Origin: Candidatus Aenigmatarchaeota archaeon
Lineage (GTDB): Archaea > Aenigmatarchaeota > Aenigmatarchaeia > GW2011-AR5
Assembly (NCBI GenBank): GCA_016184005.1
Contig: JACPDL010000003.1
Span: forward strand, 235,632-299,631
Direction: 5' to 3'
Length of the DNA stretch: 64,000 nucleotides
Both the position numbers and the translations under genes were made by a program. Below the pieces are notes generated by a model. That model was not told where the DNA came from. It made no database searches and was given only the letters and a program-made list of their open reading frames with translations. Below, one piece after another: positions 1-64,000 of this stretch (positions are counted from its first letter, which is position 1; every line of letters starts with the position of its first letter).

Positions 1-120
1 GAAAGCTATTGCTTTCCTCGAATTAGTCGTGGGAGTATTAAGAGCATATCATTTTTATTCCAGATTCATTGATAACACATGGCTTTAGTCGTGTGATGCA
101 ACAGATAGATTCGCTCTTTG
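1..120. repeat. Degenerate hairpin-element region at window edge
   Basis: Positions 25-50 are the exact reverse complement of 7498-7523 (26 nt), the left half of the family B element described there. Positions 1-6 and 11-16 form a short hairpin (GAAAGC/GCTTTC). A second, decayed core related to CGACTTTAGTCG lies near 75-100. No gene is visible here. The rest of the element probably lies outside the window. Confidence 0.6.
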
Positions 121-198
121 TGATGGAATAGAAGATATGTAAAAACGCGGTAGTTTTCAACCTGAAATCTTTATAATATACTCAAACAAGAACTATTC

Positions 199-570
199 AT
201 GCGGACAATTTACTTGCTTGCTGTGATTGCTGTTATTCTTGTCGTTTCTTTCGTCTACGGGTCGACAATCTCTGAACAATGCGTGGTCATAGACGAGTTC
301 AAGGGATGCTGGAAGACGATCAGCGTCACTGTAACTTCTGAGCTGTGCCCGCAAAGCCCCTGCGTGGCCAGGCCTGAGACGCAGCAGCATAATGCCATAA
401 CTGACGTGCTCCTGAACTCATGCCAGAAAGCAAGAAACAGCAACTACGCAGACACCAAGCTTAACGCAAGGATAGAAGAGGTTGCAGCAATATTTACCGG
501 CTACCAGATAGACTCCAGGACATTTTGCGAGCAGCCCGGGCTGATACTGACAAAAAGAAGATACGGGTAG
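199..570 (+). CDS. Small exported cysteine-containing protein
   Basis: A 123-residue protein of unknown function. Residues 1-20 form a signal peptide or N-terminal anchor (hydrophobic run LLAVIAVILVVSFVYG), followed by a soluble domain with six cysteines. An even cysteine count in an exported protein suggests disulfides, which is inference. A TATA-like TTTATAATA at about 169-177 lies roughly 25 nt upstream of the ATG, so the mRNA is probably leaderless. No family is recognised. Confidence 0.65.
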   Translation: MRTIYLLAVIAVILVVSFVYGSTISEQCVVIDEFKGCWKTISVTVTSELCPQSPCVARPETQQHNAITDVLLNSCQKARNSNYADTKLNARIEEVAAIFTGYQIDSRTFCEQPGLILTKRRYG

Positions 571-571
571 C

Positions 572-832
572 TCAGAAGTATTTGTTTTCTGCCTTTACAA
601 CGGATCCTGAAGGGGTGAGCCGGTACTCGAACCTGCGCCTGAATATGCCCTTCTGCCTCGCTTCGGCGTGGCCACGCTCGCGCATCTTATAAAGCTCTGT
701 AAGTATCTCGCCTGTCACAAAGGGGTCCCTGACCTTGCCTCTGTCCCTCTGTATCTCCTCCACTATTTTTCTGGATGATTTCCACCCCGGATCCAGCTCC
801 CTGTAGACGTCCTCTTTGTCGATACCCCACAT
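572..832 (-). CDS. Small charged protein, possible winged-helix fold
   Basis: An 86-residue protein, not assigned to a family. The pattern of charged helices followed by a basic beta-hairpin-like segment (FRRRFEYRLTPSG) resembles small winged-helix DNA-binding proteins, but no diagnostic motif is present. The ATG at 832 is preferred over an upstream TTG at 850 because an AT-rich box (GAATAAAAAC on the minus strand, about 853-866) would place transcription start at the ATG. It is convergent with the exported-protein gene at 199-570, with stop codons almost touching. Confidence 0.5.
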   Translation of the reverse strand: MWGIDKEDVYRELDPGWKSSRKIVEEIQRDRGKVRDPFVTGEILTELYKMRERGHAEARQKGIFRRRFEYRLTPSGSVVKAENKYF

Positions 833-955
833 GACAATATGTATCAGCAAGAGTTTTTATTCCTGACGGCTGGGAACCCGGCCAGAAGGAGCATCCGCAG
901 GCCATCGCAAGCTTTTTAAGCCTTTCTTTGCTTACTACTATTAAGTGAATAAAAG

Positions 956-1237
956 ATGTCCACAGGACCTGCAGAAGACACGCCATTATACGTCCATGAA
1001 ATGATAGGCTTGTTCGCAGGGGGGAAACTAAGCGCAGAAGCGCTCCCAGGATTCATAAGCCTTTCTGAAAGGGCGCTGCGAGCGTATACATCGGAGCCTG
1101 CGCACAAAGCAAGCGATGCCGATGTTGTTCTGGCAAAAGATGCGATCAGGATGATGCAGATCAGGGGCTTCCATCCTAGTGACGTGAAGTACCTTTCACG
1201 TGTGCTTGAGCATTATGCAAGGTTCCTGGGTGATTAA
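956..1237 (+). CDS. Hypothetical helical protein
   Basis: A 93-residue soluble, mostly helical protein with no recognised domain. A TATA-like CTTTTTAAG at about 910-918 precedes it. Its stop codon is two bases from the start of the zinc-ribbon gene at 1240, and small genes follow in tight succession to 2666, so it probably leads a short operon. Function unknown. Confidence 0.6.
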   Translation: MSTGPAEDTPLYVHEMIGLFAGGKLSAEALPGFISLSERALRAYTSEPAHKASDADVVLAKDAIRMMQIRGFHPSDVKYLSRVLEHYARFLGD

Positions 1238-1239
1238 AA

Positions 1240-1419
1240 ATGAGATTCAGAAACTTCCTTACCAGAGAAGAGATAGAACTCCTGGAAGAGGCTAGCCAGA
1301 AGAAGTTCAAGCCAAAGACGCCTGCGCAGAAATACAAATGCAATGACTGCAATTACTCATGGCTCTACAAGGCAGAAAAATGCCCCGTTTGCGCCTCGAC
1401 AAAAACCGGGAAGGCTTGA
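1240..1419 (+). CDS. Zinc-ribbon micro-protein
   Basis: A 59-residue protein. A charged helical N-terminus is followed by CNDC and CPVC pairs (residues 34-37 and 48-51) spaced as in a zinc ribbon. Such proteins bind one zinc and often contact nucleic acid or protein partners; the specific role is unknown. It starts two bases after the upstream stop and ends just before the ATG at 1422, so translation is probably coupled. Confidence 0.65.
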   Translation: MRFRNFLTREEIELLEEASQKKFKPKTPAQKYKCNDCNYSWLYKAEKCPVCASTKTGKA

Positions 1420-1421
1420 TT

Positions 1422-1946
1422 ATGCAATACGTTGATAGAGCTTTACAAATTTTGAGAAAAGGCGGAGAATGGACACTGGATAATCTTAATGACGTGCTGA
1501 GATATGGGGCAGTAGCTACAGGACTAATTTATGGCGGTAAGGCATGGATGGACACGCAAGATGCAGTCGCTGCTACAAATGCACTTGCATATCCAGCGAT
1601 TTTCTTTGCAATGGGCGAAACTTTTCGGGCTTTTGATACTTTCAAGGAAAAAGGCACAAACGCTTTGCAGTGGATAGGATACACAGCTTCTTTCGCTATT
1701 CCGTTTACGGCCGCTCATTTTTTAGCTGACAAACATTATCAGCCACTGCTAGACATTGCCCCAATAGGTTTGTGGGCTATTGCTCAGATACCTGTAGAAC
1801 TGGGCAGAAGAAAACAAGAATACAGACTGGGATCTGAAATATTAGAAAAAGGAAGAGATGAAGGTATTGAATTTCTTCGTTCTAATACAACAGATGATGA
1901 GCTTGCACGTTATATTGGCAAAACAAAAAAAATCAGATTTGAATAA
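1422..1946 (+). CDS. Putative multi-pass membrane protein
   Basis: A 174-residue protein with about three to four hydrophobic segments (around residues 28-45, 55-75, 85-105 and 110-125) and a charged C-terminal cytoplasmic-type tail. The ATG at 1422 is chosen because it directly follows the zinc-ribbon stop at 1417-1419; a longer frame from 1359 would overlap that gene. Its base composition is more AT-rich than that of the flanking genes. No family recognised. Confidence 0.6.
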   Translation: MQYVDRALQILRKGGEWTLDNLNDVLRYGAVATGLIYGGKAWMDTQDAVAATNALAYPAIFFAMGETFRAFDTFKEKGTNALQWIGYTASFAIPFTAAHFLADKHYQPLLDIAPIGLWAIAQIPVELGRRKQEYRLGSEILEKGRDEGIEFLRSNTTDDELARYIGKTKKIRFE

Positions 1947-1957
1947 ACGTGATAAAA

Positions 1958-2296
1958 ATGGCAAGAACATGGTTAGGACATATTGGTGAAACAGCAGCAA
2001 TCGGGGTAGGTATACCTGTTGCTGCAGTAGTCTTCGATAGTTTTGCAGGCCAAGGATCAGTGCCGTATTTCAATAATCTCGTACATTCAGTTAAAGATTT
2101 TTCACTTCTGGCTGGGCCAGTAGCTGGTCTGTTATATTTTGGTCATGGTATTCCAAGAATAAGACAAAGCTATCGGAATAGAGAACTAGAAGATATCGCA
2201 GAAGAAACAGCTCACTTTAGAGCCCTGAGAAACAGGGAACGTGAGAGAAATAGATATCATGGTGAACTCGGCGGTGGAGATCATCATGAGCGATAG
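1958..2296 (+). CDS. Putative small membrane protein
   Basis: A 112-residue protein with two hydrophobic stretches (about residues 10-28 and 45-65) and a very charged Arg/Glu/His-rich C-terminal tail. The ATG at 1958 follows a GTGAT ribosome-binding site; an in-frame GTG at 1949 is less likely. It is 11 bases after the preceding membrane-protein gene, and the pair may work together. Function unknown. Confidence 0.55.
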   Translation: MARTWLGHIGETAAIGVGIPVAAVVFDSFAGQGSVPYFNNLVHSVKDFSLLAGPVAGLLYFGHGIPRIRQSYRNRELEDIAEETAHFRALRNRERERNRYHGELGGGDHHER

Positions 2297-2666
2297 ATAT
2301 CGGGGTGTCTTGCAGTTAGAATCATTGAATAATACTGAAGTCTTTCCTTATTTGAACCTAAGGCCGATCAAGACACGTAGAGGGTATAACCCTGAAGCCG
2401 ATGCTAAACACCGGATAGTCTTGATAGTCGACACACCGGCGGATGATATTCAATCAACAACGGAACGGCTTTCAAAGGAACTCAGGCCTGGCTGGCACGC
2501 ATTGTTCTGGAATGATGCCGGAAAACATGTTGTTTTCCGCGGCAAAGTATTCGAATTACCATTGAAAGAAGAGGACGCTCCTGAAAAATATGCAGAGGCA
2601 CGAAGACATGGAACTGCAGATGGCGTTCAGGTTCAATACCTGGGTTTCCAGCCTCCAGTGCATTAA
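2286..2666 (+). CDS. Hypothetical soluble protein
   Basis: A 126-residue protein of mixed alpha/beta pattern with no recognised motif. It overlaps the upstream gene by 11 nt. The start at 2286 is preferred because a GGTGG-type ribosome-binding site lies just upstream inside the preceding gene. It is the last gene of the 956-2666 cluster. Function unknown. Confidence 0.55.
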   Translation: MSDRYRGVLQLESLNNTEVFPYLNLRPIKTRRGYNPEADAKHRIVLIVDTPADDIQSTTERLSKELRPGWHALFWNDAGKHVVFRGKVFELPLKEEDAPEKYAEARRHGTADGVQVQYLGFQPPVH

Positions 2667-2716
2667 AATTAACAAATAGTGCCACCGCAAAGTTTTTAAT
2701 GTCCTTACACAATTCA

Positions 2717-3301
2717 ATGTATATGAAGAATGTAATACTGCTTCATGGAAGCTCCAGCACACCAAATTCACATTGGTTGCCCAGCATAAAAAAATTCTTA
2801 GAGAAACAAGGCTATAGTGTTTGGGTTCCACAGCTTCCCAACCCAGAAGCTCCAAACTTAAAGATACAACTGCCATTTGTTCTGAAAAATGCGACTTTCA
2901 ACAATGAAACCATAATTATCGGACATTCTGCCGGTTGTCCATTAATTCTGAGTGTTTTAGAGCATATTAACGTAAGAATAAACAAAGCTATTTTGGTGGC
3001 AGGTTACGCGAGAAAACTTGGAAAAATGGAGAAATCATCACTAAAAAAACTAGAACAAGATGCAGAGGCAATACTACCAGAAAAATATAATTGGAGAAAA
3101 ATCAAACGGAATGTAAAGGATATAATATTTATAAATTCGGATAAGGATCCTTGGGGTTGTGATGACAAAGAAGGCTATTATATGTTTAAAAATTTAGGGG
3201 GAACATTAATTATTAGGCATGGAGAAGGTCATATGGGCTCATACATATTCAAGCAACCTTACAAAGAGTTTCCACTTCTTGAGAAATTACTCAGTCTTTA
3301 A
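2717..3301 (+). CDS. RBBP9/YdeN-family serine hydrolase
   Basis: An alpha/beta hydrolase of about 194 residues. It has an N-terminal strand plus oxyanion region (ILLHGSSST), the nucleophile elbow GHSAGC with the catalytic serine, an Asp in NSDKDPWG and a late His in GEGHMG, which together give the Ser-Asp-His triad of the RBBP9 family. The substrate is not known; family members cleave small esters. An AT-rich box GTTTTTAAT at about 2691-2699 places the start at 2717 or 2723 (leaderless). It stands alone and ends before the convergent citryl-CoA lyase gene. Confidence 0.75.
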   Translation: MYMKNVILLHGSSSTPNSHWLPSIKKFLEKQGYSVWVPQLPNPEAPNLKIQLPFVLKNATFNNETIIIGHSAGCPLILSVLEHINVRINKAILVAGYARKLGKMEKSSLKKLEQDAEAILPEKYNWRKIKRNVKDIIFINSDKDPWGCDDKEGYYMFKNLGGTLIIRHGEGHMGSYIFKQPYKEFPLLEKLLSL

Positions 3302-3368
3302 GCCAGTTAATGCGGCGACCGACCGTTTAATTATAAAACACTAAAATTGCAACTAACAACTTATATAT

Positions 3369-4121
3369 CTATTTCCTCTTCAGTTCTCTTTTCCCGGGTC
3401 CAATGTACTCTATCTGGTCGTTGTCCAGTCTTCTGTATGGCTTTTCGTTGACCATTTCTTCGTGTATATGCGCAAGCATGCCCACGCTGCGGGGTATTGC
3501 GAACAATCCTTTTCCGATGCGCCAGTCAAAGCCCATTTCGCTTATTAATGCTGCAATAGCGCCGTCTATGTTTATGCAAAGCGTTTTCCCAAGAACAGAA
3601 TCTATTGCATCCCTGATTCCATGTGCAAATTCCACATGCTTTCCTGCAATATCATACTGGCTGGCAAGCGAGAATAATTTTGCAGTTCTTGGGTCTTCGT
3701 CCTTGTATACAGCATGGCCGTAACCGGGAATCCTTTTTCCCTGTTCCTTGAAGCGCTTTACAACATCTACAGGATTTCTATCAACACTCTCCTGCATCAT
3801 CTTTGCGCATTGCTCTATGGCGCCGCCGTGAAACTCACCGAATCCCAGCATGCCTGCAGCCAGCGCAGCATTCACGGGGTTCCCTGCAGAAACAGAAGCG
3901 CGCGCAGATGTTATTGAAGGCGGGTTGATGCCGTGCTCTATGCAGGCAACAAGAATGGCATCAAGCATCTTAGATTCATTCTCTTTCGGCAGTTCGCCTT
4001 TGAGTAATAAACAGACGGCTTCGCTGAATGAAAGGTTTCCTATCAGGTCAAGCAATTCATAGCCGCGAACAAGCGTTTCACGGTCATCAGACCTGCTTAT
4101 CGACGTTTTCCATTTTTCCAT
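3369..4121 (-). CDS. Citryl-CoA lyase subunit (citrate synthase-like)
   Basis: A 250-residue protein of the citrate synthase superfamily in its short form, as in citryl-CoA lyase or the C-terminal domain of ATP-citrate lyase. It is much shorter than true citrate synthase (about 370-430 residues). Visible motifs: FHGGAIE (His98), GHAVYKDEDPR (135-145), NIDG (184-187, with the Asp common to lyase domains) and IPRSVG. It should split citryl-CoA into acetyl-CoA and oxaloacetate. It is the third gene of an operon with the citryl-CoA synthetase-like subunits at 4308-6394, in the same order as the domains of fused ATP-citrate lyase. A GGTGAT site precedes the ATG. Confidence 0.82.
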   Translation of the reverse strand: MEKWKTSISRSDDRETLVRGYELLDLIGNLSFSEAVCLLLKGELPKENESKMLDAILVACIEHGINPPSITSARASVSAGNPVNAALAAGMLGFGEFHGGAIEQCAKMMQESVDRNPVDVVKRFKEQGKRIPGYGHAVYKDEDPRTAKLFSLASQYDIAGKHVEFAHGIRDAIDSVLGKTLCINIDGAIAALISEMGFDWRIGKGLFAIPRSVGMLAHIHEEMVNEKPYRRLDNDQIEYIGPGKRELKRK

Positions 4122-4307
4122 TTAATCACCGGTGCTGTATGCAACTATTGCCGCAACTGCATCTCCTAATTCCTGATAGCTGCCTAGAAAGTGTCTGGTT
4201 CGTTTAGCGTGATATTCACCATCATGTAAATGAACGGTTCCTAAATAATCGTTATCATAAACCAGCCACTCTTGATTTCCATCCCCAAGATTTTTGACAG
4301 TTGCCGT
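4122..4307 (-). other. Start-less open frame between the two lyase genes
   Basis: Directly after the stop codon of the alpha-subunit gene (TAA at 4308-4310), the same reading frame stays open for 61 codons, ending in a TAA next to the ATG of the lyase gene. The encoded sequence looks protein-like (WLVYDNDYLGTVHLHDGEY and so on), but no ATG, GTG or TTG occurs in frame. It could be a decayed gene that lost its start, a domain reached by stop-codon readthrough, or a gene with a rare start codon. No family assigned. Confidence 0.5.
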
Positions 4308-5207
4308 TTATATCGCCTTCTTTATTGCTTCGCCGAGTTCGTCGTGGTTTCCTACAACAATAGCGCCGGCTTCCTTTAATAGTTTCATTTTATGTTTTGG
4401 CCTGCCTTTCTCGCCCTGTATCAATGCGCCGGCATGGCCAAATGACATGCCTTCAGGCATCTGTTCAGTGAAATTCCCTGCGATGAAAGCTGCCAACGGC
4501 TTCGTGAAACCGCCTTCTTTCATCAGGTCCGCGATTTGCTCCTCATATGTTCCGCCAAGCTCGCCGAAAATAACAACGCCTTTTGTCTGCCTGTCGTTCT
4601 CAAAAAGTTTGAGCAGATCAGCAAATGCGCAGCCGATAATTATGTCGCCGCCTATGCCAACGACAGTCGACTGGCCAAGCCCTGCTTGCCGAACGACCCA
4701 TGCAGTTTCATTGGTCATGCCGCCGCTCTTTGATATCACGCCTATTTCTCCCGGCCTGTATATTTCCCCGACCATCTCTTTCAAGCCGCCTATCACTCCA
4801 AGGCGGCTCTTTCCCGGCGAAAGAATGCCTATCGAGCTCGGGCCGACAAGCACAGAGTTATTCTGCCTTGAGAACGAAACCATGTCAGCGGCGTCCCTTA
4901 CAGGCACGCCTTCTGTTATGCAGTTCACAAGATTCAAGCCGTTTGCAGCCGCTTCAAAGACAGCGTCTTTTGCAGCAAACGGCGGCACGTAAACTATGCT
5001 TGCGTTTATCTCAGGATGATTCTCCAGCGCTTCCTTGACTGTATCGTAAACCGGAACCCCTTCTACCAGCTGCCCGCCTTTGCCCGGCGTAACGCCTGCA
5101 AGCACCTTGGTGCCGTATTCTTGCATAAGCTTTACGGCGCGCGAGCCTTCGTTGCCTGTTATTCCCTGCACCAACACATTTGTATTTTCATCTATGAGTA
5201 TGCTCAT
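4308..5207 (-). CDS. ATP-citrate lyase / citryl-CoA synthetase alpha-type subunit
   Basis: A 299-residue protein of the SucD family (CoA-binding plus ligase domain). The CoA-binding loop GITGNEGSR is at 15-23, and FGHAG at 256-260 carries the phospho-histidine (His258) that relays phosphate from ATP to citrate or succinate. On its own it could be a succinyl-CoA synthetase subunit. Its partner at 5204-6394 has citrate-type rather than succinate-type signatures, and a citryl-CoA lyase follows, so citryl-CoA synthesis is favoured. Its ATG overlaps the upstream stop by four bases, indicating translational coupling. Confidence 0.82.
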   Translation of the reverse strand: MSILIDENTNVLVQGITGNEGSRAVKLMQEYGTKVLAGVTPGKGGQLVEGVPVYDTVKEALENHPEINASIVYVPPFAAKDAVFEAAANGLNLVNCITEGVPVRDAADMVSFSRQNNSVLVGPSSIGILSPGKSRLGVIGGLKEMVGEIYRPGEIGVISKSGGMTNETAWVVRQAGLGQSTVVGIGGDIIIGCAFADLLKLFENDRQTKGVVIFGELGGTYEEQIADLMKEGGFTKPLAAFIAGNFTEQMPEGMSFGHAGALIQGEKGRPKHKMKLLKEAGAIVVGNHDELGEAIKKAI

Positions 5208-6394
5208 GCCGACACCTTCTTCTTGTATACGCTGACCTTGTCCATGAGAATTCTTGCCGTTTTTGTCATGGGCATTTCCTTGCCGTAAACAGTCATGTCC
5301 AGTCCGTGCGCTTTCGCAGCTGTTCGCAAGATATCAAGCCCTTCTTTTTCGTATGGTCCGCTTCTCCTTACAACAATAGGATATCTTGGTTTCACTTCAA
5401 TAATTGCGTCTACTATTCCCTGCATTGTCTCGTCGACGCGCGTGAAATTGGCTATTGCACCGACGATCCATAATCCATTCAGCCCGGGCCTTGACAACAT
5501 CTGCTTTGTCAGCTCGTAGACCTTTTCTTTTGGCGGGTTGCCGCTGTACTCCGTATAGTTTGAAGCAGAGCCCCCGCAGTTTATCAGTGCATCCATGCAC
5601 GTTATTGATCCGCCGCCGCCTGCTGCAAGGAACGCTATGTCGCCGTCAAGTTCCATGTATTTCACGGTTCCCCTGTAATCGCTTTCGTTGATCTTTTTTA
5701 CTGCAAGCTCCCTTTCTGTCGGCTTGCGGTTTGCCAAAGTCCTTGGCTGCAAGCTTCTTTCCTTATGCCTGAAGCCCGCGTCGTCGTCCAGCTCTATCAG
5801 CGCATCGAGTGCAACGAACCTGCCGTCGCTTGTTTCAGCAAGCGGATTTATCTCGACGATCTTTGCATCTTCCTTTACAAAACACGCATAGAGTTTTTTT
5901 ATTATATCAGCAACTTTCACAATGTTTGAAGAGAATCCGGCTTCCTTTGCAATTTCACGTGCAAGCCAGTCCTGTATACCGAGTACAGGATCAATTTCTT
6001 TCTTAACAACGTTTCTTGATTTCTCGACATCAACGCCGCCTGACTTGCTGAGAACAACCACCGGTGTCTTGGAATCCGTGTCATATGCCATGCCAACATA
6101 ATACTCATTCAATGCCTCAATTTTTTCTTCGAGCAGTATTGAGTCGACGGGTTCATTGCATACGGTCGAGTGCAGCAGCGTGTTGGCGCTCTTTCTTACC
6201 TCTTCAATGGAACTGCAAATCTTCACGGCCCCGAATTTTTCCCTGCTCCCGACTGTAAGCAGCTGGGCCTTTACAACCTTTTTCCCGGCTGCATCGCCGT
6301 CCAGGTCTTCGGGCGACCTGAGCAGCAGGCTTTTCGGTATCTCTATGCCGTACTGCCTCAGAATATCCTTTGATTCGAACTCGTAGAGCCTCAT
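5204..6394 (-). CDS. ATP-citrate lyase / citryl-CoA synthetase beta-type subunit
   Basis: A 396-residue ATP-grasp protein of the SucC type. EINPL (181-185) is the metal/nucleotide site. The C-terminal half carries segments characteristic of the citrate-binding part of ATP-citrate lyase: GGGGS (259-263), EYSG (282-285), GAIANFT (312-318, compare GSIANFT in animal ACLY) and VRRSGP (342-347, compare VRRGGP). It should activate citrate to citryl-CoA with the alpha-type subunit. The ATG at 6394 is chosen over an upstream start at 6415 because SucC-like proteins begin near MRLYEFE. It is the first gene of the three-gene operon. Confidence 0.85.
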   Translation of the reverse strand: MRLYEFESKDILRQYGIEIPKSLLLRSPEDLDGDAAGKKVVKAQLLTVGSREKFGAVKICSSIEEVRKSANTLLHSTVCNEPVDSILLEEKIEALNEYYVGMAYDTDSKTPVVVLSKSGGVDVEKSRNVVKKEIDPVLGIQDWLAREIAKEAGFSSNIVKVADIIKKLYACFVKEDAKIVEINPLAETSDGRFVALDALIELDDDAGFRHKERSLQPRTLANRKPTERELAVKKINESDYRGTVKYMELDGDIAFLAAGGGGSITCMDALINCGGSASNYTEYSGNPPKEKVYELTKQMLSRPGLNGLWIVGAIANFTRVDETMQGIVDAIIEVKPRYPIVVRRSGPYEKEGLDILRTAAKAHGLDMTVYGKEMPMTKTARILMDKVSVYKKKVSA

Positions 6395-6436
6395 AATTTC
6401 ACAGCCAGAATGCAATCAAAGCAACTATTCCCGTAG

Positions 6437-6447
6437 AAAATAAATAC
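6437..6447 (-). promoter_or_regulatory. Likely TATA box of the citrate-lyase operon
   Basis: The minus strand reads TATTTATTTT here, about 40 nt upstream of the ATG at 6394, with no other AT-rich box closer. It would place transcription start near 6415-6420 and give a short leader. This is inferred from spacing alone. Confidence 0.4.
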
Positions 6448-6509
6448 CTATTGCAACAAAGCCTGCGTACACTATAATGGATAACAAAACGAATAACGTA
6501 TGTGAAGTG

Positions 6510-6824
6510 TTACGAACCCAGCCCTGAAAGATTTGCCACCAGTTTTTTGTAGAGTTCTGATTTCTTTTCTTTGTTTAACGTAAACAATTTTTTCCTGATT
6601 GCAAATTCCGCTACGGTAAAAATATAGTTTGTTTTAATAACGCTGTTTTTTATCGCCCCGTCTTTTTTCGTCAGGGCGATTCCTTCCATTTTTGTGTTGC
6701 TGGTGATGCCTGCTATTACCACATTTCCCAGTTCTGCAAAAAGAACAACTGCAGGCCGCGTCTTGGTTTCGAAAGTATCAGTAAACTGAACCTGTGCCAG
6801 AATAACATCGCCAGGATTAAGCAT
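6510..6824 (-). CDS. MazF/PemK-family toxin (mRNA interferase)
   Basis: A 104-residue protein with the MazF/PemK start GDVILAQVQFTD and the following KTRPAVVL strand. The family folds as an SH3-like barrel and cleaves RNA at short sequence motifs. Its ATG overlaps the end of the antitoxin gene by eight bases, the usual toxin-antitoxin arrangement. RNase specificity cannot be read from the sequence. Confidence 0.8.
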   Translation of the reverse strand: MLNPGDVILAQVQFTDTFETKTRPAVVLFAELGNVVIAGITSNTKMEGIALTKKDGAIKNSVIKTNYIFTVAEFAIRKKLFTLNKEKKSELYKKLVANLSGLGS

Positions 6825-7044
6825 TTTCCCAATCCTCGTCTTCCTTGTTATCCCATAGCTCTTTCATCTTCCGTTTCTGTATGTTATGCAGGAATTTGTC
6901 ATACTGGTCTCTTTTCTTCGCTTCTTCAAAGACGTTGACCATCCTTTCAATCAAGCTGTTGTATGTCTGCTCCGGGTATTCTTTGGCGCCTTTCAATTTT
7001 TTGATGAGAGCCTTGTTAAGTTGTATTGTCGTATTCTCAGACAT
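6817..7044 (-). CDS. Antitoxin partner of MazF-like toxin
   Basis: A 75-residue protein. An N-terminal TTIQLNKALIKKLK strand-helix segment looks like a ribbon-helix-helix DNA-binding half, followed by a charged, probably flexible C-terminal tail with WDNKEDEDWEN that could wrap the toxin. It probably represses its own promoter; an AT-rich CTTAAATATATAA lies on the minus strand at about 7076-7088. Family assignment rests on size, context and the N-terminal pattern. Confidence 0.7.
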   Translation of the reverse strand: MSENTTIQLNKALIKKLKGAKEYPEQTYNSLIERMVNVFEEAKKRDQYDKFLHNIQKRKMKELWDNKEDEDWENA

Positions 7045-7127
7045 TATATAAACACCTATAACTGACTATAGAGAATTATATATTTAAGCTTATCTATGAG
7101 CCGACTATGGATATCCTAACCCTATAA

Positions 7128-7355
7128 CTAGTGAACTAGCTGGCCGTTCCTGATGCCATCCAGTATTCTCACAACATATCTCGCGTCATCAGGCAGAAGA
7201 TAGCCGTTGCCGCCATGTGTCTTGACATATTGAATTTCACTATCTTCAGGAATTTCTAGTCCTGTCGGCCACAATGCAATTATTCTATCCGCTGGCTTCT
7301 GGCTCAGCTCAAGGCCCATCTGCGCTGAATCCAGGACATGTTGATACATTAACAT
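7128..7355 (-). CDS. Hypothetical protein starting inside a hairpin
   Basis: A 75-residue protein with no recognised domain. The composition looks protein-like and the frame ends cleanly. The ATG (7355 or 7349) lies inside the left outer arm (7350-7360) of a two-state palindrome, so the hairpin could hide or expose the start region. Function unknown. Confidence 0.45.
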   Translation of the reverse strand: MLMYQHVLDSAQMGLELSQKPADRIIALWPTGLEIPEDSEIQYVKTHGGNGYLLPDDARYVVRILDGIRNGQLVH

Positions 7356-7480
7356 ACCACCTATCTTCAGATGGTGGTATTATGTGGTATGTTATGTGTA
7401 AAAAACACTGCTATACTATAATGGCATCTTTCATAAATTTCAAGATGCCACTGCATTCATGCAGTGGTTTTTCACAGTGT
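7350..7480. repeat. Two branched palindromes, one with alternative pairing
   Basis: First unit: TAACATACCAC (7350-7360) pairs with GTGGTATGTTA (7384-7394, 11 bp), but the same left arm can also pair with GGTGGTAT (7373-7380), so two folds compete. Second unit: an outer stem AACACTG/CAGTGT (7404-7410 and 7475-7480) encloses two hairpins, TGGCATCTT/AAGATGCCA and CCACTGCAT/ATGCAGTGG, forming a three-way junction. No convincing gene runs through the second unit. Confidence 0.7.
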
Positions 7481-7497
7481 ACAGCGTCGGCGCTTAT

Positions 7498-7620
7498 GAT
7501 ATGCTCTTAATACTCCCACGACTAAAGTCGTGGGTTTCTGAGAGCATGTCATCCCAACATTGTTTATGTAATAACTGCTGTCTAAAGACAGCAGTTTTAA
7601 GCAATGTTGCGGATAATGAC
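7498..7620 (+). repeat. Composite hairpin element, family B copy 1
   Basis: Two double-tier hairpins in a row. Tier set 1: outer GATATGCTCT (7498-7507) with AGAGCATGTC (7541-7550, one G-U wobble), inner CCCACGACT/AGTCGTGGG (7515-7534). Tier set 2: outer CAACATTG (7555-7562) with CAATGTTG (7602-7609), inner ACTGCTGTCT/AGACAGCAGT (7574-7595). The copy at 32294-32416 has the same order and linkers but different stems. Confidence 0.75.
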
Positions 7621-7833
7621 TGCGTCGTAAGGAAAAGGTTCCTGGAGAAGAACATCCTCGGCTCCATCCTGAGCGCCAAATCTCTTGTGCCTGTCATAAG
7701 TCTGAAGATCCAGGCCAAGGGAAGATGATGCAGCAGACGAAATTGCACGGAAGTTTTTGAGAAGCCTTTCAGCCCCATTGAAGGCGCAACGATCATACAT
7801 CATAACTTTCATCAAGCATCCTCCGTCTTTCAT
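7597..7833 (-). CDS. Hypothetical protein ending in repeat element
   Basis: A frame of up to 78 residues, starting at 7833 or at the ATG at 7812 or 7803. The sequence is unremarkable and matches no family I recognise. Its stop codon (GCTTAA) lies within the right outer arm of the family B element, so the element may have truncated a longer gene. An AT-rich TTTTTATGA box just upstream is consistent with a leaderless mRNA. It may be a remnant. Confidence 0.4.
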   Translation of the reverse strand: MKDGGCLMKVMMYDRCAFNGAERLLKNFRAISSAASSSLGLDLQTYDRHKRFGAQDGAEDVLLQEPFPYDAVIIRNIA

Positions 7834-7862
7834 TTATCTAGTCATTAATCATAAAAATGATG

Positions 7863-8165
7863 TCACTCAACTTCTACAAAAACCCTGCCGTCTTCGACCT
7901 TTACCGGAAATGTCTTTATCGGATACGGGAAGCCGTAAGGGTCGCCTGTCATGACGCTGAAAGAATATCCGTGCCACGGGCATATCACTACGCCGTCTTC
8001 GTCAAGGCTTCCTTCAGCAAGCGGCCCGCCGCGATGCGGGCATGTGTTTTGTACTGCATAAAACTGTCCGTTCAGATAGAACAACGCTATTTCAGCCTCT
8101 CCGATCTTTACTGCCTTAGATTGACCAGGCATCATTTCATCTATTTTTGCAGCTTCATGGAGCAT
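7863..8165 (-). CDS. Rieske-type [2Fe-2S] ferredoxin
   Basis: A 100-residue protein with the two Rieske cluster-binding loops TCPHRG (Cys42, His44) and CPWHG (Cys62, His65). There is no signal peptide or membrane helix, so it resembles the soluble Rieske ferredoxins that feed electrons to oxygenases or the small subunit of nitrite reductase. No oxygenase partner lies next to it. It should act in cytoplasmic electron transfer; the partner is unknown. Confidence 0.88.
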   Translation of the reverse strand: MLHEAAKIDEMMPGQSKAVKIGEAEIALFYLNGQFYAVQNTCPHRGGPLAEGSLDEDGVVICPWHGYSFSVMTGDPYGFPYPIKTFPVKVEDGRVFVEVE

Positions 8166-8212
8166 TTTGAATCCATACCAATTTTGCAGAAATTGTCTTA
8201 AAGTTAACAGTC

Positions 8213-9139
8213 TTAATCCAACATAAGTTTTCTGACATGCCTTACTTCATGCCTGTCATAAAATTTTGCTATTGTGACTGCAGTTTCAGGCCGTTCAACG
8301 TGAGCTCTTAATTTATCTCCAGTTTCTGTGCGAAACATCTGCTTGCTTGAATAATTAATCATTCTATCCACTTCGTTTTCAGATCTTCGCGATCCATAAT
8401 TTTTACATGTCGGTACATAGACCAACGGAATGCCTCCTTTTTCTGACGCCAGTAATCCTAACAGGTACTCTGGACAGAATGTTGTATGCATATCAGATAT
8501 TTCCCCAGCTCTCTTTAGTTTTCTCAGTATTTCTTGCGTTTCTTGGCTGCCACAGTTCAAGCCATAAAAACCAGAAAACCTGTCGCCATACACCCTATAA
8601 GCAGCCGGAGCAGTGGAAGCATCTATACAGAGCGGGTTGAAAATTTGTGCTTCTGGATACAGGGTTGCCATAAACATCTCATGAACCTGCCTTCGGCGAT
8701 TAAGTTCTTCAAAAGCAGACAATTTGGCCTCTTTTCTTTGACCTATAATAACAGGCCTTTCTGCAAGCACACCTCTCATGAAATACAATGTATCTATAAT
8801 AGCACCTTCATCAACAGGAAAGTCATCTGCGTTCAATATGAATCTTGTATTGACTGGTCCTCCAATATCGAGCGATGCGTAAAAAGTAGTGCCGGGATTC
8901 AATCCTGTCCATTCAATGGGTTTTAATTCAACGCCACTTCTTTCCAGTTCCGTTCCATGGCACAGAAGATCTCTTCCGTGCAGAAGCTCGGGTTTGTATG
9001 TAAGAACAATATATTGCGAGTAACCGGTTTTTTCTTGATTCCTTAAGCTTCTTCGCAGAATTTTCTTAAGATTTGCAGCCGAGTGTGCATCGAGGACTGC
9101 GTGCCTTTGAACAACAGCCACTTTACCTGTACTGGTCAT
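8213..9139 (-). CDS. Unassigned protein, possibly glycosyltransferase-like
   Basis: A 308-residue soluble protein. The segment RFILNADDFPVDEG with a later GQRKEAK resembles the acidic metal site and following basic loop of GT-A-type nucleotide-sugar transferases, but the resemblance is weak and no full motif set is present. The ATG at 9139 is favoured because a minus-strand GAATAAAAAG box at about 9159-9168 would make it nearly leaderless. It is divergent from the exported protein at 9193. Confidence 0.45.
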   Translation of the reverse strand: MTSTGKVAVVQRHAVLDAHSAANLKKILRRSLRNQEKTGYSQYIVLTYKPELLHGRDLLCHGTELERSGVELKPIEWTGLNPGTTFYASLDIGGPVNTRFILNADDFPVDEGAIIDTLYFMRGVLAERPVIIGQRKEAKLSAFEELNRRRQVHEMFMATLYPEAQIFNPLCIDASTAPAAYRVYGDRFSGFYGLNCGSQETQEILRKLKRAGEISDMHTTFCPEYLLGLLASEKGGIPLVYVPTCKNYGSRRSENEVDRMINYSSKQMFRTETGDKLRAHVERPETAVTIAKFYDRHEVRHVRKLMLD

Positions 9140-9192
9140 GCCACCCACTATTTTGCATATCTTTTTATTCCTATTACGATATATGATAAGCT

Positions 9193-11175
9193 ATGAAATG
9201 GCTTGGCATTGCGTTCGTTCTTGTTGCGCTTTCTGCTGTTGCTTTTGCCCAGAGTGTTGGCAGCGTCATAGTTGTTTCAGATGTTACTTCTGCTGACTTC
9301 CTGATTGCAAAAAGCGCAGGTGAGAAATCGGGCATACCGGTGCTTATTGCAGCAAATGGGGAAATAACCGCAGAGCTCAAAGCCCAACTTGGCGAACTTA
9401 TGCCAAAAACAGTTATATTAATCGGCGGCCCTGCTGTGATAAAGCCGGAAGCAGAAGCAGATTTGAGCGCTTCAGGATACGCAGTTGTACGTATATGGGG
9501 ACTGGAGCGCACAGCTACCGCGATAGAAGCTGCCAAATATTTCTGGCGGGAAGGAGCTTCATGCGCTGTGCTTGCTGATGACACAAAGAACAGTGATGAT
9601 GACACAGAATTGCAGAGCAGCGCATCAAACCTGGCAGCACACAAGAAATGCCTTTTCATACCGGTACCCAACGGCACTATGCCAGCAGACATCCTCTCAG
9701 TGCTTCAAGATCTCGGTCCAAAGGAGGTCTTTTTCATCAGCAAACATATGAGAATGGAGATAAAGGACCAGTTGAAACAGTTCAGGCTCAAGGAAAAGAA
9801 CGATACTGATGATGTGGATGAGGAAATACTTAATGAGACGCCCCAAGACAAAAGAAAATTAGTTATTGTTGCCGCTCCCAACTGGAAGCATGTGTTTGGA
9901 ACAGGCGGCCAGACATATCACCAGACAATTGTCCGGATAGTAAGCAATGCAAACCAGACACCGATGCTCATAGAACTCATAAACAGCAGGAACATTACAG
10001 ATATCCGCGTTGTAGGCTTTCCTGCTCTTGCACAACAGATTGCAGACCAGCTCAATGCGTCCAATATTACAGTCAAGAGAATCAGCGGAGAAAGGGCAAG
10101 CGAGGTTGCTCACCGCGTACTGAAAGACCTTCTTGAGAAATGGAACGAAAAAAGAAGGGACGCGGAAAATAAAGAGGCAATAAGCAAGGAAAGGATAAAA
10201 GCAAGGCTGCTCCTTGTTATCAATTCGACAGAGCAATATCTTGATGCGTGGCTTGTAAGGCTTGACAAGCTTGCAGCAGAAGGCGCCGATGCAGGCAAGA
10301 TATCCCAGCTAAAAGAGCTTATAGCAGATGCCAAATCAAGGCTTGGCGAAATCAGAAGAAAGGTTCTTGAGGGCGATGTGGCAGGGGCTGAAAGACTTTT
10401 GTTTGAGGTCAGGAACAATTTTGAGAAGGCCAAATTCAGGTTCCGACTGGAGATAAAATGGCGCATAGATGATGAAGTAGAAGCGGAAGAAGACGGTGTA
10501 GAAAAACTGGAGATTAAACTGGATCTAAGGGATCTGGAAAACAGGTTTGGAGAGTTAAGAGGAAGATGCGTTAATATTACTGCTGTTGAATCACTTGTCG
10601 GGAGGGCAAAGTCATTGCACGATGAGATGAAGCAGGCGCGGGAAGAAGGGAATCACACGCGTACCGCAGAAATAGCAAGGGAAGGCAATGGCGTTGCAGA
10701 ACAAGCGCGTGCGCTGGGGGATGTATGCGATAAGCGCGGTGAGATATCTGACAAGCTCAGGAAGATCGCAGGAGAGCTGGTTGAGCGCAAGGCTGAAAAG
10801 ACCGGGATGACGGAAAAGATAGAAATACAATTTCGCGGGCTGAATGATGGAAGAGTAAACCGCAGCCTTCAGGTAACATGGAACATTAAATCACCGGTAA
10901 TGAAAATACTGCACACGGCTGTCCATTATGATTATACTTCTCATCCGGGAACCCTGGGTAAAGACGTGACCCCAGGACAAGCCGGCTATCCGGTGCTGAC
11001 AACTGAATTTGCGAGCGGCAACTTTACAGTACCGAGAGCATTCCAAGCGCAGATATTGCCTGATAAAGAAGGAACGCTGTATCTCCGTGCCCATGCCTTG
11101 ATTAATGGCAGAAACTACTGGACAGAGGAAAGAAAGGTTGAAATCAAACCCCAGGCAATAGGCACGTCAGGTTAA
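9193..11175 (+). CDS. Exported protein with cell-wall-binding repeat 2 domains
   Basis: A 660-residue protein. Residues 1-19 form a signal peptide (AFAQ cleavage region). Residues about 22-300 contain tandem units of the cell-wall-binding repeat 2 type (SADFLIAKSAGEKSGIPVLI and KTVILIGGPAVI are typical strands). Residues about 310-560 are charged helices likely to form coiled coils, followed by a beta-rich C-terminal domain. It probably sits in the cell envelope. It heads a run of exported proteins extending to 14620. Confidence 0.75.
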   Translation: MKWLGIAFVLVALSAVAFAQSVGSVIVVSDVTSADFLIAKSAGEKSGIPVLIAANGEITAELKAQLGELMPKTVILIGGPAVIKPEAEADLSASGYAVVRIWGLERTATAIEAAKYFWREGASCAVLADDTKNSDDDTELQSSASNLAAHKKCLFIPVPNGTMPADILSVLQDLGPKEVFFISKHMRMEIKDQLKQFRLKEKNDTDDVDEEILNETPQDKRKLVIVAAPNWKHVFGTGGQTYHQTIVRIVSNANQTPMLIELINSRNITDIRVVGFPALAQQIADQLNASNITVKRISGERASEVAHRVLKDLLEKWNEKRRDAENKEAISKERIKARLLLVINSTEQYLDAWLVRLDKLAAEGADAGKISQLKELIADAKSRLGEIRRKVLEGDVAGAERLLFEVRNNFEKAKFRFRLEIKWRIDDEVEAEEDGVEKLEIKLDLRDLENRFGELRGRCVNITAVESLVGRAKSLHDEMKQAREEGNHTRTAEIAREGNGVAEQARALGDVCDKRGEISDKLRKIAGELVERKAEKTGMTEKIEIQFRGLNDGRVNRSLQVTWNIKSPVMKILHTAVHYDYTSHPGTLGKDVTPGQAGYPVLTTEFASGNFTVPRAFQAQILPDKEGTLYLRAHALINGRNYWTEERKVEIKPQAIGTSG

Positions 11176-11180
11176 TCCCC

Positions 11181-11696
11181 ATGGCAGACAACCGGGTTTT
11201 TTTCTTCCTGATGTCTATAATCCTTGCATCTGCATGCGTACAAAATTCATCGCTAAATCTAACTTCTGAATCGAACAACCAGACACAACAGGCTGCAAAC
11301 GAGACAGCACAAGTGGGCACGGTCCAGCCGCTCCCACAGGAACAAGGCGGGCTTGGCGGCATAAGCACTGTGCCGGCACCGCAGGAGCAGCAACCAGAAG
11401 AACCCGGAATTGTTTCATTCGTAGTTGTGGCTGATGATAATGGTTTGTATCCGCAAACAATTGTTGTGCCGAAAGGCATCCCAGTAGAGCTGACGTTCAA
11501 CGTTCGCGAACAAAACGTTTACTATGGCGGCCTTGATTTCAGGAGCAGCAAATTCACTACAGGGACAGTATTAGCAGGGAAAGAGATTACCGTGCAATTT
11601 ACCGCAGATGAATCCTTCAGTTATGCAAGCTACTGGCCTGTGTCGAACGTCATTAAAGCGACAGGCAATATTATCGTGAACCAACAAGCAATCTGA
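11181..11696 (+). CDS. Lipoprotein with cupredoxin-like domain
   Basis: A 171-residue protein with a lipobox-like signal (LASAC, Cys near residue 19), a Gln/Pro/Asn-rich linker and a C-terminal beta domain (YPQTIVVPKGIPVELTFNV) typical of cupredoxin folds. The usual Cys and His copper ligands are absent from the C-terminal loop, so it may not bind copper. It starts five bases after the upstream gene and is probably co-transcribed with it. It likely acts outside the membrane. Confidence 0.65.
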   Translation: MADNRVFFFLMSIILASACVQNSSLNLTSESNNQTQQAANETAQVGTVQPLPQEQGGLGGISTVPAPQEQQPEEPGIVSFVVVADDNGLYPQTIVVPKGIPVELTFNVREQNVYYGGLDFRSSKFTTGTVLAGKEITVQFTADESFSYASYWPVSNVIKATGNIIVNQQAI

Positions 11697-11749
11697 TTCC
11701 TTTCCCTGATGATCATCTTTTTATTCAGGGAAAATTGAATGATAGTTCA

Positions 11750-14134
11750 ATGAAACTATACATCCTCCTGCCGATCATGTTCCTGGCCGCTGTTGTACAC
11801 GCAGCGCCAACCCTGTTTGGTTCGCTCCCAGCTAACGACGCGTTTACCAAAGGCGGCACTATAAATTTTTCTGTCAACGCAAGCAGCGCAGCCCTCAACT
11901 CAAGCAATGCAGTGCTTTTTGTAATATCGAAAAGCGCCTATGACCAGGGGGAAAGCTGGGACAGGTATGTTATGCAGTGCGGAAATTATACTGTTTCAGA
12001 CTGGAAATGCAACAGAACGGTATCTTTTGCCATTGCAGGCTCTGACACGCCCGAACTGTTTTATTTCGAGGCCAATGACACCAGCGGCTCAAACCTCGGC
12101 ACTGCAGCATCACCGCTGAGATTCACGCTGGACAGAAGCCCGCCCCTGATGTCTATCCTCGCGCCGCAGAACAACTCCTATGTTTCAGGGAATGTCACTG
12201 TCCAGATATCCGCTGGAGACACGGCCTCTGGCGTCAACGACAGCACACTGCAATTTTCACTGGACAACGCGACATGGAATAACTTCACAGGCGGCATAGG
12301 AGTTTGGAATAGCGTCGCTTATGCTGACAACACAAGCGTCAGGATATATGCGAGAGCAAAGGATAACGTGGCTAACAGCGTGGAAACAAGCATAAACGTC
12401 AGTACAGACAACGAGATGCCTAAAATCCTGATCATCTCGCCTGCAAACGGCTCGTCAATAGCCGGATCTTACACATTCCAGGCAACGGTAAATGACACAT
12501 ATTCAGGCATCAACACAGGCTCTGTTTCTGTGCGATTTGCCAACAGCAATTTTGGAATGACATGCGCGGGAACAAAAAACCTCAACTGCAGCGTGGCAAT
12601 AGACACATCTGTCTATGCTGATAATACTTACAACGCAACATTCAGCGTCCTGGATGCTGCCAGCAATCCGAACAACGCAACAATCTCTATGAGCACCAAA
12701 AACAGCAAGCCGACTGTGAACCTGCTGCTGCAGGAAGGCTTTCTCAAAGGAACCGTTGCAATCAATGTCTCGATAACAAAGCCGGAAGGCATCATAAGCA
12801 ATGTCACACTCGCGCTTGAAAACGGCAACATCGTGCCTGTCGGAAAGATGGATTGCAGCAGTGATTTCACATCCTGCACGTACACCATGGACACGACAAG
12901 ATTCCCTGACGGAGCAAAAACGCTGGCTGCAACAGCCGGCAACAGCCTTGGCTACTCGCTGAAAAGCTCAGTCAGGGTGAACATCGACAACACGAAGCCA
13001 ACAATCACAATAAACACGCCGCAGATTGTCAAAGGCGCATGGGATATTGCTGCGACAGTGACAGACGAAAATCCCCATGAAGAGAAGGTTGCATTCAAGA
13101 TCGGCTCCTACCTGCAAACAATGTTCTGCACTACCCAGGCGAAGTCGCTGGACTGCAAGTCAAAATACGATTCAAACCTGCTGTCAGACGGGCCACTAGT
13201 ACTCGAAATTACAGCTTCTGACAAGCCCGGAAACTCGTTCACGGCTTCAAAAAACGTTTCCATAGACAACAAGCCCCCTGAATTCAGGTTCATCAAGATC
13301 GACCCTATATACTCGAAAGGCCCCAAAGAAATAAAATTCACTGTAGGGCTGGAGGATGCAGGCAGCAGCGTAAAGGTTGCACGGGCAACGATAAAGCATC
13401 CAGAATTCACTGCAACCCTTGACATGATAAACGTTTCGGCTGTTTGGTACGGAAAGGCCACCATAGTGAGCTACGGCAGCCACAAAGTCAGCATCAAGGC
13501 CGAAGACCAAAGCGGCAATTCAGTGACATATGACGAGAAAGGATACTTCTACATCGGGCCTCTGTCATGCGGTGACGGCATATGCCAGGCAGCAGAGAAC
13601 AGCTGCCTGTGCGCAGATGACTGCTCGGGGCCGACATGCTCCGGCAATCAGGTAACAGAATGCGGTTCAGGCCTTCCTGTATGCGCCCCGCCGCCCATAT
13701 GCGGCAACGACCTCTGCAGCAGCAGCGAGAGCTGCATCAGCTGCTCAACAGACTGCGGCACATGCGAAGCCATAGCATCTGCCGAAAAAATGATCGACGA
13801 CAAGAAGAAATCCGGCAAGAACGAGACATTAGGCACAGGGTCCGGGACACAACCCGGTGCTGAAGCCGAAGCGCGGTCGCTATTTGCGCCTGTCATCGGC
13901 TCCATAAAGGAGAACCCCCTTGTTGCAATTACATTCGTGACTGTCATAGTCATGCTTATCCTGCTGTTCGCACTACGGAAGAAAAGACCGCAGTCCATGT
14001 CTGCCAGCCAGTCCGTATTTTCTCAAAAAGCGCAGCTTTTTGAAATTCTCAAAATGCAGAGCGTTTTGGAATCTCGAAAAAACTTTGTTTTTTCGAAGAT
14101 CTCGGAGAAGCTTCGCTTCTCCCAAGATCACTAA
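11750..14134 (+). CDS. Large surface protein with Ig-like repeats and C-terminal anchor
   Basis: A 794-residue protein with a signal peptide at residues 1-21, then several Ig-like beta-sandwich repeats (recurrent PPLMSIL, MPKILIISP, KPTITINTP and KPPEFRF starts, each about 90-100 residues) rich in Asn-X-Ser/Thr sites. A cysteine-rich segment with CGDGIC, CADDC, CGNDLC and CSTDC is followed by a membrane helix (VAITFVTVIVMLILLFAL) and a basic stop. The final 38 or so residues are encoded by family A hairpin repeat (14017-14131), so the natural C-terminus was probably shorter. An S-layer or adhesin-like role is inferred. Confidence 0.75.
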   Translation: MKLYILLPIMFLAAVVHAAPTLFGSLPANDAFTKGGTINFSVNASSAALNSSNAVLFVISKSAYDQGESWDRYVMQCGNYTVSDWKCNRTVSFAIAGSDTPELFYFEANDTSGSNLGTAASPLRFTLDRSPPLMSILAPQNNSYVSGNVTVQISAGDTASGVNDSTLQFSLDNATWNNFTGGIGVWNSVAYADNTSVRIYARAKDNVANSVETSINVSTDNEMPKILIISPANGSSIAGSYTFQATVNDTYSGINTGSVSVRFANSNFGMTCAGTKNLNCSVAIDTSVYADNTYNATFSVLDAASNPNNATISMSTKNSKPTVNLLLQEGFLKGTVAINVSITKPEGIISNVTLALENGNIVPVGKMDCSSDFTSCTYTMDTTRFPDGAKTLAATAGNSLGYSLKSSVRVNIDNTKPTITINTPQIVKGAWDIAATVTDENPHEEKVAFKIGSYLQTMFCTTQAKSLDCKSKYDSNLLSDGPLVLEITASDKPGNSFTASKNVSIDNKPPEFRFIKIDPIYSKGPKEIKFTVGLEDAGSSVKVARATIKHPEFTATLDMINVSAVWYGKATIVSYGSHKVSIKAEDQSGNSVTYDEKGYFYIGPLSCGDGICQAAENSCLCADDCSGPTCSGNQVTECGSGLPVCAPPPICGNDLCSSSESCISCSTDCGTCEAIASAEKMIDDKKKSGKNETLGTGSGTQPGAEAEARSLFAPVIGSIKENPLVAITFVTVIVMLILLFALRKKRPQSMSASQSVFSQKAQLFEILKMQSVLESRKNFVFSKISEKLRFSQDH
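14017..14131 (-). repeat. Hairpin array, family A, in frame at a gene 3' end
   Basis: Four adjacent hairpins: CAAAAAGC/GCTTTTTG (14024-14042), CAAAATGC/GCGTTTTG (14050-14068, one U-G wobble), CGAAAAAAC/GTTTTTTCG (14075-14095) and GGAGAAGC/GCTTCTCC (14104-14122), each with a 3-nt loop. The minus strand matches the consensus seen at 38363-38476 and 47758-47845. It encodes the last residues of the surface protein and supplies sequence up to its stop codon. Confidence 0.85.
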
Positions 14135-14146
14135 GAAGAGATAGCA

Positions 14147-14620
14147 ATGCTGAACAAAACACTTGCGTTCTTCACATGCCTTGTTTTAGTCACATTAACT
14201 ACTGGTTGCGTCCAGCAAGCCAACCAAGCTCAAGCAAAAAGAATACAAGATTCCAGATGTGAAGGAACTGCAGACTGCTTTTACGGCAATGTAAGCAGGA
14301 TACTTGACGGTGACACGATCGAGGTCGATGGGGACAGTGTAAGGCTTGTTCTTGTGGCCGCTCCGGAAACCTATGAGCAGGGCGGCGCCGAAGCAACGTC
14401 ATTCATAGCACAAAACTGTCCAGTTGGATCAAAGGTTCTTGTTGACCAGGATGACTGGCAGATGTATGATGACTATGGCAGGATGCTTGCAGTAGTATGG
14501 TGCAACGGCAAACGAATCAATGAAGAGAGCATAGAACAAGGATTTTCTGACATTTACCGCATATTCTGCTCTCAAAGCGAATTCGGCGATGATGAATGGG
14601 CTGTTAAGCTTGGTTGCTAA
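14147..14620 (+). CDS. Exported thermonuclease-like (SNase) lipoprotein
   Basis: A 157-residue protein with a lipobox-like signal (LTTGC, Cys near residue 21) followed by the staphylococcal-nuclease fold: DGDTIEV, VRLVLVAAPE and the later DDYGRMLAVVW segment. Family members cleave DNA and RNA with calcium at a conserved Asp/Arg/Glu site; Asp and Glu positions are visible here, and the first arginine of the motif is VRLV. It may degrade extracellular nucleic acids for uptake. It follows the surface protein by 12 nt. Confidence 0.78.
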   Translation: MLNKTLAFFTCLVLVTLTTGCVQQANQAQAKRIQDSRCEGTADCFYGNVSRILDGDTIEVDGDSVRLVLVAAPETYEQGGAEATSFIAQNCPVGSKVLVDQDDWQMYDDYGRMLAVVWCNGKRINEESIEQGFSDIYRIFCSQSEFGDDEWAVKLGC

Positions 14621-14656
14621 AAAATAAAATAAAAAAGAAAGAGAAAAATAAAAAAT

Positions 14657-15160
14657 TTAAGATGCTCCATACCCGTTCGGAGTTGCTAATGCACAAAACT
14701 GGTGCCCGCCGTTGTTGCTAGAGTCGCAATTATAGTTTGTATCGGAAACGCCTTGGTCCATAATAACTTCAAACTGACCCCAGATAGCGTAACCACCATC
14801 TCTCCAGTAAGGGCTGTTTTCTAGTTCAGAGCCAACCCAAATTATTTTGTAGTGCCAGGTCTCGCCTGAACCGCCGGGAACGTTGCCGTTCCACTCATTA
14901 TCTTCCCATGCTTCAGGTGTCCAGGGTGCTCCGTTGAATCGTGCATCGTTCCATGCTTTCGACCATTTCATGACGAGATGGTCATTTGCATAGGTTGGAT
15001 CGCCCCATACTGTTCCATCAAGAGTCCTGTCAACGCCGTCTGCTGCACCAACAAAAACTCTTGCTTGATAGTTATATCCAAACTGGTCGAATCCGCTTGC
15101 GAACACCGTTGTCGTTAGCATCGCTGCAATCGCTGCCAAGAAAACGATCTTGTTTTTCAT
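14657..15160 (-). CDS. Exported aromatic-rich protein of unknown function
   Basis: A 167-residue protein with a signal peptide (residues 1-22, VFAS cleavage region) and a Trp/Tyr/Asp/Asn-rich mature part (RTLDGTVWGDPTYANDHLVM, WSKAWNDARFNG). The aromatic-rich beta pattern suggests an extracellular carbohydrate- or protein-binding domain, but no motif identifies it. It is convergent with the nuclease gene. A lysine- and A-rich stretch near 14620-14655 separates the two stops. Confidence 0.65.
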   Translation of the reverse strand: MKNKIVFLAAIAAMLTTTVFASGFDQFGYNYQARVFVGAADGVDRTLDGTVWGDPTYANDHLVMKWSKAWNDARFNGAPWTPEAWEDNEWNGNVPGGSGETWHYKIIWVGSELENSPYWRDGGYAIWGQFEVIMDQGVSDTNYNCDSSNNGGHQFCALATPNGYGAS

Positions 15161-15250
15161 GCTAAATTTTTCCCTAAAATATATTTAAAGCACTGGACTC
15201 GGACTTTCTAACAAAGCCACCGAAGGGAATTGAACCCTTAACCTGCAGTT

Positions 15251-15326
15251 GTTTTGACCCAAATAATATGCTTTCATAGTTCTTTGGGGTTTATCCAGAC
15301 CTTTCTTCCTAAGAAAGGGATGGATT
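15251..15326 (-). other. Canonical anticodon-loop intron of tRNA-Thr
   Basis: A 76-nt intron. Cutting after the second base of each 3-nt bulge (TA/A and AC/A) joins nucleotides 37 and 38 exactly. The intronic stem ATCC/GGGT supports the junction. Inside is a hairpin CCTTTCTT/AAGAAAGG that resembles the ends of the larger D-loop insertion, so the two may share an origin. Confidence 0.82.
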
Positions 15327-15343
15327 TACAAAACTGCTGCTCT

Positions 15344-15494
15344 GCCAGACTTCTCTGGCCTTTCTTCACCAGTTCTCTTACCAGCTCTTCACCGGTTCTA
15401 TTACCAGTACTTTACCAGTACTTTACCAGTTCTATTACCAGTACTTTTACCAGTTCTATCTGTTCTTTCCGCTGGCGCTTTCTTTCAAGAAAGG
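15344..15494 (-). other. D-loop insertion (possible second intron) of tRNA-Thr
   Basis: A 151-nt insertion whose ends slide over a repeated TGGC, so the exact borders are uncertain by four bases. Its ends pair (CCTTTCTT with AAGAAAGG). A small hairpin CCAGA/TCTGG lies at the 3' border. I could not draw a standard bulge-helix-bulge here, so removal by the splicing endonuclease is plausible but not shown. Confidence 0.65.
15368..15460. repeat. 11-12 bp tandem repeat inside the tRNA insertion
   Basis: Eight consecutive imperfect units on the plus strand, each beginning ACCAG or ACCGG (for example ACCAGTTCTATT and ACCAGTACTTT), of 11 or 12 bp. The repeat occupies most of the D-loop insertion and may vary in copy number between strains. 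Confidence 0.85.
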
Positions 15495-15572
15495 GCCATT
15501 TGAGCTACAGTGGCGTTATCAGTGATATCTGAATATAAATATTTATATTGGTTTCAAGAAATAGAAGCTATA

Positions 15573-16196
15573 ATGGCTGTAAACATTGATGGCATTGAAT
15601 CATACTGGATTAGCATGTGGGAAACATTGAGCTTTTCCGGTTTTATCGTACCGCTCCTCTTTTATTCACTGCTGCTTGCGATTTATGCTGCTTTCTTGTG
15701 GCATTTCTACAAGTCTGTATCAAAAAGAGACCTTTTCAGGCTTAATCTCGACCGCAAGCATAGCTGGAAGAATTCCACCGTCTATGTTGTCAAGTACCTT
15801 TTCACTTTTCCCGCCCTGACGTTTTTCTGGTTCTTCGGGCTATCTGCAATACTTTTCCTGCTGTCTAAATCGCAGACAACAACAGACATACTAACCATCT
15901 CGATGGCTCTGGTGGCAGCTGCCAGGATTACAGCATACTATAAGGAAGGCGTTGCAGAAGAAATAGCAAAGATACTGCCTCTGGGCGTACTGGCTATATT
16001 TGTGGTTGATCCCATTTATTTTTCTATTGACCTCACTTTGAGGCACTTTTACAGCCTTCCTGCGCTCGCGCCTCTCCTAATCAATTATCTGTTTTTTGCA
16101 GTAATCCTAGAACTGGTTCTACGCATCTTATTCATGATGAAGGTTGCTGTAGTTGACGCGAAAAAGGGCAAGAGTAAAGCTAGAACTAACGAATAG
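15573..16196 (+). CDS. Putative multi-pass membrane protein
   Basis: A 207-residue protein with about six hydrophobic segments (around 20-45, 70-100, 105-130, 135-150, 160-180 and 180-200) and basic loops, ending in a Lys/Arg-rich tail. The ATG at 15573 is preferred because an AT-rich TATAAATATTTATA box lies just upstream at 15534-15547; the frame open from 15510 would overlap the tRNA 5' end. No family recognised. Confidence 0.6.
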   Translation: MAVNIDGIESYWISMWETLSFSGFIVPLLFYSLLLAIYAAFLWHFYKSVSKRDLFRLNLDRKHSWKNSTVYVVKYLFTFPALTFFWFFGLSAILFLLSKSQTTTDILTISMALVAAARITAYYKEGVAEEIAKILPLGVLAIFVVDPIYFSIDLTLRHFYSLPALAPLLINYLFFAVILELVLRILFMMKVAVVDAKKGKSKARTNE

Positions 16197-16198
16197 TT

Positions 16199-16213
16199 GG
16201 TATCCTGAGTATG
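16199..16213 (+). promoter_or_regulatory. Shared leader motif ending at the start codon
   Basis: GGTATCCTGAGTATG directly precedes and includes the ATG of the DUF192 gene. The same 15 nt are found in front of the genes at 24778 and 37864 (minus), where they form the right arm of family C hairpins. Here the rest of the element is missing. Confidence 0.55.
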
Positions 16214-16549
16214 ACGCATATCAAGATTAAGCTTGGAAAGAGTGTTTTCAACATCAAAGACTGCCGCGGGCTTGGCTCTCTGAGAGGCCTTATGTTTGAT
16301 AACATGGATGGCCACGACGGCGCGCTGATTACTGCTGGTGGCGTTTGGATGCCGTTTGTCAAAAGCAAGCTGAATCTTATTTTTCTGGACAAAGGCATGA
16401 AAATTCTGGATAAGCAGCTGGCTGTTCCATTGACGTTAAACCCTAGAACATGGAAGGTTTACAGTTCTGATAAAGCGAAATACTGTTTGGAGCTCAAGCA
16501 TACAAAGCTGAGCGTAAAGAAAGGCACAAAGATCGTTCTCAACAGCTGA
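16211..16549 (+). CDS. DUF192 family protein
   Basis: A 112-residue protein with the DUF192 pattern: a GLGSLRGLMF start, a central VWMPFVKSKLNLIFLDKG strand pair and a later YCLELK strand. The family is widespread and often exported in bacteria; its function is unknown. No signal peptide is visible here. It ends two bases before the convergent small gene. Confidence 0.68.
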   Translation: MTHIKIKLGKSVFNIKDCRGLGSLRGLMFDNMDGHDGALITAGGVWMPFVKSKLNLIFLDKGMKILDKQLAVPLTLNPRTWKVYSSDKAKYCLELKHTKLSVKKGTKIVLNS

Positions 16550-16550
16550 C

Positions 16551-16772
16551 CTATTTTCTTCTCGCCCAGTCTGAAGGGGCGTATTTACCGATCAGCTTTC
16601 TTAATATCTCAGCTGCTGGCAGGCCTCTATCGGTATCTGGAACTTTAACCCATACGTTGGCTACATAATCCCTTTCATTGAAGCCGGAAAGCTCCGGGTA
16701 TGCTTCCGGGTTCTCTTGATAAGCCTTCAAAAGCCTTCCGTCAAACGTCTCCTTCTTCCCGAACCATCCCAT
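16551..16772 (-). CDS. Hypothetical small protein
   Basis: A 73-residue protein beginning MGWFGKK, with a mixed charged sequence. The start has a GGTGAT site directly upstream on the minus strand. It lies just downstream of the small zinc ribbon at 16796 and is probably co-transcribed with it. Function unknown. Confidence 0.55.
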   Translation of the reverse strand: MGWFGKKETFDGRLLKAYQENPEAYPELSGFNERDYVANVWVKVPDTDRGLPAAEILRKLIGKYAPSDWARRK

Positions 16773-16795
16773 TTCATCACCTCAAACATGAACGA

Positions 16796-16930
16796 TTATA
16801 CTTTGCCAATGCTTAGAATCTTGGAGCATTTAGGGCAAATATAGAATACTTTATCATTTACACCATCAGGGATTTCCTTGGCATTCGTTATTTCCTCATT
16901 GCAGTGTGGACAGAGCGGCATGATCGCCAT
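16796..16930 (-). CDS. Zinc-ribbon micro-protein
   Basis: A 44-residue protein with CPHC (residues 7-10) and CPKC (32-35), a compact zinc ribbon with no additional domain. Partner unknown. A short spacer precedes the next minus-strand gene. Confidence 0.6.
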   Translation of the reverse strand: MAIMPLCPHCNEEITNAKEIPDGVNDKVFYICPKCSKILSIGKV

Positions 16931-17006
16931 GAATAGATAATCATTGGAACGTATTAAAATTGAAGGGTTTGGCTGTGGGTAGAGGGAGATACGCAGTTTC
17001 TCCCCT

Positions 17007-17684
17007 TTAGAAATCCTTTTCTTTATCTATTTTGCCGTCTTTTAGCCATACGCCTTTATTTGCCATCTTACCAAGGCTTTCTTCATGTGTTATCAATACC
17101 ACTGTTTTTTTTGCCTCTTCGCTCAGCTTTCTGAACGTATTTATGACATTCTCCCCGGATTTCGAATCCAGGGAAGCCGTAGGTTCATCAGCAAGGAGGA
17201 TCTCCGGCTTATTGACTAAAGCACGTGCTATTCCTACCCGCTGCTGTTCGCCGCCCGAAAGCTGGTGTGGATAATTATGAAGCCTTTGGCCAAGCCCAAG
17301 TTTTTCAAGCATTTGTTTTGAAACCTTCATAGATTCATCCGAACTTTGGCCGCCAAGCACAGCAGGCACAAATATGTTTTCTATCGCATTAAGCTCCGGC
17401 AACAGAGAATAAAACTGGAAAACAAATCCGATATTTCGCAATCTGAATGTTGTCCTTTCTTCATCTGAAAGTTTCGCAACATCGGTATCTTTTATCATTA
17501 CAGAGCCTTTGGATTGCTTGTCAAGAACGCCAATAAGGTGCAACAGGGTACTTTTTCCAGAGCCGGAAGGACCCATGACGGATATGAAATCGCCTTTCTT
17601 TATATGCAAGTCTACGCCATTCAAGGCATGTATCTTCAAATCTCCCATGCTGTATACGCGGTGCACGTCTTTGAGTTTTATCAT
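17007..17684 (-). CDS. ABC transporter ATPase, LolD/MacB type
   Basis: A 225-residue ATPase with Walker A GPSGSGKST (38-46), a Q-loop, the signature LSGGEQQR, Walker B ILLADEP and an H-loop (ITHEE). The family powers extrusion of lipoproteins, peptides or drugs together with a FtsX-like permease. The start at 17684 follows a GTGAT site (an in-frame GTG at 17693 is the alternative). It lies downstream of the permease at 17759 and the exported protein at 18995, in one operon. Confidence 0.88.
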   Translation of the reverse strand: MIKLKDVHRVYSMGDLKIHALNGVDLHIKKGDFISVMGPSGSGKSTLLHLIGVLDKQSKGSVMIKDTDVAKLSDEERTTFRLRNIGFVFQFYSLLPELNAIENIFVPAVLGGQSSDESMKVSKQMLEKLGLGQRLHNYPHQLSGGEQQRVGIARALVNKPEILLADEPTASLDSKSGENVINTFRKLSEEAKKTVVLITHEESLGKMANKGVWLKDGKIDKEKDF

Positions 17685-17758
17685 TTCTATCACGTTTTGA
17701 TAATATTTTTTATTAGGAGAGAAGGTTCATAAGGAAGAGAACCTAGGTTCTCGACTTA

Positions 17759-18985
17759 TTATTCAACTGTCTTTATTGTTTCCAGTATTTCCTGCTTAGC
17801 AGCCATGCGCGCAGGCAGATACCCGGCAATTATTGAAGACACTATCATGATTGCTACAGAGCTTACAGCTGTCTCTACTGGCAAAATGGGTTTCAGGGCT
17901 CCGATAGGCAGTACAATCGGGCTGATAGTGAAAACAAATACAAAGAGATAGACAACTGCAATGCCAATTAACGTGCCTATAATTCCAAAGAACAACGATT
18001 CAAAGAGAAATATCATCATTATCTCATTTTTCTGTGTTCCTATTGCTTTCAGGACACCGATGATTCTTTTCTTTCTTGATGTATTGATGAATACTACAAT
18101 GCCTATCGTGGATATGACTATGATTATACCTACCATGGTTGTAATAACAGTGACTATGCCAAACGTCTGGTTTATTCCTGCTGCAAATGTTGACGCTTCT
18201 TCCCATGTTTGTACCTGGGCGTTGGGTATTCCCAATTCAAGTATCAGATTTTTGTACCTGTCTGCTTCTTTCCTGTCGTTGAGTCGCACAAGAATTGATG
18301 AAGCTTTGTCATCAAGTCCTAGAACATCCTCGGCTTCCTCTTTTGTTATGTAGACACTCTGAGAGACGATGCTGAAGCCCTGGCTGCCAGCAATTGCTTT
18401 TATTTTGTACTCTCTTTCAACTCCGTTGGAGAATCTGATTTTTACTTTTTCACCTATATCGACGCCACCAAGACCTTCTCTTGTGGCGCCAAACCCTCTC
18501 TGCTGACCGATTAAATCTTCTATTTTCCTGCCAGCTATCAACTCGCCCATTATAATTTCATTATTGTCTTCATCATTGAGATAAGTGCCTTTCAATACCT
18601 TTTCATGTATTGTTGTGACATCCTGCTCTTCTGAGGGCGTGATGCCTTCGATTCTGATGCCTATTTCCTTGCCTTTGTAAAAGACCGTGCCTGAAAGAGC
18701 GATATGCGAAGAAGACTTGACGACTCCTGGTATCAAGTCTATTTTCTTTCTTGTGCTTGATTCAAAATTCAAGTATAATTGGTTTGAATCACTAGATGGC
18801 TGTATAATTATATGCGAAGTGGCTGTATCGACTATTTCGCTTTGAAACGTGTCGCTCAATCCATTAAGGAAAGCAGGGAAGAATGTGAGATTAATATAAG
18901 AGAATGCCAGCAGCGTGATGACTAAAGCTGCTATTTTCCTGTCTCGCGCAAGATCCTTTAGCGCAAGAAATGCTGCTAGCTTCAC
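17759..18985 (-). CDS. ABC transporter permease, FtsX/MacB type
   Basis: A 408-residue membrane protein: an N-terminal helix (residues about 17-40), a large extracytoplasmic domain (about 45-275), then three C-terminal helices (about 280-305, 325-355 and 375-395), the layout of MacB-type permeases. The C-terminal SIIAGYLPARMAAKQ segment matches the family. It pairs with the ATPase downstream and is separated by 9 bases from the upstream exported-protein gene. Substrate unknown. Confidence 0.85.
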   Translation of the reverse strand: MKLAAFLALKDLARDRKIAALVITLLAFSYINLTFFPAFLNGLSDTFQSEIVDTATSHIIIQPSSDSNQLYLNFESSTRKKIDLIPGVVKSSSHIALSGTVFYKGKEIGIRIEGITPSEEQDVTTIHEKVLKGTYLNDEDNNEIIMGELIAGRKIEDLIGQQRGFGATREGLGGVDIGEKVKIRFSNGVEREYKIKAIAGSQGFSIVSQSVYITKEEAEDVLGLDDKASSILVRLNDRKEADRYKNLILELGIPNAQVQTWEEASTFAAGINQTFGIVTVITTMVGIIIVISTIGIVVFINTSRKKRIIGVLKAIGTQKNEIMMIFLFESLFFGIIGTLIGIAVVYLFVFVFTISPIVLPIGALKPILPVETAVSSVAIMIVSSIIAGYLPARMAAKQEILETIKTVE

Positions 18986-18994
18986 AAAAACAAC

Positions 18995-20140
18995 CTATTT
19001 CTTTTTAGAGAATGGGAGCCTTTTTCTGAAAATCCAGGCCAGAATGCCGATAATAATCAGCAAGAAGGCAATGGTTCCAAAATAATTAGGTGAAGCTATT
19101 GTGACATCAAAACTATCGCTGAGCTGGTAAGTTCCTGTGTCATCTTTGAATGAAACAAGCAAATTGCATGTGAACGACCCGGATCTTGAAGATGTCATCT
19201 CAATAACAGCCGGGGCGTCTTCATCCTTCTGCAACTGGCCAATGAATGCTTTCTTGTCTGGAGCAAAAGGGCAGCTTATTTCAGCGCTTACAGAATCTGC
19301 GTCTCCAAAACCAACGTTTTCAAGTCTTGCAATGACCGTGAACGGTTCTCCCGTTGATATTATTGGGCTGCCTGTGTTTGAAACAACCTTGATTGTTTGT
19401 ATGTTAATATCCCCTTTGTTTACAACACGCACGCCAAGGTTCTGGGAAGAATTGGTTGTAGATCCCTGTTCATCTAAGTAAATCATTCTGACTGGAATTG
19501 CGTAAGAGTTTGCTTCCAGTGTTGACGATGAAACAAAATCAAAGCTAATTTCTTTAGTTCCGGTTGCATTGAGAATGTCAATGATTTTTAGCGATCCTCC
19601 AAGAACGTTGAAGTTCGCTGATTCGGGCTGTAATTTTATTTGCCGTGCCTGGCCGGAGCCTACGTTTGTCACCTCCAGGGTTACTGCAAATCGTGAATTT
19701 GGTGTTATGTTATCTAATGCACTCACAGTGGAGAATATGATGTTAGGTCTTCCCTGAATCTTCACGTCAACTTTTTGCCGCACAACAGTATCGCCGGTGC
19801 TCTCTTTAATGAAGAGCGGATACGTGCCGGAAACTGCGGTCGGCTCTATTGAGAGGAAATACTTGTTTTTCTTGCTGCAGCCGCCACAGACGCTCACGCT
19901 GCTGAAATCTTCCGTTGAAGATTTTAAAATGAAAGGGAACTGATATTCCAGCTCAACCCTGAAGCTGCCAGTGTCGCTTGTCTGCCTGTTAAAAAGCGTG
20001 GTGTCAATTGTGAAATCCCTTCCCGGCTCAACGGGCTGCGGGTCAACCTTTTCAATAAGAATTGCGGGCAATGTTGCTGCAAACGCAGTACTGAATAAGA
20101 ATATGAATGTAATAGCGAATACTGCATGATGGCGTTTCAT
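18995..20140 (-). CDS. Exported, membrane-anchored CARDB-like protein
   Basis: A 381-residue protein with a signal peptide (about 1-22), several beta-sandwich domains of the archaeal S-layer/CARDB type (recurrent EVTNVGSGQA and RLENVGFGDA strands) and a C-terminal membrane helix (YFGTIAFLLIIIGILAWIF) with a basic tail. It is co-transcribed with the MacB-type transporter and probably serves as its extracellular partner. A CATTTAAATATAC box on the minus strand near 20175 is a likely promoter. Confidence 0.72.
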   Translation of the reverse strand: MKRHHAVFAITFIFLFSTAFAATLPAILIEKVDPQPVEPGRDFTIDTTLFNRQTSDTGSFRVELEYQFPFILKSSTEDFSSVSVCGGCSKKNKYFLSIEPTAVSGTYPLFIKESTGDTVVRQKVDVKIQGRPNIIFSTVSALDNITPNSRFAVTLEVTNVGSGQARQIKLQPESANFNVLGGSLKIIDILNATGTKEISFDFVSSSTLEANSYAIPVRMIYLDEQGSTTNSSQNLGVRVVNKGDINIQTIKVVSNTGSPIISTGEPFTVIARLENVGFGDADSVSAEISCPFAPDKKAFIGQLQKDEDAPAVIEMTSSRSGSFTCNLLVSFKDDTGTYQLSDSFDVTIASPNYFGTIAFLLIIIGILAWIFRKRLPFSKKK

Positions 20141-20201
20141 TTTATTTCCCAACTATTATGAGCAGACAGTATATTTAAATGTATAGGGTATCCTATATTC
20201 A

Positions 20202-21650
20202 CTAACCCTTGACGTTGCCAAGCGGCGTCAGCGCAACGACTTTCTTCGAGATGCCAGCCTGGTGCACGGTCTCTATAACTTCATTGATGTCTTTGTAGGC
20301 AGCACCGGCTTCTTCTGCGACGCCTGCGAACGAGACAGTCTTCACATAAATGCCCCTTTTTTCCATGTCCCGTATAAGCGTGTCGCCCCGAAACTGGCGC
20401 TTGGCTGCAGTTCTTGACATTGTGCGGCCTGAACCGTGGCATGTAGAGCCGAACGTTTCAAGTTCTGCCTTTTTTGTGCCAACCATCAGGTATGACCCTG
20501 TTTCCATGCTGCCGCCAATGATTATAGGCTGCCCAGCATGCCGGTATTTGGCGGTTACTTCTTCCCTGCCGGGCCCGAATGCGCGCGTTGACCCTTTGCG
20601 GTGAACGAGGACTTTCTTTCTCTGGCCGTTGACTTCATGCTCCTCGATCTTTGCTGTGTTGTGCGAAACATCATATACCTGATGCATGCCCAGCTCTTCT
20701 GCGGGCCTTTTGAAAACCTTTGAGAACGCCTCACGAATGCGATGTAAAATTACCTGACGATTGGCAAAAGACATGTTTACGCCGCAGCACATGGCTTTGT
20801 AGTAGTCCTGCCCTTCCTTGCTCTGGAACGGTGCGCATGCAAGTTCAGGATCCCATATCTTCAGGCCGTATTTTGGCATGACGTCAAGGAATGTTTTCAG
20901 ATAATCAGTCCCGATCTGGTGGCCAAAGCCCCTCGAGCCGCAGTGAAACATGATAACTATCTGGTCTTTGCTGTGCACGCCGAAAAGTTTTGCAGTCTCT
21001 TCGTCAAATATCTGGCTTGCGTGCTGTATCTCCAGGTAATGATTTCCTGAGCCAAGCGTGCCTACCTGTGTTATGCCGCGCTTAAAGGCACGGTCGCTTA
21101 CTTTAGACGGGTCTGCGTCTTTCATGCAGCCGTATTCCTCCGTGTTTTCAAGATCTTCTTCCCATGCAAATCCGTTCTCAAGCGCCCATTTTGCGCCGGT
21201 GGCTGTCACGGCCTCGAACTCTCTTTTGTCCAGCTTTACGAATCCTGAGCTCCCAACGCCTGCCGGGACTGTCTTGAAAAGAATATCCACAAGCTCCTTG
21301 ATCTTGGGCCTGACTTCCTTCATTGTAAGATTTGTTGTAGCCATGCGCATCCCGCAGTTGATATCGAACCCGATACCTCCGGGAGAGATTATTCCATCTT
21401 GTAAATCAAACGCTGCAACACCGCCGATTGGGAAGCCGTAGCCCCAGTGTCCATCCGGCATGCAGAAGGCATGGTTTATTATGCCTGGCAGGCGGGCAAC
21501 ATTGGTAACCTGATTAAATACGCCGTCATCCATATCGCGTATGAGCTTTTCCGTCGCATAGATGCGCGCAGGGACAAGCATGCCTTCCTTGTATGTCTGC
21601 GGAAGTTCCCAGATTGTATCTGTTATTTTTTTCATTTCTTTTGGTGGCAT
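20202..21650 (-). CDS. rtcB: tRNA-splicing ligase RtcB
   Basis: A 482-residue RNA ligase with GGIGFDINCGMRM (metal-binding Cys99), HCGSRGFGHQIG, HNTAKIEEH and the CHGSGR segment with the guanylated histidine. RtcB joins 2',3'-cyclic phosphate and 5'-OH ends of tRNA halves using GTP and Mn2+. Its activator archease is 0.4 kb away at 22044. The ATG at 21650 is chosen because a TTTAAA box at 21679 gives leaderless spacing. It is a likely sealer of the split tRNA-Thr in this window. Confidence 0.93.
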   Translation of the reverse strand: MPPKEMKKITDTIWELPQTYKEGMLVPARIYATEKLIRDMDDGVFNQVTNVARLPGIINHAFCMPDGHWGYGFPIGGVAAFDLQDGIISPGGIGFDINCGMRMATTNLTMKEVRPKIKELVDILFKTVPAGVGSSGFVKLDKREFEAVTATGAKWALENGFAWEEDLENTEEYGCMKDADPSKVSDRAFKRGITQVGTLGSGNHYLEIQHASQIFDEETAKLFGVHSKDQIVIMFHCGSRGFGHQIGTDYLKTFLDVMPKYGLKIWDPELACAPFQSKEGQDYYKAMCCGVNMSFANRQVILHRIREAFSKVFKRPAEELGMHQVYDVSHNTAKIEEHEVNGQRKKVLVHRKGSTRAFGPGREEVTAKYRHAGQPIIIGGSMETGSYLMVGTKKAELETFGSTCHGSGRTMSRTAAKRQFRGDTLIRDMEKRGIYVKTVSFAGVAEEAGAAYKDINEVIETVHQAGISKKVVALTPLGNVKG

Positions 21651-21678
21651 AATAACCAAGTAAGTTTTTGGCAAGGGA

Positions 21679-21684
21679 TTTAAA
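21679..21684. promoter_or_regulatory. Palindromic TATA box for divergent genes
   Basis: TTTAAA is the same on both strands. It lies about 26 nt from the ATG of the plus-strand gene at 21707 and about 31 nt from the rtcB ATG at 21650. One box could therefore serve both directions. This is inferred from position. Confidence 0.5.
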
Positions 21685-21706
21685 GGTTAGAAGGGCAGAA
21701 GTTTCA

Positions 21707-22093
21707 ATGCAATCAGATTCGGGCGTCACTGTGTCCTATAAGCAATGTGATAATGGCGTGAAAGGAATGTTTGTATCAGGGCTTTTTTCATCTGTTGACG
21801 TAATTCCTTCTGACGGCAGCGTGGAACTTGAAGTCTCTTGCTGGGGAAACGATTCTCCATACGGCATGGGCGGCGAGGCTTACGCAATCTCAGAGGCCGG
21901 CATATTAAGAGGCGATTCAGAAGCCGGGTTTCCGCAAAGAGACCTGCACTATCTCCGCCTTGCGTTTGAGAGGCTGGGATCCATATCGCCGGAGGAGGAG
22001 CCTTACATATCGCTGAGAAACCGCGTCATTGAAGCGCTCAGGCCTATATGTCAACAACAACCCTGCAGAACCACGAGTCGCCTTTCTGCTTGA
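21707..22093 (+). CDS. Hypothetical protein, divergent from rtcB
   Basis: A 128-residue soluble protein with no recognised motif. The ATG at 21707 gives a leaderless mRNA from the shared TATA box. Its last 50 bases overlap the 3' end of the archease gene on the other strand, so one of the two C-termini may be less conserved. Its position between rtcB and archease is suggestive, but nothing in the sequence shows an RNA-related role. Confidence 0.55.
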   Translation: MQSDSGVTVSYKQCDNGVKGMFVSGLFSSVDVIPSDGSVELEVSCWGNDSPYGMGGEAYAISEAGILRGDSEAGFPQRDLHYLRLAFERLGSISPEEEPYISLRNRVIEALRPICQQQPCRTTSRLSA

Positions 22094-22466
22094 CTTCGAA
22101 CATGTGCAGCGTTATTGCCTTCACGTCTATCTTCTGCTCATGTTTTTTCTTCAGCTTCTCGCCGTACATCTCCGCTTCAAGATGGTATTTGCCGTCTTTT
22201 TCTGTTATCTTTATTTTGTACTTTGAGAAAAGCATCAGCTCCGCGTCTTTCATGAACACGAGTTCTTCAAGCCAGTTGTAGAAAAGCCTCTCTATGCTGC
22301 TTTCAACAAGCCGCACAGTCCTTTTCAGCCGGGGCTTTATGCCTTTTATGTCGACCATGGCATCTGTCAGAGCTTTGGCCCCTTCCTCGAAAAGCTGGTC
22401 AGGGCTTTTGGCTTCTGCCTCGAAAGCAAGGTCAGCAGTCGCAACATCTTCCAGATAGCGGTACAT
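22044..22466 (-). CDS. Archease, RtcB activator
   Basis: A 140-residue archease with the typical start YLEDVATADLAFEAEAKS, the central VESSIERLFYNWLEELVF helix and C-terminal VKAITLHMFEVKQKG. Archease helps RtcB guanylylate and lets it turn over many times. Its place next to rtcB is common. It overlaps the convergent hypothetical gene by 50 bp. Confidence 0.9.
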   Translation of the reverse strand: MYRYLEDVATADLAFEAEAKSPDQLFEEGAKALTDAMVDIKGIKPRLKRTVRLVESSIERLFYNWLEELVFMKDAELMLFSKYKIKITEKDGKYHLEAEMYGEKLKKKHEQKIDVKAITLHMFEVKQKGDSWFCRVVVDI

Positions 22467-22516
22467 GATATCTCATCAGCGATTTCACTTATAAGCTTTT
22501 ACAGGTTAGTATTGTT

Positions 22517-22792
22517 GTGGCTGCAGGAACTGCAGAATTAGCGGACTTGAAAAGGCGTTTTGGCGACGCTGTATTTGATGCAGAATCTTTTGCATATTGC
22601 AACGTGCTCTCGCCAAATCCGGCAACCCAGGCGCTGGACCGGTATCTTTCTCTTTATGATAAAGCAGAAGAGCTGCACAAGACACTAAAATATGAAGGCG
22701 CTGAAATACCAGAAAACACGGACTGCAGGATGTACCGGCTAATGGAACTCAGCATTGTGATAAAAGAAGCAAGACAGAAGCATTTTGAATAG
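22517..22792 (+). CDS. Hypothetical helical protein
   Basis: A 91-residue, mostly helical protein. The GTG at 22517 is used because a CTTATAAG box at about 22488-22495 is correctly spaced for a leaderless transcript and no ATG lies near. No family recognised. Confidence 0.5.
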   Translation: MAAGTAELADLKRRFGDAVFDAESFAYCNVLSPNPATQALDRYLSLYDKAEELHKTLKYEGAEIPENTDCRMYRLMELSIVIKEARQKHFE

Positions 22793-22837
22793 CTTCCTAG
22801 CGACAGTGGAATGCGAAGCGTCAATCCCCGAAGAACC

Positions 22838-23179
22838 TTAATGGGTTTCAGCGATTTCTTCTATTCTCACGGGGATCTCGAATCTCATGCCCGCACATTC
22901 AAACAAATATCTTGCATATGCATCCAGCGGCTTGTCTGTGAGCAGTCTGCCCCCCATGTCTGCTTCCAGTTTGTACCCGATTTCTGACAACTCCCTGCAG
23001 GCAGCCACAACAACCTCAGGAAGGGCCGCTTCTTCCCCGTAAGTCATAATGAATGCAAAGTCCTTCCAGTTTGTATCCACGTGTTTAGGCGGATTCTTCC
23101 TTAATTTCTCTTCGTTCACCGATATCAGGTACTTGGTCATATGATCATCGCAGAAAGTATTTGGCAGGAATCTTGACAT
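22838..23179 (-). CDS. Hypothetical protein
   Basis: A 113-residue soluble alpha/beta protein of unknown function. Starts at 23179 (ATG before SRFLPN) or 23140 (ATG before TKYLIS) are both possible; an earlier ATG at 23221 is less likely. No motif is visible. Confidence 0.5.
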   Translation of the reverse strand: MSRFLPNTFCDDHMTKYLISVNEEKLRKNPPKHVDTNWKDFAFIMTYGEEAALPEVVVAACRELSEIGYKLEADMGGRLLTDKPLDAYARYLFECAGMRFEIPVRIEEIAETH

Positions 23180-23251
23180 AGCTCGTTGCTGTCGCTGTGT
23201 ATGGCTATCCGGTGGCTTCACGAAAGAAAAACCTCTCCGGTCCCGGAAGGA

Positions 23252-23578
23252 TCAGTCCTCATGCCCCTGCTTCGGTGCCGGCGCGCCTTCGTAGTATTTT
23301 GAGAGCACGTCAAGGATGTCATCAGCCGGACCTCTTTCTTCGCGTATGGAAAATTTCACTATCCGGTTGCCGTCGTCCTTTTTTATTTTCTCCACGAACA
23401 GCCTGGACTGCGTCTTTTCCTCAACGCTGTTTTTAAAATCATCCAGAAAAGAATCAGGCCTCATGCCAGAAAGGCGCACAGTAATAATGTTTTTCTCAAT
23501 TCCCAGCAGCTTTGCTGTTATATCTGGCCGTTTTTGTTTGTTGTAGCCGCGGATTATGGATTCCAGCTGGGATTTCAT
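23252..23578 (-). CDS. Hypothetical small alpha/beta protein
   Basis: A 108-residue protein with an alternating helix-strand pattern (LESIIRGYN, ITVRLSGMRP, IVKFSIREE). It resembles small archaeal proteins of unknown function; no motif is diagnostic. A CTTTTTAAGC box on the minus strand at about 23600-23610 is a likely promoter. It is divergent from the gene at 23629. Confidence 0.6.
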   Translation of the reverse strand: MKSQLESIIRGYNKQKRPDITAKLLGIEKNIITVRLSGMRPDSFLDDFKNSVEEKTQSRLFVEKIKKDDGNRIVKFSIREERGPADDILDVLSKYYEGAPAPKQGHED

Positions 23579-23628
23579 AGGAATAAATTATAGGGCATGC
23601 TTAAAAAGATTACAAAGACGATAACAAG

Positions 23629-23940
23629 ATGATAGATTACAAGCATCCAATTATTGTAGAGATGAAAGGCAAATACACGAAAAGTCGTGAAGCCTACAAT
23701 CTCGCAGACGACCATCAAAGAATTGGACTGGGAGATGCAAGGCAATTATTCGAAGACGCCCATACCAAACTTGCCGGTGCCGAGACCGCAGTTTATGGAT
23801 TAAGAGATAAAATGAAGGCTGCCAGTGGTCTTTCGCCTGACGAGAGGGAACATCATTTGTATTTTATGGATAGATATTTAGGCAGGATCAGGGTTTTGTT
23901 GCGCAAAACCCGAAAGCATTTGGATGGCACCAAGGTTTAG
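23629..23940 (+). CDS. Hypothetical helical protein
   Basis: A 103-residue protein that looks entirely helical and charged, possibly a coiled-coil hairpin. No domain recognised. It ends four bases before the convergent metallophosphoesterase stop. Confidence 0.6.
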   Translation: MIDYKHPIIVEMKGKYTKSREAYNLADDHQRIGLGDARQLFEDAHTKLAGAETAVYGLRDKMKAASGLSPDEREHHLYFMDRYLGRIRVLLRKTRKHLDGTKV

Positions 23941-23944
23941 GAAA

Positions 23945-24586
23945 TTATATTTTTATGATCTTCCCGTGCTTGCCGATGCTCATTACTTTTGTCTTTCCTA
24001 TATATTCCTCGAGGCCTTCTGTCTCGTGCATGTGACCGCTTAGATGCAGATCGGGCTTGAACGCTTCCACCGCCTTTCTCACAGCCTTGCTGCAAGGGAA
24101 AGAAAACTTCTCGATGAGCGTCCCGGAAGGCGGCATGTGTGTGACCATGATCTTCTTCTTGGCATCCTTCACGTATTTCAGGTTTTTTTTCAATGTCTCG
24201 TAAAGCTCCCTTTCGCTTATGGGATACGGGCCGACGTTCGCGCCGCCACAACCGAAGAAGCCGATATCGCCGACAACAACAGAATACTCCTGCAGGTTCC
24301 TTATCTTGTATTTTTCAGCAAGAAGCCCCGTAGTCTCAGGCGAATCGTGGTTGCCCGGGATGAAAACAACCTCGAGGCCTTTTTCCCTGAACGGGCCTAT
24401 GAGGCCTTTCCAGTCCATGTCGAAGAATGTCAGGTCTCCGCAAAGCACAACCAGGTCCACCTTTTCCTTGTAGGCCTTCTCAGCCAGCCTTTTCACCGCT
24501 TTCCTGTCCTCGTGAATGTCGCTGGCAGCAAGTATCCTGATTGTTTTCTCTTTTTTCCTTTCCTGCTTTTTGGTGATCTTTGTCAT
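23945..24586 (-). CDS. Metallophosphoesterase (calcineurin-like)
   Basis: A 213-residue protein with the metallophosphoesterase motifs in order: ASDIHED (metal Asp/His), LCGDLTFF, FIPGNHDSPE, VTHMPPSG and LSGHMHE. It should hydrolyse phosphomono- or diesters with two metal ions; the substrate cannot be told. The ATG at 24586 is chosen because a CTTATAAAC box on the minus strand at about 24608-24616 gives leaderless spacing. Confidence 0.88.
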   Translation of the reverse strand: MTKITKKQERKKEKTIRILAASDIHEDRKAVKRLAEKAYKEKVDLVVLCGDLTFFDMDWKGLIGPFREKGLEVVFIPGNHDSPETTGLLAEKYKIRNLQEYSVVVGDIGFFGCGGANVGPYPISERELYETLKKNLKYVKDAKKKIMVTHMPPSGTLIEKFSFPCSKAVRKAVEAFKPDLHLSGHMHETEGLEEYIGKTKVMSIGKHGKIIKI

Positions 24587-24645
24587 AGACAACACATATG
24601 AAGGCATGTTTATAAGATTTAATAATTTAATTATTGCTTGACCTG

Positions 24646-24780
24646 CATCAACAACCATCGTTTGAAAACGGTGGTATGTGGTATTACTAAACGATGGTTG
24701 TGATACCAGGAAACCACATTTATATTTGTGGATTTACTGGTTTTCTCCACCATCTAAAGATAGGTGGTATCCTGAGTATG
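24646..24780 (+). repeat. Family C leader element, copy 1
   Basis: Conserved with 37862-37972: CATCAACAACCATCGTTT (24646-24663), then AAACGATGGTTGTGATACC and AGGAAACCAC (24689-24717), then GGTGGTATCCTGAGTATG ending on the start codon of the next gene. AACCATCGTTT pairs with AAACGATGGTT (24689-24699), but the inserted loop also offers AAACGGTGGT (24666-24675). CAGGAAACCAC can pair with GTGGTATCCTG with one mismatch. The middle differs between copies. Confidence 0.75.
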
Positions 24781-25164
24781 AAACTTAAAACGATGGGGAG
24801 AATCAGCGGCGCTGTCACAACGGCTGCTGCTGGATATGCTGGGTATCATATGTACAGGATAGTAAGCGGCACAGAATATAGAAAGGCTTATGACTTTTTA
24901 TTAAGCGACCAGCCACTAGAGAATAAGGCGATGGCAGGTCTATACTTGGCTGCATCGTCGACTTTAGTATTATGCTTGCCTCCACTGGCTCTTTTAGCCG
25001 CTGATGGTGTAACAGACATGGCAAAGGGTACACACCATTACCTTGGAATGCGTTTATGGCAGCGGTTGACTAAAAGCGAAGAACGAAAGAGGGAAATTGA
25101 TGACGCAATAAAAGACATGTCAGAAAGCATCGAAAAACCCATCCGTCTAAGAAGAAAACGATAA
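24778..25164 (+). CDS. Putative small membrane protein
   Basis: A 128-residue protein with two hydrophobic segments (about residues 10-28 and 55-82) and a highly charged C-terminal tail, much like the small membrane proteins at 1422-2296. The ATG is the final three bases of the family C leader, so the element forms its 5' untranslated region. Function unknown. Confidence 0.55.
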   Translation: MKLKTMGRISGAVTTAAAGYAGYHMYRIVSGTEYRKAYDFLLSDQPLENKAMAGLYLAASSTLVLCLPPLALLAADGVTDMAKGTHHYLGMRLWQRLTKSEERKREIDDAIKDMSESIEKPIRLRRKR

Positions 25165-25218
25165 CAAAAAGAATGGTTCATCCTTTGCAGCACTTATCGT
25201 CTTGATTCAGCTCAAAGG

Positions 25219-25497
25219 CTATTTTTTCGCTTCGACATACTGGACTTTTATGAATGGAGGATCAGCGTCCATGTCCTGTTCTAAAACATAGAAGGAAACT
25301 TCAGTGCCTTTAGGCGGGCCTGTCAGATAAAAAGGCCTGTTTTTCCAGCACTTCACAGCTGTTATTGGGTTTTCAACGCCGCGATATTCTTTCGACAGAT
25401 CGATTGTCTGCGGGTTCCCAATTCTTCTCGTTATCTCGGCGGACTTCCCTGTATCAGACCAGCGATATCTGCCGTTTTCCCCGACAAGATGCTTCAT
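25219..25497 (-). CDS. Hypothetical beta-rich protein
   Basis: A 92-residue protein; the C-terminal part (RPFYLTGPPKGTEVSFYVLE) suggests a small beta-barrel. The start at 25497 is preferred over an upstream start at 25641 because a GTTTTTAAGAC box at about 25518-25528 would be leaderless and because the extra N-terminal residues are encoded by the family A repeat. Function unknown. Confidence 0.5.
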   Translation of the reverse strand: MKHLVGENGRYRWSDTGKSAEITRRIGNPQTIDLSKEYRGVENPITAVKCWKNRPFYLTGPPKGTEVSFYVLEQDMDADPPFIKVQYVEAKK

Positions 25498-25541
25498 TGA
25501 CCAGATAAAAACAGCAAGTCTTAAAAACACGAAGAAATTGC

Positions 25542-25708
25542 TATCTTGGAAGAAGTGAAACTTCTTCGAGATCTTCGGAGAAACTCCGTTTCTCCGAGAT
25601 ATATGGCAGAAACTTCGTTTCTGCCTATACAGGCGGAGCAAAGCTCCGCCATGTTCCGAAATCCTTTGGATTTCGAGAATCTCAGAAAGCAGTGCTTTCT
25701 GCAGAAAT
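25542..25708 (+). repeat. Hairpin array, family A, expanded six-hairpin copy
   Basis: Six hairpins with 3-nt loops: GAAGAAGT/ACTTCTTC (25549-25567), GGAGAAAC/GTTTCTCC (25577-25595), GGCAGAAAC/GTTTCTGCC (25605-25625), GGCGGAGC/GCTCCGCC (25632-25650), CGAAATCC/GGATTTCG (25657-25675) and CAGAAAGC/GCTTTCTG (25683-25701). The first two and last two match the four-hairpin consensus; the middle two are extra. This copy is intergenic, upstream of the minus-strand gene at 25497. Confidence 0.85.
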
Positions 25709-25745
25709 AGATGTTTCTTTTTTTCTGATCATTTTCTGTTACTAG

Positions 25746-26111
25746 TTATTTAACAAATTCAACATTTTCCATTCCCTTGAAGGCGTCGTCACCTGTAAGA
25801 AATCTCATGTTATTTTCCATTGCAAAAACATAACCTATGCAATCGGCGTAGGAAAAACCTTTTTTTTTGTGTTTGAGACGAAAAAGCATCGCCTTGAAGA
25901 GGATTTCATCAGAAACAGCCTCTTCAGAATCCTTGAACTTCTCGAATGTTAATTTAGCTTTTTCTTCTCCAAATTCTGCCAGACTCACAAAAATAAGTTC
26001 AGCTAAGTTAAATTTGGTCGTTACAATTACTTCATCAATTAAATGAGTGAAATTTGGACTATTTCTAGAAATTTCTATCAGCGCGTATGTATCAAAGAAA
26101 TAATTTACCAT
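25746..26111 (-). CDS. PIN-domain ribonuclease toxin (VapC-like)
   Basis: A 121-residue PIN domain with an N-terminal FFDTYALIE (Asp7), a central Glu in the NLAELIF helix, YADCIGYVFA and TGDDAF aspartates. VapC toxins cleave tRNA or rRNA. It overlaps the antitoxin gene by seven bases in the usual order. Confidence 0.85.
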   Translation of the reverse strand: MVNYFFDTYALIEISRNSPNFTHLIDEVIVTTKFNLAELIFVSLAEFGEEKAKLTFEKFKDSEEAVSDEILFKAMLFRLKHKKKGFSYADCIGYVFAMENNMRFLTGDDAFKGMENVEFVK

Positions 26112-26317
26112 CCTTTACGTGCCTCGTCTTTGAGTTTTTGTGTAGGTGTTTTCCAGTCTGGAAGCAAACCCCAAACGTCTTTGACTTTTACGTGCTTCTT
26201 GATTTCCACACGAAGTTCTTGGTTTGGTTTGATATTTTCTTTCGCTACAAATTCCTTCGGCAGAATAATGCCTATCGACCCACCTATCTTTCTTGTTTTG
26301 CATTCTACTTGAGTCAT
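26105..26317 (-). CDS. AbrB-type antitoxin (VapB-like)
   Basis: A 70-residue protein with a SpoVT/AbrB swapped-hairpin start (CKTRKIGGSIGIILPKEFVA) and a C-terminal tail that would block the PIN toxin. The ATG at 26317 follows a GGTGATAATT ribosome-binding site. It probably represses the pair; AT-rich sequence upstream to 26390 could hold the promoter and operators. Confidence 0.82.
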   Translation of the reverse strand: MTQVECKTRKIGGSIGIILPKEFVAKENIKPNQELRVEIKKHVKVKDVWGLLPDWKTPTQKLKDEARKGW

Positions 26318-26439
26318 AATTATCACCAATTAAACTTTATTTAACTTTGTTATATTATGTTTAATAAACTATAAAAAGGTTTATTTCGAAGCAAGAAAAG
26401 TTGAAGCAGGCTAAATCTAAAATTAGAATATATTTATAA

Positions 26440-28248
26440 TCAACTGCTGCAGCAGATGTTTTTGCCGGAACTGCCGCCGCAGCCACAGCCCGGCTTGCTT
26501 GAGTCGGTGGCGCATGTGCTTAAAGTCTGTATAACAGCCTGCCCGGTTCTTGTTGCTCCGACTGTTTGCATAGGCGCAACCGCCATTACTGTTTTGGGCT
26601 TCACAAAGCCGCCATATGTTTCCATATAATTAGGCATGGCTTCTAGTGCCTTAATGTCTCTCTTGTAGTAGCCATCCTTCAATGTCTTGCCGGTCTTGGC
26701 TTCCCATTCCTGTATTGTTATTGAGTGCCGGCGCTGTATCTTGTCCCTGTACCACTGCGGGATGACGTTGAATGTGCAGAAAGGTATTACGCCGTCAGGG
26801 GTTGTGTAGTGGATGTCACACTTCTTTATTCTCTGTATATCCCAGTTGTAGAGGTCCTGGAAGTGCATCATTCCTACGAACAATGAGTTTTTGTGGAACT
26901 CGCCAAGGGCCGAATAGTTGCCCTTCAGGAATATGTTATGCAGCACGCTCGAAAGGTTTAGCCATGAGGGCTGCTTCTCCTTCATGACAAAGCTGTTGAG
27001 CTTCACAAGCATCTTTGCCAATATCCAGTGCTTGTTGGCTCCGTTTCTCATTTCTTCCGTCTTTTCCTTCAGGTACTCGAACAGGCCTTCGACATCCACG
27101 AATCTTGTTATCGGGATCATCTTGCCGCCGTCGCGGAAGACGTATGTTGCCATTCCGCAGGCAGGATTGATGGACAGTTCATATTTTGGGTGTCCTTTCA
27201 GTATTTCCATGAACTCCGAGAAGATAACCGTGCACGGCACCGGGTAGAAGTCATCATACGTTATCTGGCCGCCTGTATGTTCTTCAAGGCGCCGGATTAC
27301 ATCAGGTATCGTTATCCTGAATTTTTCCCTGTCCTTGCGCGGCATCCTGCCTACAAGGGAAACAGGCTGGTAATTAACGCCTCTGATTATGTCGTTGTGC
27401 TTGAAGCCGAACTTCAGGATGTCGCCTATCTCATGGTCATTGACAGTGTTTATGAGTGTAGGAACCAACACTGCGCCAAGATTGGCTTCTCTCAGGTTCT
27501 TCAGTACACCAGGGACCTCCCAGTGGTTCTTCGGGTTTGTCCTTGGCGTGACGCCGTCGAAACTCAGGTAAACGGTATTTACACCAGCTTCCCTGATGTT
27601 TTTTGCAAACTGGGCATCGTTGTGAAGCCTGTGTGTAGCATTGGTGTTAAGTTGTATGTGGTCAATTCCTTCTTCCTTGCAGATCTTTATGATCTCAGGC
27701 AAATCTTCCCTCAGCTCCGGGTTACCGCCTGTGAGCTGTATTGCGTTGCCCTTGATTGGCTTTTCCTGTGTAACCAGACGGATCATGTTCCTGATTTCAT
27801 CAAGGCTGGGCTCGTAGATGTATCCGGCGGCTTCTGCATAGAAGAAGCAGTACCAGCAGGTAAGGTCGCAGCGGTTTGTGATTACAAGATTCGTGAGCCC
27901 CGAGTGGGTTTCATGTATCGAGCATAATCCACAGTCCTGCGGGCACACAGGATGTTCCTTTTCGTTATGGGGGTTGACAAGCCCGCGGCCCTTGACTTCG
28001 TACTTCTTCGCCTTCTCAAGCAGCTTGGCATCGGCCCAGTAAACGTCTTCGATCATGCCATGTTCCTTGCAAACCTTGCGAAGCATGGCTTTTCCATCAC
28101 GTTCGAAAACAAGCATGGGTATGAGCTTCAGGCATTCGGGGCACAGTGAAGCGGATTTAAACATCAGTGTCTCATTTTCATTAAGAGTCAAGTCGCCCCG
28201 TAAGAATTCATCATTTTCCTTCTGCAAGAGTTCAGCAGGTGGTGCCAT
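26440..28248 (-). CDS. Radical SAM enzyme of the tetraether lipid synthase (Tes)/MJ0619 family
   Basis: A 602-residue radical SAM protein. N-terminal cysteine sets (Cys36, Cys39, Cys60 and Cys102, Cys106, Cys109) precede the core CDLTCWYC (Cys127, 131, 134) that binds the SAM-activating cluster, followed by TGGNPELREDLPEI. A Cys-rich tail (CGCGG, CCSS) ends the protein. Tes joins two archaeol chains into a membrane-spanning tetraether lipid; related members are methylthiolases, so the exact reaction is inferred. Two small ferredoxins lie just upstream and may supply electrons. Confidence 0.78.
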   Translation of the reverse strand: MAPPAELLQKENDEFLRGDLTLNENETLMFKSASLCPECLKLIPMLVFERDGKAMLRKVCKEHGMIEDVYWADAKLLEKAKKYEVKGRGLVNPHNEKEHPVCPQDCGLCSIHETHSGLTNLVITNRCDLTCWYCFFYAEAAGYIYEPSLDEIRNMIRLVTQEKPIKGNAIQLTGGNPELREDLPEIIKICKEEGIDHIQLNTNATHRLHNDAQFAKNIREAGVNTVYLSFDGVTPRTNPKNHWEVPGVLKNLREANLGAVLVPTLINTVNDHEIGDILKFGFKHNDIIRGVNYQPVSLVGRMPRKDREKFRITIPDVIRRLEEHTGGQITYDDFYPVPCTVIFSEFMEILKGHPKYELSINPACGMATYVFRDGGKMIPITRFVDVEGLFEYLKEKTEEMRNGANKHWILAKMLVKLNSFVMKEKQPSWLNLSSVLHNIFLKGNYSALGEFHKNSLFVGMMHFQDLYNWDIQRIKKCDIHYTTPDGVIPFCTFNVIPQWYRDKIQRRHSITIQEWEAKTGKTLKDGYYKRDIKALEAMPNYMETYGGFVKPKTVMAVAPMQTVGATRTGQAVIQTLSTCATDSSKPGCGCGGSSGKNICCSS

Positions 28249-28267
28249 TCATATACCCCCAAATATT

Positions 28268-28297
28268 CAGAACTTTTATTACTATGTAAAAGTTCTG
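28268..28297. promoter_or_regulatory. 11-bp inverted repeat upstream of the radical SAM gene
   Basis: CAGAACTTTTA (28268-28278) and TAAAAGTTCTG (28287-28297) form a perfect inverted repeat 20 nt upstream of the ATG at 28248. It could be an operator overlapping the transcription start or a hairpin in the leader. No factor is identified. Confidence 0.55.
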
Positions 28298-28391
28298 ATC
28301 TACATTATAACTGGGGCTATATATAAAGATACTTCTATGTCGATAAACAGACATACTAAGTGTCACTATCTTTGATTAGCGACCTGTGAGA

Positions 28392-28655
28392 TCAGATTAT
28401 CTTTTCCCCGTCCCTGCGGACTATGTGAATGACATTGACGGGGCACATGTCTGCCGCGTTCTTGTTTTTCACGAAGTCTTTTGCTTCAATTTGCAGCTCT
28501 TCCTTGACTATTTCACTGTTCACAACCACATGTTCCGAATTTGCAAGGTCTGACTTCCCATCGCATGGAGACATCTGCCAGAACTCCGGCGCGACTATGG
28601 AACACGCAGCGCATGCTATGCAACTGGGCCTGTCATGCTCAATTTTATAGGCCAT
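28392..28655 (-). CDS. [4Fe-4S] ferredoxin
   Basis: An 87-residue ferredoxin with CIACAAC near the N-terminus (CxxCxxC) and MCPVNVI near the C-terminus, enough for a single [4Fe-4S] cluster. The ATG at 28655 is chosen over an in-frame upstream start at 28667. It lies just upstream of the radical SAM gene and is the plausible electron donor. Confidence 0.85.
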   Translation of the reverse strand: MAYKIEHDRPSCIACAACSIVAPEFWQMSPCDGKSDLANSEHVVVNSEIVKEELQIEAKDFVKNKNAADMCPVNVIHIVRRDGEKII

Positions 28656-28670
28656 TAAGATCCCCAAGAC

Positions 28671-28766
28671 TTATCTTTTGTGCCTTTGTCCAAGGCTTTT
28701 ACGATATATACCTCTGCCTTTTTTCTTCTTTCTTTCAAAACTTTCCAGCCTTTCATCGTCTGACAT
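28671..28766 (-). CDS. Possible basic micro-protein
   Basis: A frame of 31 residues, half of them Lys/Arg/Glu (MSDDERLESFERKKKKGRG). It ends 15 bases before the ferredoxin start and could be a leading gene or an upstream reading frame of the same transcript. Length is too short to be sure that it is translated. Confidence 0.3.
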   Translation of the reverse strand: MSDDERLESFERKKKKGRGIYRKSLGQRHKR

Positions 28767-28852
28767 GATTATGAACACATTCCACCAGATGCTGTTGCTG
28801 TATGAATTAATTGCAGTTGCTGCTTAAATAAATTCGCACCAGGAATTGGAAT

Positions 28853-29158
28853 ATGGAAGAAAAGCTTGATGAAAAGAACAGCAAGTATATTGTTGAGTAT
28901 GACCGCACGAACTGCATAGGCGCAGACATGTGCACTTTTGTCGACCCCGAGAACTTCAAGATGAACGAGGACGGCAAAGCAGACCTTGTGAAAGGCGAAG
29001 ACAAAGGCGACGGGCAGTTTGTCAGGTTCACCAATGAAAACATGGAAGACATGGGCAGCCCTTTGCGCAGGGCAGCTGACTCCTGCCCGGCAGCAGTCAT
29101 ACGCATCACAGAAATTGCCACGGGCCGCCGCGTCGCCGGTGCGCCTGAGAGAAAGTAA
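28853..29158 (+). CDS. [3Fe-4S]-type ferredoxin
   Basis: A 101-residue ferredoxin in which the usual CxxCxxC has Ala in place of the second Cys (CIGADMC), with a third Cys in SCPAAV. That pattern suits a [3Fe-4S] cluster. It is divergent from the other ferredoxin; a palindromic CTTAAATAAAT box near 28825-28835 may serve both directions. The possible partner is the neighbouring radical SAM enzyme. Confidence 0.82.
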   Translation: MEEKLDEKNSKYIVEYDRTNCIGADMCTFVDPENFKMNEDGKADLVKGEDKGDGQFVRFTNENMEDMGSPLRRAADSCPAAVIRITEIATGRRVAGAPERK

Positions 29159-29229
29159 ATCACTTTGGAAGATTTGCTTCAAAGATTGCATCACAGCAAA
29201 TAAACGGACTCATCTAACAATTGCAAATC

Positions 29230-29493
29230 TCATATTTTAAAAATAACTTTTCCTAAGATATCTTTTTTGTTTACTGTGAACCTAGCTTTGCTGTTGTCGC
29301 CAGTTGCAATGGTATTTGAGTTTTCTAGCTTCTGTATCCTTTTGATCAGCAGAAGCTTTTCTTTCTTGAATACTATAACATCGCCCACGTTTGGTTTATT
29401 GAAAATGTAGGAAAAAGCAATAACATAGTCGCCGTCTTTGAAGTTAGGCTCCATGCTGCTTCCGTTAACACGATAGCGAGAAAAAGGAAACAT
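29230..29493 (-). CDS. sodX: Nickel superoxide dismutase maturation protease (S26 family)
   Basis: An 87-residue signal peptidase-like protein with the nucleophile in GSSMEP (Ser13) and the general-base lysine in IKRI (Lys51). It has no membrane helix, unlike true signal peptidases, and matches the small proteases that remove the propeptide of nickel superoxide dismutase. The nickel SOD itself lies 0.9 kb upstream (30421-30951) in the same orientation, with a methyltransferase between them. Confidence 0.78.
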   Translation of the reverse strand: MFPFSRYRVNGSSMEPNFKDGDYVIAFSYIFNKPNVGDVIVFKKEKLLLIKRIQKLENSNTIATGDNSKARFTVNKKDILGKVIFKI

Positions 29494-29495
29494 GT

Positions 29496-30359
29496 TTATT
29501 TTCTGGGTATCCGCCTTTTAATTCCTTCAAAAATCTGTAAAATGCCCATACATTCCTCTGCACGAGCAAAATCAGAGTATTTTAGTAATTCTTTATGCAG
29601 AGCTTGATTATCATGGAAATAGATTGTTTCATCAGGTAGCTTTCCCTGAGGCAGGTTGAAATCGCCAACTGTTTTTGTTTTATCTCTTTCTGTAACGCTT
29701 TCAAAATGTCCTTCAATTTCAGGTCTTGCATCTGAATTGAATGTTGCTATGAAATAATTAGCTCCCGGTAGTAATAGTCTCATCATAGACCTGATGCTTG
29801 TTTTATAATCAGCAACGTGATGAAAAACCATACTTGCAACAGCTTCATCAAACCACTTGACCAAAGGCAGTGGTATGGCATCCGGTAGTGCCCCAAATTG
29901 CAAATATTTTTTAGGAATTTCTTCTTGTTCAGTATCTGAAGCAATAGGAATCCCATAGGTCTGTGAAGCATAGTCAAGGCTGAAACGAGAAGTATCTATA
30001 CCAATATACCACTGATTTGGTTTCAGGTATGGCAACACCGTTTCTCCTGTACCGCAGCCAAATTCAATAATAAACCTACCATCTTCGATGCTTTCTATTT
30101 TTCTTCTAAGTCTTGGATGTAAACCTTCATCTCTATATACGTCTTTCCCTGAATGAATGCTGTCAACGAATGTTTTTCTTTTGACTTCTATTTTATCATA
30201 CCATTCATAAAATCTTTCTGCATAATCAGCTCGTTTTGCTGGACTGTAACCTGTTTGTCTTGTAAATTCAGTCCACAGAATTTGCATTTCTGGAGTTAGC
30301 GGAAGAGAAGCCAGATCAGCTGGCTCCGTAATTCCTCGCATATGCGGCAAACGTTTCAT
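29496..30359 (-). CDS. Class I SAM-dependent methyltransferase
   Basis: A 287-residue protein with motif I FIIEFGCGTGET, motif II YIGIDTS, an acidic-aromatic motif IV region (WFDEAVASMVFHHV) and a late strand NYFIATF. Its substrate is unknown. It is two bases from sodX and lies between sodN and sodX, so a role linked to that locus is possible, but nothing in the sequence shows it. It is more AT-rich than its neighbours. Confidence 0.75.
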   Translation of the reverse strand: MKRLPHMRGITEPADLASLPLTPEMQILWTEFTRQTGYSPAKRADYAERFYEWYDKIEVKRKTFVDSIHSGKDVYRDEGLHPRLRRKIESIEDGRFIIEFGCGTGETVLPYLKPNQWYIGIDTSRFSLDYASQTYGIPIASDTEQEEIPKKYLQFGALPDAIPLPLVKWFDEAVASMVFHHVADYKTSIRSMMRLLLPGANYFIATFNSDARPEIEGHFESVTERDKTKTVGDFNLPQGKLPDETIYFHDNQALHKELLKYSDFARAEECMGILQIFEGIKRRIPRK

Positions 30360-30420
30360 ATAAACTTTGAAAACTGAGATGTTCTTAAATTTAACTATTG
30401 TGACTATTCTTTAGTGAAAA

Positions 30421-30951
30421 CTAGAGTTTCGGCACAACAATTTCTCTGCCAGTTGGATAAGGCGCTTTCACCCGGGAAGTTTTCACGCCTTTGGTCTCCC
30501 AGAAGATCTCTGCTATCTTGTTGACAGTCTCTAGAAGGTCTTCTGCGGCTTGCATATTTATTTCCTGTCTTGCTTTCGAGCCGAGCTTCATTGCCTTCCA
30601 GACAAGCTCGTGCAGCTCGGGGTGTTTTTCAGCATGCTCGGGCTTGAAGTAATCGCCCCACAAGACGCGGACCTCTTTTTTGCATAATTCAGCATGTTCT
30701 TCTTTGACAAGCGTATAGCGCGTCATTTTGTGCACATGTTCCTGCATGTGATTGTGATTATGGTCCTTGTGGTCTTTCTCATGTTCTTTCTGAAGCTCTC
30801 CAATAAGCGTGTTCATTCTTATGACCGTATGTGCCGCCATCTGCGCAATGTGAGGGTCGTAAATGCCGCACGGTATGTCGCAGTGGGCGTGGACGGCGCG
30901 GGCCGGGGAGAGTTTGTCCAGCTTTAGAAATAACTTATGCATTAAACCCAT
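30421..30951 (-). CDS. sodN: Nickel superoxide dismutase
   Basis: A 176-residue protein with the nickel hook HCDIPCGIYDP (23-33). The mature chain should start at His23 after removal of a 22-residue propeptide; His1, Cys2 and Cys6 of the mature form bind nickel. The rest (LWGDYFKPEH, FWETKG) fits the family. An unusual His-rich stretch (about 57-74, HNHNHMQEHVH) replaces the short loop usual in the family and might store metal. It is co-oriented with the likely protease sodX. Confidence 0.9.
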   Translation of the reverse strand: MGLMHKLFLKLDKLSPARAVHAHCDIPCGIYDPHIAQMAAHTVIRMNTLIGELQKEHEKDHKDHNHNHMQEHVHKMTRYTLVKEEHAELCKKEVRVLWGDYFKPEHAEKHPELHELVWKAMKLGSKARQEINMQAAEDLLETVNKIAEIFWETKGVKTSRVKAPYPTGREIVVPKL

Positions 30952-30995
30952 GCTAATCTAACATTCACAAACCTTTAAAATAGTTAGCGCTTGGA

Positions 30996-31235
30996 TTAAA
31001 TGTCAAATGAAACTTCACCGAGGCTTGGATCAGCATACAAGGTTTTAGTTGCCTGTTCTGCAGCCTGGTCGCTTAATTTTATTCGCATAGTCGCTGGCTC
31101 AGATATCATCGTGTCGTGTTCAATAACATAAATAAATCCAGGACGATATGTCCCGGCTATCCTGACATTTTCACCTTGTCTGGCCGCGTGCAATGCTCTA
31201 TCAAAATCTCTTATGCCCGTAAACTTGTAAGGCAT
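30996..31235 (-). CDS. Hypothetical protein
   Basis: A 79-residue protein with alternating strands (ENVRIAGTYRPGFIYVIEHD) and a charged helix. No domain recognised. It is separated from the next minus-strand gene by about 20 bases. Confidence 0.55.
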   Translation of the reverse strand: MPYKFTGIRDFDRALHAARQGENVRIAGTYRPGFIYVIEHDTMISEPATMRIKLSDQAAEQATKTLYADPSLGEVSFDI

Positions 31236-31256
31236 ACTTTTGATACTACTGATAAG

Positions 31257-31634
31257 TTATTTAAAAGCATTTTGATCGATGGGCACTTCACGTTTTTTCA
31301 TTAATTTGTTTAATTCTTGAATGAGGTATTTTCTCCAACCATATTCCAGCTGTGTCTTCATGAGCTTCACCAAGATTTCCTCTTGTTTTGACAATTTTAA
31401 TTTTTCAAGTTGTTTTACTTTTTCTAATATTTCATAGTCCTGGTTTGTTGACATCACGTATTTTAGTTTTTCTGTCTTGGTTAGAGGAAACCTTTTTGTT
31501 AATTGTTTCTGTCTTTCTTTGAGTAATTTCTGATATTGTTTATCCTCTATCACCTTTTTGCGCAGTTTCTCCCCCACATAGTCCTGCTTCTTGTAGTAAT
31601 CTTCAATTTCTTGTAATGATCTTTTCTTCATCAA
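31257..31634 (-). CDS. Hypothetical charged helical protein
   Basis: A 125-residue protein of nearly continuous Lys/Glu/Leu-rich helices, possibly a coiled coil. A second in-frame ATG is the next codon. It is AT-rich compared with the SOD genes. Function unknown. Confidence 0.55.
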   Translation of the reverse strand: MMKKRSLQEIEDYYKKQDYVGEKLRKKVIEDKQYQKLLKERQKQLTKRFPLTKTEKLKYVMSTNQDYEILEKVKQLEKLKLSKQEEILVKLMKTQLEYGWRKYLIQELNKLMKKREVPIDQNAFK

Positions 31635-31929
31635 ATATTGATTGTGTCAACAGTTATTAAATTCTATGGTGCCTGTTGAATTCTGCCAGCTCAGAGCTGC
31701 ATACTGGAGAGAAGTCCTTCGCGTAAAAGAACAGCACGAGCCATCTGCCGGAGAAATCGGATAGTGCTGCCGTGCCGCTTGTTGAGCGCAACTCAAAGTT
31801 TGGAGCTTTCTGCCACAACATCATTTAACCGCCTTCGTATCTACTTGGGATTAACCGATAAATATCTGCTGTCTGAAGATCAGCGCAACCGGAAGAAAAC
31901 AATTTAAGTTTTCTGGCTGAAGAATTCTT
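31635..31929. other. Intergenic stretch, possible small decayed frame
   Basis: About 300 nt without a convincing gene. A 32-codon frame runs from an ATG at 31666 to a TAG at 31762-31764, but has no supporting signal. The region before 31930 carries an AATTTAAGTTT box that probably drives the next gene. Confidence 0.4.
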
Positions 31930-32292
31930 ATGCCTGTTGACCAAAGAGAGAAGCCGGCTTACTTGCAGCGCCTGCTCGACATGCCGGAAGGCGCGCGCAT
32001 GGAAATTGGTGCAGCTGTCCGCCAGATGAGAGAAGGTTATGAAACTTTGCAAAGGCTTTTGATGGACCCTGCGAGAAAGCAGCATCGCGACGTCGAAGTG
32101 TTTATAAGGGACACATCCGTCGCATCAGACGCGATAAGAATTCTCATGGATTATACGGAGGGCTTTACGCTAGGTCATACCGATTCCTATCTCCAGACTA
32201 CATCGACAACCGGCGGCGTGCTGGAATTTTTTGAAGCCGTCGGAATATCGCGGGAAGAATTAAAGATAGGCAGATACTATTTCGGCTTCTGA
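31930..32292 (+). CDS. Hypothetical protein
   Basis: A 120-residue soluble, mostly helical protein. An AATTTAAGTTT box at about 31901-31911 gives it a near-leaderless transcript. Its stop is directly followed by the family B element. No family recognised. Confidence 0.55.
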   Translation: MPVDQREKPAYLQRLLDMPEGARMEIGAAVRQMREGYETLQRLLMDPARKQHRDVEVFIRDTSVASDAIRILMDYTEGFTLGHTDSYLQTTSTTGGVLEFFEAVGISREELKIGRYYFGF

Positions 32293-32293
32293 G

Positions 32294-32416
32294 TTATCCT
32301 CAGAGACATTGAAAAATGCTGTCTTTAGACAGCAGATGAAACACAATGTCTCTGGGATCACATCTTCTCACAAACCACCGACTTTAGTCGGTGGTATATT
32401 AAGAAGATATGATTTC
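32294..32416 (-). repeat. Composite hairpin element, family B copy 2
   Basis: Read on the minus strand, the order matches 7498-7620. Tier set 1: outer arms 32413-32402 and 32368-32357 (one G-U wobble at the same position as in copy 1), inner ACCACCGACT/AGTCGGTGGT (32395-32374). Tier set 2: outer CAGAGACATTG/CAATGTCTCTG (32354-32344 and 32311-32301), inner TGCTGTCT/AGACAGCA. The first outer arm is the last four codons of thiI, and the stop codon lies in the linker. Confidence 0.8.
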
Positions 32417-33526
32417 CTTCACTTCAGCTTTCTCAATGCCGTAATCTGCAAGATTGTCTATATCAAGCTCCTTTTCCATGCTTTCTATTTCTTCTTTTTT
32501 TGCCCGTGTCTCAGGATGCTTTGCAATCATGTACGTGCAGCAGTCAGGATACGGCAGTATGGACAGGTCATAGGTTGCTATCTTTTTTGCAATATCTATT
32601 ATATCGTTCTTGTCCATTCCGATCAGCGGCGAGAAGATTGTTTCGTTTGAAGCAGAATGGATTACATCGAGGTTGTCAAGCGTCTGGCTTGCAACCTGCG
32701 CCAGGTTGTCCCCGGTTACCAGGGCCTTTGCCCCCTCTTTTTCTGCTATCTTTCCGGCAATTCTCATCATCACCCTGCGATAAACAATCATCCTGTGGGT
32801 TTCAGGAATTTTTTCTATTATTTTCTCCTGAATGGGGAAGAAAGGCACCATATAGAGTCTGGATTTATACTGGTACTTGTTTAGAACCGCTACAAGCTTC
32901 TCTATCTTTTCCTCAATCTTTGATGTATAGTTGTGGAAGTGGACGAAAACAACGTTGCAGCCGCGCTTCATCATCAGATATGAAGCAACAGGCGAGTCTA
33001 TGCCGCCTGAAAGCAAAGACACAACCGTGCCGGAAACGCCGACAGGCAGCCCTCCCGGACCCGGGATCTTTTTGTCGTAGATGTAACATTCTTTGTCTGA
33101 GACTTCGATAAAGATTTTCTTGCCGGGATCATTGAGGTCGACTTTCATTCCTGTATTTCTTGCTACGTGCTCGCCAACAATTCTGCTGATCTGCTTAGAA
33201 TCCAGTGAGAAGTTTTTGTTTGAACGTTTAGTCTCTATTGCAAATGTGTCAGCTGGATTTTCTTTTGCTAATAGAAGGGCTTTATCTTTTATCTTTTCTA
33301 TGTCAAGCTCCGAACGAAGAGCAGGAGAAAATGAAACGATGCCCAAAACGCTCGATAAATCTGCAAGATTCTTAGGATTTCCTTCTAAAACGAGTCTGCC
33401 GTATTGCTTATCTATTCCTGTATCTGTGATTTTCTTTATGCTGTCCATTAATTTGTTCTCAAAGAAACCCCTGTTCTTGCCCTTGGTTCCTATCTCGCCG
33501 TAATGTACGACAACGCAGTCACGCAT
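32399..33526 (-). CDS. thiI: tRNA 4-thiouridine synthase ThiI (no rhodanese domain)
   Basis: A 375-residue protein: NFLD-type N-terminus and THUMP domain (residues about 60-150), then the adenylating PP-loop SGGIDS (173-178) and TGDNLAQVASQTLDNL segment. It adenylates U8 of tRNA before sulfur insertion. The rhodanese domain found in E. coli ThiI is absent, as in many archaea. Its last codons form an arm of the family B element. Its start overlaps the end of the nreA-like gene by eight bases. Confidence 0.9.
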   Translation of the reverse strand: MRDCVVVHYGEIGTKGKNRGFFENKLMDSIKKITDTGIDKQYGRLVLEGNPKNLADLSSVLGIVSFSPALRSELDIEKIKDKALLLAKENPADTFAIETKRSNKNFSLDSKQISRIVGEHVARNTGMKVDLNDPGKKIFIEVSDKECYIYDKKIPGPGGLPVGVSGTVVSLLSGGIDSPVASYLMMKRGCNVVFVHFHNYTSKIEEKIEKLVAVLNKYQYKSRLYMVPFFPIQEKIIEKIPETHRMIVYRRVMMRIAGKIAEKEGAKALVTGDNLAQVASQTLDNLDVIHSASNETIFSPLIGMDKNDIIDIAKKIATYDLSILPYPDCCTYMIAKHPETRAKKEEIESMEKELDIDNLADYGIEKAEVKEIISS

Positions 33527-34700
33527 AGGCTTTACTATTCAGGAAAAAGCTTAATGTCTTTGCTGAATAGCGGTTAGCGAGCAGCCTGCTTTTTCTTCTC
33601 CACATATCCATAGGTACTCTGAGGCGGGTTGCTGCGTAATCCATCGCCTGTTTCATTGTTTCAAAATTTTGATGCGGTTTGCCCATGGCATCCCTCATAT
33701 TTTCGCGGACATTCCAGACACCGAGAGGTATGTAACCTTCATAGCATTCCCGCAGCACGATGGCTCCGGCTTGCCTTCTTTCACCTGCCAGATGTTCAGC
33801 TATGGCAAGCTTTGCTGAATAGTAACAACCGCCTATCGATGCATAGCCTTTCTTGCCCTCGTAGCCTTCGTGGTCGCCGTAGATTTCCAGATGATCTCCT
33901 ATAACCTGCGGGAAGAACGCCTCCATTGTCTCGTACTGCCACATCGTCGGGGTCAGGATAACAACAAACCTGTTGCCAAGATTCTGCGTCTCGTAGACCC
34001 TGTATTCATCTATTATTGGGAGGAACCTGACTTGCTGCAGCAGATTTTTCCCCAGCATATCGTCTACTGCAGTAATGCTCCAGCGTGTCGGCACCAGACG
34101 GCGGTTTTTCTGAAGGCCGAAAGCGCCAACGCTCAGTGCTTTCTGCAGGCTCGAGACTGCCAAGCCTTTTTCGTACAGGGAAATGACTGCGTCTCTTGAG
34201 AGAAGATCAGTATCATAGAATGCCTTTTCCATGTCAGGTTCAAATTTCTCGGCACTGGCGCTCACTTCTTTCATTGGCGCGCTTGGGCCGAAAGGCTGGA
34301 TCTCCTCGTTGAAGAATCTTCCCCTCGGGAGCTTTGAGAACTCGACTTCAACATCAACTGAATCTTTTGCTAGAGCTATCTCGCGAACAAGATTCACGGT
34401 CCTGTTGGATTCAATGCCTTTACTGGCATGTACGGCTTCTTTCCCCCTTACAAGCTGAAGGCGGAAATTTATGATATCCGCAACATCTTTGCTTCCAATC
34501 CACTGTTCCGGCAGATCCATTATGGCTGTATTGCCATGTGTCGGCGGCACCAAGGGCCCGATGAAGACTTTTGGGTATTCGTATCTGCCAATGAAAACAC
34601 TGGGCGGCGAAGATCCGTCTATTTTCTCGCCTACAGAAGCTGAACGGAATTTCATCCTCTTTGTCAATCGTTCAATGTAAGCAGCTTTGCCACGAATCAT
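33519..34700 (-). CDS. NreA-family DNA repair protein
   Basis: A 393-residue protein of the archaeal Nre family (VFIGRYEYPKVFIGPLVPP, VRGKEAVHASKG, LYEKGLAVSSLQKALSVGA, FGLQKNRRLVPTRWSITAVD are typical segments). NreA acts with DNA repair in haloarchaea. No N-terminal zinc finger is visible, and no clear PCNA-binding box at the C-terminus. It is probably co-transcribed with thiI. Confidence 0.82.
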   Translation of the reverse strand: MIRGKAAYIERLTKRMKFRSASVGEKIDGSSPPSVFIGRYEYPKVFIGPLVPPTHGNTAIMDLPEQWIGSKDVADIINFRLQLVRGKEAVHASKGIESNRTVNLVREIALAKDSVDVEVEFSKLPRGRFFNEEIQPFGPSAPMKEVSASAEKFEPDMEKAFYDTDLLSRDAVISLYEKGLAVSSLQKALSVGAFGLQKNRRLVPTRWSITAVDDMLGKNLLQQVRFLPIIDEYRVYETQNLGNRFVVILTPTMWQYETMEAFFPQVIGDHLEIYGDHEGYEGKKGYASIGGCYYSAKLAIAEHLAGERRQAGAIVLRECYEGYIPLGVWNVRENMRDAMGKPHQNFETMKQAMDYAATRLRVPMDMWRRKSRLLANRYSAKTLSFFLNSKAYA

Positions 34701-34754
34701 ATTGGACACCACACAATGTTATTTATTTCTGCCTGAAGAAATAGTTTTGGTTAT

Positions 34755-35399
34755 ATGAAAATAGGTGTTCTGGGTACAGGCGAAGTCGGGCAGACTCTGG
34801 GCGAGGGTTTTGCAAAACTAGGCCACCGGGTAATGATAGGTTCCAGAGACCCATCGAAGAAGGAAGTGCAGGAATGGCTAGCAAAAACAAAGGCTGAAGC
34901 GGGCAGTTTTGCAGGTGCTGCTGCTTTCGGAGAATTGATAGTCCTGGCAACCCGCTGGGAAAAGGGCGCCACGGAAAATGCCATCAAGCTTGCAGGCAAA
35001 GAGAATTTTACAGGCAAGATTGTCATTGACGTTACAAACCCCCTTGACTTTTCAGCGGGCGCCCCGAAACTGGATGTTGCTTACCCTGATTCTGCCGGAG
35101 CAAGAGTACAGAAGTGGCTGCCTCAGGCAAAAGTAGTCAAGGCATTCAACATAATAACCGCCAGTTACATGACAAACCCGCATCTCGCAGAAGGCAAGCC
35201 TGACCTTTTCATAGCCGGGAACGACGGAGCTGCAAAAAAGACAGTGAAGGAAATAGCCATGAAGTTCGGCTGGGAAAACGTGCACGACATGGGCAGCATA
35301 GAACAGTCATACCTCCTGGAAGCATTAGCGATGCTCTGGGTACGTTACGGCTTTCTTAACGACCATTGGACGCACGGATTCAAGCTTCTGAAGAAATGA
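34755..35399 (+). CDS. NAD(P)-binding F420-reductase-like protein
   Basis: A 214-residue protein with the nucleotide-binding start GVLGTGEVGQTLGEGFAKLG, a phosphate-binding SRDPSK (NADP preference) and IVIDVTNPLD. It resembles NADPH-dependent F420 oxidoreductases (COG2085), but many relatives use other substrates, and no F420 biosynthesis genes are visible here. A GGTTATATG start context with an AT-rich upstream region is seen. Confidence 0.8.
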   Translation: MKIGVLGTGEVGQTLGEGFAKLGHRVMIGSRDPSKKEVQEWLAKTKAEAGSFAGAAAFGELIVLATRWEKGATENAIKLAGKENFTGKIVIDVTNPLDFSAGAPKLDVAYPDSAGARVQKWLPQAKVVKAFNIITASYMTNPHLAEGKPDLFIAGNDGAAKKTVKEIAMKFGWENVHDMGSIEQSYLLEALAMLWVRYGFLNDHWTHGFKLLKK

Positions 35400-35410
35400 A
35401 ACTATAGTCG

Positions 35411-35559
35411 CTGACATAAGTCTTCAGACATTACTTATGTCAGTTCCTTACCTGCAAAGGAGCAGAACTCCTTTGAGGCCTCAAAAGCTACGCTTTTGCA
35501 GGTAGCAAGGACAGAATCTTGTATGGATATTTCTGTCACTTGCTATAACAGCAAGATTC
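35411..35559. repeat. Multi-module branched palindrome
   Basis: CTGACATAAGT (35411-35421) pairs with ACTTATGTCAG (35433-35443). Next, a TGCAGGTA outer stem encloses AAAGGAG/CTCCTTT (35456-35474) and CAAAAGC/GCTTTTG (35482-35498), giving a three-way junction. Last, GAATCTTG (35514-35521) pairs with CAAGATTC (35552-35559). It fills the gap behind the gene at 34755. No coding sense is seen in it. Confidence 0.75.
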
Positions 35560-35573
35560 AATAGCGTGATCAC

Positions 35574-35663
35574 GTGGATAAAACAACAATAGACGTATAC
35601 TTGACACTTGCTTTTGTTATCGGAATGCTTGTCTTGGCTTTTTTGTTGTTCCCTGCAGAATGA
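35574..35663 (+). CDS. Possible single-helix membrane micro-protein
   Basis: A GTG-started frame of 29 residues, nearly all of it one hydrophobic helix (YLTLAFVIGMLVLAFLLFP). A GTGAT site precedes the GTG. Small hydrophobic proteins of this kind are real in archaea, but there is no further evidence. Confidence 0.35.
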   Translation: MDKTTIDVYLTLAFVIGMLVLAFLLFPAE

Positions 35664-35788
35664 CTGTACTTAAAAATTCAATTAACCACCTAATAACTTC
35701 CTCTAATGTTCGGCTACCTTGCCTTACTTCAATTAAAAATTTTGCGCCTTCCTTTCTTTTTAAAGATAAAAGCTGTAGTAGATCGTCA

Positions 35789-36526
35789 ATGAAATCTGTC
35801 ATAGGTCTTCCATCAGGTAAATTGCAGGGCCCTACTTATGAATTTCTTTCAGAAAGGGGAATTAAGCTGCCAGACTACAGTCCTGAGCTTGGAATTAGAA
35901 ATTACAGGATAGAAACGGATGATGCTGTCTTTGTTATAGACACGTCCAGGGATCTTCCAAAGAGAGTTGCGACCGGAGATGTCGATGCTGCAATTGCAGG
36001 CGAAAGCGAAATCCAAGAGTTTTTAGGAGAAAGGGCAACTGCCAGAATCAATAGGGTTAGAAGCGTTTTCTACGAAGCTTCTGAAGCATTTTATGTAAGA
36101 CCACTGCCCCCTTACCTGACATGGAAGCTCGTAGTGCTTGTCAGGAAAGATGCAAAGGACAGGACATTTCATGACATGTTAAAAAGGCTAAATGCCAGGG
36201 ACATGAGAATGCCGCTGATTTCCTGGACAGAATATCCTTATTCAGAAAGAAGCCTGCTGCAGGAGCTTATTCCTGACATGACTGTTGGAATGTATCCCTA
36301 CTCCGACGGGGATGTAGTTATCATGGCGTCATCTGGGGCCACAGAATCGAAACTAAGAGCCGGCGACTCTAGTTTCGGCCTGGAAGTTGTTTCGTCCGGC
36401 AAGACAGCAGAGCTCAACGGGCTAAGGCCATTCTCTGAAACAGAAAAAATCTACAGGCCTGTCATGATGCAAGGTATAGGAACAAACAACGGTTTTGTGA
36501 AAGAGCTTGTCAAGCAGCTGGAATGA
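35789..36526 (+). CDS. ATP phosphoribosyltransferase (HisG)-like protein
   Basis: A 245-residue protein of the HisG fold: start GLPSGKLQGPTYEFL, the DVDAAIAGES segment and the phosphoribosyl diphosphate loop VVSSGKTAELNGL with a final RPVMMQ strand. HisG starts histidine synthesis, but no other his gene is present in the window, so another role is possible. The ATG at 35789 is favoured because CTTTTTAAAG at about 35755-35764 gives leaderless spacing; the earlier frame from 35660 has a less likely start. Confidence 0.72.
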   Translation: MKSVIGLPSGKLQGPTYEFLSERGIKLPDYSPELGIRNYRIETDDAVFVIDTSRDLPKRVATGDVDAAIAGESEIQEFLGERATARINRVRSVFYEASEAFYVRPLPPYLTWKLVVLVRKDAKDRTFHDMLKRLNARDMRMPLISWTEYPYSERSLLQELIPDMTVGMYPYSDGDVVIMASSGATESKLRAGDSSFGLEVVSSGKTAELNGLRPFSETEKIYRPVMMQGIGTNNGFVKELVKQLE

Positions 36527-37222
36527 TTAAACAGCCACTCCAAGAACGCTGCCGAGTCCATAGCCTACCAGCGCAGCAGCCATGCCTATTGCTGTGAGTT
36601 CAATGCCGCTTTTTATCCAGTTCCCTACTGTGATTTTAGCCTTCACTGCGCCAACCAGAAACAGGAAGAGCACGGATACAACGATTGAAGCTGCTATGCC
36701 TTGTCCTATATCGAAGAGAGCAAAAGGTATGAGAGGTATGAGTGAGCCTAAGATTGCAGCAAAACCGACAATTGCTGCGCTCTTCAGTGGATTTCCTCTC
36801 TGCTCCTTGTAAAGATGAAGTTCTTCGGCCATCATGGTTTTCAGCCAGACTTTATCATTTGATGTTATCTTGTTCACAACAGCGTTCAGCAGACTGCCGC
36901 GGAATCCTTTCTTGTAATAAATATCATGGATCTCTTTCTTCTCTTCGTCCGGCATCTCCTTCATTTCCCTTTTTTCCCTCTCGACCTCGCTTTTGTAGAA
37001 ATCTTCCTCTGCTTTTGTGGAGGTGTAAGCCACCGCTGCCATTGAAATGGATTCGCCGAATGTTGCTACAAGGCCTGCAATAAGCACGATTCTTATGTCA
37101 TTCGTGGCTGTAGCGACCCCAAGTATTATTGCCAGAACATTGACAAGCCCGTCCTGCCCTCCGAGTATGAAATCCCTTAAAGTTGAACCGTAGCCCCGCT
37201 TGTGCGGCTCCTGCAATGTCAT
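36527..37222 (-). CDS. VIT1/CCC1-family metal transporter
   Basis: A 231-residue protein with the family start RGYGSTLRDFILGGQDGLVNVLAIILG, a charged cytoplasmic metal-binding domain (about 70-145, KSEVEREKREMKEMPDEEK) and C-terminal helices. The family moves Fe2+ or Mn2+ in exchange for protons. The start at 37222 is chosen because a CTTTAAATC box on the minus strand near 37250 gives leaderless spacing. It is co-oriented with the rhomboid gene upstream. Confidence 0.85.
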   Translation of the reverse strand: MTLQEPHKRGYGSTLRDFILGGQDGLVNVLAIILGVATATNDIRIVLIAGLVATFGESISMAAVAYTSTKAEEDFYKSEVEREKREMKEMPDEEKKEIHDIYYKKGFRGSLLNAVVNKITSNDKVWLKTMMAEELHLYKEQRGNPLKSAAIVGFAAILGSLIPLIPFALFDIGQGIAASIVVSVLFLFLVGAVKAKITVGNWIKSGIELTAIGMAAALVGYGLGSVLGVAV

Positions 37223-37246
37223 GAATATGATTAGAAATTGCACGAT

Positions 37247-37864
37247 TTAAAGTTTCTTCGCAATCCACGCGACTAATGCACCAAATAAGAAGCCGCCTAC
37301 ATGGGCCCAGAACGCTACGCCTGACCCGACGCCGCCCAGCAGGCTTGCGGCACCGAAGATGAACTGCAGCACGAACCAGAAGCCTATCATTACATAAGCC
37401 GGGACGGTGCCGGCATAAAAGTATGACGCCACATGAACGCGCACGTGCGGGAACATCACAAGATATGCCCCAAGCACCCCTGAGATTGCTCCGCTTGCGC
37501 CAATGGCAGGCACAATAGAGCCGGCGTTTGTCAGGAAATGCAGCGCTGTAGCAGCTATACCGCTTGCCAGGTAGAACAGGATAAACTTTATTTTTCCGAG
37601 CCTGTCTTCTACATTGTCGCCGAATATGAAAAGAAACCACATATTGCCAAACAGGTGGTCCAGCCCGCCGTGCAGAAACATGGATGTGAAAACTGTAATT
37701 AAAGCCGGAAATGCAGGTGTGAACCCGTATGTATTTATGATATTCTCGAAGTCCGTGAGGCTCCAGACAAAGATTATGACATTCAGTGCTATGAGCGCAT
37801 ATGTCACGTGCGCTATGTTCTTTGCGACATTCTCGTCTTTATACGGAAACAGCTGGCCTTTCAT
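37247..37864 (-). CDS. Rhomboid intramembrane serine protease
   Basis: A 205-residue protein with six membrane segments, the catalytic Ser in GASGAISG (Ser124) and His in AHVGGF (His188); Asn74 and His70 stabilise the oxyanion. It should cleave membrane proteins in the bilayer. The start codon is the last part of the family C leader at 37862-37972. A second rhomboid is at 52363-53049. Confidence 0.88.
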   Translation of the reverse strand: MKGQLFPYKDENVAKNIAHVTYALIALNVIIFVWSLTDFENIINTYGFTPAFPALITVFTSMFLHGGLDHLFGNMWFLFIFGDNVEDRLGKIKFILFYLASGIAATALHFLTNAGSIVPAIGASGAISGVLGAYLVMFPHVRVHVASYFYAGTVPAYVMIGFWFVLQFIFGAASLLGGVGSGVAFWAHVGGFLFGALVAWIAKKL

Positions 37865-37972
37865 ACTCAGGATACCACCTTCAAATGTATGAAACCATTA
37901 AACCATCAGTATTACCGGTGGTTTCCTGGTATCACAACCATCGTTTGAAAACGATGGTTGTTGATGTGCATC
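37862..37972 (-). repeat. Family C leader element, copy 2
   Basis: Minus strand. It contains the same segments as 24646-24780: CATCAACAACCATCGTTT, AAACGATGGTTGTGATACC with AGGAAACCAC, then GGTGGTATCCTGAGTATG ending at the rhomboid start codon. Here AACCATCGTTT/AAACGATGGTT has only a two-base loop. The central stretch differs from copy 1. It also encodes the last residues of the upstream gene at 37898. Confidence 0.75.
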
Positions 37973-38566
37973 ACGCATTCTGAAAATTACAGGATGACGG
38001 CCTTGGTGATATTCCTGAAGCCCAAGAAGCACTTCAGCACCAGCAGGCTCCGGGGAAAACATCGCATTTGCGATATGAACTGAATTGTCAGACTCCCTTA
38101 AGAACGGTTTTCCACTCTCGAAATCCAAACTATCTGGCAGATCATCAACAAATCTATGAAATGCATCAACATATTGATTGCACAAATTCATTTCAGGAGG
38201 AAAATTGCACTGCATATACCTGATGCTAAGTTTTGCATCAAAAATTGCAATTTTTGCTTGAGTTACAGCGACTCTATATACAGGATCTTTTTGAATCTTT
38301 TCATCATCAATTAAAAACTGCAGATACATATCGGCTTGAGATAAAGGGTCTCTCAAACAGTTATCTTGGGAGAAGCGAAGCTTCTCCGAGATCTTCGGGG
38401 AAACAGAGTTTCTCCGAGATTCCGAAATCCTTTGGATTTCGAGAATTCCAAAAAGCTGCGCTTTTTGAGAAAATTGGTGTCCATGGGCTGCTTTATTGCT
38501 TTGCCGGGAAAATTCATCATAGTATCTTTTGACATTAGTGTGGTCGAATCTGACAGGCACCCTCAT
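37898..38566 (-). CDS. Hypothetical helical protein carrying an in-frame repeat insert
   Basis: A 222-residue protein. Residues about 31-68 are encoded by the family A array at 38363-38476. The segments before and after look like one helical protein (RFDHTNVKRYYDEFS, then DMYLQFLIDDEKIQKD and onwards). The last 20 or so residues (QQPSFSNDGC and so on) come from the family C element. An ATTTAAAATTTC box on the minus strand near 38590 gives a leaderless start at 38566. Function unknown. Confidence 0.6.
   Translation of the reverse strand: MRVPVRFDHTNVKRYYDEFSRQSNKAAHGHQFSQKAQLFGILEIQRISESRRNSVSPKISEKLRFSQDNCLRDPLSQADMYLQFLIDDEKIQKDPVYRVAVTQAKIAIFDAKLSIRYMQCNFPPEMNLCNQYVDAFHRFVDDLPDSLDFESGKPFLRESDNSVHIANAMFSPEPAGAEVLLGLQEYHQGRHPVIFRMRDAHQQPSFSNDGCDTRKPPVILMV
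38363..38476 (+). repeat. Hairpin array, family A, inserted in frame inside a gene
   Basis: Four hairpins with 3-nt loops: GGAGAAGC/GCTTCTCC (38369-38387), GGGGAAAC/GTTTCTCC (38397-38415, one G-U), CGAAATCC/GGATTTCG (38423-38441) and CAAAAAGC/GCTTTTTG (38449-38467). The spacers start with GAGA. Its minus strand is read in the same frame as the copy at 14017, giving similar peptides (FSQKAQLF at the start and KISEKLRFSQD at the end). Confidence 0.85.
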
Positions 38567-38633
38567 GGTTTTTTAGTCATCTGAAATTTTAAATACTGGA
38601 ACATACAATGAAGCATAAAAATGAGGTGATAAG

Positions 38634-38804
38634 ATGGCACATGTTGTTGTTTCACAGGTTAAGGAAACAGTAAAGAAGCATGAGATGAATTGCGGAGGCG
38701 ATTTCTGCGAAGCTCTTGATAAAAAGATAGAGCAGATGATTGCTGATTCTGTTGCACGCGCAAAAAGCAACGACCGCAAGACTGTAAGGTCAGGAGACGT
38801 TTAG
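38634..38804 (+). CDS. Small histone-fold protein (DUF1931-like)
   Basis: A 56-residue protein whose C-terminal half (LDKKIEQMIADSVARAKSN then DRKTVRSGDV) matches the end of archaeal histone-like and DUF1931 proteins, in which RKTV precedes the final helix start. It should bind DNA as a dimer or be a nucleoid factor. It is shorter than a full archaeal histone (about 65-70 residues). A GAGGTGAT site precedes the ATG. Confidence 0.65.
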   Translation: MAHVVVSQVKETVKKHEMNCGGDFCEALDKKIEQMIADSVARAKSNDRKTVRSGDV

Positions 38805-38940
38805 CTGCTGTTTCTTCTATTTCGACTCCTATCTGCTTGATTTTGTTTTATCAATATTCGTTATCCTCAACAGAATGCGATTTTGCAGGCGTCTGCGCTG
38901 CAGAGCCTGCAGGATCAATAAGAATGAAATCCCTTATGCA

Positions 38941-39082
38941 ACCATCACATGAATGTGGTGGTTTCTTTGAGGATTTCTTTCGCTATCGTGTTCGTCTACT
39001 GGTTGACTTGAAGTTGAGCTTCGCTCGACTTAAGTTGCCAGATGAATCGAAGATTCATCTGAGCGGTAGTTTTTACGATAGC
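38941..39082. repeat. Nested palindrome with 3-nt-loop hairpins
   Basis: ACCATCACAT/ATGTGGTGGT (38941-38962) is followed by a large unit. GCTATCGT (38982-38989) pairs with ACGATAGC (39075-39082), CTACTG (38996-39001) with CGGTAG (39064-39069), and inside lie AAGTTGAGC/GCTCGACTT (39011-39031) and CAGATGAATC/GATTCATCTG (39039-39061) with loops TTC and GAA. A spurious reading frame crosses it. Confidence 0.75.
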
Positions 39083-39168
39083 AAAATAATTAGAAAAAGA
39101 TCCGATAAAAAAATGAAATCCATCCTTCGCAAAATGTGCTGGCTTTCTGAAGAAGTCAAAAATGAAAC

Positions 39169-39321
39169 TTACTTTCCAGCTATCTTATGCTTTTTAATAT
39201 ATGCCCAAAGTTTTTTTGTCATTTCGCTCGGTGGCAGATCCTCTTTTCCAAAGACTTCTTCCATGCTTTGATCGCAGCCTTTGAAGCAGATCTTGTACCC
39301 GCCGAAAGCCTTTTTTGCCAT
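39169..39321 (-). CDS. SWIB-like micro-protein
   Basis: A 50-residue protein whose C-terminal half, LPPSEMTKKLWAYIKKHKI, looks like the core helix pair of the SWIB/MDM2 fold (compare MTKKLWAYIKKHNLQ). The ATG at 39321 follows a strong GGAGGT site. The complete SWIB domain is longer (about 75 residues), so this is a trimmed version. It may bind DNA or chromatin proteins. Confidence 0.6.
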   Translation of the reverse strand: MAKKAFGGYKICFKGCDQSMEEVFGKEDLPPSEMTKKLWAYIKKHKIAGK

Positions 39322-39446
39322 TCTTGAAACCTCCATTATTTCTGATTACTAATAACTATCGTAAAAATATCTTTTTAAACCATTAGAGTGCCTTTTGAAG
39401 GGGCTTTTCGTGTTTATGCAGACGGCGTGTTACTGTACTTATCCTA
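39322..39446. other. Short intergenic stretch
   Basis: Between the SWIB-like gene and the small membrane protein gene there is only AT-rich, promoter-like sequence (TTTTTAAACC near 39371). No gene or repeat is seen. Confidence 0.4.
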
Positions 39447-39638
39447 TTAATCACCAATCATGTACGCTATGGGGGTGAGTTCTGCTCCAATAGTTCCGTT
39501 CGACAAAGAAAACAAAGGATAGGATCCAGAGGCTAAATCAAGTACGACACCAGCAGCATAGCCTGCAATAAATCCTCCGGCGGCATATTTTGCCAGCGAA
39601 TGCTCATTTGCCAGCTCTCTCAATCTTCTGAATTCCAT
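39447..39638 (-). CDS. Small membrane protein downstream of sepF
   Basis: A 63-residue protein with one hydrophobic segment (KYAAGGFIAGYAAGVVLDLA). It begins four bases after the sepF stop and is probably translated with it. Possible link to division is only by position. Confidence 0.5.
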   Translation of the reverse strand: MEFRRLRELANEHSLAKYAAGGFIAGYAAGVVLDLASGSYPLFSLSNGTIGAELTPIAYMIGD

Positions 39639-39642
39639 GAAA

Positions 39643-40002
39643 TCATGCCTGCTCGGCTTGTCGGTGAACCTTGGCCGTTTTTGGCGTAATTATGAGCCAT
39701 TCCTCGCCGACGCCGGCTATGTCTCCGTTCAACGAAGTGACAGCCGTCTTGATCCTGTTGACAGACTGCTTGAGTTCGTCCATGTTCGTGTCTTTCAGGT
39801 CCTTTATTTTTGCTATAACAATGTTGTTTGATTTTATCTGCCTTATTATGCGATCGCATGAGGCATAAGAATCAATCTTGTCAACTACTATCGTTGACTG
39901 GTGGCCTGCAAATGCGGGCTCAGGCACTTCGCCCATTTCGTCAGGTTCAAGCTCTTTTTTTTCCTGTTCTTTCTTGCCGAAAAGTCTTTCCATCAAACCC
40001 AT
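39643..40002 (-). CDS. sepF: Cell division protein SepF
   Basis: A 119-residue protein: an N-terminal membrane-targeting helix (MGLMERLFGKK), a charged linker, then the SepF domain (IVVDKIDSYASCDRIIRQIK and TAVTSLNGDIAGVGEEWLII). Archaeal SepF anchors FtsZ to the membrane. FtsZ is not in this window. The ATG at 40002 follows a GGAGATGAG site. Confidence 0.88.
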   Translation of the reverse strand: MGLMERLFGKKEQEKKELEPDEMGEVPEPAFAGHQSTIVVDKIDSYASCDRIIRQIKSNNIVIAKIKDLKDTNMDELKQSVNRIKTAVTSLNGDIAGVGEEWLIITPKTAKVHRQAEQA

Positions 40003-40109
40003 TTTCTCATCTCCGTTTTTCACTTAAAATCAAGCATCTGAAATTCTTAAAGCTATGGCATAGGTCAGGCTTAAATATCGGCAGGCAATAATAAACTAGT
40101 TTGATTTTC

Positions 40110-40232
40110 ATGGCAATAATAGTTAGAGAACGGTTGATGGGCAGGCCCAAGTGCATCATGTGCAGCGGCGACCTCGACAAAGCAACGCTTGGCAGCATAT
40201 GCAACGCCTGCAAGGACAAGATGCACAAGTGA
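40110..40232 (+). CDS. Zinc-ribbon micro-protein
   Basis: A 40-residue protein with CIMC (15-18) and CNAC (31-34) pairs. It is followed five bases later by a small membrane protein gene and precedes it in the same transcript. Function unknown. Confidence 0.6.
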   Translation: MAIIVRERLMGRPKCIMCSGDLDKATLGSICNACKDKMHK

Positions 40233-40236
40233 TGAA

Positions 40237-40479
40237 ATGGTCAAGAATTATGCTTGCAGGCTGATGGGAACAGCAGAAATTCTGCTTGGTGGTGGATTCA
40301 TTTATCTTGGCAGCGGAAATGCTTCAGATGCTCTGAACTTTTTCAATGGAGTTGGTGCTGGACTCGGTGCCGCAGGAGTAGCCACTTTTTTAATTCCGGA
40401 AATTGACAGATTTAGCAACTACTATCGTGACCTTAGAAGAAGAAGTGAAAAAGAAGGTCCTAGCTTCTCGTACGATTAA
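40237..40479 (+). CDS. Small two-helix membrane protein
   Basis: An 80-residue protein with two hydrophobic segments (ILLGGGFIYLGSG and GAGLGAAGVATFLI) separated by a short loop, and a charged C-terminal tail. The arrangement resembles the protein at 43233-43496. Its end overlaps the convergent MFS gene by 20 bases. Confidence 0.55.
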   Translation: MVKNYACRLMGTAEILLGGGFIYLGSGNASDALNFFNGVGAGLGAAGVATFLIPEIDRFSNYYRDLRRRSEKEGPSFSYD

Positions 40480-41917
40480 TTCTCCTCTGCAGTTTTTTCT
40501 TCAGCTTCGCCAATTCGTAGGGGTAGTGGAATGTATATTCAATGGCATGCACGAATCCTCTTGCGGGTTCAACAGCAACTGCCCGCCAGAAAACATAGCG
40601 CAAAGGCACGATTTCATGCTCCCTGGAATCCGGCTCTTTCACGCCTGCCAGGAAAACAAGCGATGCCGCCCTCATCATGAAGGATATCAGAAAGATAATC
40701 TGGATGCCATAGAATCCCATGAAGACGGCAGTTTCAAAATGCTGCACAACATACGCCCCTAACAACGCGCCGCCTACAACAGCAATGCCCCTGAGAAAAC
40801 GGTGGTTTGCTATGTATTGCGGCCTTTTTTCTGACGGCACGGCAGCAATAAGGAAATTGAATGATACAAGATCAAAACCTGCCCAGGCGAATGCCGAGAA
40901 TGCGTTAGCCAGCAGGATATGTGCAGGCGCTGTGACAAAAAACCAGAAAAAAGGCACTAAACAGACCATTACAGCTGTGAAAAATATTATGACGCGTTCC
41001 CCGTAACGGTCGTTCAGCTTGCCCCAGTATGGCTGGCATATGATTGAAACAAGGGCTTCAAAAGCGATCAGCAGCCCGAAGATCTCGTATGTAATTCCAA
41101 GGTCTTTCAGCATGTAAACAGTGAAGAATGGCGCCGCTATATAGACGGCAAAATTCATTGCCATAATGAATAAAGTGAACAGCGCGAAGCTCCTGTTGAT
41201 GCGAAGGCTTGTCACAAGTTCTTTTCTGTTGAAAGTTACGCTGTGTTTGTAGTGGAATACGGTTCTCAGTGGCGGTTCATACATCTTCACGAAGGATATT
41301 ATGCCAAAGAGCCCAATCGCTGTGGATATTGCGAATATAATGGAAAACCCGAGCAGCGAAAGAACGCTTCCAGCCACAAGCGTGGCAAGAAGGCCGCTAA
41401 ACCCTGCTATCATGTTCCTTCTTCCAAGATAACGGCCGCGGATATTCTCGGGCACGACATCACCCATCAGGCTTGTCCACGCAGGGCCATTGAGGGATGC
41501 AAGGAAAGTTATGATCCCGATGAGAAGTATCAGGATCTGGACTGAATTCTGAAGAAAAATAAACGGCAGGAGAATTACAGGAATCCAGAAGGCTCTCGAT
41601 GAGATCCATGACAACAGCCATATGGCTTTCCGGCTCGTGTATTGCGTCAGCAAAGCCCCCGGTATCTGGGCGGTTGTCTCGGCCAGGTTTTTCACGGAAG
41701 CAAGCAGGCCTATTTCAGGGCTTGTGGCTCCGAGTGAAAGTGCAAAAGGCGTCAGGTAGCTGTTTGCAACAGAGTTAGAAACAGAAGTCATTGCACCTTC
41801 CGCGGTAGAATATTGCAGGGTCTCCTTGATTCTTTTATCTTCTTGCTGGTTTCTTGGTTTCGTCCTTAGATAGCCTTCTACAAGAACCTCTCTTTCCTGT
41901 TTTGAGATTTTTCGCAT
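40460..41917 (-). CDS. Major facilitator superfamily transporter
   Basis: A 485-residue protein with 12 predicted membrane helices and typical loops (WGKLNDRYGERVIIF as the central MFS signature). The long N-terminal cytoplasmic region starts MRKISKQ. The substrate is unknown; drug or sugar export is common in the family. It is divergent from the THUMP gene at 42004. Confidence 0.82.
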   Translation of the reverse strand: MRKISKQEREVLVEGYLRTKPRNQQEDKRIKETLQYSTAEGAMTSVSNSVANSYLTPFALSLGATSPEIGLLASVKNLAETTAQIPGALLTQYTSRKAIWLLSWISSRAFWIPVILLPFIFLQNSVQILILLIGIITFLASLNGPAWTSLMGDVVPENIRGRYLGRRNMIAGFSGLLATLVAGSVLSLLGFSIIFAISTAIGLFGIISFVKMYEPPLRTVFHYKHSVTFNRKELVTSLRINRSFALFTLFIMAMNFAVYIAAPFFTVYMLKDLGITYEIFGLLIAFEALVSIICQPYWGKLNDRYGERVIIFFTAVMVCLVPFFWFFVTAPAHILLANAFSAFAWAGFDLVSFNFLIAAVPSEKRPQYIANHRFLRGIAVVGGALLGAYVVQHFETAVFMGFYGIQIIFLISFMMRAASLVFLAGVKEPDSREHEIVPLRYVFWRAVAVEPARGFVHAIEYTFHYPYELAKLKKKLQRRINRTRS

Positions 41918-42003
41918 AAAGGCACCAAGGCTATTATTCCATTAAAAAACAAACTATTTCCATGCGGACAAACGTTTAAAACCGTTTTAACCCATATTTA
42001 CTT

Positions 42004-42522
42004 ATGGCAAAAGCCAACTTACTTGTAACATATGACCCAACACACCCGGGCAAGGCAAAAGATGAAGTAAAAGCACTCCTCGGGGAAACTGGTGAGGATC
42101 CGGAATTTCTCCAGTCAGGGATTGAAGGAGTTTTTCTTATTCGCATAGAGGAACCAAAGAAGACCGTAAAAAAGCTGGTTGAAATATGCAGCGGCGAGCC
42201 GGACAAATTCGGCTATACATTCAAGTGGATTCCTGTTGACAAATGGTCTTCTTCAGACATTGGTGACATGTCAGCCGAAATCAGGAACCTTGAAAATAAG
42301 ATTGATGACAACGAGAAATGGAAGCTCGACCTGACAAAAAGAAAATACGACAAATACTCGACTACGGACCTGATCATGAGCCTGACAGAGAACATAGGCA
42401 AGCCGAACGTTGACCTGAAGAAACCTGACAAAATAGTAAAGGTTGATATTATCGGCGAGCAGGCGGCTATATCGCTTCTTGATGCAGGCGAATATTTAGA
42501 CGTCCAGAAAATCAAGAAATGA
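42004..42522 (+). CDS. THUMP-domain protein, TAN1-like (tRNA acetylation)
   Basis: A 172-residue protein: N-terminal strand (NLLVTYDPTHPGKAKDEVKALL), then a THUMP domain (KIDDNEKWKLDLTKRKYDK, KPDKIVKVDIIGEQAAISLL). TAN1 partners binds tRNA for N4-acetylcytidine formation by Kre33/TmcA-type enzymes. The acetyltransferase is not in this window. TATA-like TTTTAACC lies just upstream. Confidence 0.78.
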   Translation: MAKANLLVTYDPTHPGKAKDEVKALLGETGEDPEFLQSGIEGVFLIRIEEPKKTVKKLVEICSGEPDKFGYTFKWIPVDKWSSSDIGDMSAEIRNLENKIDDNEKWKLDLTKRKYDKYSTTDLIMSLTENIGKPNVDLKKPDKIVKVDIIGEQAAISLLDAGEYLDVQKIKK

Positions 42523-42550
42523 TTAATTAGCCGGTGGTAACACAGGGATT

Positions 42551-43174
42551 TTATTTAAGCCTTTTAGTTATCCTGAAATGCATCTTTGCAATCGCAGATA
42601 ATCCTTCTATTCCGTAGTTCTGAATTATATGTTTGGCTGCTTCTTCAACGTGTGTAGCGCCTTTAGGCAAAACATATCCTATTTCCCTTGACAAAGCTCG
42701 CAATGTTTGCAAGAATTCAGCACGGGCAAGAACTGAGGCTGCTGCAACTGCAGCATCGCTTTCTGCCCTTATCATCTGCAAAACCTTAACTTTCTTGCCT
42801 TTTTCCATCAAAGCGTTTTCTAGGAATTTTTCATCTCCGAATTTGTCGGTTATAATGAATTCAGGCTTTAATTGCTTTGAAAGCAAATTCTCTATTGATC
42901 TTGCAAACGCCCATGCCAAAATTGTATTGAGGTTATTAAATTTCCTATAAAGCGAATTGTATTTTTCCGGGGAAATCTTTACAATGTCATATTTGCATAT
43001 TTTCTTTATTTCTTTTGCAAGTTTCAAGGCAGTTGAATCGATAAGAAGTTTTGAATCCTTTACTTTCAATTCTTTTAATTTCTTTTCCGTTGCATCATCC
43101 ACGTATACTGCAGCCACAACAAGATAGCCGAAGTAGTCGCCCTTGCCTGATTCGTCCACGCCTATATGCGACAT
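42551..43174 (-). CDS. Ribonuclease HIII-like
   Basis: A 207-residue protein with the type-2 RNase H start GVDESGKGDYFGYLVVAA (the GKGDYFG form is typical of RNase HIII), KDSKLL, a central EFIITDKFGDE and a later RAESDAAVAAASVLARAEF. It removes ribonucleotides from RNA-DNA hybrids. The N-terminal TATA-binding-like domain of bacterial RNase HIII is missing, so it could also be a divergent RNase HII. Confidence 0.8.
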   Translation of the reverse strand: MSHIGVDESGKGDYFGYLVVAAVYVDDATEKKLKELKVKDSKLLIDSTALKLAKEIKKICKYDIVKISPEKYNSLYRKFNNLNTILAWAFARSIENLLSKQLKPEFIITDKFGDEKFLENALMEKGKKVKVLQMIRAESDAAVAAASVLARAEFLQTLRALSREIGYVLPKGATHVEEAAKHIIQNYGIEGLSAIAKMHFRITKRLK

Positions 43175-43232
43175 TGCTACATTATTGTGAAATCCGTATA
43201 AAAAGATTGCCGCAAATTAATTACCTGATAAG

Positions 43233-43496
43233 ATGGGAATTGAGAAAGGTTTTAGGATTCTTGGCGCGCTTGGATTGGCGGCAGGCGCTTTGCTTTACAG
43301 AAGTTCTGAGAACCCCTCCCAGAAATACGCAGCACGCGGCCTGCTGGCTACGGGGACTGCAATATTTTTCCTCCCGGAAGCTGTCAGGGCCGCCAGCCGC
43401 GCCGGTGAAAATATTGCCGATTCCGTCTATAGGCAACACGTGATAAAATCCCTTGAAAGGGATATAAATGATTATTCTTCCCAGCAGTTTGTATAG
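43233..43496 (+). CDS. Small membrane protein
   Basis: An 87-residue protein with two hydrophobic stretches (ILGALGLAAGALLY and GLLATGTAIFFLPEAV) and a charged tail, related in layout to 40237-40479. Function unknown. It precedes two small soluble genes in the same orientation. Confidence 0.55.
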   Translation: MGIEKGFRILGALGLAAGALLYRSSENPSQKYAARGLLATGTAIFFLPEAVRAASRAGENIADSVYRQHVIKSLERDINDYSSQQFV

Positions 43497-43525
43497 TTTT
43501 ATACTGCGGCGGCAAATAATAGCAT

Positions 43526-43795
43526 ATGTTCCTGATTGACATTATTTTCGGCAGGAAAAAAATTTATCGCCTGCGGAAGAGCTACGACCGCGCCAGGGAA
43601 AAAGCCGACAAGATCAGGGGCAGGGATTTCAGGCTGCCTGTGCTTCGCATGCTTGATCAGGCCGAACCAACGCTGGTGCTGCTGGAGGAGCACAAGATTT
43701 CCCGCTTCGAGAAGGCGCGAATGATAAAGTATGTCGAGGCGGGAATAAGGGAAGCAAAGAAGATGATGGACGAAGAAAAGGCCGTTAAAATCTAA
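43526..43795 (+). CDS. Hypothetical charged helical protein
   Basis: An 89-residue, highly basic and helical protein (LRKSYDRAREKADKIRGRDF). The composition suggests nucleic-acid or membrane-surface binding, without proof. No family recognised. Confidence 0.5.
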   Translation: MFLIDIIFGRKKIYRLRKSYDRAREKADKIRGRDFRLPVLRMLDQAEPTLVLLEEHKISRFEKARMIKYVEAGIREAKKMMDEEKAVKI

Positions 43796-43875
43796 GAATT
43801 CCAATTGAAGAATCTGCAACGATACAGCAATTGGCTGAAAACCTTTATATTAGTCCAGAGTCCTAATAATTATAT

Positions 43876-44001
43876 ATGAAGTTGTCAATAGGCCGTTGCT
43901 CCGTCTGCAGTAAGATACGCCTAGTTGACAGGTCTTCCGAGAAGCAGGTTTGCTTCGCATGCAAGCAAAAGACGAAAGTCAAGCACAAGATTTCTGCTTG
44001 A
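43876..44001 (+). CDS. Zinc-ribbon micro-protein
   Basis: A 41-residue protein with CSVC (8-11) and CFAC (26-29) pairs and a basic tail. A TATA-like TTATATATG overlaps its start. It sits between a small gene and the branched palindrome at 44018. Confidence 0.55.
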   Translation: MKLSIGRCSVCSKIRLVDRSSEKQVCFACKQKTKVKHKISA

Positions 44002-44017
44002 TTCTGGCATGATACTT

Positions 44018-44140
44018 GGAATACCACTGTTTTCAAACGGTGGTTGTAATCGTGGTATTCCTGTATAAACAAATCCACTAATCGTATACGTGGTATTTCA
44101 AAGAAATACCACCACATAAATGTGGTGGATTCTGTTTATA
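44018..44140. repeat. Branched palindromes with alternative pairing
   Basis: GGAATACCAC (44018-44027) pairs with GTGGTATTCC (44052-44061), while ACCACTGTTT within it can instead pair with AAACGGTGGT (44035-44044). Then TATAAACAAATCCAC (44064-44078) pairs with GTGGATT and TGTTTATA (44125-44140) around GTGGTATTTC/GAAATACCAC and CCACAT/ATGTGG hairpins. It is related to 51502-51600, sharing the 20-nt inner palindrome CCACCACATAAATGTGGTGG. Confidence 0.75.
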
Positions 44141-44218
44141 TTCCTGGCACATGGGCTATAGAAAGCTTTTTAAGCCTTATTGTTACCTATAAATAGTAAC
44201 ATCCAATTGTGTGATATT

Positions 44219-45190
44219 ATGCCAAGAATTGCCCAAAAGATCGGCGTTGCAGGCGCCCTGATAGGCGCACTGTTCGCTTCTGACATGGCCAAGCCGACTG
44301 AAGCAGAAGCTTGGGGCAGAAGAGGATATGGCGGCTCTTCTTTTTCAATAAGCGCCTGCATAGGCGGCTGCTTCCCCGGATTTTATGCTCCTTCTATTCC
44401 TATCAGATACGTTCAGCCTGCTGTCGTTAGTGTTCCATATTATGTTCCTACTTATCCAGCAACTGGCGCTTATGTTGTCGGCTCTCCTACGTATGTAGCT
44501 GGCCAGCCTGGCACTGCCAGCGCTTCTGCAACAGCAACGACTTCGACTTCTCAAGCTGATTTAGACAGAATGGAAAGAATCAGAAAAGAATCTCGTGAAG
44601 AAGGAAAAGAAGTTGGAAGGCTTCAGGCAACTGTAGAATATCAAGGAAAGCAAATAGAAGAACTCAGACAGCTTGCAAGGACTCCTGCGCAAGCACCTGC
44701 GCCGCCTCCAGTTCAAACACCTACACCAGCTCCCGCTCAACCATCAGCACCTCCAGCTTATACTTTACCAAGGGAAAACAGGGCAGGAGAAATACAAGGG
44801 CAAGACTGGGCTTATGCTGAAGCAGCTGGTAACCTCCTAATAAGGGTTTTAGGCCCGGGAACAATGCATGGCCAAAGATTTGCCACACGAGACATGAAAG
44901 AAACAACTTGTTTTTATGATGCAATCCGCCGAGAACCACAAACAGGAAAAGGGCCTGCAAAATGGAAATATTGGGCACTGGTTGTTGGAAAAGAAACCAA
45001 GGAATGTGAATCTAAAAGAAAAATTGTCTTAGACAAAAACCCGGCACTTGATGTAGCTGTATTTGAATTCAATCCTGCTGATATTAATGTTGGTGATTAT
45101 CAGACTGCCAGAAAAGCCACAGAGGCTTGGGTAGATAATAAAAAAATCCCAAGAGTTTCAGAAGAGAAAGCGCATCTTTTAGCCAGATGA
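44219..45190 (+). CDS. Exported Pro/Ala-rich protein with coiled coil
   Basis: A 323-residue protein: a signal peptide (about residues 1-30), a Gly/Tyr/Pro-rich region (SIPIRYVQPAVVSVPYYVP), a short coiled coil (about 118-155, IRKESREEGKEVGRLQATV), a Pro/Ala spacer and a C-terminal alpha/beta domain. The GTGATATT site precedes the ATG at 44219. An envelope role is inferred from the signal peptide and the low-complexity linkers. Confidence 0.6.
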   Translation: MPRIAQKIGVAGALIGALFASDMAKPTEAEAWGRRGYGGSSFSISACIGGCFPGFYAPSIPIRYVQPAVVSVPYYVPTYPATGAYVVGSPTYVAGQPGTASASATATTSTSQADLDRMERIRKESREEGKEVGRLQATVEYQGKQIEELRQLARTPAQAPAPPPVQTPTPAPAQPSAPPAYTLPRENRAGEIQGQDWAYAEAAGNLLIRVLGPGTMHGQRFATRDMKETTCFYDAIRREPQTGKGPAKWKYWALVVGKETKECESKRKIVLDKNPALDVAVFEFNPADINVGDYQTARKATEAWVDNKKIPRVSEEKAHLLAR

Positions 45191-45193
45191 TAG

Positions 45194-45922
45194 CTAATCA
45201 TACTTCTCTGCGTAAATTCTTGTTTTAGGGAAGCCTTTCTGCATCATTATTTCTTTGGCGTGGTCTACCATCTTTGGCGGGCCGCAGATGTATGTGTCCT
45301 CCAGCTCTTTGTCGCCTGTGAAGTCAAAGTCCTCCAGGAGTTTCTGCACATGGCCCGGATTCGGCCCTTCTCTTGATGCTATTGTCAGCATGCCAAGGTT
45401 CTTCATGTTTGCAACAACTTCCTTCAGTTCTTCAGAATAATAGTGCTGGTTGCTGTTCCTGTATCCGTAAAAGAGCCTCAGGGGAATTTTTGCCCGTCTG
45501 AGCGCAAGGTCTCTTATCATGCCCATGATGGGTGCTATGCCTGTACCTGCTGCTATCAGGTTTATCGCTTCCGGATTTTCACGAAGCACGAAGCCGCCAT
45601 AAGGGCCTTTCACCTTCATTTTTCCTCCTGCTTGCACGTTCTCGTTCATGAAATGCGTGAAGCTGGGAGGTTCCTTGATTGAGATGCAGAGTTCTATATA
45701 GCCCTGCAGGGGCGATGAACAGATTGAATATGCGCGCCACAGCTGCTTGTTTCTGTTTTCACCCGGCTCATAGCCGTGTATCGTAATCATGGCAAACTGC
45801 CCGGCCTGAAAAGAGAAATATTCCGGCTTCTCAAGCCTTATGATCCGGGCAATTATCCGTCCATCCTGAACAAAGTTTTCAATACCCAGGACTTCCGACT
45901 CAAATTCCCATGTTTGCAACAT
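45194..45922 (-). CDS. FAD/NAD(P)-dependent ferredoxin-type oxidoreductase
   Basis: A 242-residue flavoprotein with the FAD-binding RAYSICSSP motif, the NAD(P)-binding AAGTGIAPIMGMIRDL segment and a C-terminal CGPPKMVDHAKEIM. It is typical of ferredoxin/flavodoxin-NAD(P)H reductases. The ATG at 45922 is preferred over 45985 because a CTTTTTATATG box gives leaderless spacing and the extra residues are hydrophobic noise. A partner ferredoxin is not adjacent. Confidence 0.82.
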   Translation of the reverse strand: MLQTWEFESEVLGIENFVQDGRIIARIIRLEKPEYFSFQAGQFAMITIHGYEPGENRNKQLWRAYSICSSPLQGYIELCISIKEPPSFTHFMNENVQAGGKMKVKGPYGGFVLRENPEAINLIAAGTGIAPIMGMIRDLALRRAKIPLRLFYGYRNSNQHYYSEELKEVVANMKNLGMLTIASREGPNPGHVQKLLEDFDFTGDKELEDTYICGPPKMVDHAKEIMMQKGFPKTRIYAEKYD

Positions 45923-45968
45923 GCTAAGGCACTTCAACAACATCAGCAGAAAAACATATAAAAAGAAA

Positions 45969-47255
45969 TCAGGAAACGGTTTCAAGTGATTTGTTTCTGT
46001 ACTGATTGATTACATTTACATTTCCAGCTTCAGCGTTAGTTTTCCGTTCAAGCTGCCGTATGCGGGCTTCTGCAGGGATAGCCTGTGACCATGTTTTGTC
46101 AAAAAATAGCTGTATAGCAGAAATGAAATTCTTTGCATTCGAGTATATGCAGAATTTTTCATTCAGTTCTTCTTCTTCAAGCTGTCTTACTATGCACATC
46201 CTGTCATCTATTATTCTTACCCTCATTGGCGAAAAGTCTGTGTGCCTCACATCCGCAATGTCCATTATTTTTTTGACGAATCTCATGTTTTTCTTGGTTA
46301 TGGGGTATATACACCTGAACCTGATGCCTTTTTTTGCAAGATCTTCATCGGCCCTGAATACGCCAAACCTCAGCGTTCTTTCAGGACTACCTTCGGTTGA
46401 GATATTGCAAATTATTTTCTTTGCACCTAAAGAGAGTTCTTTCGTCGCTTCGTAGACTGCTTTCTCACCTTTGACAAATTTTACATCTTCTGCAGGCTTG
46501 CCTGTTTCAAGCCATGCAATTCTTTCTTCTGCCGGCAACGAAGAGTTCCATAGAATATTGGTGAAATTTTGGATCAGGGAAACGAAGCTCTTATCCGTGC
46601 TGTGGAGAGCTATAGGCCCGTCAGGCTGGAAAACAAACACTTCCTTGCCATCAATGATAGCAATCTTGGCGGGCGGTATGTTTTCTATATGTTTCAAGTC
46701 TGCAAAACCCATCCATTCTTTTGCTTCAGATCTTGTTCCCGTTTCGATCTTTGTTATTATTCCAACATTCAGTTTCTTGCCGGAATTTTTGAAGAGAAAA
46801 TGAACCCTTCTCATCTCAGGCATTTCTAAGCATAGCGTAATGCTCTCATGGGCAGACTGCAGAAGTTCAGCAAGCTTTTTGTAAATAATCTTCTTGCTTT
46901 TGTACACTGTAAATTCGCCGACTTCTTGCTTGTCATAACGAACATGTTTCAGCTGATTGGCAACCTTCTCCCCTATTTTCTTGAGCTCGTCAACATGCCT
47001 CTCGCTAGATTCGAGAAACAGCAGGAAAGCGGAATCAAACGGGACAGCCCTGAAACGCATGACTTTTTCCGGGAAGATTTCGACAAATCCTTTCATGTGC
47101 AGGCTCTCGAGGACAGCGTAAATCTTGTTTCTTGGTATTTTGCTTACTCTCGCAATCTCTGATGCCCTGCCTTCTTTCATTGAAGTCAATGCAATATAGG
47201 CCTTGGATTCACTGCTTGAAAGCCCCAATTTCTCCAGCTCTTCTGTGAGGATCAT
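45969..47255 (-). CDS. TrmB-family transcriptional regulator with duplicated sensor half
   Basis: A 428-residue protein with an N-terminal winged helix (LGLSSSESKAYIALTSMKEG and IPRNKIYAVLESLHMKGFVE) and two similar effector-binding halves (about 105-245 and 255-405). TrmB members repress or activate sugar and other operons on ligand binding. It is upstream of and co-oriented with the oxidoreductase gene, which it may regulate. The ligand is unknown. Confidence 0.82.
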   Translation of the reverse strand: MILTEELEKLGLSSSESKAYIALTSMKEGRASEIARVSKIPRNKIYAVLESLHMKGFVEIFPEKVMRFRAVPFDSAFLLFLESSERHVDELKKIGEKVANQLKHVRYDKQEVGEFTVYKSKKIIYKKLAELLQSAHESITLCLEMPEMRRVHFLFKNSGKKLNVGIITKIETGTRSEAKEWMGFADLKHIENIPPAKIAIIDGKEVFVFQPDGPIALHSTDKSFVSLIQNFTNILWNSSLPAEERIAWLETGKPAEDVKFVKGEKAVYEATKELSLGAKKIICNISTEGSPERTLRFGVFRADEDLAKKGIRFRCIYPITKKNMRFVKKIMDIADVRHTDFSPMRVRIIDDRMCIVRQLEEEELNEKFCIYSNAKNFISAIQLFFDKTWSQAIPAEARIRQLERKTNAEAGNVNVINQYRNKSLETVS

Positions 47256-47449
47256 AAACAAAGTTGTCTGGAAGATCTTTAAAGCCCGTTAATCATATAA
47301 AATGTTCTCTTTTAAGTAACAAAAACATAAGTTATTCAGTTTTCTTAGATGTAATTAAGCTAGAATTGAAATTTTGTACTTTTGTTACTACTATAGGTAA
47401 CAGGCACCATTTTTTATTGAGCCATAAGTTAATAAATAAGGGTGTATTC

Positions 47450-47590
47450 ATGCTGAAAATACGTTTCTTGCCGCGATATCTTTTGCAGGCTAAAGAGTGC
47501 CCGAGGTGCACATCTCACAGAATATACTCGTCTTCGAGCCAGTTTATTTGCTTATCTTGTTCGTATATTGTGGCCAGCGATGAATACTGA
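47450..47590 (+). CDS. Zinc-ribbon micro-protein 1 of a trio
   Basis: A 46-residue protein with CPRC (16-19) and CLSC (34-37) pairs. It starts at the ATG after a GGTGTATTC site. It is the first of three adjacent tiny zinc-ribbon genes. The frame open further upstream from 47264 is not supported. Confidence 0.6.
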   Translation: MLKIRFLPRYLLQAKECPRCTSHRIYSSSSQFICLSCSYIVASDEY

Positions 47591-47608
47591 TTTATTGGGG
47601 TGGTAGAT

Positions 47609-47752
47609 ATGGGAATTCTCAAGCTGAAAAGAGTGCCTAAACTGCTTCAACATGCTTCGGCGTGTCCTTCGTGCGGATCATTTAATTTCCATTCCGGGAG
47701 AGACCGGTTCTGTTGTATCGAATGCTCGCTTGTAATTCTTGGTGATTACTGA
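47609..47752 (+). CDS. Zinc-ribbon micro-protein 2 of a trio
   Basis: A 47-residue protein with CPSC (19-22) and CIEC (36-39) pairs, plus an extra Cys. GGGGTGGT precedes the ATG. Sequence similarity to its neighbours is limited to the fold pattern (KVPKLLQHASACPSC versus RYLLQAKECPRC), which suggests an old duplication. Confidence 0.6.
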   Translation: MGILKLKRVPKLLQHASACPSCGSFNFHSGRDRFCCIECSLVILGDY

Positions 47753-47757
47753 TTCAA

Positions 47758-47845
47758 AAATTGGGAGAAGCGAAGCTTCTCGAGATCTTCGAAAAAACTT
47801 TGTTTTTTCGTGATTCCAAAAAGCTACGCTTTTTGAGAAAATTGG
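47758..47845 (+). repeat. Hairpin array, family A, three-hairpin copy
   Basis: GAGAAGC/GCTTCTC (47765-47781), CGAAAAAAC/GTTTTTTCG (47790-47810) and CAAAAAGC/GCTTTTTG (47817-47835), with loops GAA, TTT and TAC. It lacks the CGAAATCC hairpin of the consensus. It lies between two zinc-ribbon genes and supplies the leader of the third, whose GGGGTGAT site follows directly. Confidence 0.85.
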
Positions 47846-47854
47846 GGTGATATC

Positions 47855-47965
47855 ATGCAAATGGAGTGCTTTGAATGCGGGTCTCTTCAGATAGTGAAAG
47901 ATAACATTTACTACTATTGCAGAATGTGTGGCACTGTACTGGCAGAGAGAATGTTAGTTTACTGA
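47855..47965 (+). CDS. Zinc-ribbon micro-protein 3 of a trio
   Basis: A 36-residue protein with CFEC (5-8) and CRMC (22-25) pairs, close to the minimum size for a zinc ribbon. The GGGGTGATATC site precedes the ATG. It follows the family A array. Confidence 0.6.
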   Translation: MQMECFECGSLQIVKDNIYYYCRMCGTVLAERMLVY

Positions 47966-48109
47966 AGCTGTAGAAACGGTTTATAGTCATGCAAAGAAAG
48001 AATCGATATATACTTTCTTTGCTGGCTATATGTGAAGCAAATAAATTATATCCTGTTTATTTATTTGCTTCACTATAAATACAAGCCTGCATACATACTT
48101 TTTGGTTCT

Positions 48110-48634
48110 ATGGCGAAAACCGGCAGGAAAAAGGTTGCAGCATTGGTTGTGCTGTTTTTTGTGGCGGGCGTAATCATTGGGATGTACTTCTCCCCGCCTG
48201 TGCTGAAAGAAGCAGTCTTCACAAACAGGAATATTTCTGCTATCCTTCCAGAAGCAGGCTACAGCCTGGCAAACGTGAGCATGGACGGCAATACGGTGGT
48301 GCTCCAGTCAGGCTGCAAGGCAATAACTTTCGAGATTACCGAAGACCAGGCATTATCCATCAGGTTTGGGCTTGAAAAGAACGTCTTCTCAAGGCCCTTG
48401 ACGCATGACATAATGAAGGATGTGCTTGACCACTATAATATTGCAGTAGAGTCCGTGGCTATTGACAGCTTTGAGGAAGACATATACAGGGCAAAGATTT
48501 ACATGCGGCAGGCTGACAGGGTTCTTAACCTGGACGCAAGGCCCAGTGATACTATAGCGCTGGCTGTCAGGCTTGGTATGAAGATCAAGGTTAAAGACGA
48601 GATACTGGAAAGCAATGGAAAGAACATTTGTTAG
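48110..48634 (+). CDS. Membrane-anchored DUF151 (BFN-type) protein
   Basis: A 174-residue protein with an N-terminal membrane helix (about 8-27), then the DUF151 domain ending in LDARPSDTIALAVRLG. DUF151 members include plant bifunctional nucleases; catalytic function in archaea is unclear. A CACTATAAATAC box about 33 nt upstream of the ATG supports this start. It is the first gene of an operon with the Lon-type protease (next start ten bases on). Confidence 0.75.
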   Translation: MAKTGRKKVAALVVLFFVAGVIIGMYFSPPVLKEAVFTNRNISAILPEAGYSLANVSMDGNTVVLQSGCKAITFEITEDQALSIRFGLEKNVFSRPLTHDIMKDVLDHYNIAVESVAIDSFEEDIYRAKIYMRQADRVLNLDARPSDTIALAVRLGMKIKVKDEILESNGKNIC

Positions 48635-48643
48635 GTGAGAACA

Positions 48644-49387
48644 ATGCACAAGATGAAGGTAGGATTTGCTCAATTGGCAGTTTATACTATAGTGATCATG
48701 CTGGCAGGGATGGCTCTTGGAAGAATTACATTGACCGCAGAGAAGCCGCCATTCCAGCCTGGCAGGACTGTTTCAGCAGAAGAGAGCAACGTGGTTACGT
48801 TTTTGCCTGCTGTTGACGAGAACGGAGAAGGTGTCTTAGGCGTTCTCGAAACCACTGTAAAGCCGGGATCGGGTCTTGTGCTCGTAAACGTGAACAACCT
48901 GCTTGCGCAGTTTGATACGCAGCTTTCAGGCCGCACAGCTGCACAGGCGGCCGCAAACTATACTGGCATCGATCTCAGCAAATATGACATAATCTACAAC
49001 ATACGGGTTAATGCAACCGTGATTGAAGGACCTTCAGCAGGCGCAGCCCTGGCTGTATCAATCATTGCAGCACTTGAGAACAAGACGCTGGACAGCGAAA
49101 CCATGATAACCGGAACCATAAACAGCGACGGAACAATAGGCAGGGTAGGTGCTATTGCACAAAAAGCCGCAATAGCGAAAGAAGAGGGCGCAAAGAAATT
49201 CTTGGTTCCTGAAGGCCAGGCAACAGACAAGCAGACAAAGCGGGAACGCCTGTGCTCGAACATAGGCTCTGTGCAGTACTGCGAGATAAAATACGTGCCG
49301 AAAACGCTTAACATAGGCGAAAGCATAGGCATAGAAGTCATTCAAGTCAGTAACGTTCAGGAGGCCCTGAAGTACTTTGTTGAATGA
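48644..49387 (+). CDS. Membrane-anchored Lon-type (S16) peptidase
   Basis: A 247-residue protein with an N-terminal membrane helix (about 8-27), then a Lon protease domain with the catalytic serine in EGPSAGAAL (Ser131) and lysine in AQKAAIA (Lys174). It lacks the AAA+ module, unlike archaeal LonB. It should degrade or process proteins outside or at the membrane. The start at 48644 follows a TAGGTGAG site; an upstream GTG is less likely. Confidence 0.82.
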   Translation: MHKMKVGFAQLAVYTIVIMLAGMALGRITLTAEKPPFQPGRTVSAEESNVVTFLPAVDENGEGVLGVLETTVKPGSGLVLVNVNNLLAQFDTQLSGRTAAQAAANYTGIDLSKYDIIYNIRVNATVIEGPSAGAALAVSIIAALENKTLDSETMITGTINSDGTIGRVGAIAQKAAIAKEEGAKKFLVPEGQATDKQTKRERLCSNIGSVQYCEIKYVPKTLNIGESIGIEVIQVSNVQEALKYFVE

Positions 49388-49748
49388 TCGGCGTGTTCTT
49401 TATAATCACTATTCTGAAACTCGGAACCGAGCCCTTTCTGTTTTCATCAAAGAGTCTTTTTCTGTCTATATTGTCACTAAGCGGAAAAATTATGCTGTCG
49501 CCTACATCAATCTCCCCGGACAACTGACTAATGGGCTTTGCGTAAGCAAAATTCTCTACGTTAATAACATACTCACCAAGAGGGGTATCGGCAACCAGCA
49601 CGTACATCGGGTTTTCCTGGTCTGGATGTTCGGTTTCTTTTACCACCTTTCCCTCAAGATAGCCTATATCAGATGTGCAGGCGCCGAGGGCTGCCATACC
49701 AAGCATTGTAGCAGCTATAGCCAGCCTGCCGGACCTGTATGTTTTCAT
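49347..49748 (-). CDS. Lipoprotein of unknown function
   Basis: A 133-residue protein with a signal peptide and lipobox (LGACTS). The mature part is a small beta-rich domain (IGYLEGKVVKETEHPDQENP). Its 3' end overlaps the convergent protease gene by 41 bases. Function unknown. Confidence 0.6.
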   Translation of the reverse strand: MKTYRSGRLAIAATMLGMAALGACTSDIGYLEGKVVKETEHPDQENPMYVLVADTPLGEYVINVENFAYAKPISQLSGEIDVGDSIIFPLSDNIDRKRLFDENRKGSVPSFRIVIIKNTPIIQQSTSGPPERY

Positions 49749-49753
49749 TTTAT

Positions 49754-50185
49754 TCACTGAGTAGTAATCACGTTATAAAAGGATTTAAGCTGCTCCATGA
49801 GGGCGGAGTTCAGTATTGAAATGATATCCCGCTCCTTGACGGAAGTCGCTTGAATCTCGTTGTAAAACCAGCCGTTGCCGGATTTCCGCTTTGCGTAGAA
49901 TTTACCCGTGACTTCTGCAAACATGCCGTCTTTAAGCTTTGGCGGGCCGAACATGAAAACCTTTACATGGTTCCTGCCGTCGGTAAGGTAGAAAATAGCG
50001 TATGCGTTACCTGCCTGAGAAATCCTGCTTAGCGGGCTCTGCATCCTGCCTGTAATCATAACCTTCTGAAAGTTGCAGCCTTCATCCTTCAATACGGCCT
50101 CTATAGATGAACAATCAGGATCGTCTTTGGCTGCGAACGCGGGCTGGAGGAACAAGACAAGAAAGCATAAGACTGCCAATCTCAT
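49754..50185 (-). CDS. Exported OB-fold-like protein
   Basis: A 143-residue protein with a signal peptide (about 1-18) and a beta-barrel-like domain (VMITGRMQSPLSRISQAGN, HVKVFMFGPPKLKDGMFAEV) that recalls OB-fold single-stranded nucleic-acid binding domains. It is co-oriented with the lipoprotein gene downstream. No motif is diagnostic. Confidence 0.5.
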   Translation of the reverse strand: MRLAVLCFLVLFLQPAFAAKDDPDCSSIEAVLKDEGCNFQKVMITGRMQSPLSRISQAGNAYAIFYLTDGRNHVKVFMFGPPKLKDGMFAEVTGKFYAKRKSGNGWFYNEIQATSVKERDIISILNSALMEQLKSFYNVITTQ

Positions 50186-50262
50186 TGTTGCTAGTTTCTT
50201 TGCGGCAGTTTAAAAAGCAGACTGGCATGCTCCTTTTATTTTTTTGCGACTATTAGTTAGGC

Positions 50263-51471
50263 ATGTTTAGCGGCATCAGAAAGATTTTTTCTTCCAGCGA
50301 ACAGAGCGAACTGAAGCTTGAAGAGGCAAGGGACTTCATAAAGATTAACATGGGAAAAGAAGCCCTGCTTGCCCGCGAGAAGCTGAAGGCAGAACTAGAA
50401 AAGGTGCTGAAGGATTATGCAACCCTCAGGAAAATGTATGCTGACCTAGGATCCCAAGAAACCAAGGCGGATTATCCAAATTCCGTGAAGTCAAAGCTCT
50501 GCAGCCGCGCAATGGAGATGCTGACCGTTCCTGAGCCTGAAATTGACCATGATAACATAGTGAATTTCATCAGAATGTCAGAGGAGAGGATAAGGGGCAT
50601 CGGCGCAATCGGCTACAAGGAGCTGATACATCTTTACGCATTCAAGGACGATATGCAAAAAATTTCCAACCAGACAAAGATTCTCATCAACTCGCTGAAT
50701 TCACTGGCAGAGGAACTGGACAAGAGCGTTGTCAGGCAAATCAGCATAACTGAGCAATGCATACTAAGAATTGAAAACAGCAAAAGGCTCCAGAGAGAGC
50801 TTGAGTATTCTATTGAATCAAAAGAAGAGTCAATAAAGGAGAAAAAAAAGCTGCTGGAAAGCAGCGTGAAAGCATTGAAGGAATTTGCTGCTATCGAAGA
50901 AGAGGTGGCTGATCTTTCCAGAGAAATACTGAATGCCGAAACTGAGATGAGATTCCTGGACAGCAAGATAAGCGAGGAGTTCTCGGGCACAGAGAAGATA
51001 TTCAAGAAGTACAGGCACATGAGCAAAGAGAAAGGCGTAATAAGCGAGTATATCAAGAACCCCACAAATGCATTTATTGACATAGACAAGGACCTGGAAA
51101 TAAAGGACATATTGGACACAATTTTTGATGAAAGAAAAGAATTCGAAGACGACAAGAAATTTGAGAAAGCCATGCAACTAAGGCGTGACATGGGTCTCCT
51201 GACTTCTTTGCGGGAACAGCATGCAGCACACCGGCAGAATAAGATGGAACTTCAAGAAAAGACGCTTAAGCTGTCTGCAGAAGCAAGCGACAAGAGATAC
51301 AAACTGCAGGAGATAGAAGACATAGAGAATGAAATAAAGTCTGTTGAAACTGAAAGGGCTTCAAACGAGGAAAAGATAAAGCACATAGGCAATTCAGTCA
51401 GAAACGATATGCAGCAGCTGTCTATTCTGCTCAGGGAACTGACAAGAAAGAATGTTATAATTGCTGGCTGA
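50263..51471 (+). CDS. Long coiled-coil protein
   Basis: A 402-residue protein, nearly all heptad-like helix, with a possible membrane-targeting N-terminus (MFSGIRKIFSS). Lengthy helices with Lys/Glu-rich repeats occur at about 20-75, 150-290 and 300-395. It resembles archaeal structural or scaffold coiled coils; no SMC head or other domain is present. Confidence 0.6.
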   Translation: MFSGIRKIFSSSEQSELKLEEARDFIKINMGKEALLAREKLKAELEKVLKDYATLRKMYADLGSQETKADYPNSVKSKLCSRAMEMLTVPEPEIDHDNIVNFIRMSEERIRGIGAIGYKELIHLYAFKDDMQKISNQTKILINSLNSLAEELDKSVVRQISITEQCILRIENSKRLQRELEYSIESKEESIKEKKKLLESSVKALKEFAAIEEEVADLSREILNAETEMRFLDSKISEEFSGTEKIFKKYRHMSKEKGVISEYIKNPTNAFIDIDKDLEIKDILDTIFDERKEFEDDKKFEKAMQLRRDMGLLTSLREQHAAHRQNKMELQEKTLKLSAEASDKRYKLQEIEDIENEIKSVETERASNEEKIKHIGNSVRNDMQQLSILLRELTRKNVIIAG

Positions 51472-51501
51472 TGAAGTAAGAAGCGATTTAAAGATTTCCA
51501 T

Positions 51502-51600
51502 GTGAAAAGAACTTTGTCTCCACCACATAAATGTGGTGGCATCATTATTAAACAAAGTTCTTTTACACGCCACATACCACCGTTTTAAAACGGTGGTATG
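51502..51600. repeat. Branched palindrome with a 28-bp perfect inverted repeat
   Basis: GTGAAAAGAACTTTGT (51502-51517) pairs with ACAAAGTTCTTTTACAC (51552-51568) around CCACCACAT/ATGTGGTGG (51520-51539). It is followed by a 28-bp perfect palindrome at 51573-51600 (CATACCACCGTTTT as one half). It lies between the coiled-coil and cupredoxin genes. Confidence 0.8.
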
Positions 51601-51628
51601 GTAACGTATCAAGTACGGCAGTGGTCAT

Positions 51629-52099
51629 ATGTTGAAACTCATAGTACCTGTTCTTCTTGTCGTGCTTATTGCAGCCTGCGTTTCGCAAACTCCAGATAAC
51701 GCGCAGCAGAACCAGACATCTGTAACGCCGCCGGCGGGTTGGCAGGAACTGCCGCCGCAGCCGCCCGCAACAGGTCTCAAGGAGTTCTCTGTTATAATCG
51801 GCCACACGTTCTACAGCCCCAGCACATTTACTGTCAACAAAGGCGATACCGTGAGATTCCTTGCCAATGCAGCAAAAGGCACTGGGACGGAAAGCGGATT
51901 AAACCACAACCACGGAATGACGATAGACGCATATGGCGTCAACCAGGCTGTTGCTGTCGAGGATGTAAACAATCCCGTTGTGATAGAATTTGTGGCTGAC
52001 AGGGCAGGGGAATTCACTATTTATTGCAAGACCTGCCTGGACGGGCCTTTCGGAACGAACCATCCTGCGATACAGGCAAAGCTTATTGTGAACGGGTAA
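51629..52099 (+). CDS. Cupredoxin-domain lipoprotein
   Basis: A 156-residue lipoprotein (lipobox LIAACVSQ) with a Pro/Gln linker and a cupredoxin domain. Copper-type ligands are visible: His in NHNHGMTI and Cys residues in YCKTCLDGPFGTNH, followed by a His. It resembles blue copper or CuA-like proteins and should carry electrons or bind copper at the cell surface. Confidence 0.75.
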   Translation: MLKLIVPVLLVVLIAACVSQTPDNAQQNQTSVTPPAGWQELPPQPPATGLKEFSVIIGHTFYSPSTFTVNKGDTVRFLANAAKGTGTESGLNHNHGMTIDAYGVNQAVAVEDVNNPVVIEFVADRAGEFTIYCKTCLDGPFGTNHPAIQAKLIVNG

Positions 52100-52105
52100 A
52101 GTTGT

Positions 52106-52441
52106 ATGCAAGACGCAAATCTGCGGCTTTTGGAAAGGACCATTTTTCTTCCGCCAATGATACTGAGGGATTGCTTAAGAGGCACGTCTGAAGCTGAAAG
52201 GCTGACGGGTGTGGTTTACAAAGAATATCAGCGCAGGCTTGATGACTACGCCTTCGGCAATCCAAGGGACTATTCGGGCTTCAGGGAATTTCTCCGGACA
52301 CACTCTGTACTTTTCCACGGTCGCTATCCGCTGTTAGAAAGGGCTACAGACGAAGATATTGATTACGTGCTCAGCCGCTGGCGGGAAGAACAAGCGGAAA
52401 TTCTACTGGAAACTGCGTTTCCAGTTAAAGATGGCGCGTAA
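52106..52441 (+). CDS. Hypothetical protein
   Basis: A 111-residue helical protein of unknown function. It starts seven bases after the cupredoxin gene. Its end overlaps the 3' end of the convergent rhomboid gene by 79 bases, so the shared C-terminal parts deserve care. Confidence 0.5.
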   Translation: MQDANLRLLERTIFLPPMILRDCLRGTSEAERLTGVVYKEYQRRLDDYAFGNPRDYSGFREFLRTHSVLFHGRYPLLERATDEDIDYVLSRWREEQAEILLETAFPVKDGA

Positions 52442-53049
52442 AAGTTTATTTTATCCCAGTTCTTTTCCCATTCATCCATTTCCTTGTCTGAAAGAACATT
52501 ATGCGGCTTGCTTTTTGCATACTTTTCCCTGAAGTTTCTGAGCCATGTAAGCCCCAGCAAAAGTCCGACGGCAAGCCCTGCGATATGTGCAAAGTTTGCT
52601 ATGCCAGACGGGTAGAAAACGCCGATAATATCGAGAGAACCCCATACAACGGCTGCAACCACAAGCGGCATCGGAACGCCTAGTGCAAACACGGTCATTT
52701 TCGGCCGCAGCGCTACAAGCGCTCCGGTCACTCCGAAGACAGCCCCGCTTGCGCCCAAAGAACCGGGGTAAAAGGCTGCTGCTGCAATGCTGGCTGTGAT
52801 GCCCGTTGCGAAATAAGCCAGAAGGAACCTCCTGCCGCCTACAGCGCCCTCCAGAGCAAGGCCGAAGAAGAACAGGGCTATCATGTTATAGCCCAAGTGC
52901 AACAAGTCTGCATGCAAAAACATTGAAGTAATTAGCTGATACGGTCTTGAAAACCCCGACAGCGAGAATTCTTCAGTTATTTGCGGGAAAATATTTTGTA
53001 GAACGAAAACGAATGTAATAACTGCGATCAAAATTAGAGAGTATTTCAT
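52363..53049 (-). CDS. Rhomboid-family intramembrane protease
   Basis: A 228-residue protein with about six membrane helices, catalytic Ser in GASGAVFG (Ser101) and His in NFAHIAG (His155). It cleaves membrane proteins. The C-terminal tail (SDKEMDEWEKNWDK) is charged. The ATG at 53049 is taken over one at 53064. It is related to the gene at 37247-37864. Confidence 0.85.
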   Translation of the reverse strand: MKYSLILIAVITFVFVLQNIFPQITEEFSLSGFSRPYQLITSMFLHADLLHLGYNMIALFFFGLALEGAVGGRRFLLAYFATGITASIAAAAFYPGSLGASGAVFGVTGALVALRPKMTVFALGVPMPLVVAAVVWGSLDIIGVFYPSGIANFAHIAGLAVGLLLGLTWLRNFREKYAKSKPHNVLSDKEMDEWEKNWDKINFYAPSLTGNAVSSRISACSSRQRLST

Positions 53050-53102
53050 TGATATATATTGCACTAACAGATTTAAGCGATGAAGTCTTCAGACACATAA
53101 AC

Positions 53103-54239
53103 TTATTTGCCTACAAACAGCTTGAGAAGCACAGGCGTCAAAATTATTGTCAGGATGATCGAGAAGATGACTGATGTATAGATGTCCTGCGTTATCACGC
53201 CGAGAAGCAGGGCAATCTGCGCTATGACTATGTTTGAGTCGCCGCGCGGCACCATCATGATGCTCATGAGGCGCAAGTTATTCCCGCGGACTCCAAAAAA
53301 CCGGCTGAGCAGGCCGGCGCCTATGATTTTCCCAAACACAGCTGCGGCAAGAAGCAGAATGACAAGCAGCGGATTTACGCCATTCAGTGTCAGCAGCGAG
53401 CCGATAATGGCAAAGAACACCGGCAATACGAAGCCGTAAGCAAGTACATTCACCTTAGGCACGATGATGCTTTCGGTGAACTTGCTTTTTGATATTGCCA
53501 TGCCCGCCACAAAGGCGCCGGTAGCGAAGCCCAGATTTATGTTCTCTGTGAACACGGATACAATGAACATTATTGAAATGGGCAGGGAAAACAATATCTG
53601 CTCGTTCCTGAAAAGCCCTCCAATATTCAGCACTTTGTTAAAGATCCTTGCGCCTGCGGTGAGTATGACAAGGTAGAAACCTATGCTCACAAGGAACAGC
53701 TTGAATATATCGCCGTAAGGGACGGCCCTGTTTGCGATGAAAAGCGTGAAAAAAGAAAGCGACAAGATGCCAACCACATCATCAGCTACGCTCGTAGAGA
53801 CAATCAGCCTGCCTATCGATGACTTAAACTTACCGAGCTTCATCAGCAGAATAAAGACCGTGCCGTTGCTTGTTGTTATGAGTATTATACCTATTGCCAG
53901 AGCAACCAGAAGATCATTGAAAAACAGCATACCAACAACGAAACCGAAAATGAATGAGAGAAAACCGCCTGCGGTTGCCAGGGTTGCCGAGATGTAAACG
54001 TTCTGGCTTATGTCTTCATAGCGCACGCCAAGGCCTGCTATGAAAAGCAGCAGGGCTATGCTTACCAGGATGAAGCTCTCGAAGAATGGGCCCGATACGA
54101 CAACGCCAAGCACAGGCCCCGCAACTATGCCTGCAAATACCTCCCCGACAATTGATGTCAGCCCCAGCCTCTCGAAGACTTCACCAAATAATTTTGCAAG
54201 GAAGAGCAGCAAAGCAAGAATAAGGAGGATTTCTGTCAT
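53103..54239 (-). CDS. Cation/proton antiporter (CPA2, KefB/NapA-like)
   Basis: A 378-residue protein with about 12 membrane segments and typical family elements: GLTSIVGEVFAGIVAGPVLG near the start, the VADDVVGILSL double-Asp site near the centre and MVPRGDSNIVIAQIALL near the end. It exchanges Na+ or K+ for protons. There is no C-terminal TrkA domain. Confidence 0.85.
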   Translation of the reverse strand: MTEILLILALLLFLAKLFGEVFERLGLTSIVGEVFAGIVAGPVLGVVVSGPFFESFILVSIALLLFIAGLGVRYEDISQNVYISATLATAGGFLSFIFGFVVGMLFFNDLLVALAIGIILITTSNGTVFILLMKLGKFKSSIGRLIVSTSVADDVVGILSLSFFTLFIANRAVPYGDIFKLFLVSIGFYLVILTAGARIFNKVLNIGGLFRNEQILFSLPISIMFIVSVFTENINLGFATGAFVAGMAISKSKFTESIIVPKVNVLAYGFVLPVFFAIIGSLLTLNGVNPLLVILLLAAAVFGKIIGAGLLSRFFGVRGNNLRLMSIMMVPRGDSNIVIAQIALLLGVITQDIYTSVIFSIILTIILTPVLLKLFVGK

Positions 54240-54392
54240 GTTGTTTACTTCTGCACTGAATAAGATAAAGATTATTGTATTTAGTTAGTCGTGCAGGCTC
54301 CTTACAGCCAATTCCCAGTCACTATCTGCTTATATGGCTGCTGCTGTGCAAACAAATCTTATAAGACTTAGTTGGGAATTAATCAGTGGTTC
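54240..54392. other. Short intergenic stretch
   Basis: About 150 nt between the antiporter gene and the duplicated region. It is AT-rich and holds promoter-like sequence (TTAGTTAGT and TTATATGG). No gene or clear structure is seen. Confidence 0.35.
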
Positions 54393-54491
54393 TTATGATA
54401 GATTTTAACAAAATGGTGATCAAGATTTATCAATCTTGCTACATTTTGTTAAAACTCATTGGTGATATTTATGATTGATTTTAACAAAATG
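54393..54491 (+). repeat. Direct plus inverted duplication of a gene start around a hairpin
   Basis: TTATGATAGATTTTAACAAAATG (54393-54415, 23 nt) is repeated with one change at 54469-54491, which is the start of the nuclease gene. In between, TTTTAACAAAATG (54403-54415) pairs with its inverted copy CATTTTGTTAAAA (54442-54454) around CAAGATT/AATCTTG (54421-54438). The 76-nt spacing is not a multiple of three, so the first copy cannot extend the gene. Confidence 0.85.
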
Positions 54492-55148
54492 ATTGACAAT
54501 CACCTGAAGAAGGAACACAGGCCGAAAGGCTCGGGAAAGTATTATCCCAGTGAGATAGGGAACTGCCTGCGCAAGGTCTGGTATACCTACAAATACCCGC
54601 TTGAGCTCAAGCCTGAGCTGATAAAAATTTTTGAGCTCGGCAACATAATGCATGATTTTGTCGTTCAGGTGCTGAAGAGCGAGAAAAATAAAGACGTGGA
54701 ATTGCTCAAAAGCGAATTCCCTGTGAAAGCGGAGATAGATGATTTCCTCATTTCAGGCCGGGTTGACAACCTGATCCTGATAAAGGCTAGCGGAAGGAAC
54801 GTGCTGGTTGAAGTCAAGTCAACGATGGATATAAGCCGCATATGGGAGGCGCAGCCGCATAACATTGTGCAGCTGCAGCTATACATGCACATGATAGGCG
54901 TGCACAACGGCATACTGCTTTACATCGACAAGAAGAACCTGCAGAGCAAGATATTCGAAATCAAGTATGATGAACAAAAGGCAATGGAAATAATCGAGCG
55001 CTTCAGGCTTTTGCATAGATCAATAAAAGAGGATGCAATACCCGACCCCGAGGCGCGCGGCGACAAGAAAACACTGTGGATGTGCAGGTACTGCGAATAC
55101 CGCGAAAAATGCTACGCAGAAACTGCACAAGATGCGAAGTGGATGTGA
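54471..55148 (+). CDS. PD-(D/E)XK nuclease, Cas4/RecB-like
   Basis: A 225-residue protein. An N-terminal Cys (GNCLRKVW) and the three C-terminal Cys in MCRYCEYREKC suggest a [4Fe-4S] cluster as in Cas4 and AddB. The nuclease core shows GRVDNLI and VLVEVKST (D and E-x-K). No CRISPR array or cas genes lie nearby, so it is better called a stand-alone Cas4-like nuclease. The start follows a GGTGATATTT site. Confidence 0.78.
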   Translation: MIDFNKMIDNHLKKEHRPKGSGKYYPSEIGNCLRKVWYTYKYPLELKPELIKIFELGNIMHDFVVQVLKSEKNKDVELLKSEFPVKAEIDDFLISGRVDNLILIKASGRNVLVEVKSTMDISRIWEAQPHNIVQLQLYMHMIGVHNGILLYIDKKNLQSKIFEIKYDEQKAMEIIERFRLLHRSIKEDAIPDPEARGDKKTLWMCRYCEYREKCYAETAQDAKWM

Positions 55149-55171
55149 ATTGCACATTTATAGCTGGCCGG

Positions 55172-55879
55172 TCAGATTACCGCCCATATCATGTAAGCCC
55201 CAAGCCCGAGCAGGAACAGGCCAATCAACAATCGCATCAGCCCGCGCTGCTCTTTCCTCCATTTCTCGAGCTTCTTGGATGTATGGCCCGCATATACAAG
55301 GCCTATGATAATGAAAAGCGGCAGTATGAATATCAGGTTGTAGAGCAGCAGCAGCGGTATGCCTTCGGCAAACTGGCCTGTTGAAAGCATGCCAAGTATG
55401 GCAAGATAAGGCGCGCCTGTGCACGGCAGTTCGACAAAAACAACGAAAACGCCGAGTGCAGCTGCCACCAGCAGGCTCACTGTGGGATGGCTTGTTTCCA
55501 TTCTTTCCATGGCACGCGAATAGTGCCTTATCCTTTTCGCGCCGCCCGGAATAATCTGCAGCGAAAATCCGCGGCCGTACCAGAAGTAATCCTTTATTTC
55601 AAATATCCCTGCAGCGATGGCTATGAAGGCAGCAAGCCAATAAAAGGACTTTGCCAGACCTGCTGTATACGCAAGCGTGAATATGCCCATCCCCAGCAGG
55701 AAATAGGTGGTGTACACAGCAGTGATGTAAATCAATCCGGCTGCGAGCATTCTCGCCTTGTTCTTGAAAACCCTCGTCATGTAAGCGAGCAGGAATATCA
55801 GAACGCCGAAAACGCACGGGTTTATGCTGTCGGCCAGCGCCGCCGCGACTATTATCCCTAATGTAATCTGTTCGGTCAT
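55172..55879 (-). CDS. CcdA/DsbD-like thiol-disulfide transmembrane protein
   Basis: A 235-residue protein with about six membrane helices and two conserved Cys: INPCVFG in helix 1 and LPCTGAPY in helix 4. Such proteins carry electrons across the membrane to reduce extracellular thiols or cytochrome c. It is the last gene of a cassette with the PCYCGC protein and two membrane proteins, opposite HxlR. The start at 55879 overlaps the upstream stop (TGATG). Confidence 0.85.
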   Translation of the reverse strand: MTEQITLGIIVAAALADSINPCVFGVLIFLLAYMTRVFKNKARMLAAGLIYITAVYTTYFLLGMGIFTLAYTAGLAKSFYWLAAFIAIAAGIFEIKDYFWYGRGFSLQIIPGGAKRIRHYSRAMERMETSHPTVSLLVAAALGVFVVFVELPCTGAPYLAILGMLSTGQFAEGIPLLLLYNLIFILPLFIIIGLVYAGHTSKKLEKWRKEQRGLMRLLIGLFLLGLGAYMIWAVI

Positions 55880-56331
55880 CACACACAACCCGCAGGCATT
55901 GGAGTGTCCGTGCCAAGGTGCTTGTTAGGCTCATAGAATTTGTCTACATCTTTCCTTATGGTGCAGATATCTATCCCCTGTTCGTGCATCTGCTTCGTCT
56001 TCTTCGCTATGTCAAAGCATACAGAACAAGTCATTCCGTGCTTGTCGAACGAGCCGTCATCGCGCCAGAAACAGTGCCTTGTGTGCATATGCCCCTCATA
56101 TTTGCAGCCGCAATAGCACGGCATCTGTTCGAGCAGAGCTTTGCCTTCAGCTGTTGCGGCCCATTCGTACATCGCGCGCATCTCTCCTGTCACATACGAC
56201 GGGATTTCACCCGGCTTCAGCGCCTCCGACGAGATGAAAAAATACGCTATTCCGCCGACAAAAACAACGATTACAGCCAGAACGACTATCCTGCCTTTAG
56301 GCACGCCTTTCTGAATCTTCTTTTTTTTCAT
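55879..56331 (-). CDS. Membrane-anchored PCYCGC-motif protein
   Basis: A 150-residue protein with an N-terminal helix (VLAVIVVFVGGIAYFFIS) and a soluble domain carrying the PCYCGC motif (residues about 71-76) plus further Cys and His (RHCFWRDD, CSVCFD). It is a likely extracytoplasmic metal- or thiol-active partner of the CcdA-like protein. The start at 56331 is preferred over one at 56403, which would read through its neighbour. Confidence 0.72.
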   Translation of the reverse strand: MKKKKIQKGVPKGRIVVLAVIVVFVGGIAYFFISSEALKPGEIPSYVTGEMRAMYEWAATAEGKALLEQMPCYCGCKYEGHMHTRHCFWRDDGSFDKHGMTCSVCFDIAKKTKQMHEQGIDICTIRKDVDKFYEPNKHLGTDTPMPAGCV

Positions 56332-56336
56332 CAGGC

Positions 56337-56615
56337 TCACGCGAGAAACTCGATCACATAAAACAGGAATATCACGGCCATGCTGCCGACAGCGCTGTAC
56401 CATGCCAGCTTTTCATGCGATTTCTTTTCCTTGACCAGAAAGCCGGCTGCAACAAAAACCAGCGCCACAATGACAGCCTTTCCGATCCAGTGGTGGCCAA
56501 ACAGCGTTTGCAGAAGCGTTTTGAAAGGCGGCGCAAGCTCCGCCACTATAACCAGAATTGCAAGCAGCCATGCGCTCACTGCTGCGCCAAGATAAAAATT
56601 GAATTTCCTTTTCAT
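56337..56615 (-). CDS. Small membrane protein of redox cassette
   Basis: A 92-residue protein with three hydrophobic segments (LGAAVSAWLLAILVIVAEL, AVIVALVFVAAGFL, AVGSMAVIFLFYVIEFL). It starts four bases into the preceding gene (ATGA) and is translated with it. It may be a small subunit of a membrane redox complex, inferred from context only. Confidence 0.55.
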   Translation of the reverse strand: MKRKFNFYLGAAVSAWLLAILVIVAELAPPFKTLLQTLFGHHWIGKAVIVALVFVAAGFLVKEKKSHEKLAWYSAVGSMAVIFLFYVIEFLA

Positions 56616-57025
56616 GCGAATGCCCCCAGCTTGACGACCCGTCCCATCACGCCTATTAACACGGTAACCGCAATCAGCAGAAGCCACCATTTCCTGCTTT
56701 CCCGTATTCTGCCCGTGAGGACCATGCCGGCTGCAACCGTCGCTATCACCGGAAGCAGCAGTCCCCAGTGCTCCTTTGTTTCCATGAAGATAGAATGCGC
56801 CCAAGGCCACGCGCCGGCCTTTATGAGGGTCTTTGTTGCGGGATAGAAATTTATGTACAGGATGCCTGCCGGGACCAGCACGAACCAGCTTATTCCAGCA
56901 GTCAGGACGGAAAGCGGCCCCAGGATGGAAGATTTTCTCTTCTTCATTTCAAGCAGAATAATTATTGACAGCACCGCCAGCGCCGCGCCCAGAATGATGT
57001 GTGCAAATAAAACCGCATCCCTCAT
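56612..57025 (-). CDS. Membrane protein of redox cassette
   Basis: A 137-residue protein with four hydrophobic segments and scattered His residues (FAHIILGAALAV and AWPWAHSIFMETKEHW), which could bind heme as in small cytochrome-like membrane proteins; this is a guess. It is the first gene of the minus-strand cassette, divergent from HxlR at 57096. Confidence 0.55.
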   Translation of the reverse strand: MRDAVLFAHIILGAALAVLSIIILLEMKKRKSSILGPLSVLTAGISWFVLVPAGILYINFYPATKTLIKAGAWPWAHSIFMETKEHWGLLLPVIATVAAGMVLTGRIRESRKWWLLLIAVTVLIGVMGRVVKLGAFA

Positions 57026-57095
57026 GTCATTACCTGAATCTTTTTATCCGCACATGTACAAATACCATCCAGTATCAAATTTGGTAGCGATAAGC

Positions 57096-57440
57096 ATGGT
57101 GTGCCGGGTTGTTGAATCAAGCCATATCATAGGAAAGAAATGGTCTATTCCAGTAATAGAAGAAATAGCCTTCGGCAAATTTGACGGGTTCAATAAATTT
57201 CTGGCGAGGACAAAAGACATCACGCCCAGAACTTTGTCGCTGCAGCTGAAGGAGCTTGAACATTCGGGCGTGATAGCGAAGCAGAACGATCCCGACAGCC
57301 AAAACACGGCAACGTACGTACTCACAAAGAAGGGACTGGAACTGCACAGGATCATAATAGAAATAAAGAAATGGAATGTGGGATGGAACGCTGTTTCTGA
57401 AAAATGTTTAAAGAATACATGCACAGAATGCCGAAAATAA
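57096..57440 (+). CDS. HxlR-family transcriptional regulator
   Basis: A 114-residue winged-helix protein with the HxlR pattern (CRVVESSHIIGKKWSIPVIE, FLARTKDITPRTLSLQLKE, YVLTKKGLELHRIIIE). Extra Cys (CLKNTCTEC at the end) could sense redox state or metal. It is divergent from the redox cassette (57025-55172) and is the natural candidate to control it. The start at 57096 is chosen for the typical length; an ATG at 57054 is possible. Confidence 0.8.
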   Translation: MVCRVVESSHIIGKKWSIPVIEEIAFGKFDGFNKFLARTKDITPRTLSLQLKELEHSGVIAKQNDPDSQNTATYVLTKKGLELHRIIIEIKKWNVGWNAVSEKCLKNTCTECRK

Positions 57441-57560
57441 AGCCCAATCCATTCTGATTACACGGGCGCCAGAAAAGCAGGGCAGAAGAAAACGCTTCCT
57501 GACAAGGAACTGGATGAATGGGAAGAAAGATGTATGGAAATGTGAAGGTTCAAGAGAAGC

Positions 57561-57887
57561 TTAATTATACCCGAATTTTTTCTCATAAGCTTTGTGATCA
57601 AACCATTCTAATATGATAGCCATTATTTTCACTTCATCTTTTGCAATTGTATAGATTAATCTCCAAGCATTCGGAAGATCATATTTCCACAAGTTGTCTA
57701 TTTTGTATTTCCTGATGTATTCTTTTGGCCAGAATTTTTTAGGAATCTTTATCCCGCTCTCCGGGTTCTTTTTCAGGTCATCTGTAGCTCTTTCCAAGAA
57801 ATTGAAAAGTTTCGGATCTTCTTTTTTAGCTTTTTCGTATTCTTTCCTGGTTTTCTCATCAATGAATCCTACAAATACGTCTGTCAT
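57561..57887 (-). CDS. RelE/ParE-superfamily toxin
   Basis: A 108-residue protein with the RelE-like fold pattern (FVGFIDEKTRKEYEKAKKE, KIPKKFWPKEYI, WRLIYTIAKDEVKIMAIILEWFDHKAYEKKFGY). Such toxins cleave mRNA on the ribosome. It is co-transcribed with the gene at 57884, whose stop overlaps its start by four bases. Confidence 0.78.
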   Translation of the reverse strand: MTDVFVGFIDEKTRKEYEKAKKEDPKLFNFLERATDDLKKNPESGIKIPKKFWPKEYIRKYKIDNLWKYDLPNAWRLIYTIAKDEVKIMAIILEWFDHKAYEKKFGYN

Positions 57888-58147
57888 TTGAGAATCAGCC
57901 CTTTCTGCATGATTTTCTTAACAAGTTCAGGGTTCCAGATCCAGACTATTTGTCCGTCTTTGTCTATTATTATCTTGTTTAGACTGACAAGATAGTCTAT
58001 TATCATGCAGAAAGTCTGGTACATTACCTTCTTCGGCAGGGCCTTCCAAAGCTCTGTCTTTGTAGGGTAGTATTCCAGCTTCCTTATAGTCTCCTCTACC
58101 ATTATCACCGTGTCAAGCCTTGGATAATGCAGAATATTCGTTTTCAT
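57884..58147 (-). CDS. Antitoxin-like winged-helix protein
   Basis: An 87-residue protein with a helix-turn-helix-like middle (PTKTELWKALPKKVMYQTFCM) and a C-terminal WNPELVKKIMQKG tail. It has no close resemblance to RelB but occupies the antitoxin position ahead of the toxin. An AT-rich TTTATATAG near 58155-58165 probably holds its promoter. Confidence 0.65.
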   Translation of the reverse strand: MKTNILHYPRLDTVIMVEETIRKLEYYPTKTELWKALPKKVMYQTFCMIIDYLVSLNKIIIDKDGQIVWIWNPELVKKIMQKGLILK

Positions 58148-58554
58148 GACTTATATAAGTTTATATAGATATATAAAGGTCGCTATTGGATCGATCTTGG
58201 CCGTCTCTCTGACAAAGAAGCCACAGAGTCGGCGGCGAGCTATGTTACACACTTTTCACCACAGATACTCATTAAACAACACCGTGTAACAGTGAGTATC
58301 AATGAACAGGAAACTCATTTTCCAGATGTATACCTATAAGAATTTAATAAAAAAAACAGCAAGCAAGAAATCCCTAACAAAATAATTATAAATAAGCGGG
58401 CAACCGATTGGACTTAACAACTATTAAGCAAACCTTTGGGAATTCTGGGGTTTAGTGGCTTATACTGTTGGGTTTATGCGGGGTGTTATTGCTTCTATAA
58501 ACCCTTCACAACTTTTAAAAAACTTTAAATAATGTGCTGTATATGATAGCAGAT
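58148..58554. other. Long intergenic region with possible structured RNA
   Basis: About 400 nt without a gene. TATATAAAGG-like sequence near 58160-58170 could start a plus-strand transcript. Interlocked arms TGTTACAC (58243-58250) with GTGTAACA (58284-58291) and GATACTCA (58264-58271) with TGAGTATC (58293-58300) would form an H-type pseudoknot. Upstream CTCTG/CAGAG sits in a G/C-rich hairpin. Near 58473-58510, GGGTTTAT/ATAAACCC form an inverted repeat ahead of the PadR gene. An ncRNA is a hypothesis only. Confidence 0.5.
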
Positions 58555-59055
58555 ATGTCTGTTGCCAAACATACTGGGCATGTTCTTCCTGTGATAACGG
58601 ACGTCATTCCAGGCGAAACGCCGGAGATTACAAAACTCAGCGAAATCGAGCTGGGACTGCTGCAGACGCAGATTTTATGGCTACTGAGCAGGAAAAGCGC
58701 GCACGGCTACGAACTCATGAAGACACTTACGGTGCTGCGCGGGGCGAGGATGACGCAGGGCACTTTATACCCGACAATGCAGAGGCTGGAAGAACTTGGG
58801 CTTGCGGAGAGAGAGGCCCTGCACGACAGGAAAATCATCTACCATGTCACCGACAAGGGCAAGCAGGTCATGAACGAGACATGCCTCGCGTTTGTGAAGA
58901 CCTTCTACGGCATATTCCACGACTACGCATGCGAGCGCTGCGACCACTACAAAGCCTTTTCTTTTCAAAAAAGAAAACCATTGGGAAATCTTCAGAATCC
59001 AAAGAATTCTGAGATGCCAAAAAAGCAAAGCTTTTCTGAGCAAGAAAACGAATAG
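58555..59055 (+). CDS. PadR-family transcriptional regulator with repeat-encoded tail
   Basis: A 166-residue winged-helix protein with the PadR pattern (LLQTQILWLLSRKSAHGYELMK, TLYPTMQRLEELGLAE, YHVTDKGKQVM). A CERC motif near residue 127-130 could bind metal or an Fe-S cluster. Residues about 134-164 are encoded by the family A array at 58955-59045, so the native end was probably near residue 133. The ATG at 58555 fits a CTTTAAATAATG box as leaderless. It precedes the suf operon and may regulate it. Confidence 0.78.
   Translation: MSVAKHTGHVLPVITDVIPGETPEITKLSEIELGLLQTQILWLLSRKSAHGYELMKTLTVLRGARMTQGTLYPTMQRLEELGLAEREALHDRKIIYHVTDKGKQVMNETCLAFVKTFYGIFHDYACERCDHYKAFSFQKRKPLGNLQNPKNSEMPKKQSFSEQENE
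58955..59045 (-). repeat. Hairpin array, family A, in frame at PadR 3' end
   Basis: TTTTCTTTT/AAAAGAAAA (58957-58977, loop CAA), CAGAATCC/GAATTCTG (58993-59011, one wobble on the minus strand) and a final AAAAGC/GCTTTT (about 59021-59036, loop AAA). It is more diverged than the other copies, but hairpin order and GAGA-type spacing persist. It adds about 31 residues to the PadR protein. Confidence 0.65.
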
Positions 59056-59076
59056 ACTGACTTTATGCTGATGCTT

Positions 59077-59820
59077 ATGACATACCTCGAAATAAAAGAC
59101 CTGCACGCCAGCGTTGACGGGAAAATAATCCTGAAAGGCGTTAATCTTACTATAAAGAAGGGCGAAATACACGCCTTGATGGGGCCTAACGGCTCCGGAA
59201 AGAGCACGCTGTCAAATGTGCTTCTCGGCCATCCGCGCTACAAGGTTGAGAGCGGAGAGATAACATTTAACGGCAAGAACCTGCTCGAGCTGAAACCGTA
59301 TGAAAGGGCACAGCTTGGCATGTTCCTTGCGTTCCAGTATCCCATGGAAATACAAGGCGTGAGCTTCGCGCATTTCCTGTTCAGCGCATACAGAAAATTC
59401 CAGTCAGCACCAATAACGCCAGCCGATTTCAAGAAAACGCTCGAGGAGAAACTCGCTGTGCTGGATCTTGACAAATCTTTCGTTGACAGGTACCTGAACG
59501 TCGGCTTTTCAGGCGGGGAGAAAAAAAGGGCAGAAGTCTTGCAGATGATGATGTTCAAGCCGCAGATTGCTATACTGGATGAGACCGATTCTGGCTTAGA
59601 CATAGATTCGCTGAAAGCCGTGGCTACAGCTATCAAGAGCATGCACAACAAGGATTTCGGCGCTCTTGTAGTAACGCACTACCAGCGCATACTGAATTAT
59701 CTGCAGCCTGATTATGTCCACGTCATGGTCGACGGAAAGATTGCGATAAGCGGCGGCAAAGAACTTGCCAGCGAGCTTGAACAAAAAGGATACAATTGGC
59801 TGCAAAGTAATGGGAATTAG
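59077..59820 (+). CDS. sufC: Fe-S assembly ATPase SufC
   Basis: A 247-residue ABC-type ATPase with Walker A GPNGSGKST (36-44), FSGGEKKRAEVLQMM and Walker B AILDETDSGLD, all typical of SufC. It works with SufB and SufD to build Fe-S clusters. The ATG at 59077 is favoured over two upstream in-frame ATGs (59065, 59071). It is the first suf gene of the operon. Confidence 0.92.
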   Translation: MTYLEIKDLHASVDGKIILKGVNLTIKKGEIHALMGPNGSGKSTLSNVLLGHPRYKVESGEITFNGKNLLELKPYERAQLGMFLAFQYPMEIQGVSFAHFLFSAYRKFQSAPITPADFKKTLEEKLAVLDLDKSFVDRYLNVGFSGGEKKRAEVLQMMMFKPQIAILDETDSGLDIDSLKAVATAIKSMHNKDFGALVVTHYQRILNYLQPDYVHVMVDGKIAISGGKELASELEQKGYNWLQSNGN

Positions 59821-59834
59821 AAGAGTTGATAATC

Positions 59835-62327
59835 ATGGCAGACCAGACAAATTTGCTTGATTTGAGGAAAGATTTTGGAACTAAATACGGCTTCAGGGAT
59901 GAAGAAGTCAATGTTATTCTCAGGACTAGTCCGGGGCTTTCCAGAGAAGTTGTGGAAACCATTTCTCGCACAAAAGGCGAACCCCGGTGGCTTCTGGATT
60001 TCCGCCTGCGTGCACTGGAAATTTTCATGAAAAAGCCAATGCCAGCATGGGGAGCTGATCTGTCTGTCATAGATTTCGACAAGATAGTTTACTACGTCAA
60101 GCCAACCGAGAAACAAGAAAATTCATGGGACGAAGTGCCTGAGAATATACGCAATACATTTGAGAGGCTGGGCATACCTGAGGCAGAAAGGAGATTTCTC
60201 GCCGGCGTCGGGGCGCAATATGAGAGTGAGAACGTTTATCACAAGATAAGGGAAGATCTTGCAAAACAAGGCGTCATGTTCATTTCACCCGATCAGGCGC
60301 TTATACAGGAAAAGAAGCAGGAGCTTGCAGATCTGGGATACGACGAAAAGCATGTGGAACGCGTGCAAGGGATATTCAGGAAGCATTTCGGCACGATAAT
60401 CCCGCCAGAAGACAACAAATTTGCAGCACTGAACTCTGCCGTGTTTTCGGGCGGTTCGTTCATTTACATCCCGCCCGGAATAGAAGTAAACATGCCTCTG
60501 CAGGCATACTTCCGCATAAACTCAGAGAGCTTTGGCCAGTTCGAGCGGACATTGATAATCGCTGACGAAGATTCACGAGTGTCGTATCTCGAGGGCTGCA
60601 CAGCCCCCGTATACTCTAAAGACTCGCTGCACTCAGCTGTTGTAGAGATTATTGCTATGCCAAGGGCGAAATTGCGATATACGACATTGCAAAACTGGAG
60701 CAACAACGTTTACAACCTTGTAACTAAACGCGCATTTGCTTACGACGATGCGTATGTCGAATGGATTGATGCAAATATTGGATGCCTTACAGGTGATACA
60801 AAAATCTTTCTTAATAATGATGTAAAAGAAATCAAAGATGTAGAAGTAGGAGATGTAGTTTTTGCACTTGATGAAGACATGAATCTTGAAAGACACCAAG
60901 TCTTAGCAAGAAAATATTCTGGTGTGCAGAAAGTCTATAAAGTCATAACAGAAAATCATAGAGAAATAAATGCAACAGCAAATCACCCATTCCTTACGCT
61001 TACAAAAATTGGAAGATGTGTTACTCTAAAATGGAAAAGGCTGGATGAAATTTCTCATAATGATCTTATTGCATTGGCCGGCAATGTACCAGATTATGGA
61101 AAACCAATGAAAATTAGTTACTCTAAGAAAGCAGGTGCGAAAGATATCAAATATCCTGAAACTACTACAGAAGATTTAATGTGGCTTTTAGGATTTTATA
61201 TTGGTGATGGATATACAGATAGAAACAGAACTTATTTTGCAGTTCCTGAATCTGACAAATCACGTAAAAAAGTGATAGAAATAATAAAGGCTATTTTTGA
61301 TTTTGAGAAATTCGAGACAAGAGGAGTTGTAATAAGATACAACTCAGTAGATTTTGTACGGTTCATTAAACATTTAGGTTTTAGTGGTAATGCAAGAGAA
61401 AAAAGAATACCACAATGGGTATTTTCTCTGCCGCATAACCAAAGACTTGCATTCATAAATGGCTATATAGATGCGGACGGGCATATTAAAAAAGGTCACA
61501 AAAATATCTCAATAACAAGTGTAAACAAGCTTCTTCTAGAAGATGTTAAAATACTTTCAATAAGTTGTGGCTTAGATGCAAGAAAGATATCAAAATGGAC
61601 TAGAAGAGAAAAGAAGCCTTTAGGGAAAGAAGAAAAAGAATATACACACTATTTTCTTTATTTTGGCGAAAAAAGCTTTATAGACTCTATACAGTTTTCA
61701 AAAATATCATCAATAGAATATTTTAATGAGCAAGACACGTACGATATAGAAATAGAAGGAGCTCATAATTTTGTAGCAAATGGTTTTATTGTACACAACA
61801 GCAAAATTACTATGAAGTATCCAAGCGTTTTCATGGTAGGCCCGCGCGCTAAAGCGGATATTCTTTCGGTTGCGTATGCAGGAAAAGACCAGCATCAGGA
61901 TGCGGGCGGAAAGGCAATTCATCTTGCGCCGAACACTACAAGCACAATCGTTTCAAAGTCAATAAGCAAGGACAACGGAAGAACTTCATATCGCGGCTTG
62001 GTAAAGGTTGCTAAAGGCGCTACAGGCGTTAAGTCAAACGTGCGCTGCGATGCGTTGTTGCTTGATGAAGAATCAAGAAGCGACACTTATCCGTACATGC
62101 AGATCGAGGAAGAAGACACAACTATCTCGCATGAAGCCACAGTAGGCAAGATAGGCGAGGAGCAGATTTTCTATCTTATGGCCCGGGGAATGAGCGAAAG
62201 CGAAGCGCTTGCAATGATAGTCCTGGGTTTTGTCCAGCCTTTCACAAAAGAGCTGCCCATGGAATACGCAATCGAGTTCAACCGCCTCGTGCAACTGGAG
62301 ATGGCTGCTGCGGGCGCAGTTGGGTAA
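59835..62327 (+). CDS. sufB: Fe-S assembly scaffold SufB, interrupted by an intein
   Basis: An 830-residue precursor; the exteins alone give about 491 residues, as normal for SufB. The intein occupies residues 317-655 (60783-61799), between Gly (WIDANIG) and Ser (SKITMKYPS). After splicing, the C-terminal half has GRTSYRGLVKV and EATVGKIGEEQIFYLMARG, typical of SufB. It builds clusters with SufC and SufD. The start at 59835 follows a TGATAAT site. An intein in SufB is also known in Mycobacterium. Confidence 0.95.
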   Translation: MADQTNLLDLRKDFGTKYGFRDEEVNVILRTSPGLSREVVETISRTKGEPRWLLDFRLRALEIFMKKPMPAWGADLSVIDFDKIVYYVKPTEKQENSWDEVPENIRNTFERLGIPEAERRFLAGVGAQYESENVYHKIREDLAKQGVMFISPDQALIQEKKQELADLGYDEKHVERVQGIFRKHFGTIIPPEDNKFAALNSAVFSGGSFIYIPPGIEVNMPLQAYFRINSESFGQFERTLIIADEDSRVSYLEGCTAPVYSKDSLHSAVVEIIAMPRAKLRYTTLQNWSNNVYNLVTKRAFAYDDAYVEWIDANIGCLTGDTKIFLNNDVKEIKDVEVGDVVFALDEDMNLERHQVLARKYSGVQKVYKVITENHREINATANHPFLTLTKIGRCVTLKWKRLDEISHNDLIALAGNVPDYGKPMKISYSKKAGAKDIKYPETTTEDLMWLLGFYIGDGYTDRNRTYFAVPESDKSRKKVIEIIKAIFDFEKFETRGVVIRYNSVDFVRFIKHLGFSGNAREKRIPQWVFSLPHNQRLAFINGYIDADGHIKKGHKNISITSVNKLLLEDVKILSISCGLDARKISKWTRREKKPLGKEEKEYTHYFLYFGEKSFIDSIQFSKISSIEYFNEQDTYDIEIEGAHNFVANGFIVHNSKITMKYPSVFMVGPRAKADILSVAYAGKDQHQDAGGKAIHLAPNTTSTIVSKSISKDNGRTSYRGLVKVAKGATGVKSNVRCDALLLDEESRSDTYPYMQIEEEDTTISHEATVGKIGEEQIFYLMARGMSESEALAMIVLGFVQPFTKELPMEYAIEFNRLVQLEMAAAGAVG
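60783..61799 (+). other. Intein with LAGLIDADG homing endonuclease in SufB
   Basis: A 339-residue intein: starts CLTGDTKIF (block A), has TANHPFLT (block B), endonuclease blocks LLGFYIGDG and FINGYIDADG, then FVANGFIVHN at the end, with Ser as the next residue. All splicing residues (Cys1, His in block B, His-Asn end, Ser+1) are present, so it should splice. The DNA is more AT-rich than the flanking exteins. Confidence 0.95.
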
Positions 62328-62551
62328 TGTCAATAGTGTGTGGTATGAGAGAAGAAGATCCAGAAATACTTGCGTACCAGATTCTTGGCTTATTGAAGGA
62401 CGGATTAAAAACGCAAAACGAATTACGCAATTGGTATAGCATGCATCTTGAAGAACACATCGTGGTTGATGCTGCTTTGAAAATACTAATGATCGAAGGA
62501 AAAGTAACGATGTATGATATAGGCACAGATATTTGCTACATGAAAAGATGA
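62327..62551 (+). CDS. Small winged-helix-like protein within suf operon
   Basis: A 74-residue protein overlapping the stop of sufB (TAATG) and ending in an ATGA overlap with sufD. The helical core (EILAYQILGLLKDGLKTQN, then VVDAALKILMIEGKVTMYD) suggests a small winged helix. Its place between sufB and sufD suggests a Suf-linked regulator, not proven. An in-frame ATG at 62345 is the alternative start. Confidence 0.6.
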   Translation: MSIVCGMREEDPEILAYQILGLLKDGLKTQNELRNWYSMHLEEHIVVDAALKILMIEGKVTMYDIGTDICYMKR

Positions 62552-63702
62552 TTAACATGGGTACAGAACCGCAATGGCTGCAGGAAAAGAGAAAAGAAGC
62601 CGAGAGCCTCTTAGACGAACTTCCGGATGAAACCGTGAGATATGTTGTTATTCCTGCTTCAAAGCCCGCAGACAGCAAAGATCATGATTCAGGTTATGCG
62701 GCAGCCATAGTGCAGCATGATTCGCAGACAGAAATAAGACTGCCGGAAGGTATTGCCGGCAAAATAGTTGTCAAAAACATCCAGGATGCACTGCAGGATG
62801 AAAAGCTTGCTGCATATTTTGAAGAGCCTAAAAGCAGGCAAAGCGCTGCAAATATCGCATTCTTCAATTCTGGCGTTTTCATTTTCGTTCCGGACAATAC
62901 TGTGGTTGAGGAGCCGGTTTATCATGTGATGGCTGTTGGAGAGCAGGCTTCTGTAGTCAGCAGGAACATCATAGTTGCGGGGAAAAACTCGAAGGTGAAA
63001 ATAATCAAGGAGATTACAGGCAAAGGCGAAGGGCAATACAGCGAAGTGACTGTTATCAAGGCAATGGAACAGTCTGCTATAGAACTTCTCTCGGTGCAGA
63101 ATCTCGACAAGGCAAACGCATGCATAAAGAGGCATGCATCATGCGAAGCCGGAAGCCTCCTTGACATGAGAACGGCTTTTTTCGGCTCAGAAAACACGTA
63201 CGCAAGAAATGAAATAGACCTTGATGGAGAAGGCGCAGAAACATCAACAACTGATATTTATTTCGGCACAGGCACGCAGAAATTCGACTCTTTTTCCCTT
63301 GTCAATCATAAAGCGAGAAATACAAGAAGCAGATCTGACGTCAGGGGCGCGTTGAAAGACCTGGCAAAGCTTGCGCCTCATGGAAATGTAAAGATAGAAA
63401 AGCAGGCGCATGGCTCTGATGCATTTCTGACAGAGCATATACTGATATTAAACGCAGGCGCCGAGGCAGACCCGGTGCCGGCGCTGGAAATAGAAACAAG
63501 AGACGTGAAAGCAGGACATTCGGCTTCAGTAAGCCATATGGGTGAAGAACAGGTTTTTTACCTGCTTGCCCGCGGCATTGATGAGCCTGAGGCAAGGAAG
63601 ATGATAGCCCTCGGCTTTCTGGAGCCTGCCATGAAAATGGCAGAAAGCCTCAGGATGCATGTGATGTCGAAGATCGAACAGAAATGGGATGAAAAAAGGT
63701 GA
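62548..63702 (+). CDS. sufD: Fe-S assembly protein SufD
   Basis: A 384-residue protein of the SufBD beta-helix family (ISRNIIVAGKNSKVKIIKEI-like strands; HASCEAGS; EEQVFYLLARGIDEPEARKM near the end). It forms the scaffold with SufB and SufC. The ATG at 62548 overlaps the upstream stop (ATGA); an ATG at 62557 is equally possible. Confidence 0.88.
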   Translation: MINMGTEPQWLQEKRKEAESLLDELPDETVRYVVIPASKPADSKDHDSGYAAAIVQHDSQTEIRLPEGIAGKIVVKNIQDALQDEKLAAYFEEPKSRQSAANIAFFNSGVFIFVPDNTVVEEPVYHVMAVGEQASVVSRNIIVAGKNSKVKIIKEITGKGEGQYSEVTVIKAMEQSAIELLSVQNLDKANACIKRHASCEAGSLLDMRTAFFGSENTYARNEIDLDGEGAETSTTDIYFGTGTQKFDSFSLVNHKARNTRSRSDVRGALKDLAKLAPHGNVKIEKQAHGSDAFLTEHILILNAGAEADPVPALEIETRDVKAGHSASVSHMGEEQVFYLLARGIDEPEARKMIALGFLEPAMKMAESLRMHVMSKIEQKWDEKR

Positions 63703-63706
63703 AACA

Positions 63707-64000
63707 ATGGGCGGAATACAGCAGCAGGAACTGAATGTCGATAAAATAAGAAAGGATTTCCCGATTCTTGAAAGATTTGTCAGAGAAAAGAAATTAGTTT
63801 ATCTCGATAATGCTGCAACTGCGCAGAAGCCTCTGCAAGTCATCAATGCGCTGGCTGATTACTACACGAAATACAACTCCAACGTGCATCGTGCGGTGCA
63901 CACGCTGAGCGCAGAAGCCAGCGAAGCCTACGATGATGCGCGGCAGAAGATAGCAGGCTTCATCAACGCGAAATTCGGGGAAATCATTTTCGTGAAAAAC
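63707..64000 (+). CDS. sufS: Cysteine desulfurase SufS (start only)
   Basis: The first 98 residues of a SufS/CsdA-type aminotransferase: DFPILER, VYLDNAATAQKP and NSNVHRAVHTLSAEASEAY, the start of the PLP fold. It supplies sulfur from cysteine to SufBCD. The gene is cut by the window edge. It starts five bases after sufD with an AAAGGTG site. Confidence 0.92.
   Translation, partial: MGGIQQQELNVDKIRKDFPILERFVREKKLVYLDNAATAQKPLQVINALADYYTKYNSNVHRAVHTLSAEASEAYDDARQKIAGFINAKFGEIIFVKN

Follow-up and report, generated by a model that had tools for sequence, protein, structure and literature searches.

A dispersed hairpin-array element, precisely inserted and read in frame in genes of Aenigmatarchaeota: a probable short non-autonomous mobile DNA

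REP and REPIN elements are mobilised by Y1 (RAYT) proteins, and for palindromes that insert in proteins, such as the Rickettsia palindromic elements (RPEs), we know of no mechanism of movement. RPEs are described as long stem-loops of 105–146 bp with terminal inverted repeats (12 bp in a table), and their target duplication is given with a question mark (excerpt of PMC2229807). They lie between genes and also in frame within conserved protein genes, to which they add a peptide (excerpt of PMC10969869). In archaea, coding palindromes inside protein genes were published for Methanocaldococcus (M. jannaschii) in 2005 (as cited in excerpts of PMC2996958 and PMC2229807). The PATEs of Haloquadratum walsbyi have near-terminal palindromes that resemble those of IS605-type transposons, form neither terminal inverted repeats nor target duplications, are too short for a transposase, and are known with strain-specific empty sites and as 52-bp forms of the termini only (excerpt of PMC3119063). 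REP and REPIN elements are also dispersed short hairpin DNA, and REPs are named extragenic and tagged by GTAG/CGTC (excerpts of PMC3116915 and PMC3733652).

The DNA analysed here is a 64,000-nt stretch (the window) of the genome of a Candidatus Aenigmatarchaeota archaeon (G000), which was compared with a genome of the same genus (G001). Perfect hairpins with a 3-nt loop and 8 or more stem pairs occur 20 times in the window, whereas 20 dinucleotide shuffles give 1.05 on average and at most 2, so that chance hairpins are ruled out. The hairpin arrays (Table 1) are a genuine, single dispersed mobile element. Its full form of 108 nt has four hairpins, TCTTG–h1–h2–h3–h4–AGAA, and its common short form of 54 nt has two (h1 and h4); three-hairpin forms of about 80 nt also occur. 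The hairpins, up to four in tandem, are separate, with stems of 8–10 bp and 3-nt loops. A catalogue of the examined stretches contains 66 elements, 24 of 108 nt and 22 of 54 nt. It is defined by an h1-like left end and an h4-like right end at most 200 nt apart; relics of a single hairpin fall outside it, as do copies 2 and 5 of the window. Among its 80-nt entries are some truncated longer elements (G001 C29:533 is 107 nt, and G001 C6:569 is full length).

Table 1. Hairpin arrays, host genes and an empty site in the window (position 1 is its first letter)
Feature	Position	Strand	Remark
Copy 1, full 108-nt four-hairpin element	14020..14127	-	orthologous G001 site empty; 108 nt net difference
Copy 1 host, 799-aa surface-type protein, Pfam Big_7	11735..14134	+	
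Copy 2, long form of six hairpins, two of them extra	25544..25705	+	85.7 bits with model R1; ends set by eye
PIN-domain gene (PF01850) that shares the G000-only block of copy 2	25746..26111	-	
Copy 3, full 108-nt element	38364..38471	+	orthologous site empty in G001
Copy 3 host, 222-aa protein without Pfam match	37898..38566	-	
Copy 4, 81-nt three-hairpin form	47759..47839	+	common to G001, identical site
Copy 5, degenerate hairpin array in the C-terminal tail of a PadR-family protein	58956..59038	+	with model R1, 30.5 bits on the minus and 19.2 bits on the plus strand
Empty site in the window genome	56315..56316	.	54-nt two-hairpin element there in G001
PCYCGC-domain gene holding the empty site	55879..56403	-	

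A preliminary description had assigned one ordered array to all five window loci. With a model (R1) that combines 21 copies of the four-hairpin form, among them copies 1 and 3 of the window, this is upheld for copies 1 to 4 (131 bits for copy 1, 144 for copy 3 and 70.9 for copy 4), but not for copy 5, which scores weakly on either strand; it should be regarded as a weak, distant relative and not be pooled with the others. The tail of the PadR protein, likewise ascribed to an array, does contain degenerate hairpins; it is, however, not a clean insertion, the difference to its relative being 136 versus 54 nt. By contrast, the proposed coding of the C-terminal tail of the copy 1 host and of the internal stretch of the copy 3 host in a common reading frame (FSQKAQLF...KLRFSQD) is borne out; each measures exactly 108 nt or 36 codons, with copy 1 inserted in frame 4 nt ahead of the stop codon. 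Copy 2 is located in a 0.9-kb block absent from G001, and copy 4 lies outside every listed ORF of at least 80 aa.

As far as the excerpted descriptions go, the element resembles the RPE/WPE of Rickettsia and Wolbachia in its similar length and in its in-frame insertion in conserved protein genes with addition of a peptide, and it behaves as RPEs do. It differs from RPEs in its clade, in its 54-nt short form and in having at most four short tandem hairpins with 3-nt loops instead of long terminal repeats; TCTTG and AGAA at its ends do not make up a terminal inverted repeat of 12 bp, and the classical MITE combination of terminal inverted repeats with target-site duplication is absent. Two insert peptides of 36/37 residues found no match at E <= 1 in NCBIfam, a library that presumably holds RPE models. 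The earlier statement that no archaeal equivalent is known was wrong, given the Methanocaldococcus palindromes, a direct precedent that citing papers describe as archaeal palindromic repeats in protein genes, and the PATEs, which share with it the near-terminal palindromes, the lack of terminal inverted repeats and target duplication, strain-specific empty sites, forms reduced to the termini, and a length too short for a transposase. In-frame coding insertions do not figure in the excerpted description of PATEs (PMC3119063), and, unlike for PATEs, no IS605/IS200-type partner with related palindromes was found among the Y1 elements inspected by eye in G000 and G001. Like REP/REPIN, the element is dispersed short hairpin DNA, but by eye no GTAG/CGTC tag flanks its consensus hairpins.

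The element is widely dispersed in the genome. A left-end pattern matched 32 times in the window genome, two of the matches overlapping at one palindromic place, and 37 times in the same-genus genome, with no match for a reversed-pattern control. With R1, at least 61 distinct loci were found at E < 1e-3 in the window genome, covering 0.7% of it; this is a lower bound, as 150 of 898 candidates were scored and most second-strand rows were left out. Copy 5 is absent from the matches among these 150 candidates. An h1 pattern of 21 fixed bases matched 21 stretches in a collection of 84,980 species, of which 19 lie in the same-genus genome, one in another Aenigmatarchaeota genome and one in a 70% GC stretch of Aeromicrobium, which is taken for a chance match. 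The Aeromicrobium stretch reads as a putative acetyltransferase gene. Horizontal spread by viruses was rejected, as the same pattern had no match in a viral collection. Arrays are present in 24 of 40 genomes and absent from 16.

Joined flanks were aligned across the junction for 30 of the 66 catalogued elements, in the examined parts of the other genome, yielding 21 clean orthologous sites that are filled in one genome (G000 or G001) and empty in the other. Nine alignments were dropped: G000 C4:3259 and C5:5248, both matching a single other block rich in hairpins; C4:128246, of low complexity; C4:462605 and G001 C26:26700, occupied in both genomes; and G001 C1:13144, C29:533, C7:5705 and C6:9426, of low identity or gapped. 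At 20 of the 21 clean sites the alignment is free of gaps up to 6 nt from the junction and nothing else is gained or lost there; the polymorphic element measures 54 or 108 nt at 20 sites, and 20 copies have a length that is a multiple of three. There is no target duplication, three or more bases being common to both flanks in 0 of 50 elements, although a 2-nt flank match is somewhat commoner than expected (11/50 vs 6.5). The empty sites share a weak target consensus, A^TNTWG, with A at -1 in 14, T at +1 in 15, T at +3 in 16, A/T at +4 in 19 and G at +5 in 12 of the 21 (each P <= 0.0012, for positions chosen after the filled flanks had been inspected). The element has thus almost certainly been mobile recently, with precise insertion. 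Since the regions were partly chosen for known contiguous matches and form a non-random sample, no rate can be drawn from the numbers of empty and shared sites.

Replication slippage or template switching at hairpins could generate arrays without any transposition, and can account for the turnover of internal hairpins, as seen between orthologues (108 vs 80 nt, and 55 vs 28 nt). It would also fit the flips of the h1 loop, which reads GAA in 36 and TTC in 16 of 59 cases and is inverted between G000 and G001 at the site of copy 4. It leaves unexplained, however, why one 54- or 108-nt sequence with constant ends recurs, with a preferred target, at many unrelated places; dispersal by this route is disfavoured, and we regard it as highly improbable.

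We propose that a short non-autonomous element with fixed ends TCTTG...AGAA would move as DNA and insert precisely at the weak target A^TNTWG, whose bases would be neither lost nor duplicated. An HUH-type transposase (IS200/IS605-like), supplied in trans, would recognise the terminal hairpins as single strands; read on the minus strand, both cut sites would be alike (target CWANA^, element end CAAGA^). Precise insertion without duplication, a short target and subterminal hairpins mark HUH/Y1 transposition, and the element combines precise duplication-free insertion with an adjoining conserved short target and subterminal hairpins. The assignment to the HUH type is nevertheless a guess, to which we give somewhat less than even weight. 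No mobilising enzyme came to light: there was no autonomous relative with matching ends at 15 inspected places without a clear full element, and the inspected Y1 transposase elements of G000 and G001 have, by eye, other hairpins and other ends (CCACC hairpins; TTTAAA in G000). Y1_Tnp does not track the arrays, occurring in 8 of 24 array-positive and 3 of 16 array-negative genomes (P = 0.47). Y1_Tnp was therefore rejected as an evident partner, on the lack of association in these 40 genomes and the differing ends; a partner Y1 element may be missing, as the genomes are incomplete.

A tyrosine or serine recombinase could also be at work, if a circular form that carries TCTTG crosses over at a 5-nt target resembling it, TNTWG. 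The left end would then keep TCTTG, and the right end would show either the original target copy or a hybrid. The absence of a target duplication agrees with this, and the first five bases of the element resemble the target consensus, exact TCTTG occurring at two of the 21 empty sites. Moreover, the five bases on the right side of the junction, and just these, are more divergent (16/105 vs 343/5119 in the distant flank, P = 0.0025; 11/104 on the left, P = 0.12), which is not predicted by simple precise insertion and would be expected if a heteroduplex resolves either way. On the other hand, the changes in these five bases run both towards and away from TCTTG, and we consider a recombinase rather unlikely. 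Taking its parts together, we hold the proposal of a short non-autonomous mobile DNA with fixed ends, precise insertion, in-frame peptides and a putative HUH enzyme acting in trans to be probable.

Pairing within the hairpins was claimed to be kept while sequences change. In the 21 copies, 98.2% of cells are paired; 5 pairs have changed on both sides against a mean of 1.6 in shuffles, a value that 1 of 500 shuffles reached. Counted by cells, 16 have done so against a mean of 4.5, which 0 of 500 reached. A compensatory excess is seen in these two measures, but not in further pair types (11 vs 10.7 in shuffles), and 19 of 34 pairs are invariant, so that the within-genus signal is small. Copies from other genomes give stronger support, in part through an alignment that was fitted to the structure and is biased towards it. 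Kept pairing would also be expected if the arrays had a function as RNA or in regulation, for instance as terminators, mRNA stabilisers or binding sites, and lay in or near genes by happenstance, as would the two polymorphic copies located 7 nt upstream of an ORF start in the empty genome (G000 C4:208600 and C5:2262). Against this, Rfam at gathering thresholds gave no match in the window, and presence or absence is recent at 21 sites, including the middle of the AlkD and MFS genes. Such an origin is very unlikely, and a function may have been gained after insertion.

Seven copies lie in frame within genes that show a clear excess of third-position substitutions, and two more within genes with a weaker signal. 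Substitutions at codon positions 1, 2 and 3 number 10,10,32 for a PKD protein, 22,14,72 for AlkD, 21,6,62 for MFS, 9,2,15 for the PCYCGC gene, 4,2,16 for a G001 C22 gene, 11,8,20 for the G000 C4:32397 gene and 8,3,17 for the compared C-terminal part of the copy 1 host. The inserts in supported host genes are open in the gene's own frame. Elements in the middle of the AlkD and MFS genes are polymorphic between genomes. In AlkD, 36 residues present in G001 are missing, as a clean 36-residue gap, from 11 of 11 aligned orthologues (five weaker matches, G002, G003, G017, G024 and G041, were left out of the alignment), which marks the event as an insertion. Together with the empty and filled sites, this bears out the RPE-like in-frame insertion of the preliminary description. 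Among 30 candidate host ORFs, Pfam gave a match at E <= 0.01 in 10 and none in 20; a single-sequence fold of AlkD with its insert was set aside (mean pLDDT 53). It is very likely that several genuine genes read the element in frame, and judging from the sequences the inserts are probably translated and tolerated.

Genic copies might instead be cut out of the mRNA like introns, or passed over by the ribosome as in bypassing, in which case the frame would be irrelevant. Such a scheme would suit the exact placement of hairpin-rich DNA within genes and the existence of three-hairpin forms of about 80 nt. It is at odds with the lengths of 20 of the 21 polymorphic copies, with the open frames in supported genes, and with the finding that the sole polymorphic 80-nt copy lies in an ORF without codon signal (6,7,8), and it seems extremely unlikely. 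Under the mobile-element proposal, genic insertion would lengthen the protein by a peptide of 18 or 36 residues and not knock the gene out, because the commonest forms of 54 and 108 nt are open in most frames; the hosts of such copies include surface proteins, a transporter, AlkD and others.

An extension of this proposal is that the architecture is tuned to coding DNA, in a gene-tolerant DPANN lineage of protein-inserting elements moved by a putative enzyme. The hairpin pairs would sum to 54 nt (26 + 28), by which the spreading two- and four-hairpin forms would keep the reading frame, and paired stems would preserve the DNA shape required by the transposase while letters change and loops flip. 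No enrichment of lengths that are multiples of three was seen in genes (9/9 vs 11/12 elsewhere, P = 1). The number of open frames is significant in one of two comparisons with hairpin-preserving shuffles (P 0.014 for 108 nt, 0.13 for 54 nt) and ordinary against dinucleotide shuffles (P 0.24 and 0.43, respectively), so that an unusual openness was rejected and adaptation to coding lacks support; we regard tuning as doubtful. If true, the element could equip functioning archaeal proteins with a further loop of 18 or 36 residues.

Two close genomes show many sites exactly as they are before and after insertion, along with fixed ends and a consensus for the target, so that the reaction is open to reconstitution and experiment. 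The element thus provides a clean natural case for asking how protein-invading elements move, and an example of mobile DNA that would add peptides to conserved enzymes and transporters in a group of archaea with small genomes.

The hairpin arrays of the window are copies of a dispersed element, identified both in the window's own genome (G000, 919 kb in five contigs) and in a genome of the same genus (G001). Alignment of 21 four-hairpin copies from both gives a 108-nt consensus with four hairpins, h1 to h4: left end TCTTG, h1 GGAGAAGC-nnn-GCTTCTCC, spacer GAGATCT, h2 TCnGAGAAAC-nnn-GTTTCTCnGA, spacer GATTC, h3 CGAAATCC-nnn-GGATTTCG, spacer AGAATTC, h4 CAAAAAGC-nnn-GCTTTTTG and right end AGAA. 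The examined stretches of the two genomes contain 66 elements with both ends, 33 per genome; 24 measure 108 nt, 22 consist of h1 and h4 only and measure 54 nt, and the other 20 range from 55 to 136 nt. The left-end pattern, with at most two mismatches, has 32 matches in G000 and 37 in G001, and its reversed control has none in either.

The preliminary description placed five window loci in one family. This holds for copies 1 to 4, with copies 1 and 3 as full elements, but copy 5 is only a weak relative, and not a clean insertion, as the difference from G001 is 136 versus 54 nt.

Features of the window and host genes of the element; host triplets are G000/G001 substitutions at codon positions 1,2,3, and bit scores refer to a profile of the 21 four-hairpin copies (array model)
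Feature	Position	Strand	Description
Copy 1	14020-14127	minus	full 108-nt element; orthologous G001 site empty, net difference exactly 108 nt
Copy 2	25544-25705		six-hairpin long form, inside 0.9-kb block which G001 lacks
Copy 3	38364-38471	plus	full 108-nt element; orthologous G001 site empty, net difference exactly 108 nt
Copy 4	47759-47839		81-nt three-hairpin form, common to both genomes at one site
Copy 5	58956-59038		scores 30.5 bits on the minus and 19.2 bits on the plus strand
Extra weak match	35446-35522		22.4 bits, E 0.00029; single hairpin CAAAAGC-TAC-GCTTTTG
0.9-kb G000-only block	25537-26437		PIN-domain gene and small upstream ORF, adjoining copy 2; possible gain or loss of a toxin-antitoxin cassette
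Segments lacking in G001	24652-24775, 44023-44127		ACCAC/GGTGG hairpins
Other dispersed repeat families	32293-32413, 17701-17760, 24689-24789, 38923-39006, 47981-48078		further copies in G001
Clear host	11735-14134		surface protein; 8,3,17
Clear host			PKD-domain surface protein; 10,10,32
Clear host			AlkD; 22,14,72
Clear host			MFS transporter; 21,6,62
Clear host			PCYCGC-domain protein; 9,2,15
Clear host	G001 contig C22:727		gene; 4,2,16
Clear host	G000 contig C4:32397		large protein; 11,8,20
Weaker host	37898-38566		protein; 20,18,25
Weaker host	G000 contig C4:165533		6,6,13

Empty sites were sought by joining the flanks of each element by script and searching for the junction in the examined parts of the other genome. 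Thirty of the 66 elements gave an alignment across the junction and nine were dropped, leaving 21 clean empty/filled pairs (filled in G000 in 12, in G001 in 9), which are a non-random sample of sites since some regions had been chosen for contiguous inter-genome matches. The elements at these pairs measure 108 nt (12), 54 nt (8) or 80 nt (1). Twenty junctions have no gap within 6 nt, and the remaining one has a single-base gap nearby. No target duplication was found, as none of 50 flank pairs (sites common to both genomes being counted twice) has three or more identical end bases; one identical base occurs in 18 (13.2 expected) and two in 11 (6.5 expected). The target at empty sites reads A^TNTWG (^, point of insertion; P at most 0.0012), with P values somewhat flattered because positions were picked once the filled flanks had been seen. 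At the AlkD site the polarity is shown to be insertion: 36 extra residues in G001 are missing from all 11 aligned orthologues, from G000 and ten other genomes. For the other sites we infer insertion rather than exact loss.

Transposition of the IS200/IS605 (HUH) type gives fixed ends, subterminal hairpins, and precise, duplication-free insertion with the target beside one end. Such a mechanism might account for the fixed ends and hairpins of the element, its precise insertion and the position of its target. On the minus strand the target (CWANA^) resembles the element end (CAAGA^), so that both cuts could be recognised by one enzyme. Against this mechanism, an HUH partner with matching ends was not found among the IS200-type copies of G000, which have CCACC hairpins and TTTAAA ends unlike the element, or at three Y1 loci in G001, which also differ from it. 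Over 40 genomes, Y1_Tnp is not associated with arrays (8 of 24 array-positive and 3 of 16 array-negative genomes). Movement by a site-specific recombinase is kept as an alternative to HUH transposition, since a 5-nt crossover region is the better fit to the roughly twofold rise in substitutions over the five positions to the right of the junction (16/105 substituted over the 21 sites, against 343/5119 in distant flank; P = 0.0025). These substitutions go both towards and away from the target consensus.

The several copies of an IS200-like element, whose ends read TTTAAA, interrupt the G000 assembly at the start of contig C2 and the ends of C3 and C4 (Y1_Tnp), and at the starts of C1, C3 and C5. 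By eye, the ends of this element resemble the hairpins of the two window segments lacking in G001, which are possible PATE-like derivatives.

Host genes were assessed by codon-position substitutions and Pfam. In all nine, the element is of 54 or 108 nt and open in the reading frame of the host; the inserts use several reading frames and both orientations, with peptides such as LGRSEASPRSSEKLRLSEIPKSFGFREFQKAALFEN (PKD protein) and FSQKAQLFGILEIQRISESRRNSVSPKISEKLRFSQD (37898-38566 protein). Of the three window genes first proposed to carry in-frame arrays, the surface protein is thus a clear case and the 37898-38566 protein one with a weaker codon signal, but the PadR tail, being copy 5, drops out. 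Frame-keeping lengths are not in excess in genes (9/9) over outside (11/12); they are a trait of the two commonest forms everywhere, genic or not. That most frames of the element are open is nothing exceptional when dinucleotide shuffles are the reference (P 0.24 for 108 nt, 0.43 for 54 nt); with hairpin-preserving shuffles it is weakly unusual for the 108-nt form (P 0.014), and P is 0.13 for the 54-nt form.

Copies from the genus retain base pairing in 98.2% of cells. The suggested compensatory excess between copies is seen in 16 double changes (shuffle mean 4.5), but not in further pair types, the number of which is no different from shuffles, and 19 of 34 pairs are invariant. Other genomes have hairpin arrays with similar spacers and different stems, e.g. 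G020, which belongs to a different family in the order and has AAAGGAGC/GCTCCTTT as h1 and TCGAAGAAAG/CTTTCTTCGA as h2. Double changes occur at all 34 pairs among 59 model-fitted matches (48 distinct, with both strands of some arrays and some loci twice), in an alignment that leans towards structure. The h1 loop flips between GAA (36/59) and TTC (16/59), and at copy 4 one genome has GAA and the other TTC. Hairpins are also lost internally between orthologous sites (108 versus 80 nt at one), and a site with matching flanks has a 28-nt one-hairpin relic in G000 (C4:479291-479318) versus a 55-nt two-hairpin form in G001 (C26:9166-9220).

With strict filters and E <= 1e-4, the array model has matches in 26 of 145 genomes, namely 24 of the 31 listed as same order or closer and two of the same class; 99 unmatched genomes have no listed kinship. 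Otherwise the exact h1 motif hardly occurs in 84,980 species, from which records very near the window's genome were possibly excluded, and it has no match in the viral collection.

The five other dispersed repeat families of the window are probably additional small mobile elements. Among the literature entries listed, judged by title and abstract beginning and covering few subscription journals, there was no description of such elements in Aenigmatarchaeota or DPANN, which is weak evidence that none exists. Rickettsial palindromic elements (RPEs) behave like the present element but differ in build (PMC10969869, PMC2229807). The initial view that no archaeal equivalent is known has to be abandoned, as there are two archaeal precedents, the reported coding palindromes of M. 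jannaschii (Suyama et al. 2005) and the PATEs of Haloquadratum (PMC3119063).

Follow-up and report, generated by a model that had tools for sequence, protein, structure and literature searches.

A tRNA-Thr(UGU) gene of an Aenigmatarchaeota species with two introns that probably derive from one dispersed RNA element

In a window of 64,000 nucleotides of a Candidatus Aenigmatarchaeota genome (G000), the whole stretch of DNA analysed here, we characterised a threonine tRNA gene and conclude, with a probability of about 0.78, that it is a working tRNA-Thr(UGU) gene whose transcript is spliced twice and whose two introns both come from one dispersed element, the copy in the D loop being degenerate and expanded into an array. 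The splicing endonuclease would cut the transcript at 37/38 and at 15/16 and RtcB would join the exons. Both introns would descend from one structured element of the lineage that repeatedly found its way into genes for structural RNAs; in the D loop this copy would have degenerated and its variable segment would have grown into a tandem array of 11-12-bp units, which would be free to vary because splicing removes it.

The complete tRNA was read on the minus strand (15514..15215, 300 nt), and the sequence-only reading of a tRNA-Thr(UGU) with two insertions, one of them an anticodon-loop intron with a bulge-helix-bulge (BHB), was borne out. Removal of both introns leaves a 74-nt tRNA-Thr, in which ARAGORN recognised a tRNA-Thr(tgt), that is, a cloverleaf with a threonine anticodon, while for the unspliced gene in the window ARAGORN and Rfam gave no tRNA, as expected from the size of the inserts. 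From 5' to 3' the gene reads GCCACTG TA GCTC AA, 150 nt, TCTGGCA GAGC A GCAGT TTTGTA, 76 nt and exon 3 (A ACTGC AGGTT AAGGG TTCAATT CCCTT CGGTGGC T). Exon 1 (15500..15514, minus strand; identical in G001, a genome of the same genus) comprises the acceptor strand GCCACTG, UA, the 5' strand of the D stem GCTC (15505..15502) and AA; exon 2 (15327..15349, minus strand) comprises TCTGGCA, the 3' strand of the D stem GAGC and the anticodon stem and loop with the anticodon TGT at 15330..15328; exon 3 (15215..15250, minus strand) comprises A38, the 3' strand of the anticodon stem, the variable loop, the T arm, the 3' strand of the acceptor and U73. The acceptor stem is GCCACTG/CGGTGGC, the D stem GCTC/GAGC, the anticodon stem GCAGT/ACTGC with the loop TTTGTAA and the T arm AAGGG-TTCAATT-CCCTT. 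The 300-nt precursor has a fold z of -5.4. An antisense ORF (15254-15532) with a TTG start had no support and was dismissed.

The canonical 37/38 intron (15251..15326, minus strand, 76 nt) has a full hBHBh' with the 4-bp helix TTTG/CAAA, the 3-nt bulges TA^A and AC^A and the h' helix ATCC/GGGT; at the fixed sites, an equally good motif was obtained in 51 of 20,000 dinucleotide shuffles. The D-loop intron (15/16; 15350..15499, minus strand, 150 nt) has a relaxed BHB, in which GCTC (10-13) pairs with an intronic GAGA (15355..15352), the bulges are AA^A and AG^T and the h' helix is TGGCC(C)TTTCTT/AAGAAAGGCCA. Here three of the four central pairs are standard, five of the six h' pairs form and the bulges are present, a fit equalled in 55 of 20,000 dinucleotide shuffles at fixed sites. 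The insertion was previously given as 151 nt long, which holds in that its length comes to 150-151 nt according to where the splice point is placed, but its boundaries fit best at 15499..15350, after A15 and not after GGC; the latter splice point was rejected, as it would give an 8-nt D loop and no D-stem-anchored BHB. Splicing at 15/16 would produce the mature D loop AATCTGGCA, matching AACCTGGCA of the intron-less orthologs in two relatives (G004 and G005; 9-nt loop). Using a strict scan, we found the D-stem strand paired with an intronic GAGA, GAGC or GGGC in three more tRNAs, one in G000 (L193) and two in relatives (L159 and L051). In the predicted fold, a local hairpin of the D-loop intron competes with the long-range h' helix. 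Splicing of the tRNA-Thr at both sites, as predicted from the sequence, would join GCUCAA to UCUGGCAGAGC in the D loop and UUUGUA to AACUGC at 37/38.

All 74 exon bases are identical between the tRNA-Thr of G000 and its ortholog in G001, whereas the D-loop intron is 186 nt long in G001 (150 nt in G000) with a rearranged array and the 37/38 intron (L044) is 137 nt long (76 nt in G000) with an additional hairpin segment. Since the exons are identical and the introns strongly changed, this comparison is strong evidence that the tRNA-Thr gene is under selection and that its introns are free to vary. The exon identity is also the main support for the earlier proposal of a functional tRNA-Thr(UGU) with two introns, which stands with the D-loop splice point moved to 15/16. 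A further tRNA-Thr(UGU) gene, for which the sequence-only reading had proposed to look, was sought by the T-arm/acceptor end, and none was found in the genome (assembly 94% complete) with as many as 3 mismatches allowed in 26 nt; this locus is apparently the only tRNA-Thr(UGU) gene of the species.

The proximity of RtcB and archease genes was confirmed: the RtcB tRNA-splicing ligase (20202..21674, minus strand; PF01139, E 2e-173), the presumed exon joiner, and archease (22044..22466, minus strand; PF01951, E 1e-37), its presumed partner, lie about 4.7-7 kb away. Their nearness adds little, because both would act on every spliced tRNA. Among named organisms, Candidatus Aenigmatarchaeota stand closest, the best segment of the window RtcB being 99% identical to isolate RIFCSPHIGHO2_01_FULL_AR5_44_11. 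The RtcB of G001 (C38) and of many relatives carries a long in-frame insertion, probably an intein, giving open frames of 880-1020 aa; it is absent from the window RtcB. The splicing endonuclease EndA (PF01974) is encoded by one gene in G000 (202 aa) and by one each in seven of the eight relatives searched, and its closest solved relatives by sequence are 1a79 (archaeal, homotetramer kind), 5x89 (M. kandleri EndA) and 3iey (N. equitans catalytic subunit). In the seven family members whose residues were read (L278-L284, from G000, G001, G007, G004, G005, G006 and G014), the Tyr and His are kept, and the first Lys in the 1a79 motif HSVRKK corresponds to an Ala, with Arg or Lys as the next residue. 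The motif thus reads AHNIRAR or AHNIRAK as against AHSVRKK, with the Ala aligned to the catalytic Lys. An insertion, KKGPKS, lies between the catalytic Tyr and His, and the N. equitans subunit has part of it.

Comparison of the tRNAs within G000 revealed one motif, a hairpin element of about 50 nt, recurring in introns at differing positions. A covariance model built from five copies of the element (R1) matched 38 copies in G000 (a 0.92-Mb genome) and 29 in G001 at E <= 0.01, and up to about 20 in each of several other genomes; at E <= 1e-4 it matched 30 of 156 genomes from the phylum, among them 15 of the 19 in the home family. At the gathering score, no Rfam family covered the element in the window or in the elements scanned, where only host genes (tRNA, 5S, SRP, rRNA) were matched, and its identity as a known Rfam RNA was rejected. 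Nor was the element described in the openly accessible published literature searched for tRNA introns in DPANN or for the motif. Neither Rfam nor the papers searched contain the dispersed element, the covariation of its three strands or its two opposite placements in the genome.

In intron orientation, the element consists of a 5-bp lower stem, a TC/TC internal loop, CC and a pyrimidine arm, a short loop, a purine arm and GG, the returning lower-stem strand, about 4 nt, CCC and a third strand. Pairing in the lower stem is Watson-Crick to about 97-98% over a large variety of sequences, among them ACAAA/TTTGT, GCAAA/TTTGC, ATACA/TGTAT, GTAAA/TTTAC, TCCAA/TTGGA, ACCAA/TTGGT and ATCCA/TGGAT. Among 120 unique copies, 91% have a third strand that matches the parallel complement of the pyrimidine arm exactly (e.g. 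TTTCTT with AAAGAA, TTTTCTT with AAAAGAA, TTCTTT with AAGAAA and TTTTTCTTT with AAAAAGAAA), a relation that R1 did not encode, compared with 43% (maximum 52%) in 500 shuffles. Because the copies are related to one another, these shuffle figures overstate independence. An ordinary reverse complement was rejected, being exact in 23% of copies. For a triple helix, arm and third strand have to mirror each other in this manner, which suggests that the element may form one. In leader orientation, that is, in reverse, the internal loop becomes a tandem GA/GA and the third strand UUCUUUGGG would run parallel to the purine arm AAGAAAGGG, with putative U.A-U and C+.G-C triples. Some copies (at L004, L193, L197 and L044) have small nested GCATC-hairpin-TGCAGA hairpins between the lower stem and CCC, with the third strand kept beyond. 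Outside the phylum, a Micrarchaeota contig (L087, minus strand, position 16628) holds a lone hairpin with a parallel-complement third strand (TTTTTCTT/AAAAAGAA, preceded by CCC), which may be due to chance. A second recurrent family (AAGAGGAGAAACTACGTTTCTCC... / AGGAGAGAAGGTTGATA...GTTCTCGACTTATT) was observed in tRNA introns and spacers of L001, L004, L177 and L190.

The 37/38 intron is a strong member of the element (R1 E 7.5e-10 over the window) and holds a full copy (15279..15327, minus strand) with the lower stem ATCCA/TGGAT, the stem CCTTTCTT/AAGAAAGG, CCC and the third strand AAAGAAC. The CCTTTCTT/AAGAAAGG stems, already noticed as common to both insertions, are real and proved to be the key to the locus, as they point to a genome-wide element carried by both introns. 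The tandem units of the D-loop insertion were also found again: 15362-15457 on the minus strand hold 8.4 copies of a unit of about 12 bp (about 8 units of 11-12 bp, AGAACTGGTAAA-like), which are rearranged in G001 and pair among themselves in the predicted fold. Next to this array lies a probable degenerate element copy (15462..15498, minus strand) with the lower stem TGGC/GCCA of only 4 bp, the hairpin CTTTCTT-GA-AAGAAAG, which is present in the minimum-energy fold, and the third strand AAAGAAC; CCC is absent. Lower stem, hairpin and third strand occurred jointly at the right spacing in none of 20,000 shuffles, in a test defined post hoc. R1 scored only the hairpin core of this copy (16 bits, E 0.12 over the window), so its membership relies on that after-the-fact feature test. 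The tandem units start after the third strand and several repeat AGAAC; the D-loop intron is thus probably a degenerate copy whose variable segment expanded into the array.

In favour of this joint reading are the spliced product, a tRNA-Thr(tgt) unchanged in G001 between altered introns, the rarity of the BHB fits, the architecture shared with three tRNAs, the R1 match and the element features of the two introns, copies of the element in introns of many other tRNAs and in 5S and SRP RNA, the presence of RtcB, archease and EndA and the precedent of the M. kandleri tRNA-Glu (PMC3695527); against it are the three of four central pairs at the D loop, the competition between hairpin and h' helix, the weak score with the whole of R1 and the Ala of EndA. 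If the D-loop insert instead stayed unspliced, the gene would be silent or in decay, or its RNA would retain the insert, and the relaxed BHB and a repeat array of a length unusual in a tRNA intron would agree with this. We consider it very unlikely, given the exons identical at 74 of 74 bases in two genomes despite diverged introns, the search that found no other UGU gene with the same 3' end and insert ends that fit a D-stem-anchored BHB like those of three other tRNAs. It is less improbable, though still unlikely, that the two introns are unrelated and share their stems by chance or through a preference of the endonuclease or the fold for CCTTTCTT/AAGAAAGG. The missing CCC, the 4-bp lower stem and the poor whole-R1 score of the D-loop copy could be read in this way, but not easily the joint occurrence of stem, lower stem and third strand at the right spacing (0/20,000 shuffles), nor the approximately 38 copies in the genome, several of which lie in other D-loop introns.

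The placement of the element was analysed for 131 copies from about 25 genomes. Directly before start codons, in leader orientation, we found 56 of these copies; within 60 nt of the hairpin foot, the leader strand had 58 ATG starts of long ORFs, 50 of them at -2..0 nt, compared with only 8 scattered starts on the opposite strand. Copies within recognisable tRNAs were on the tRNA strand by 21 to 0. Sense-oriented copies occupied tRNA D, anticodon and T loops as well as 5S and SRP RNA. Further placements were tRNA 3' ends, positions after stop codons, a 5S rRNA gene and an SRP RNA gene, and 34 copies were left without assignment by the automatic classifier, several of which are tRNAs when read. 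The 5S rRNA gene of G000 (L176 1459-1649) is interrupted by the element and spans 191 nt as against the 120-nt model, and the SRP RNA genes of G000 (L178 1468-1825) and G001 (L201 84-439), whose matches are under the Rfam gathering score yet at E 1e-15 or better, are each interrupted by a copy; these copies are apparently introns. Most of the tRNA loci read in G000 are interrupted by one, two or three introns, which lie at canonical as well as unusual sites, and many of these genes are therefore missed by standard tRNA finders.

Among 50 proteins tested behind leader copies, 14 belong to ribosomal protein families (S3, S3Ae twice, S6e twice, S10, S12 twice, S17e, S19, L19e twice, L7Ae/L30e and L31e), an enrichment that is indicative against a background of about 6.5% (our own estimate; some of the 50 are orthologs). 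Other leader genes encode EF1-beta (twice), the RNA polymerase subunits Rpb1, Rpb4 and Rpb5, a TFIIS-type factor, RFC, Pop5, RNase PH, GatB, a class II aminoacyl-tRNA synthetase and Sua5. For 30 of the 56 leader copies, a same-strand upstream gene stops no more than 160 nt away, in most cases at a distance of 75-130 nt from the start codon; many copies thus fill an intercistronic gap. In a few genomes, the leaders seemed to offer a riboswitch-like alternative pairing and another hairpin enclosing the third strand, but overall the complementarity did not clearly exceed shuffles and both ideas were dropped. The asymmetry of wobble pairs for the selected strand (4:1 vs 1:6, Fisher p = 0.07) is only suggestive.

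Two lines of evidence suggest that the element may be mobile. A tRNA intron (L193) and a reversed leader (L197) of G000 hold derivatives that resemble each other closely and share their nested hairpins, and three copies (L253, L177 and L232) are flanked by 16-21-nt direct duplications, found at 0 of 1,310 control positions; at L232 and L177, they restore one end (5' or 3') of a tRNA. Together with the turnover of the element between G000 and G001, these findings would also suit purely selfish DNA or RNA surviving only where it is harmless, at spliceable RNA sites and at the edges of start and stop codons, with no function for the start-codon copies. This is quite possible, although we lean against it: leader copies recur at the same genes (S3, S3Ae, S6e, S12, L19e and EF1-beta) across genera or families, the element at the RFC start is kept in G000 and G001 (L172 and L202) although lower stem, hairpin and third strand differ together, the three-strand covariation is maintained and neutral intergenic DNA shows few copies. 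The start-codon copies may therefore take part in regulation, as this pattern of sequence conservation suggests, and mobility and a function at gene starts are compatible, as both can be true. The strictly opposite orientation of the tRNA copies (21 to 0) and the reversed start-codon copies, together with the largely informational genes downstream of the leaders, might instead indicate a trans-acting role of the tRNA introns, which after excision would target mRNA leaders as antisense RNAs. We give this little credence, since in G003 and G014 the leader subfamilies (GTAAA/TTTAC with a TG loop; ACGGA-type) are not those of the intron copies in the respective genome, so that complementarity is not maintained and an antisense role is not favoured. 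The chance is likewise slim that both activities combine in an undescribed, lineage-wide regulatory RNA, in which the pyrimidine strand UUCUUUGGG would dock parallel to the purine arm AAGAAAGGG as a U.A-U / C+.G-C triple helix in leaders of ribosomal, polymerase and replication genes and the introns spliced from tRNA, 5S and SRP RNA would serve as antisense RNAs; if true, it would link the maturation of stable RNAs to the production of the translation machinery.

D-loop, multiple and transposed tRNA introns are already known, so the tRNA-Thr gene itself is of a known kind. Transposition of tRNA introns has been described in Thermoproteales (Fujishima et al. 2010, summarised in PMC4090602); compared with the introns as that summary presents them, the element here, in a different phylum, is a covarying hairpin with a parallel-complement third strand that also resides in 5S and SRP RNA genes and, as its reverse complement, at start codons. 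The tRNA-Glu of M. kandleri likewise has two introns, in the D loop and at 37/38, and there the pair is documented by RNA-seq (PMC3695527), whereas splicing here is deduced from sequence; unlike the tRNA-Thr, it was reported without tandem repeats or a dispersed element. Non-canonical and multiple tRNA introns are also known from Crenarchaeota (Pyrobaculum and Thermofilum; PMC3218864), which share the intron-rich tRNA set, several introns per gene and relaxed BHB motifs, but those described here are long and contain nested hairpins and, in tRNA-Thr, a repeat array. Furthermore, the 5' UTR of HVO_1309 carries a BHB intron (PMC7714728) and is comparable as an RNA element of the splicing-endonuclease type in an mRNA leader; in contrast to that single spliced case, the leaders here bear the reverse complement of the intron element, and no BHB was identified in element-bearing leaders.

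The element offers a natural record of archaeal intron gain: it occurs at D, anticodon and T loops of tRNAs, in the genes for 5S and SRP RNA and, in reverse, where genes start, and its sites can be compared one by one between close genomes. From the three-strand covariation, a specific triple-helix fold can be predicted and tested directly. Moreover, standard finders overlook many tRNA genes of the group, which matters for annotation, and the start-codon copies may represent a means of controlling genes of translation and transcription in a DPANN phylum about which little has been learned so far.
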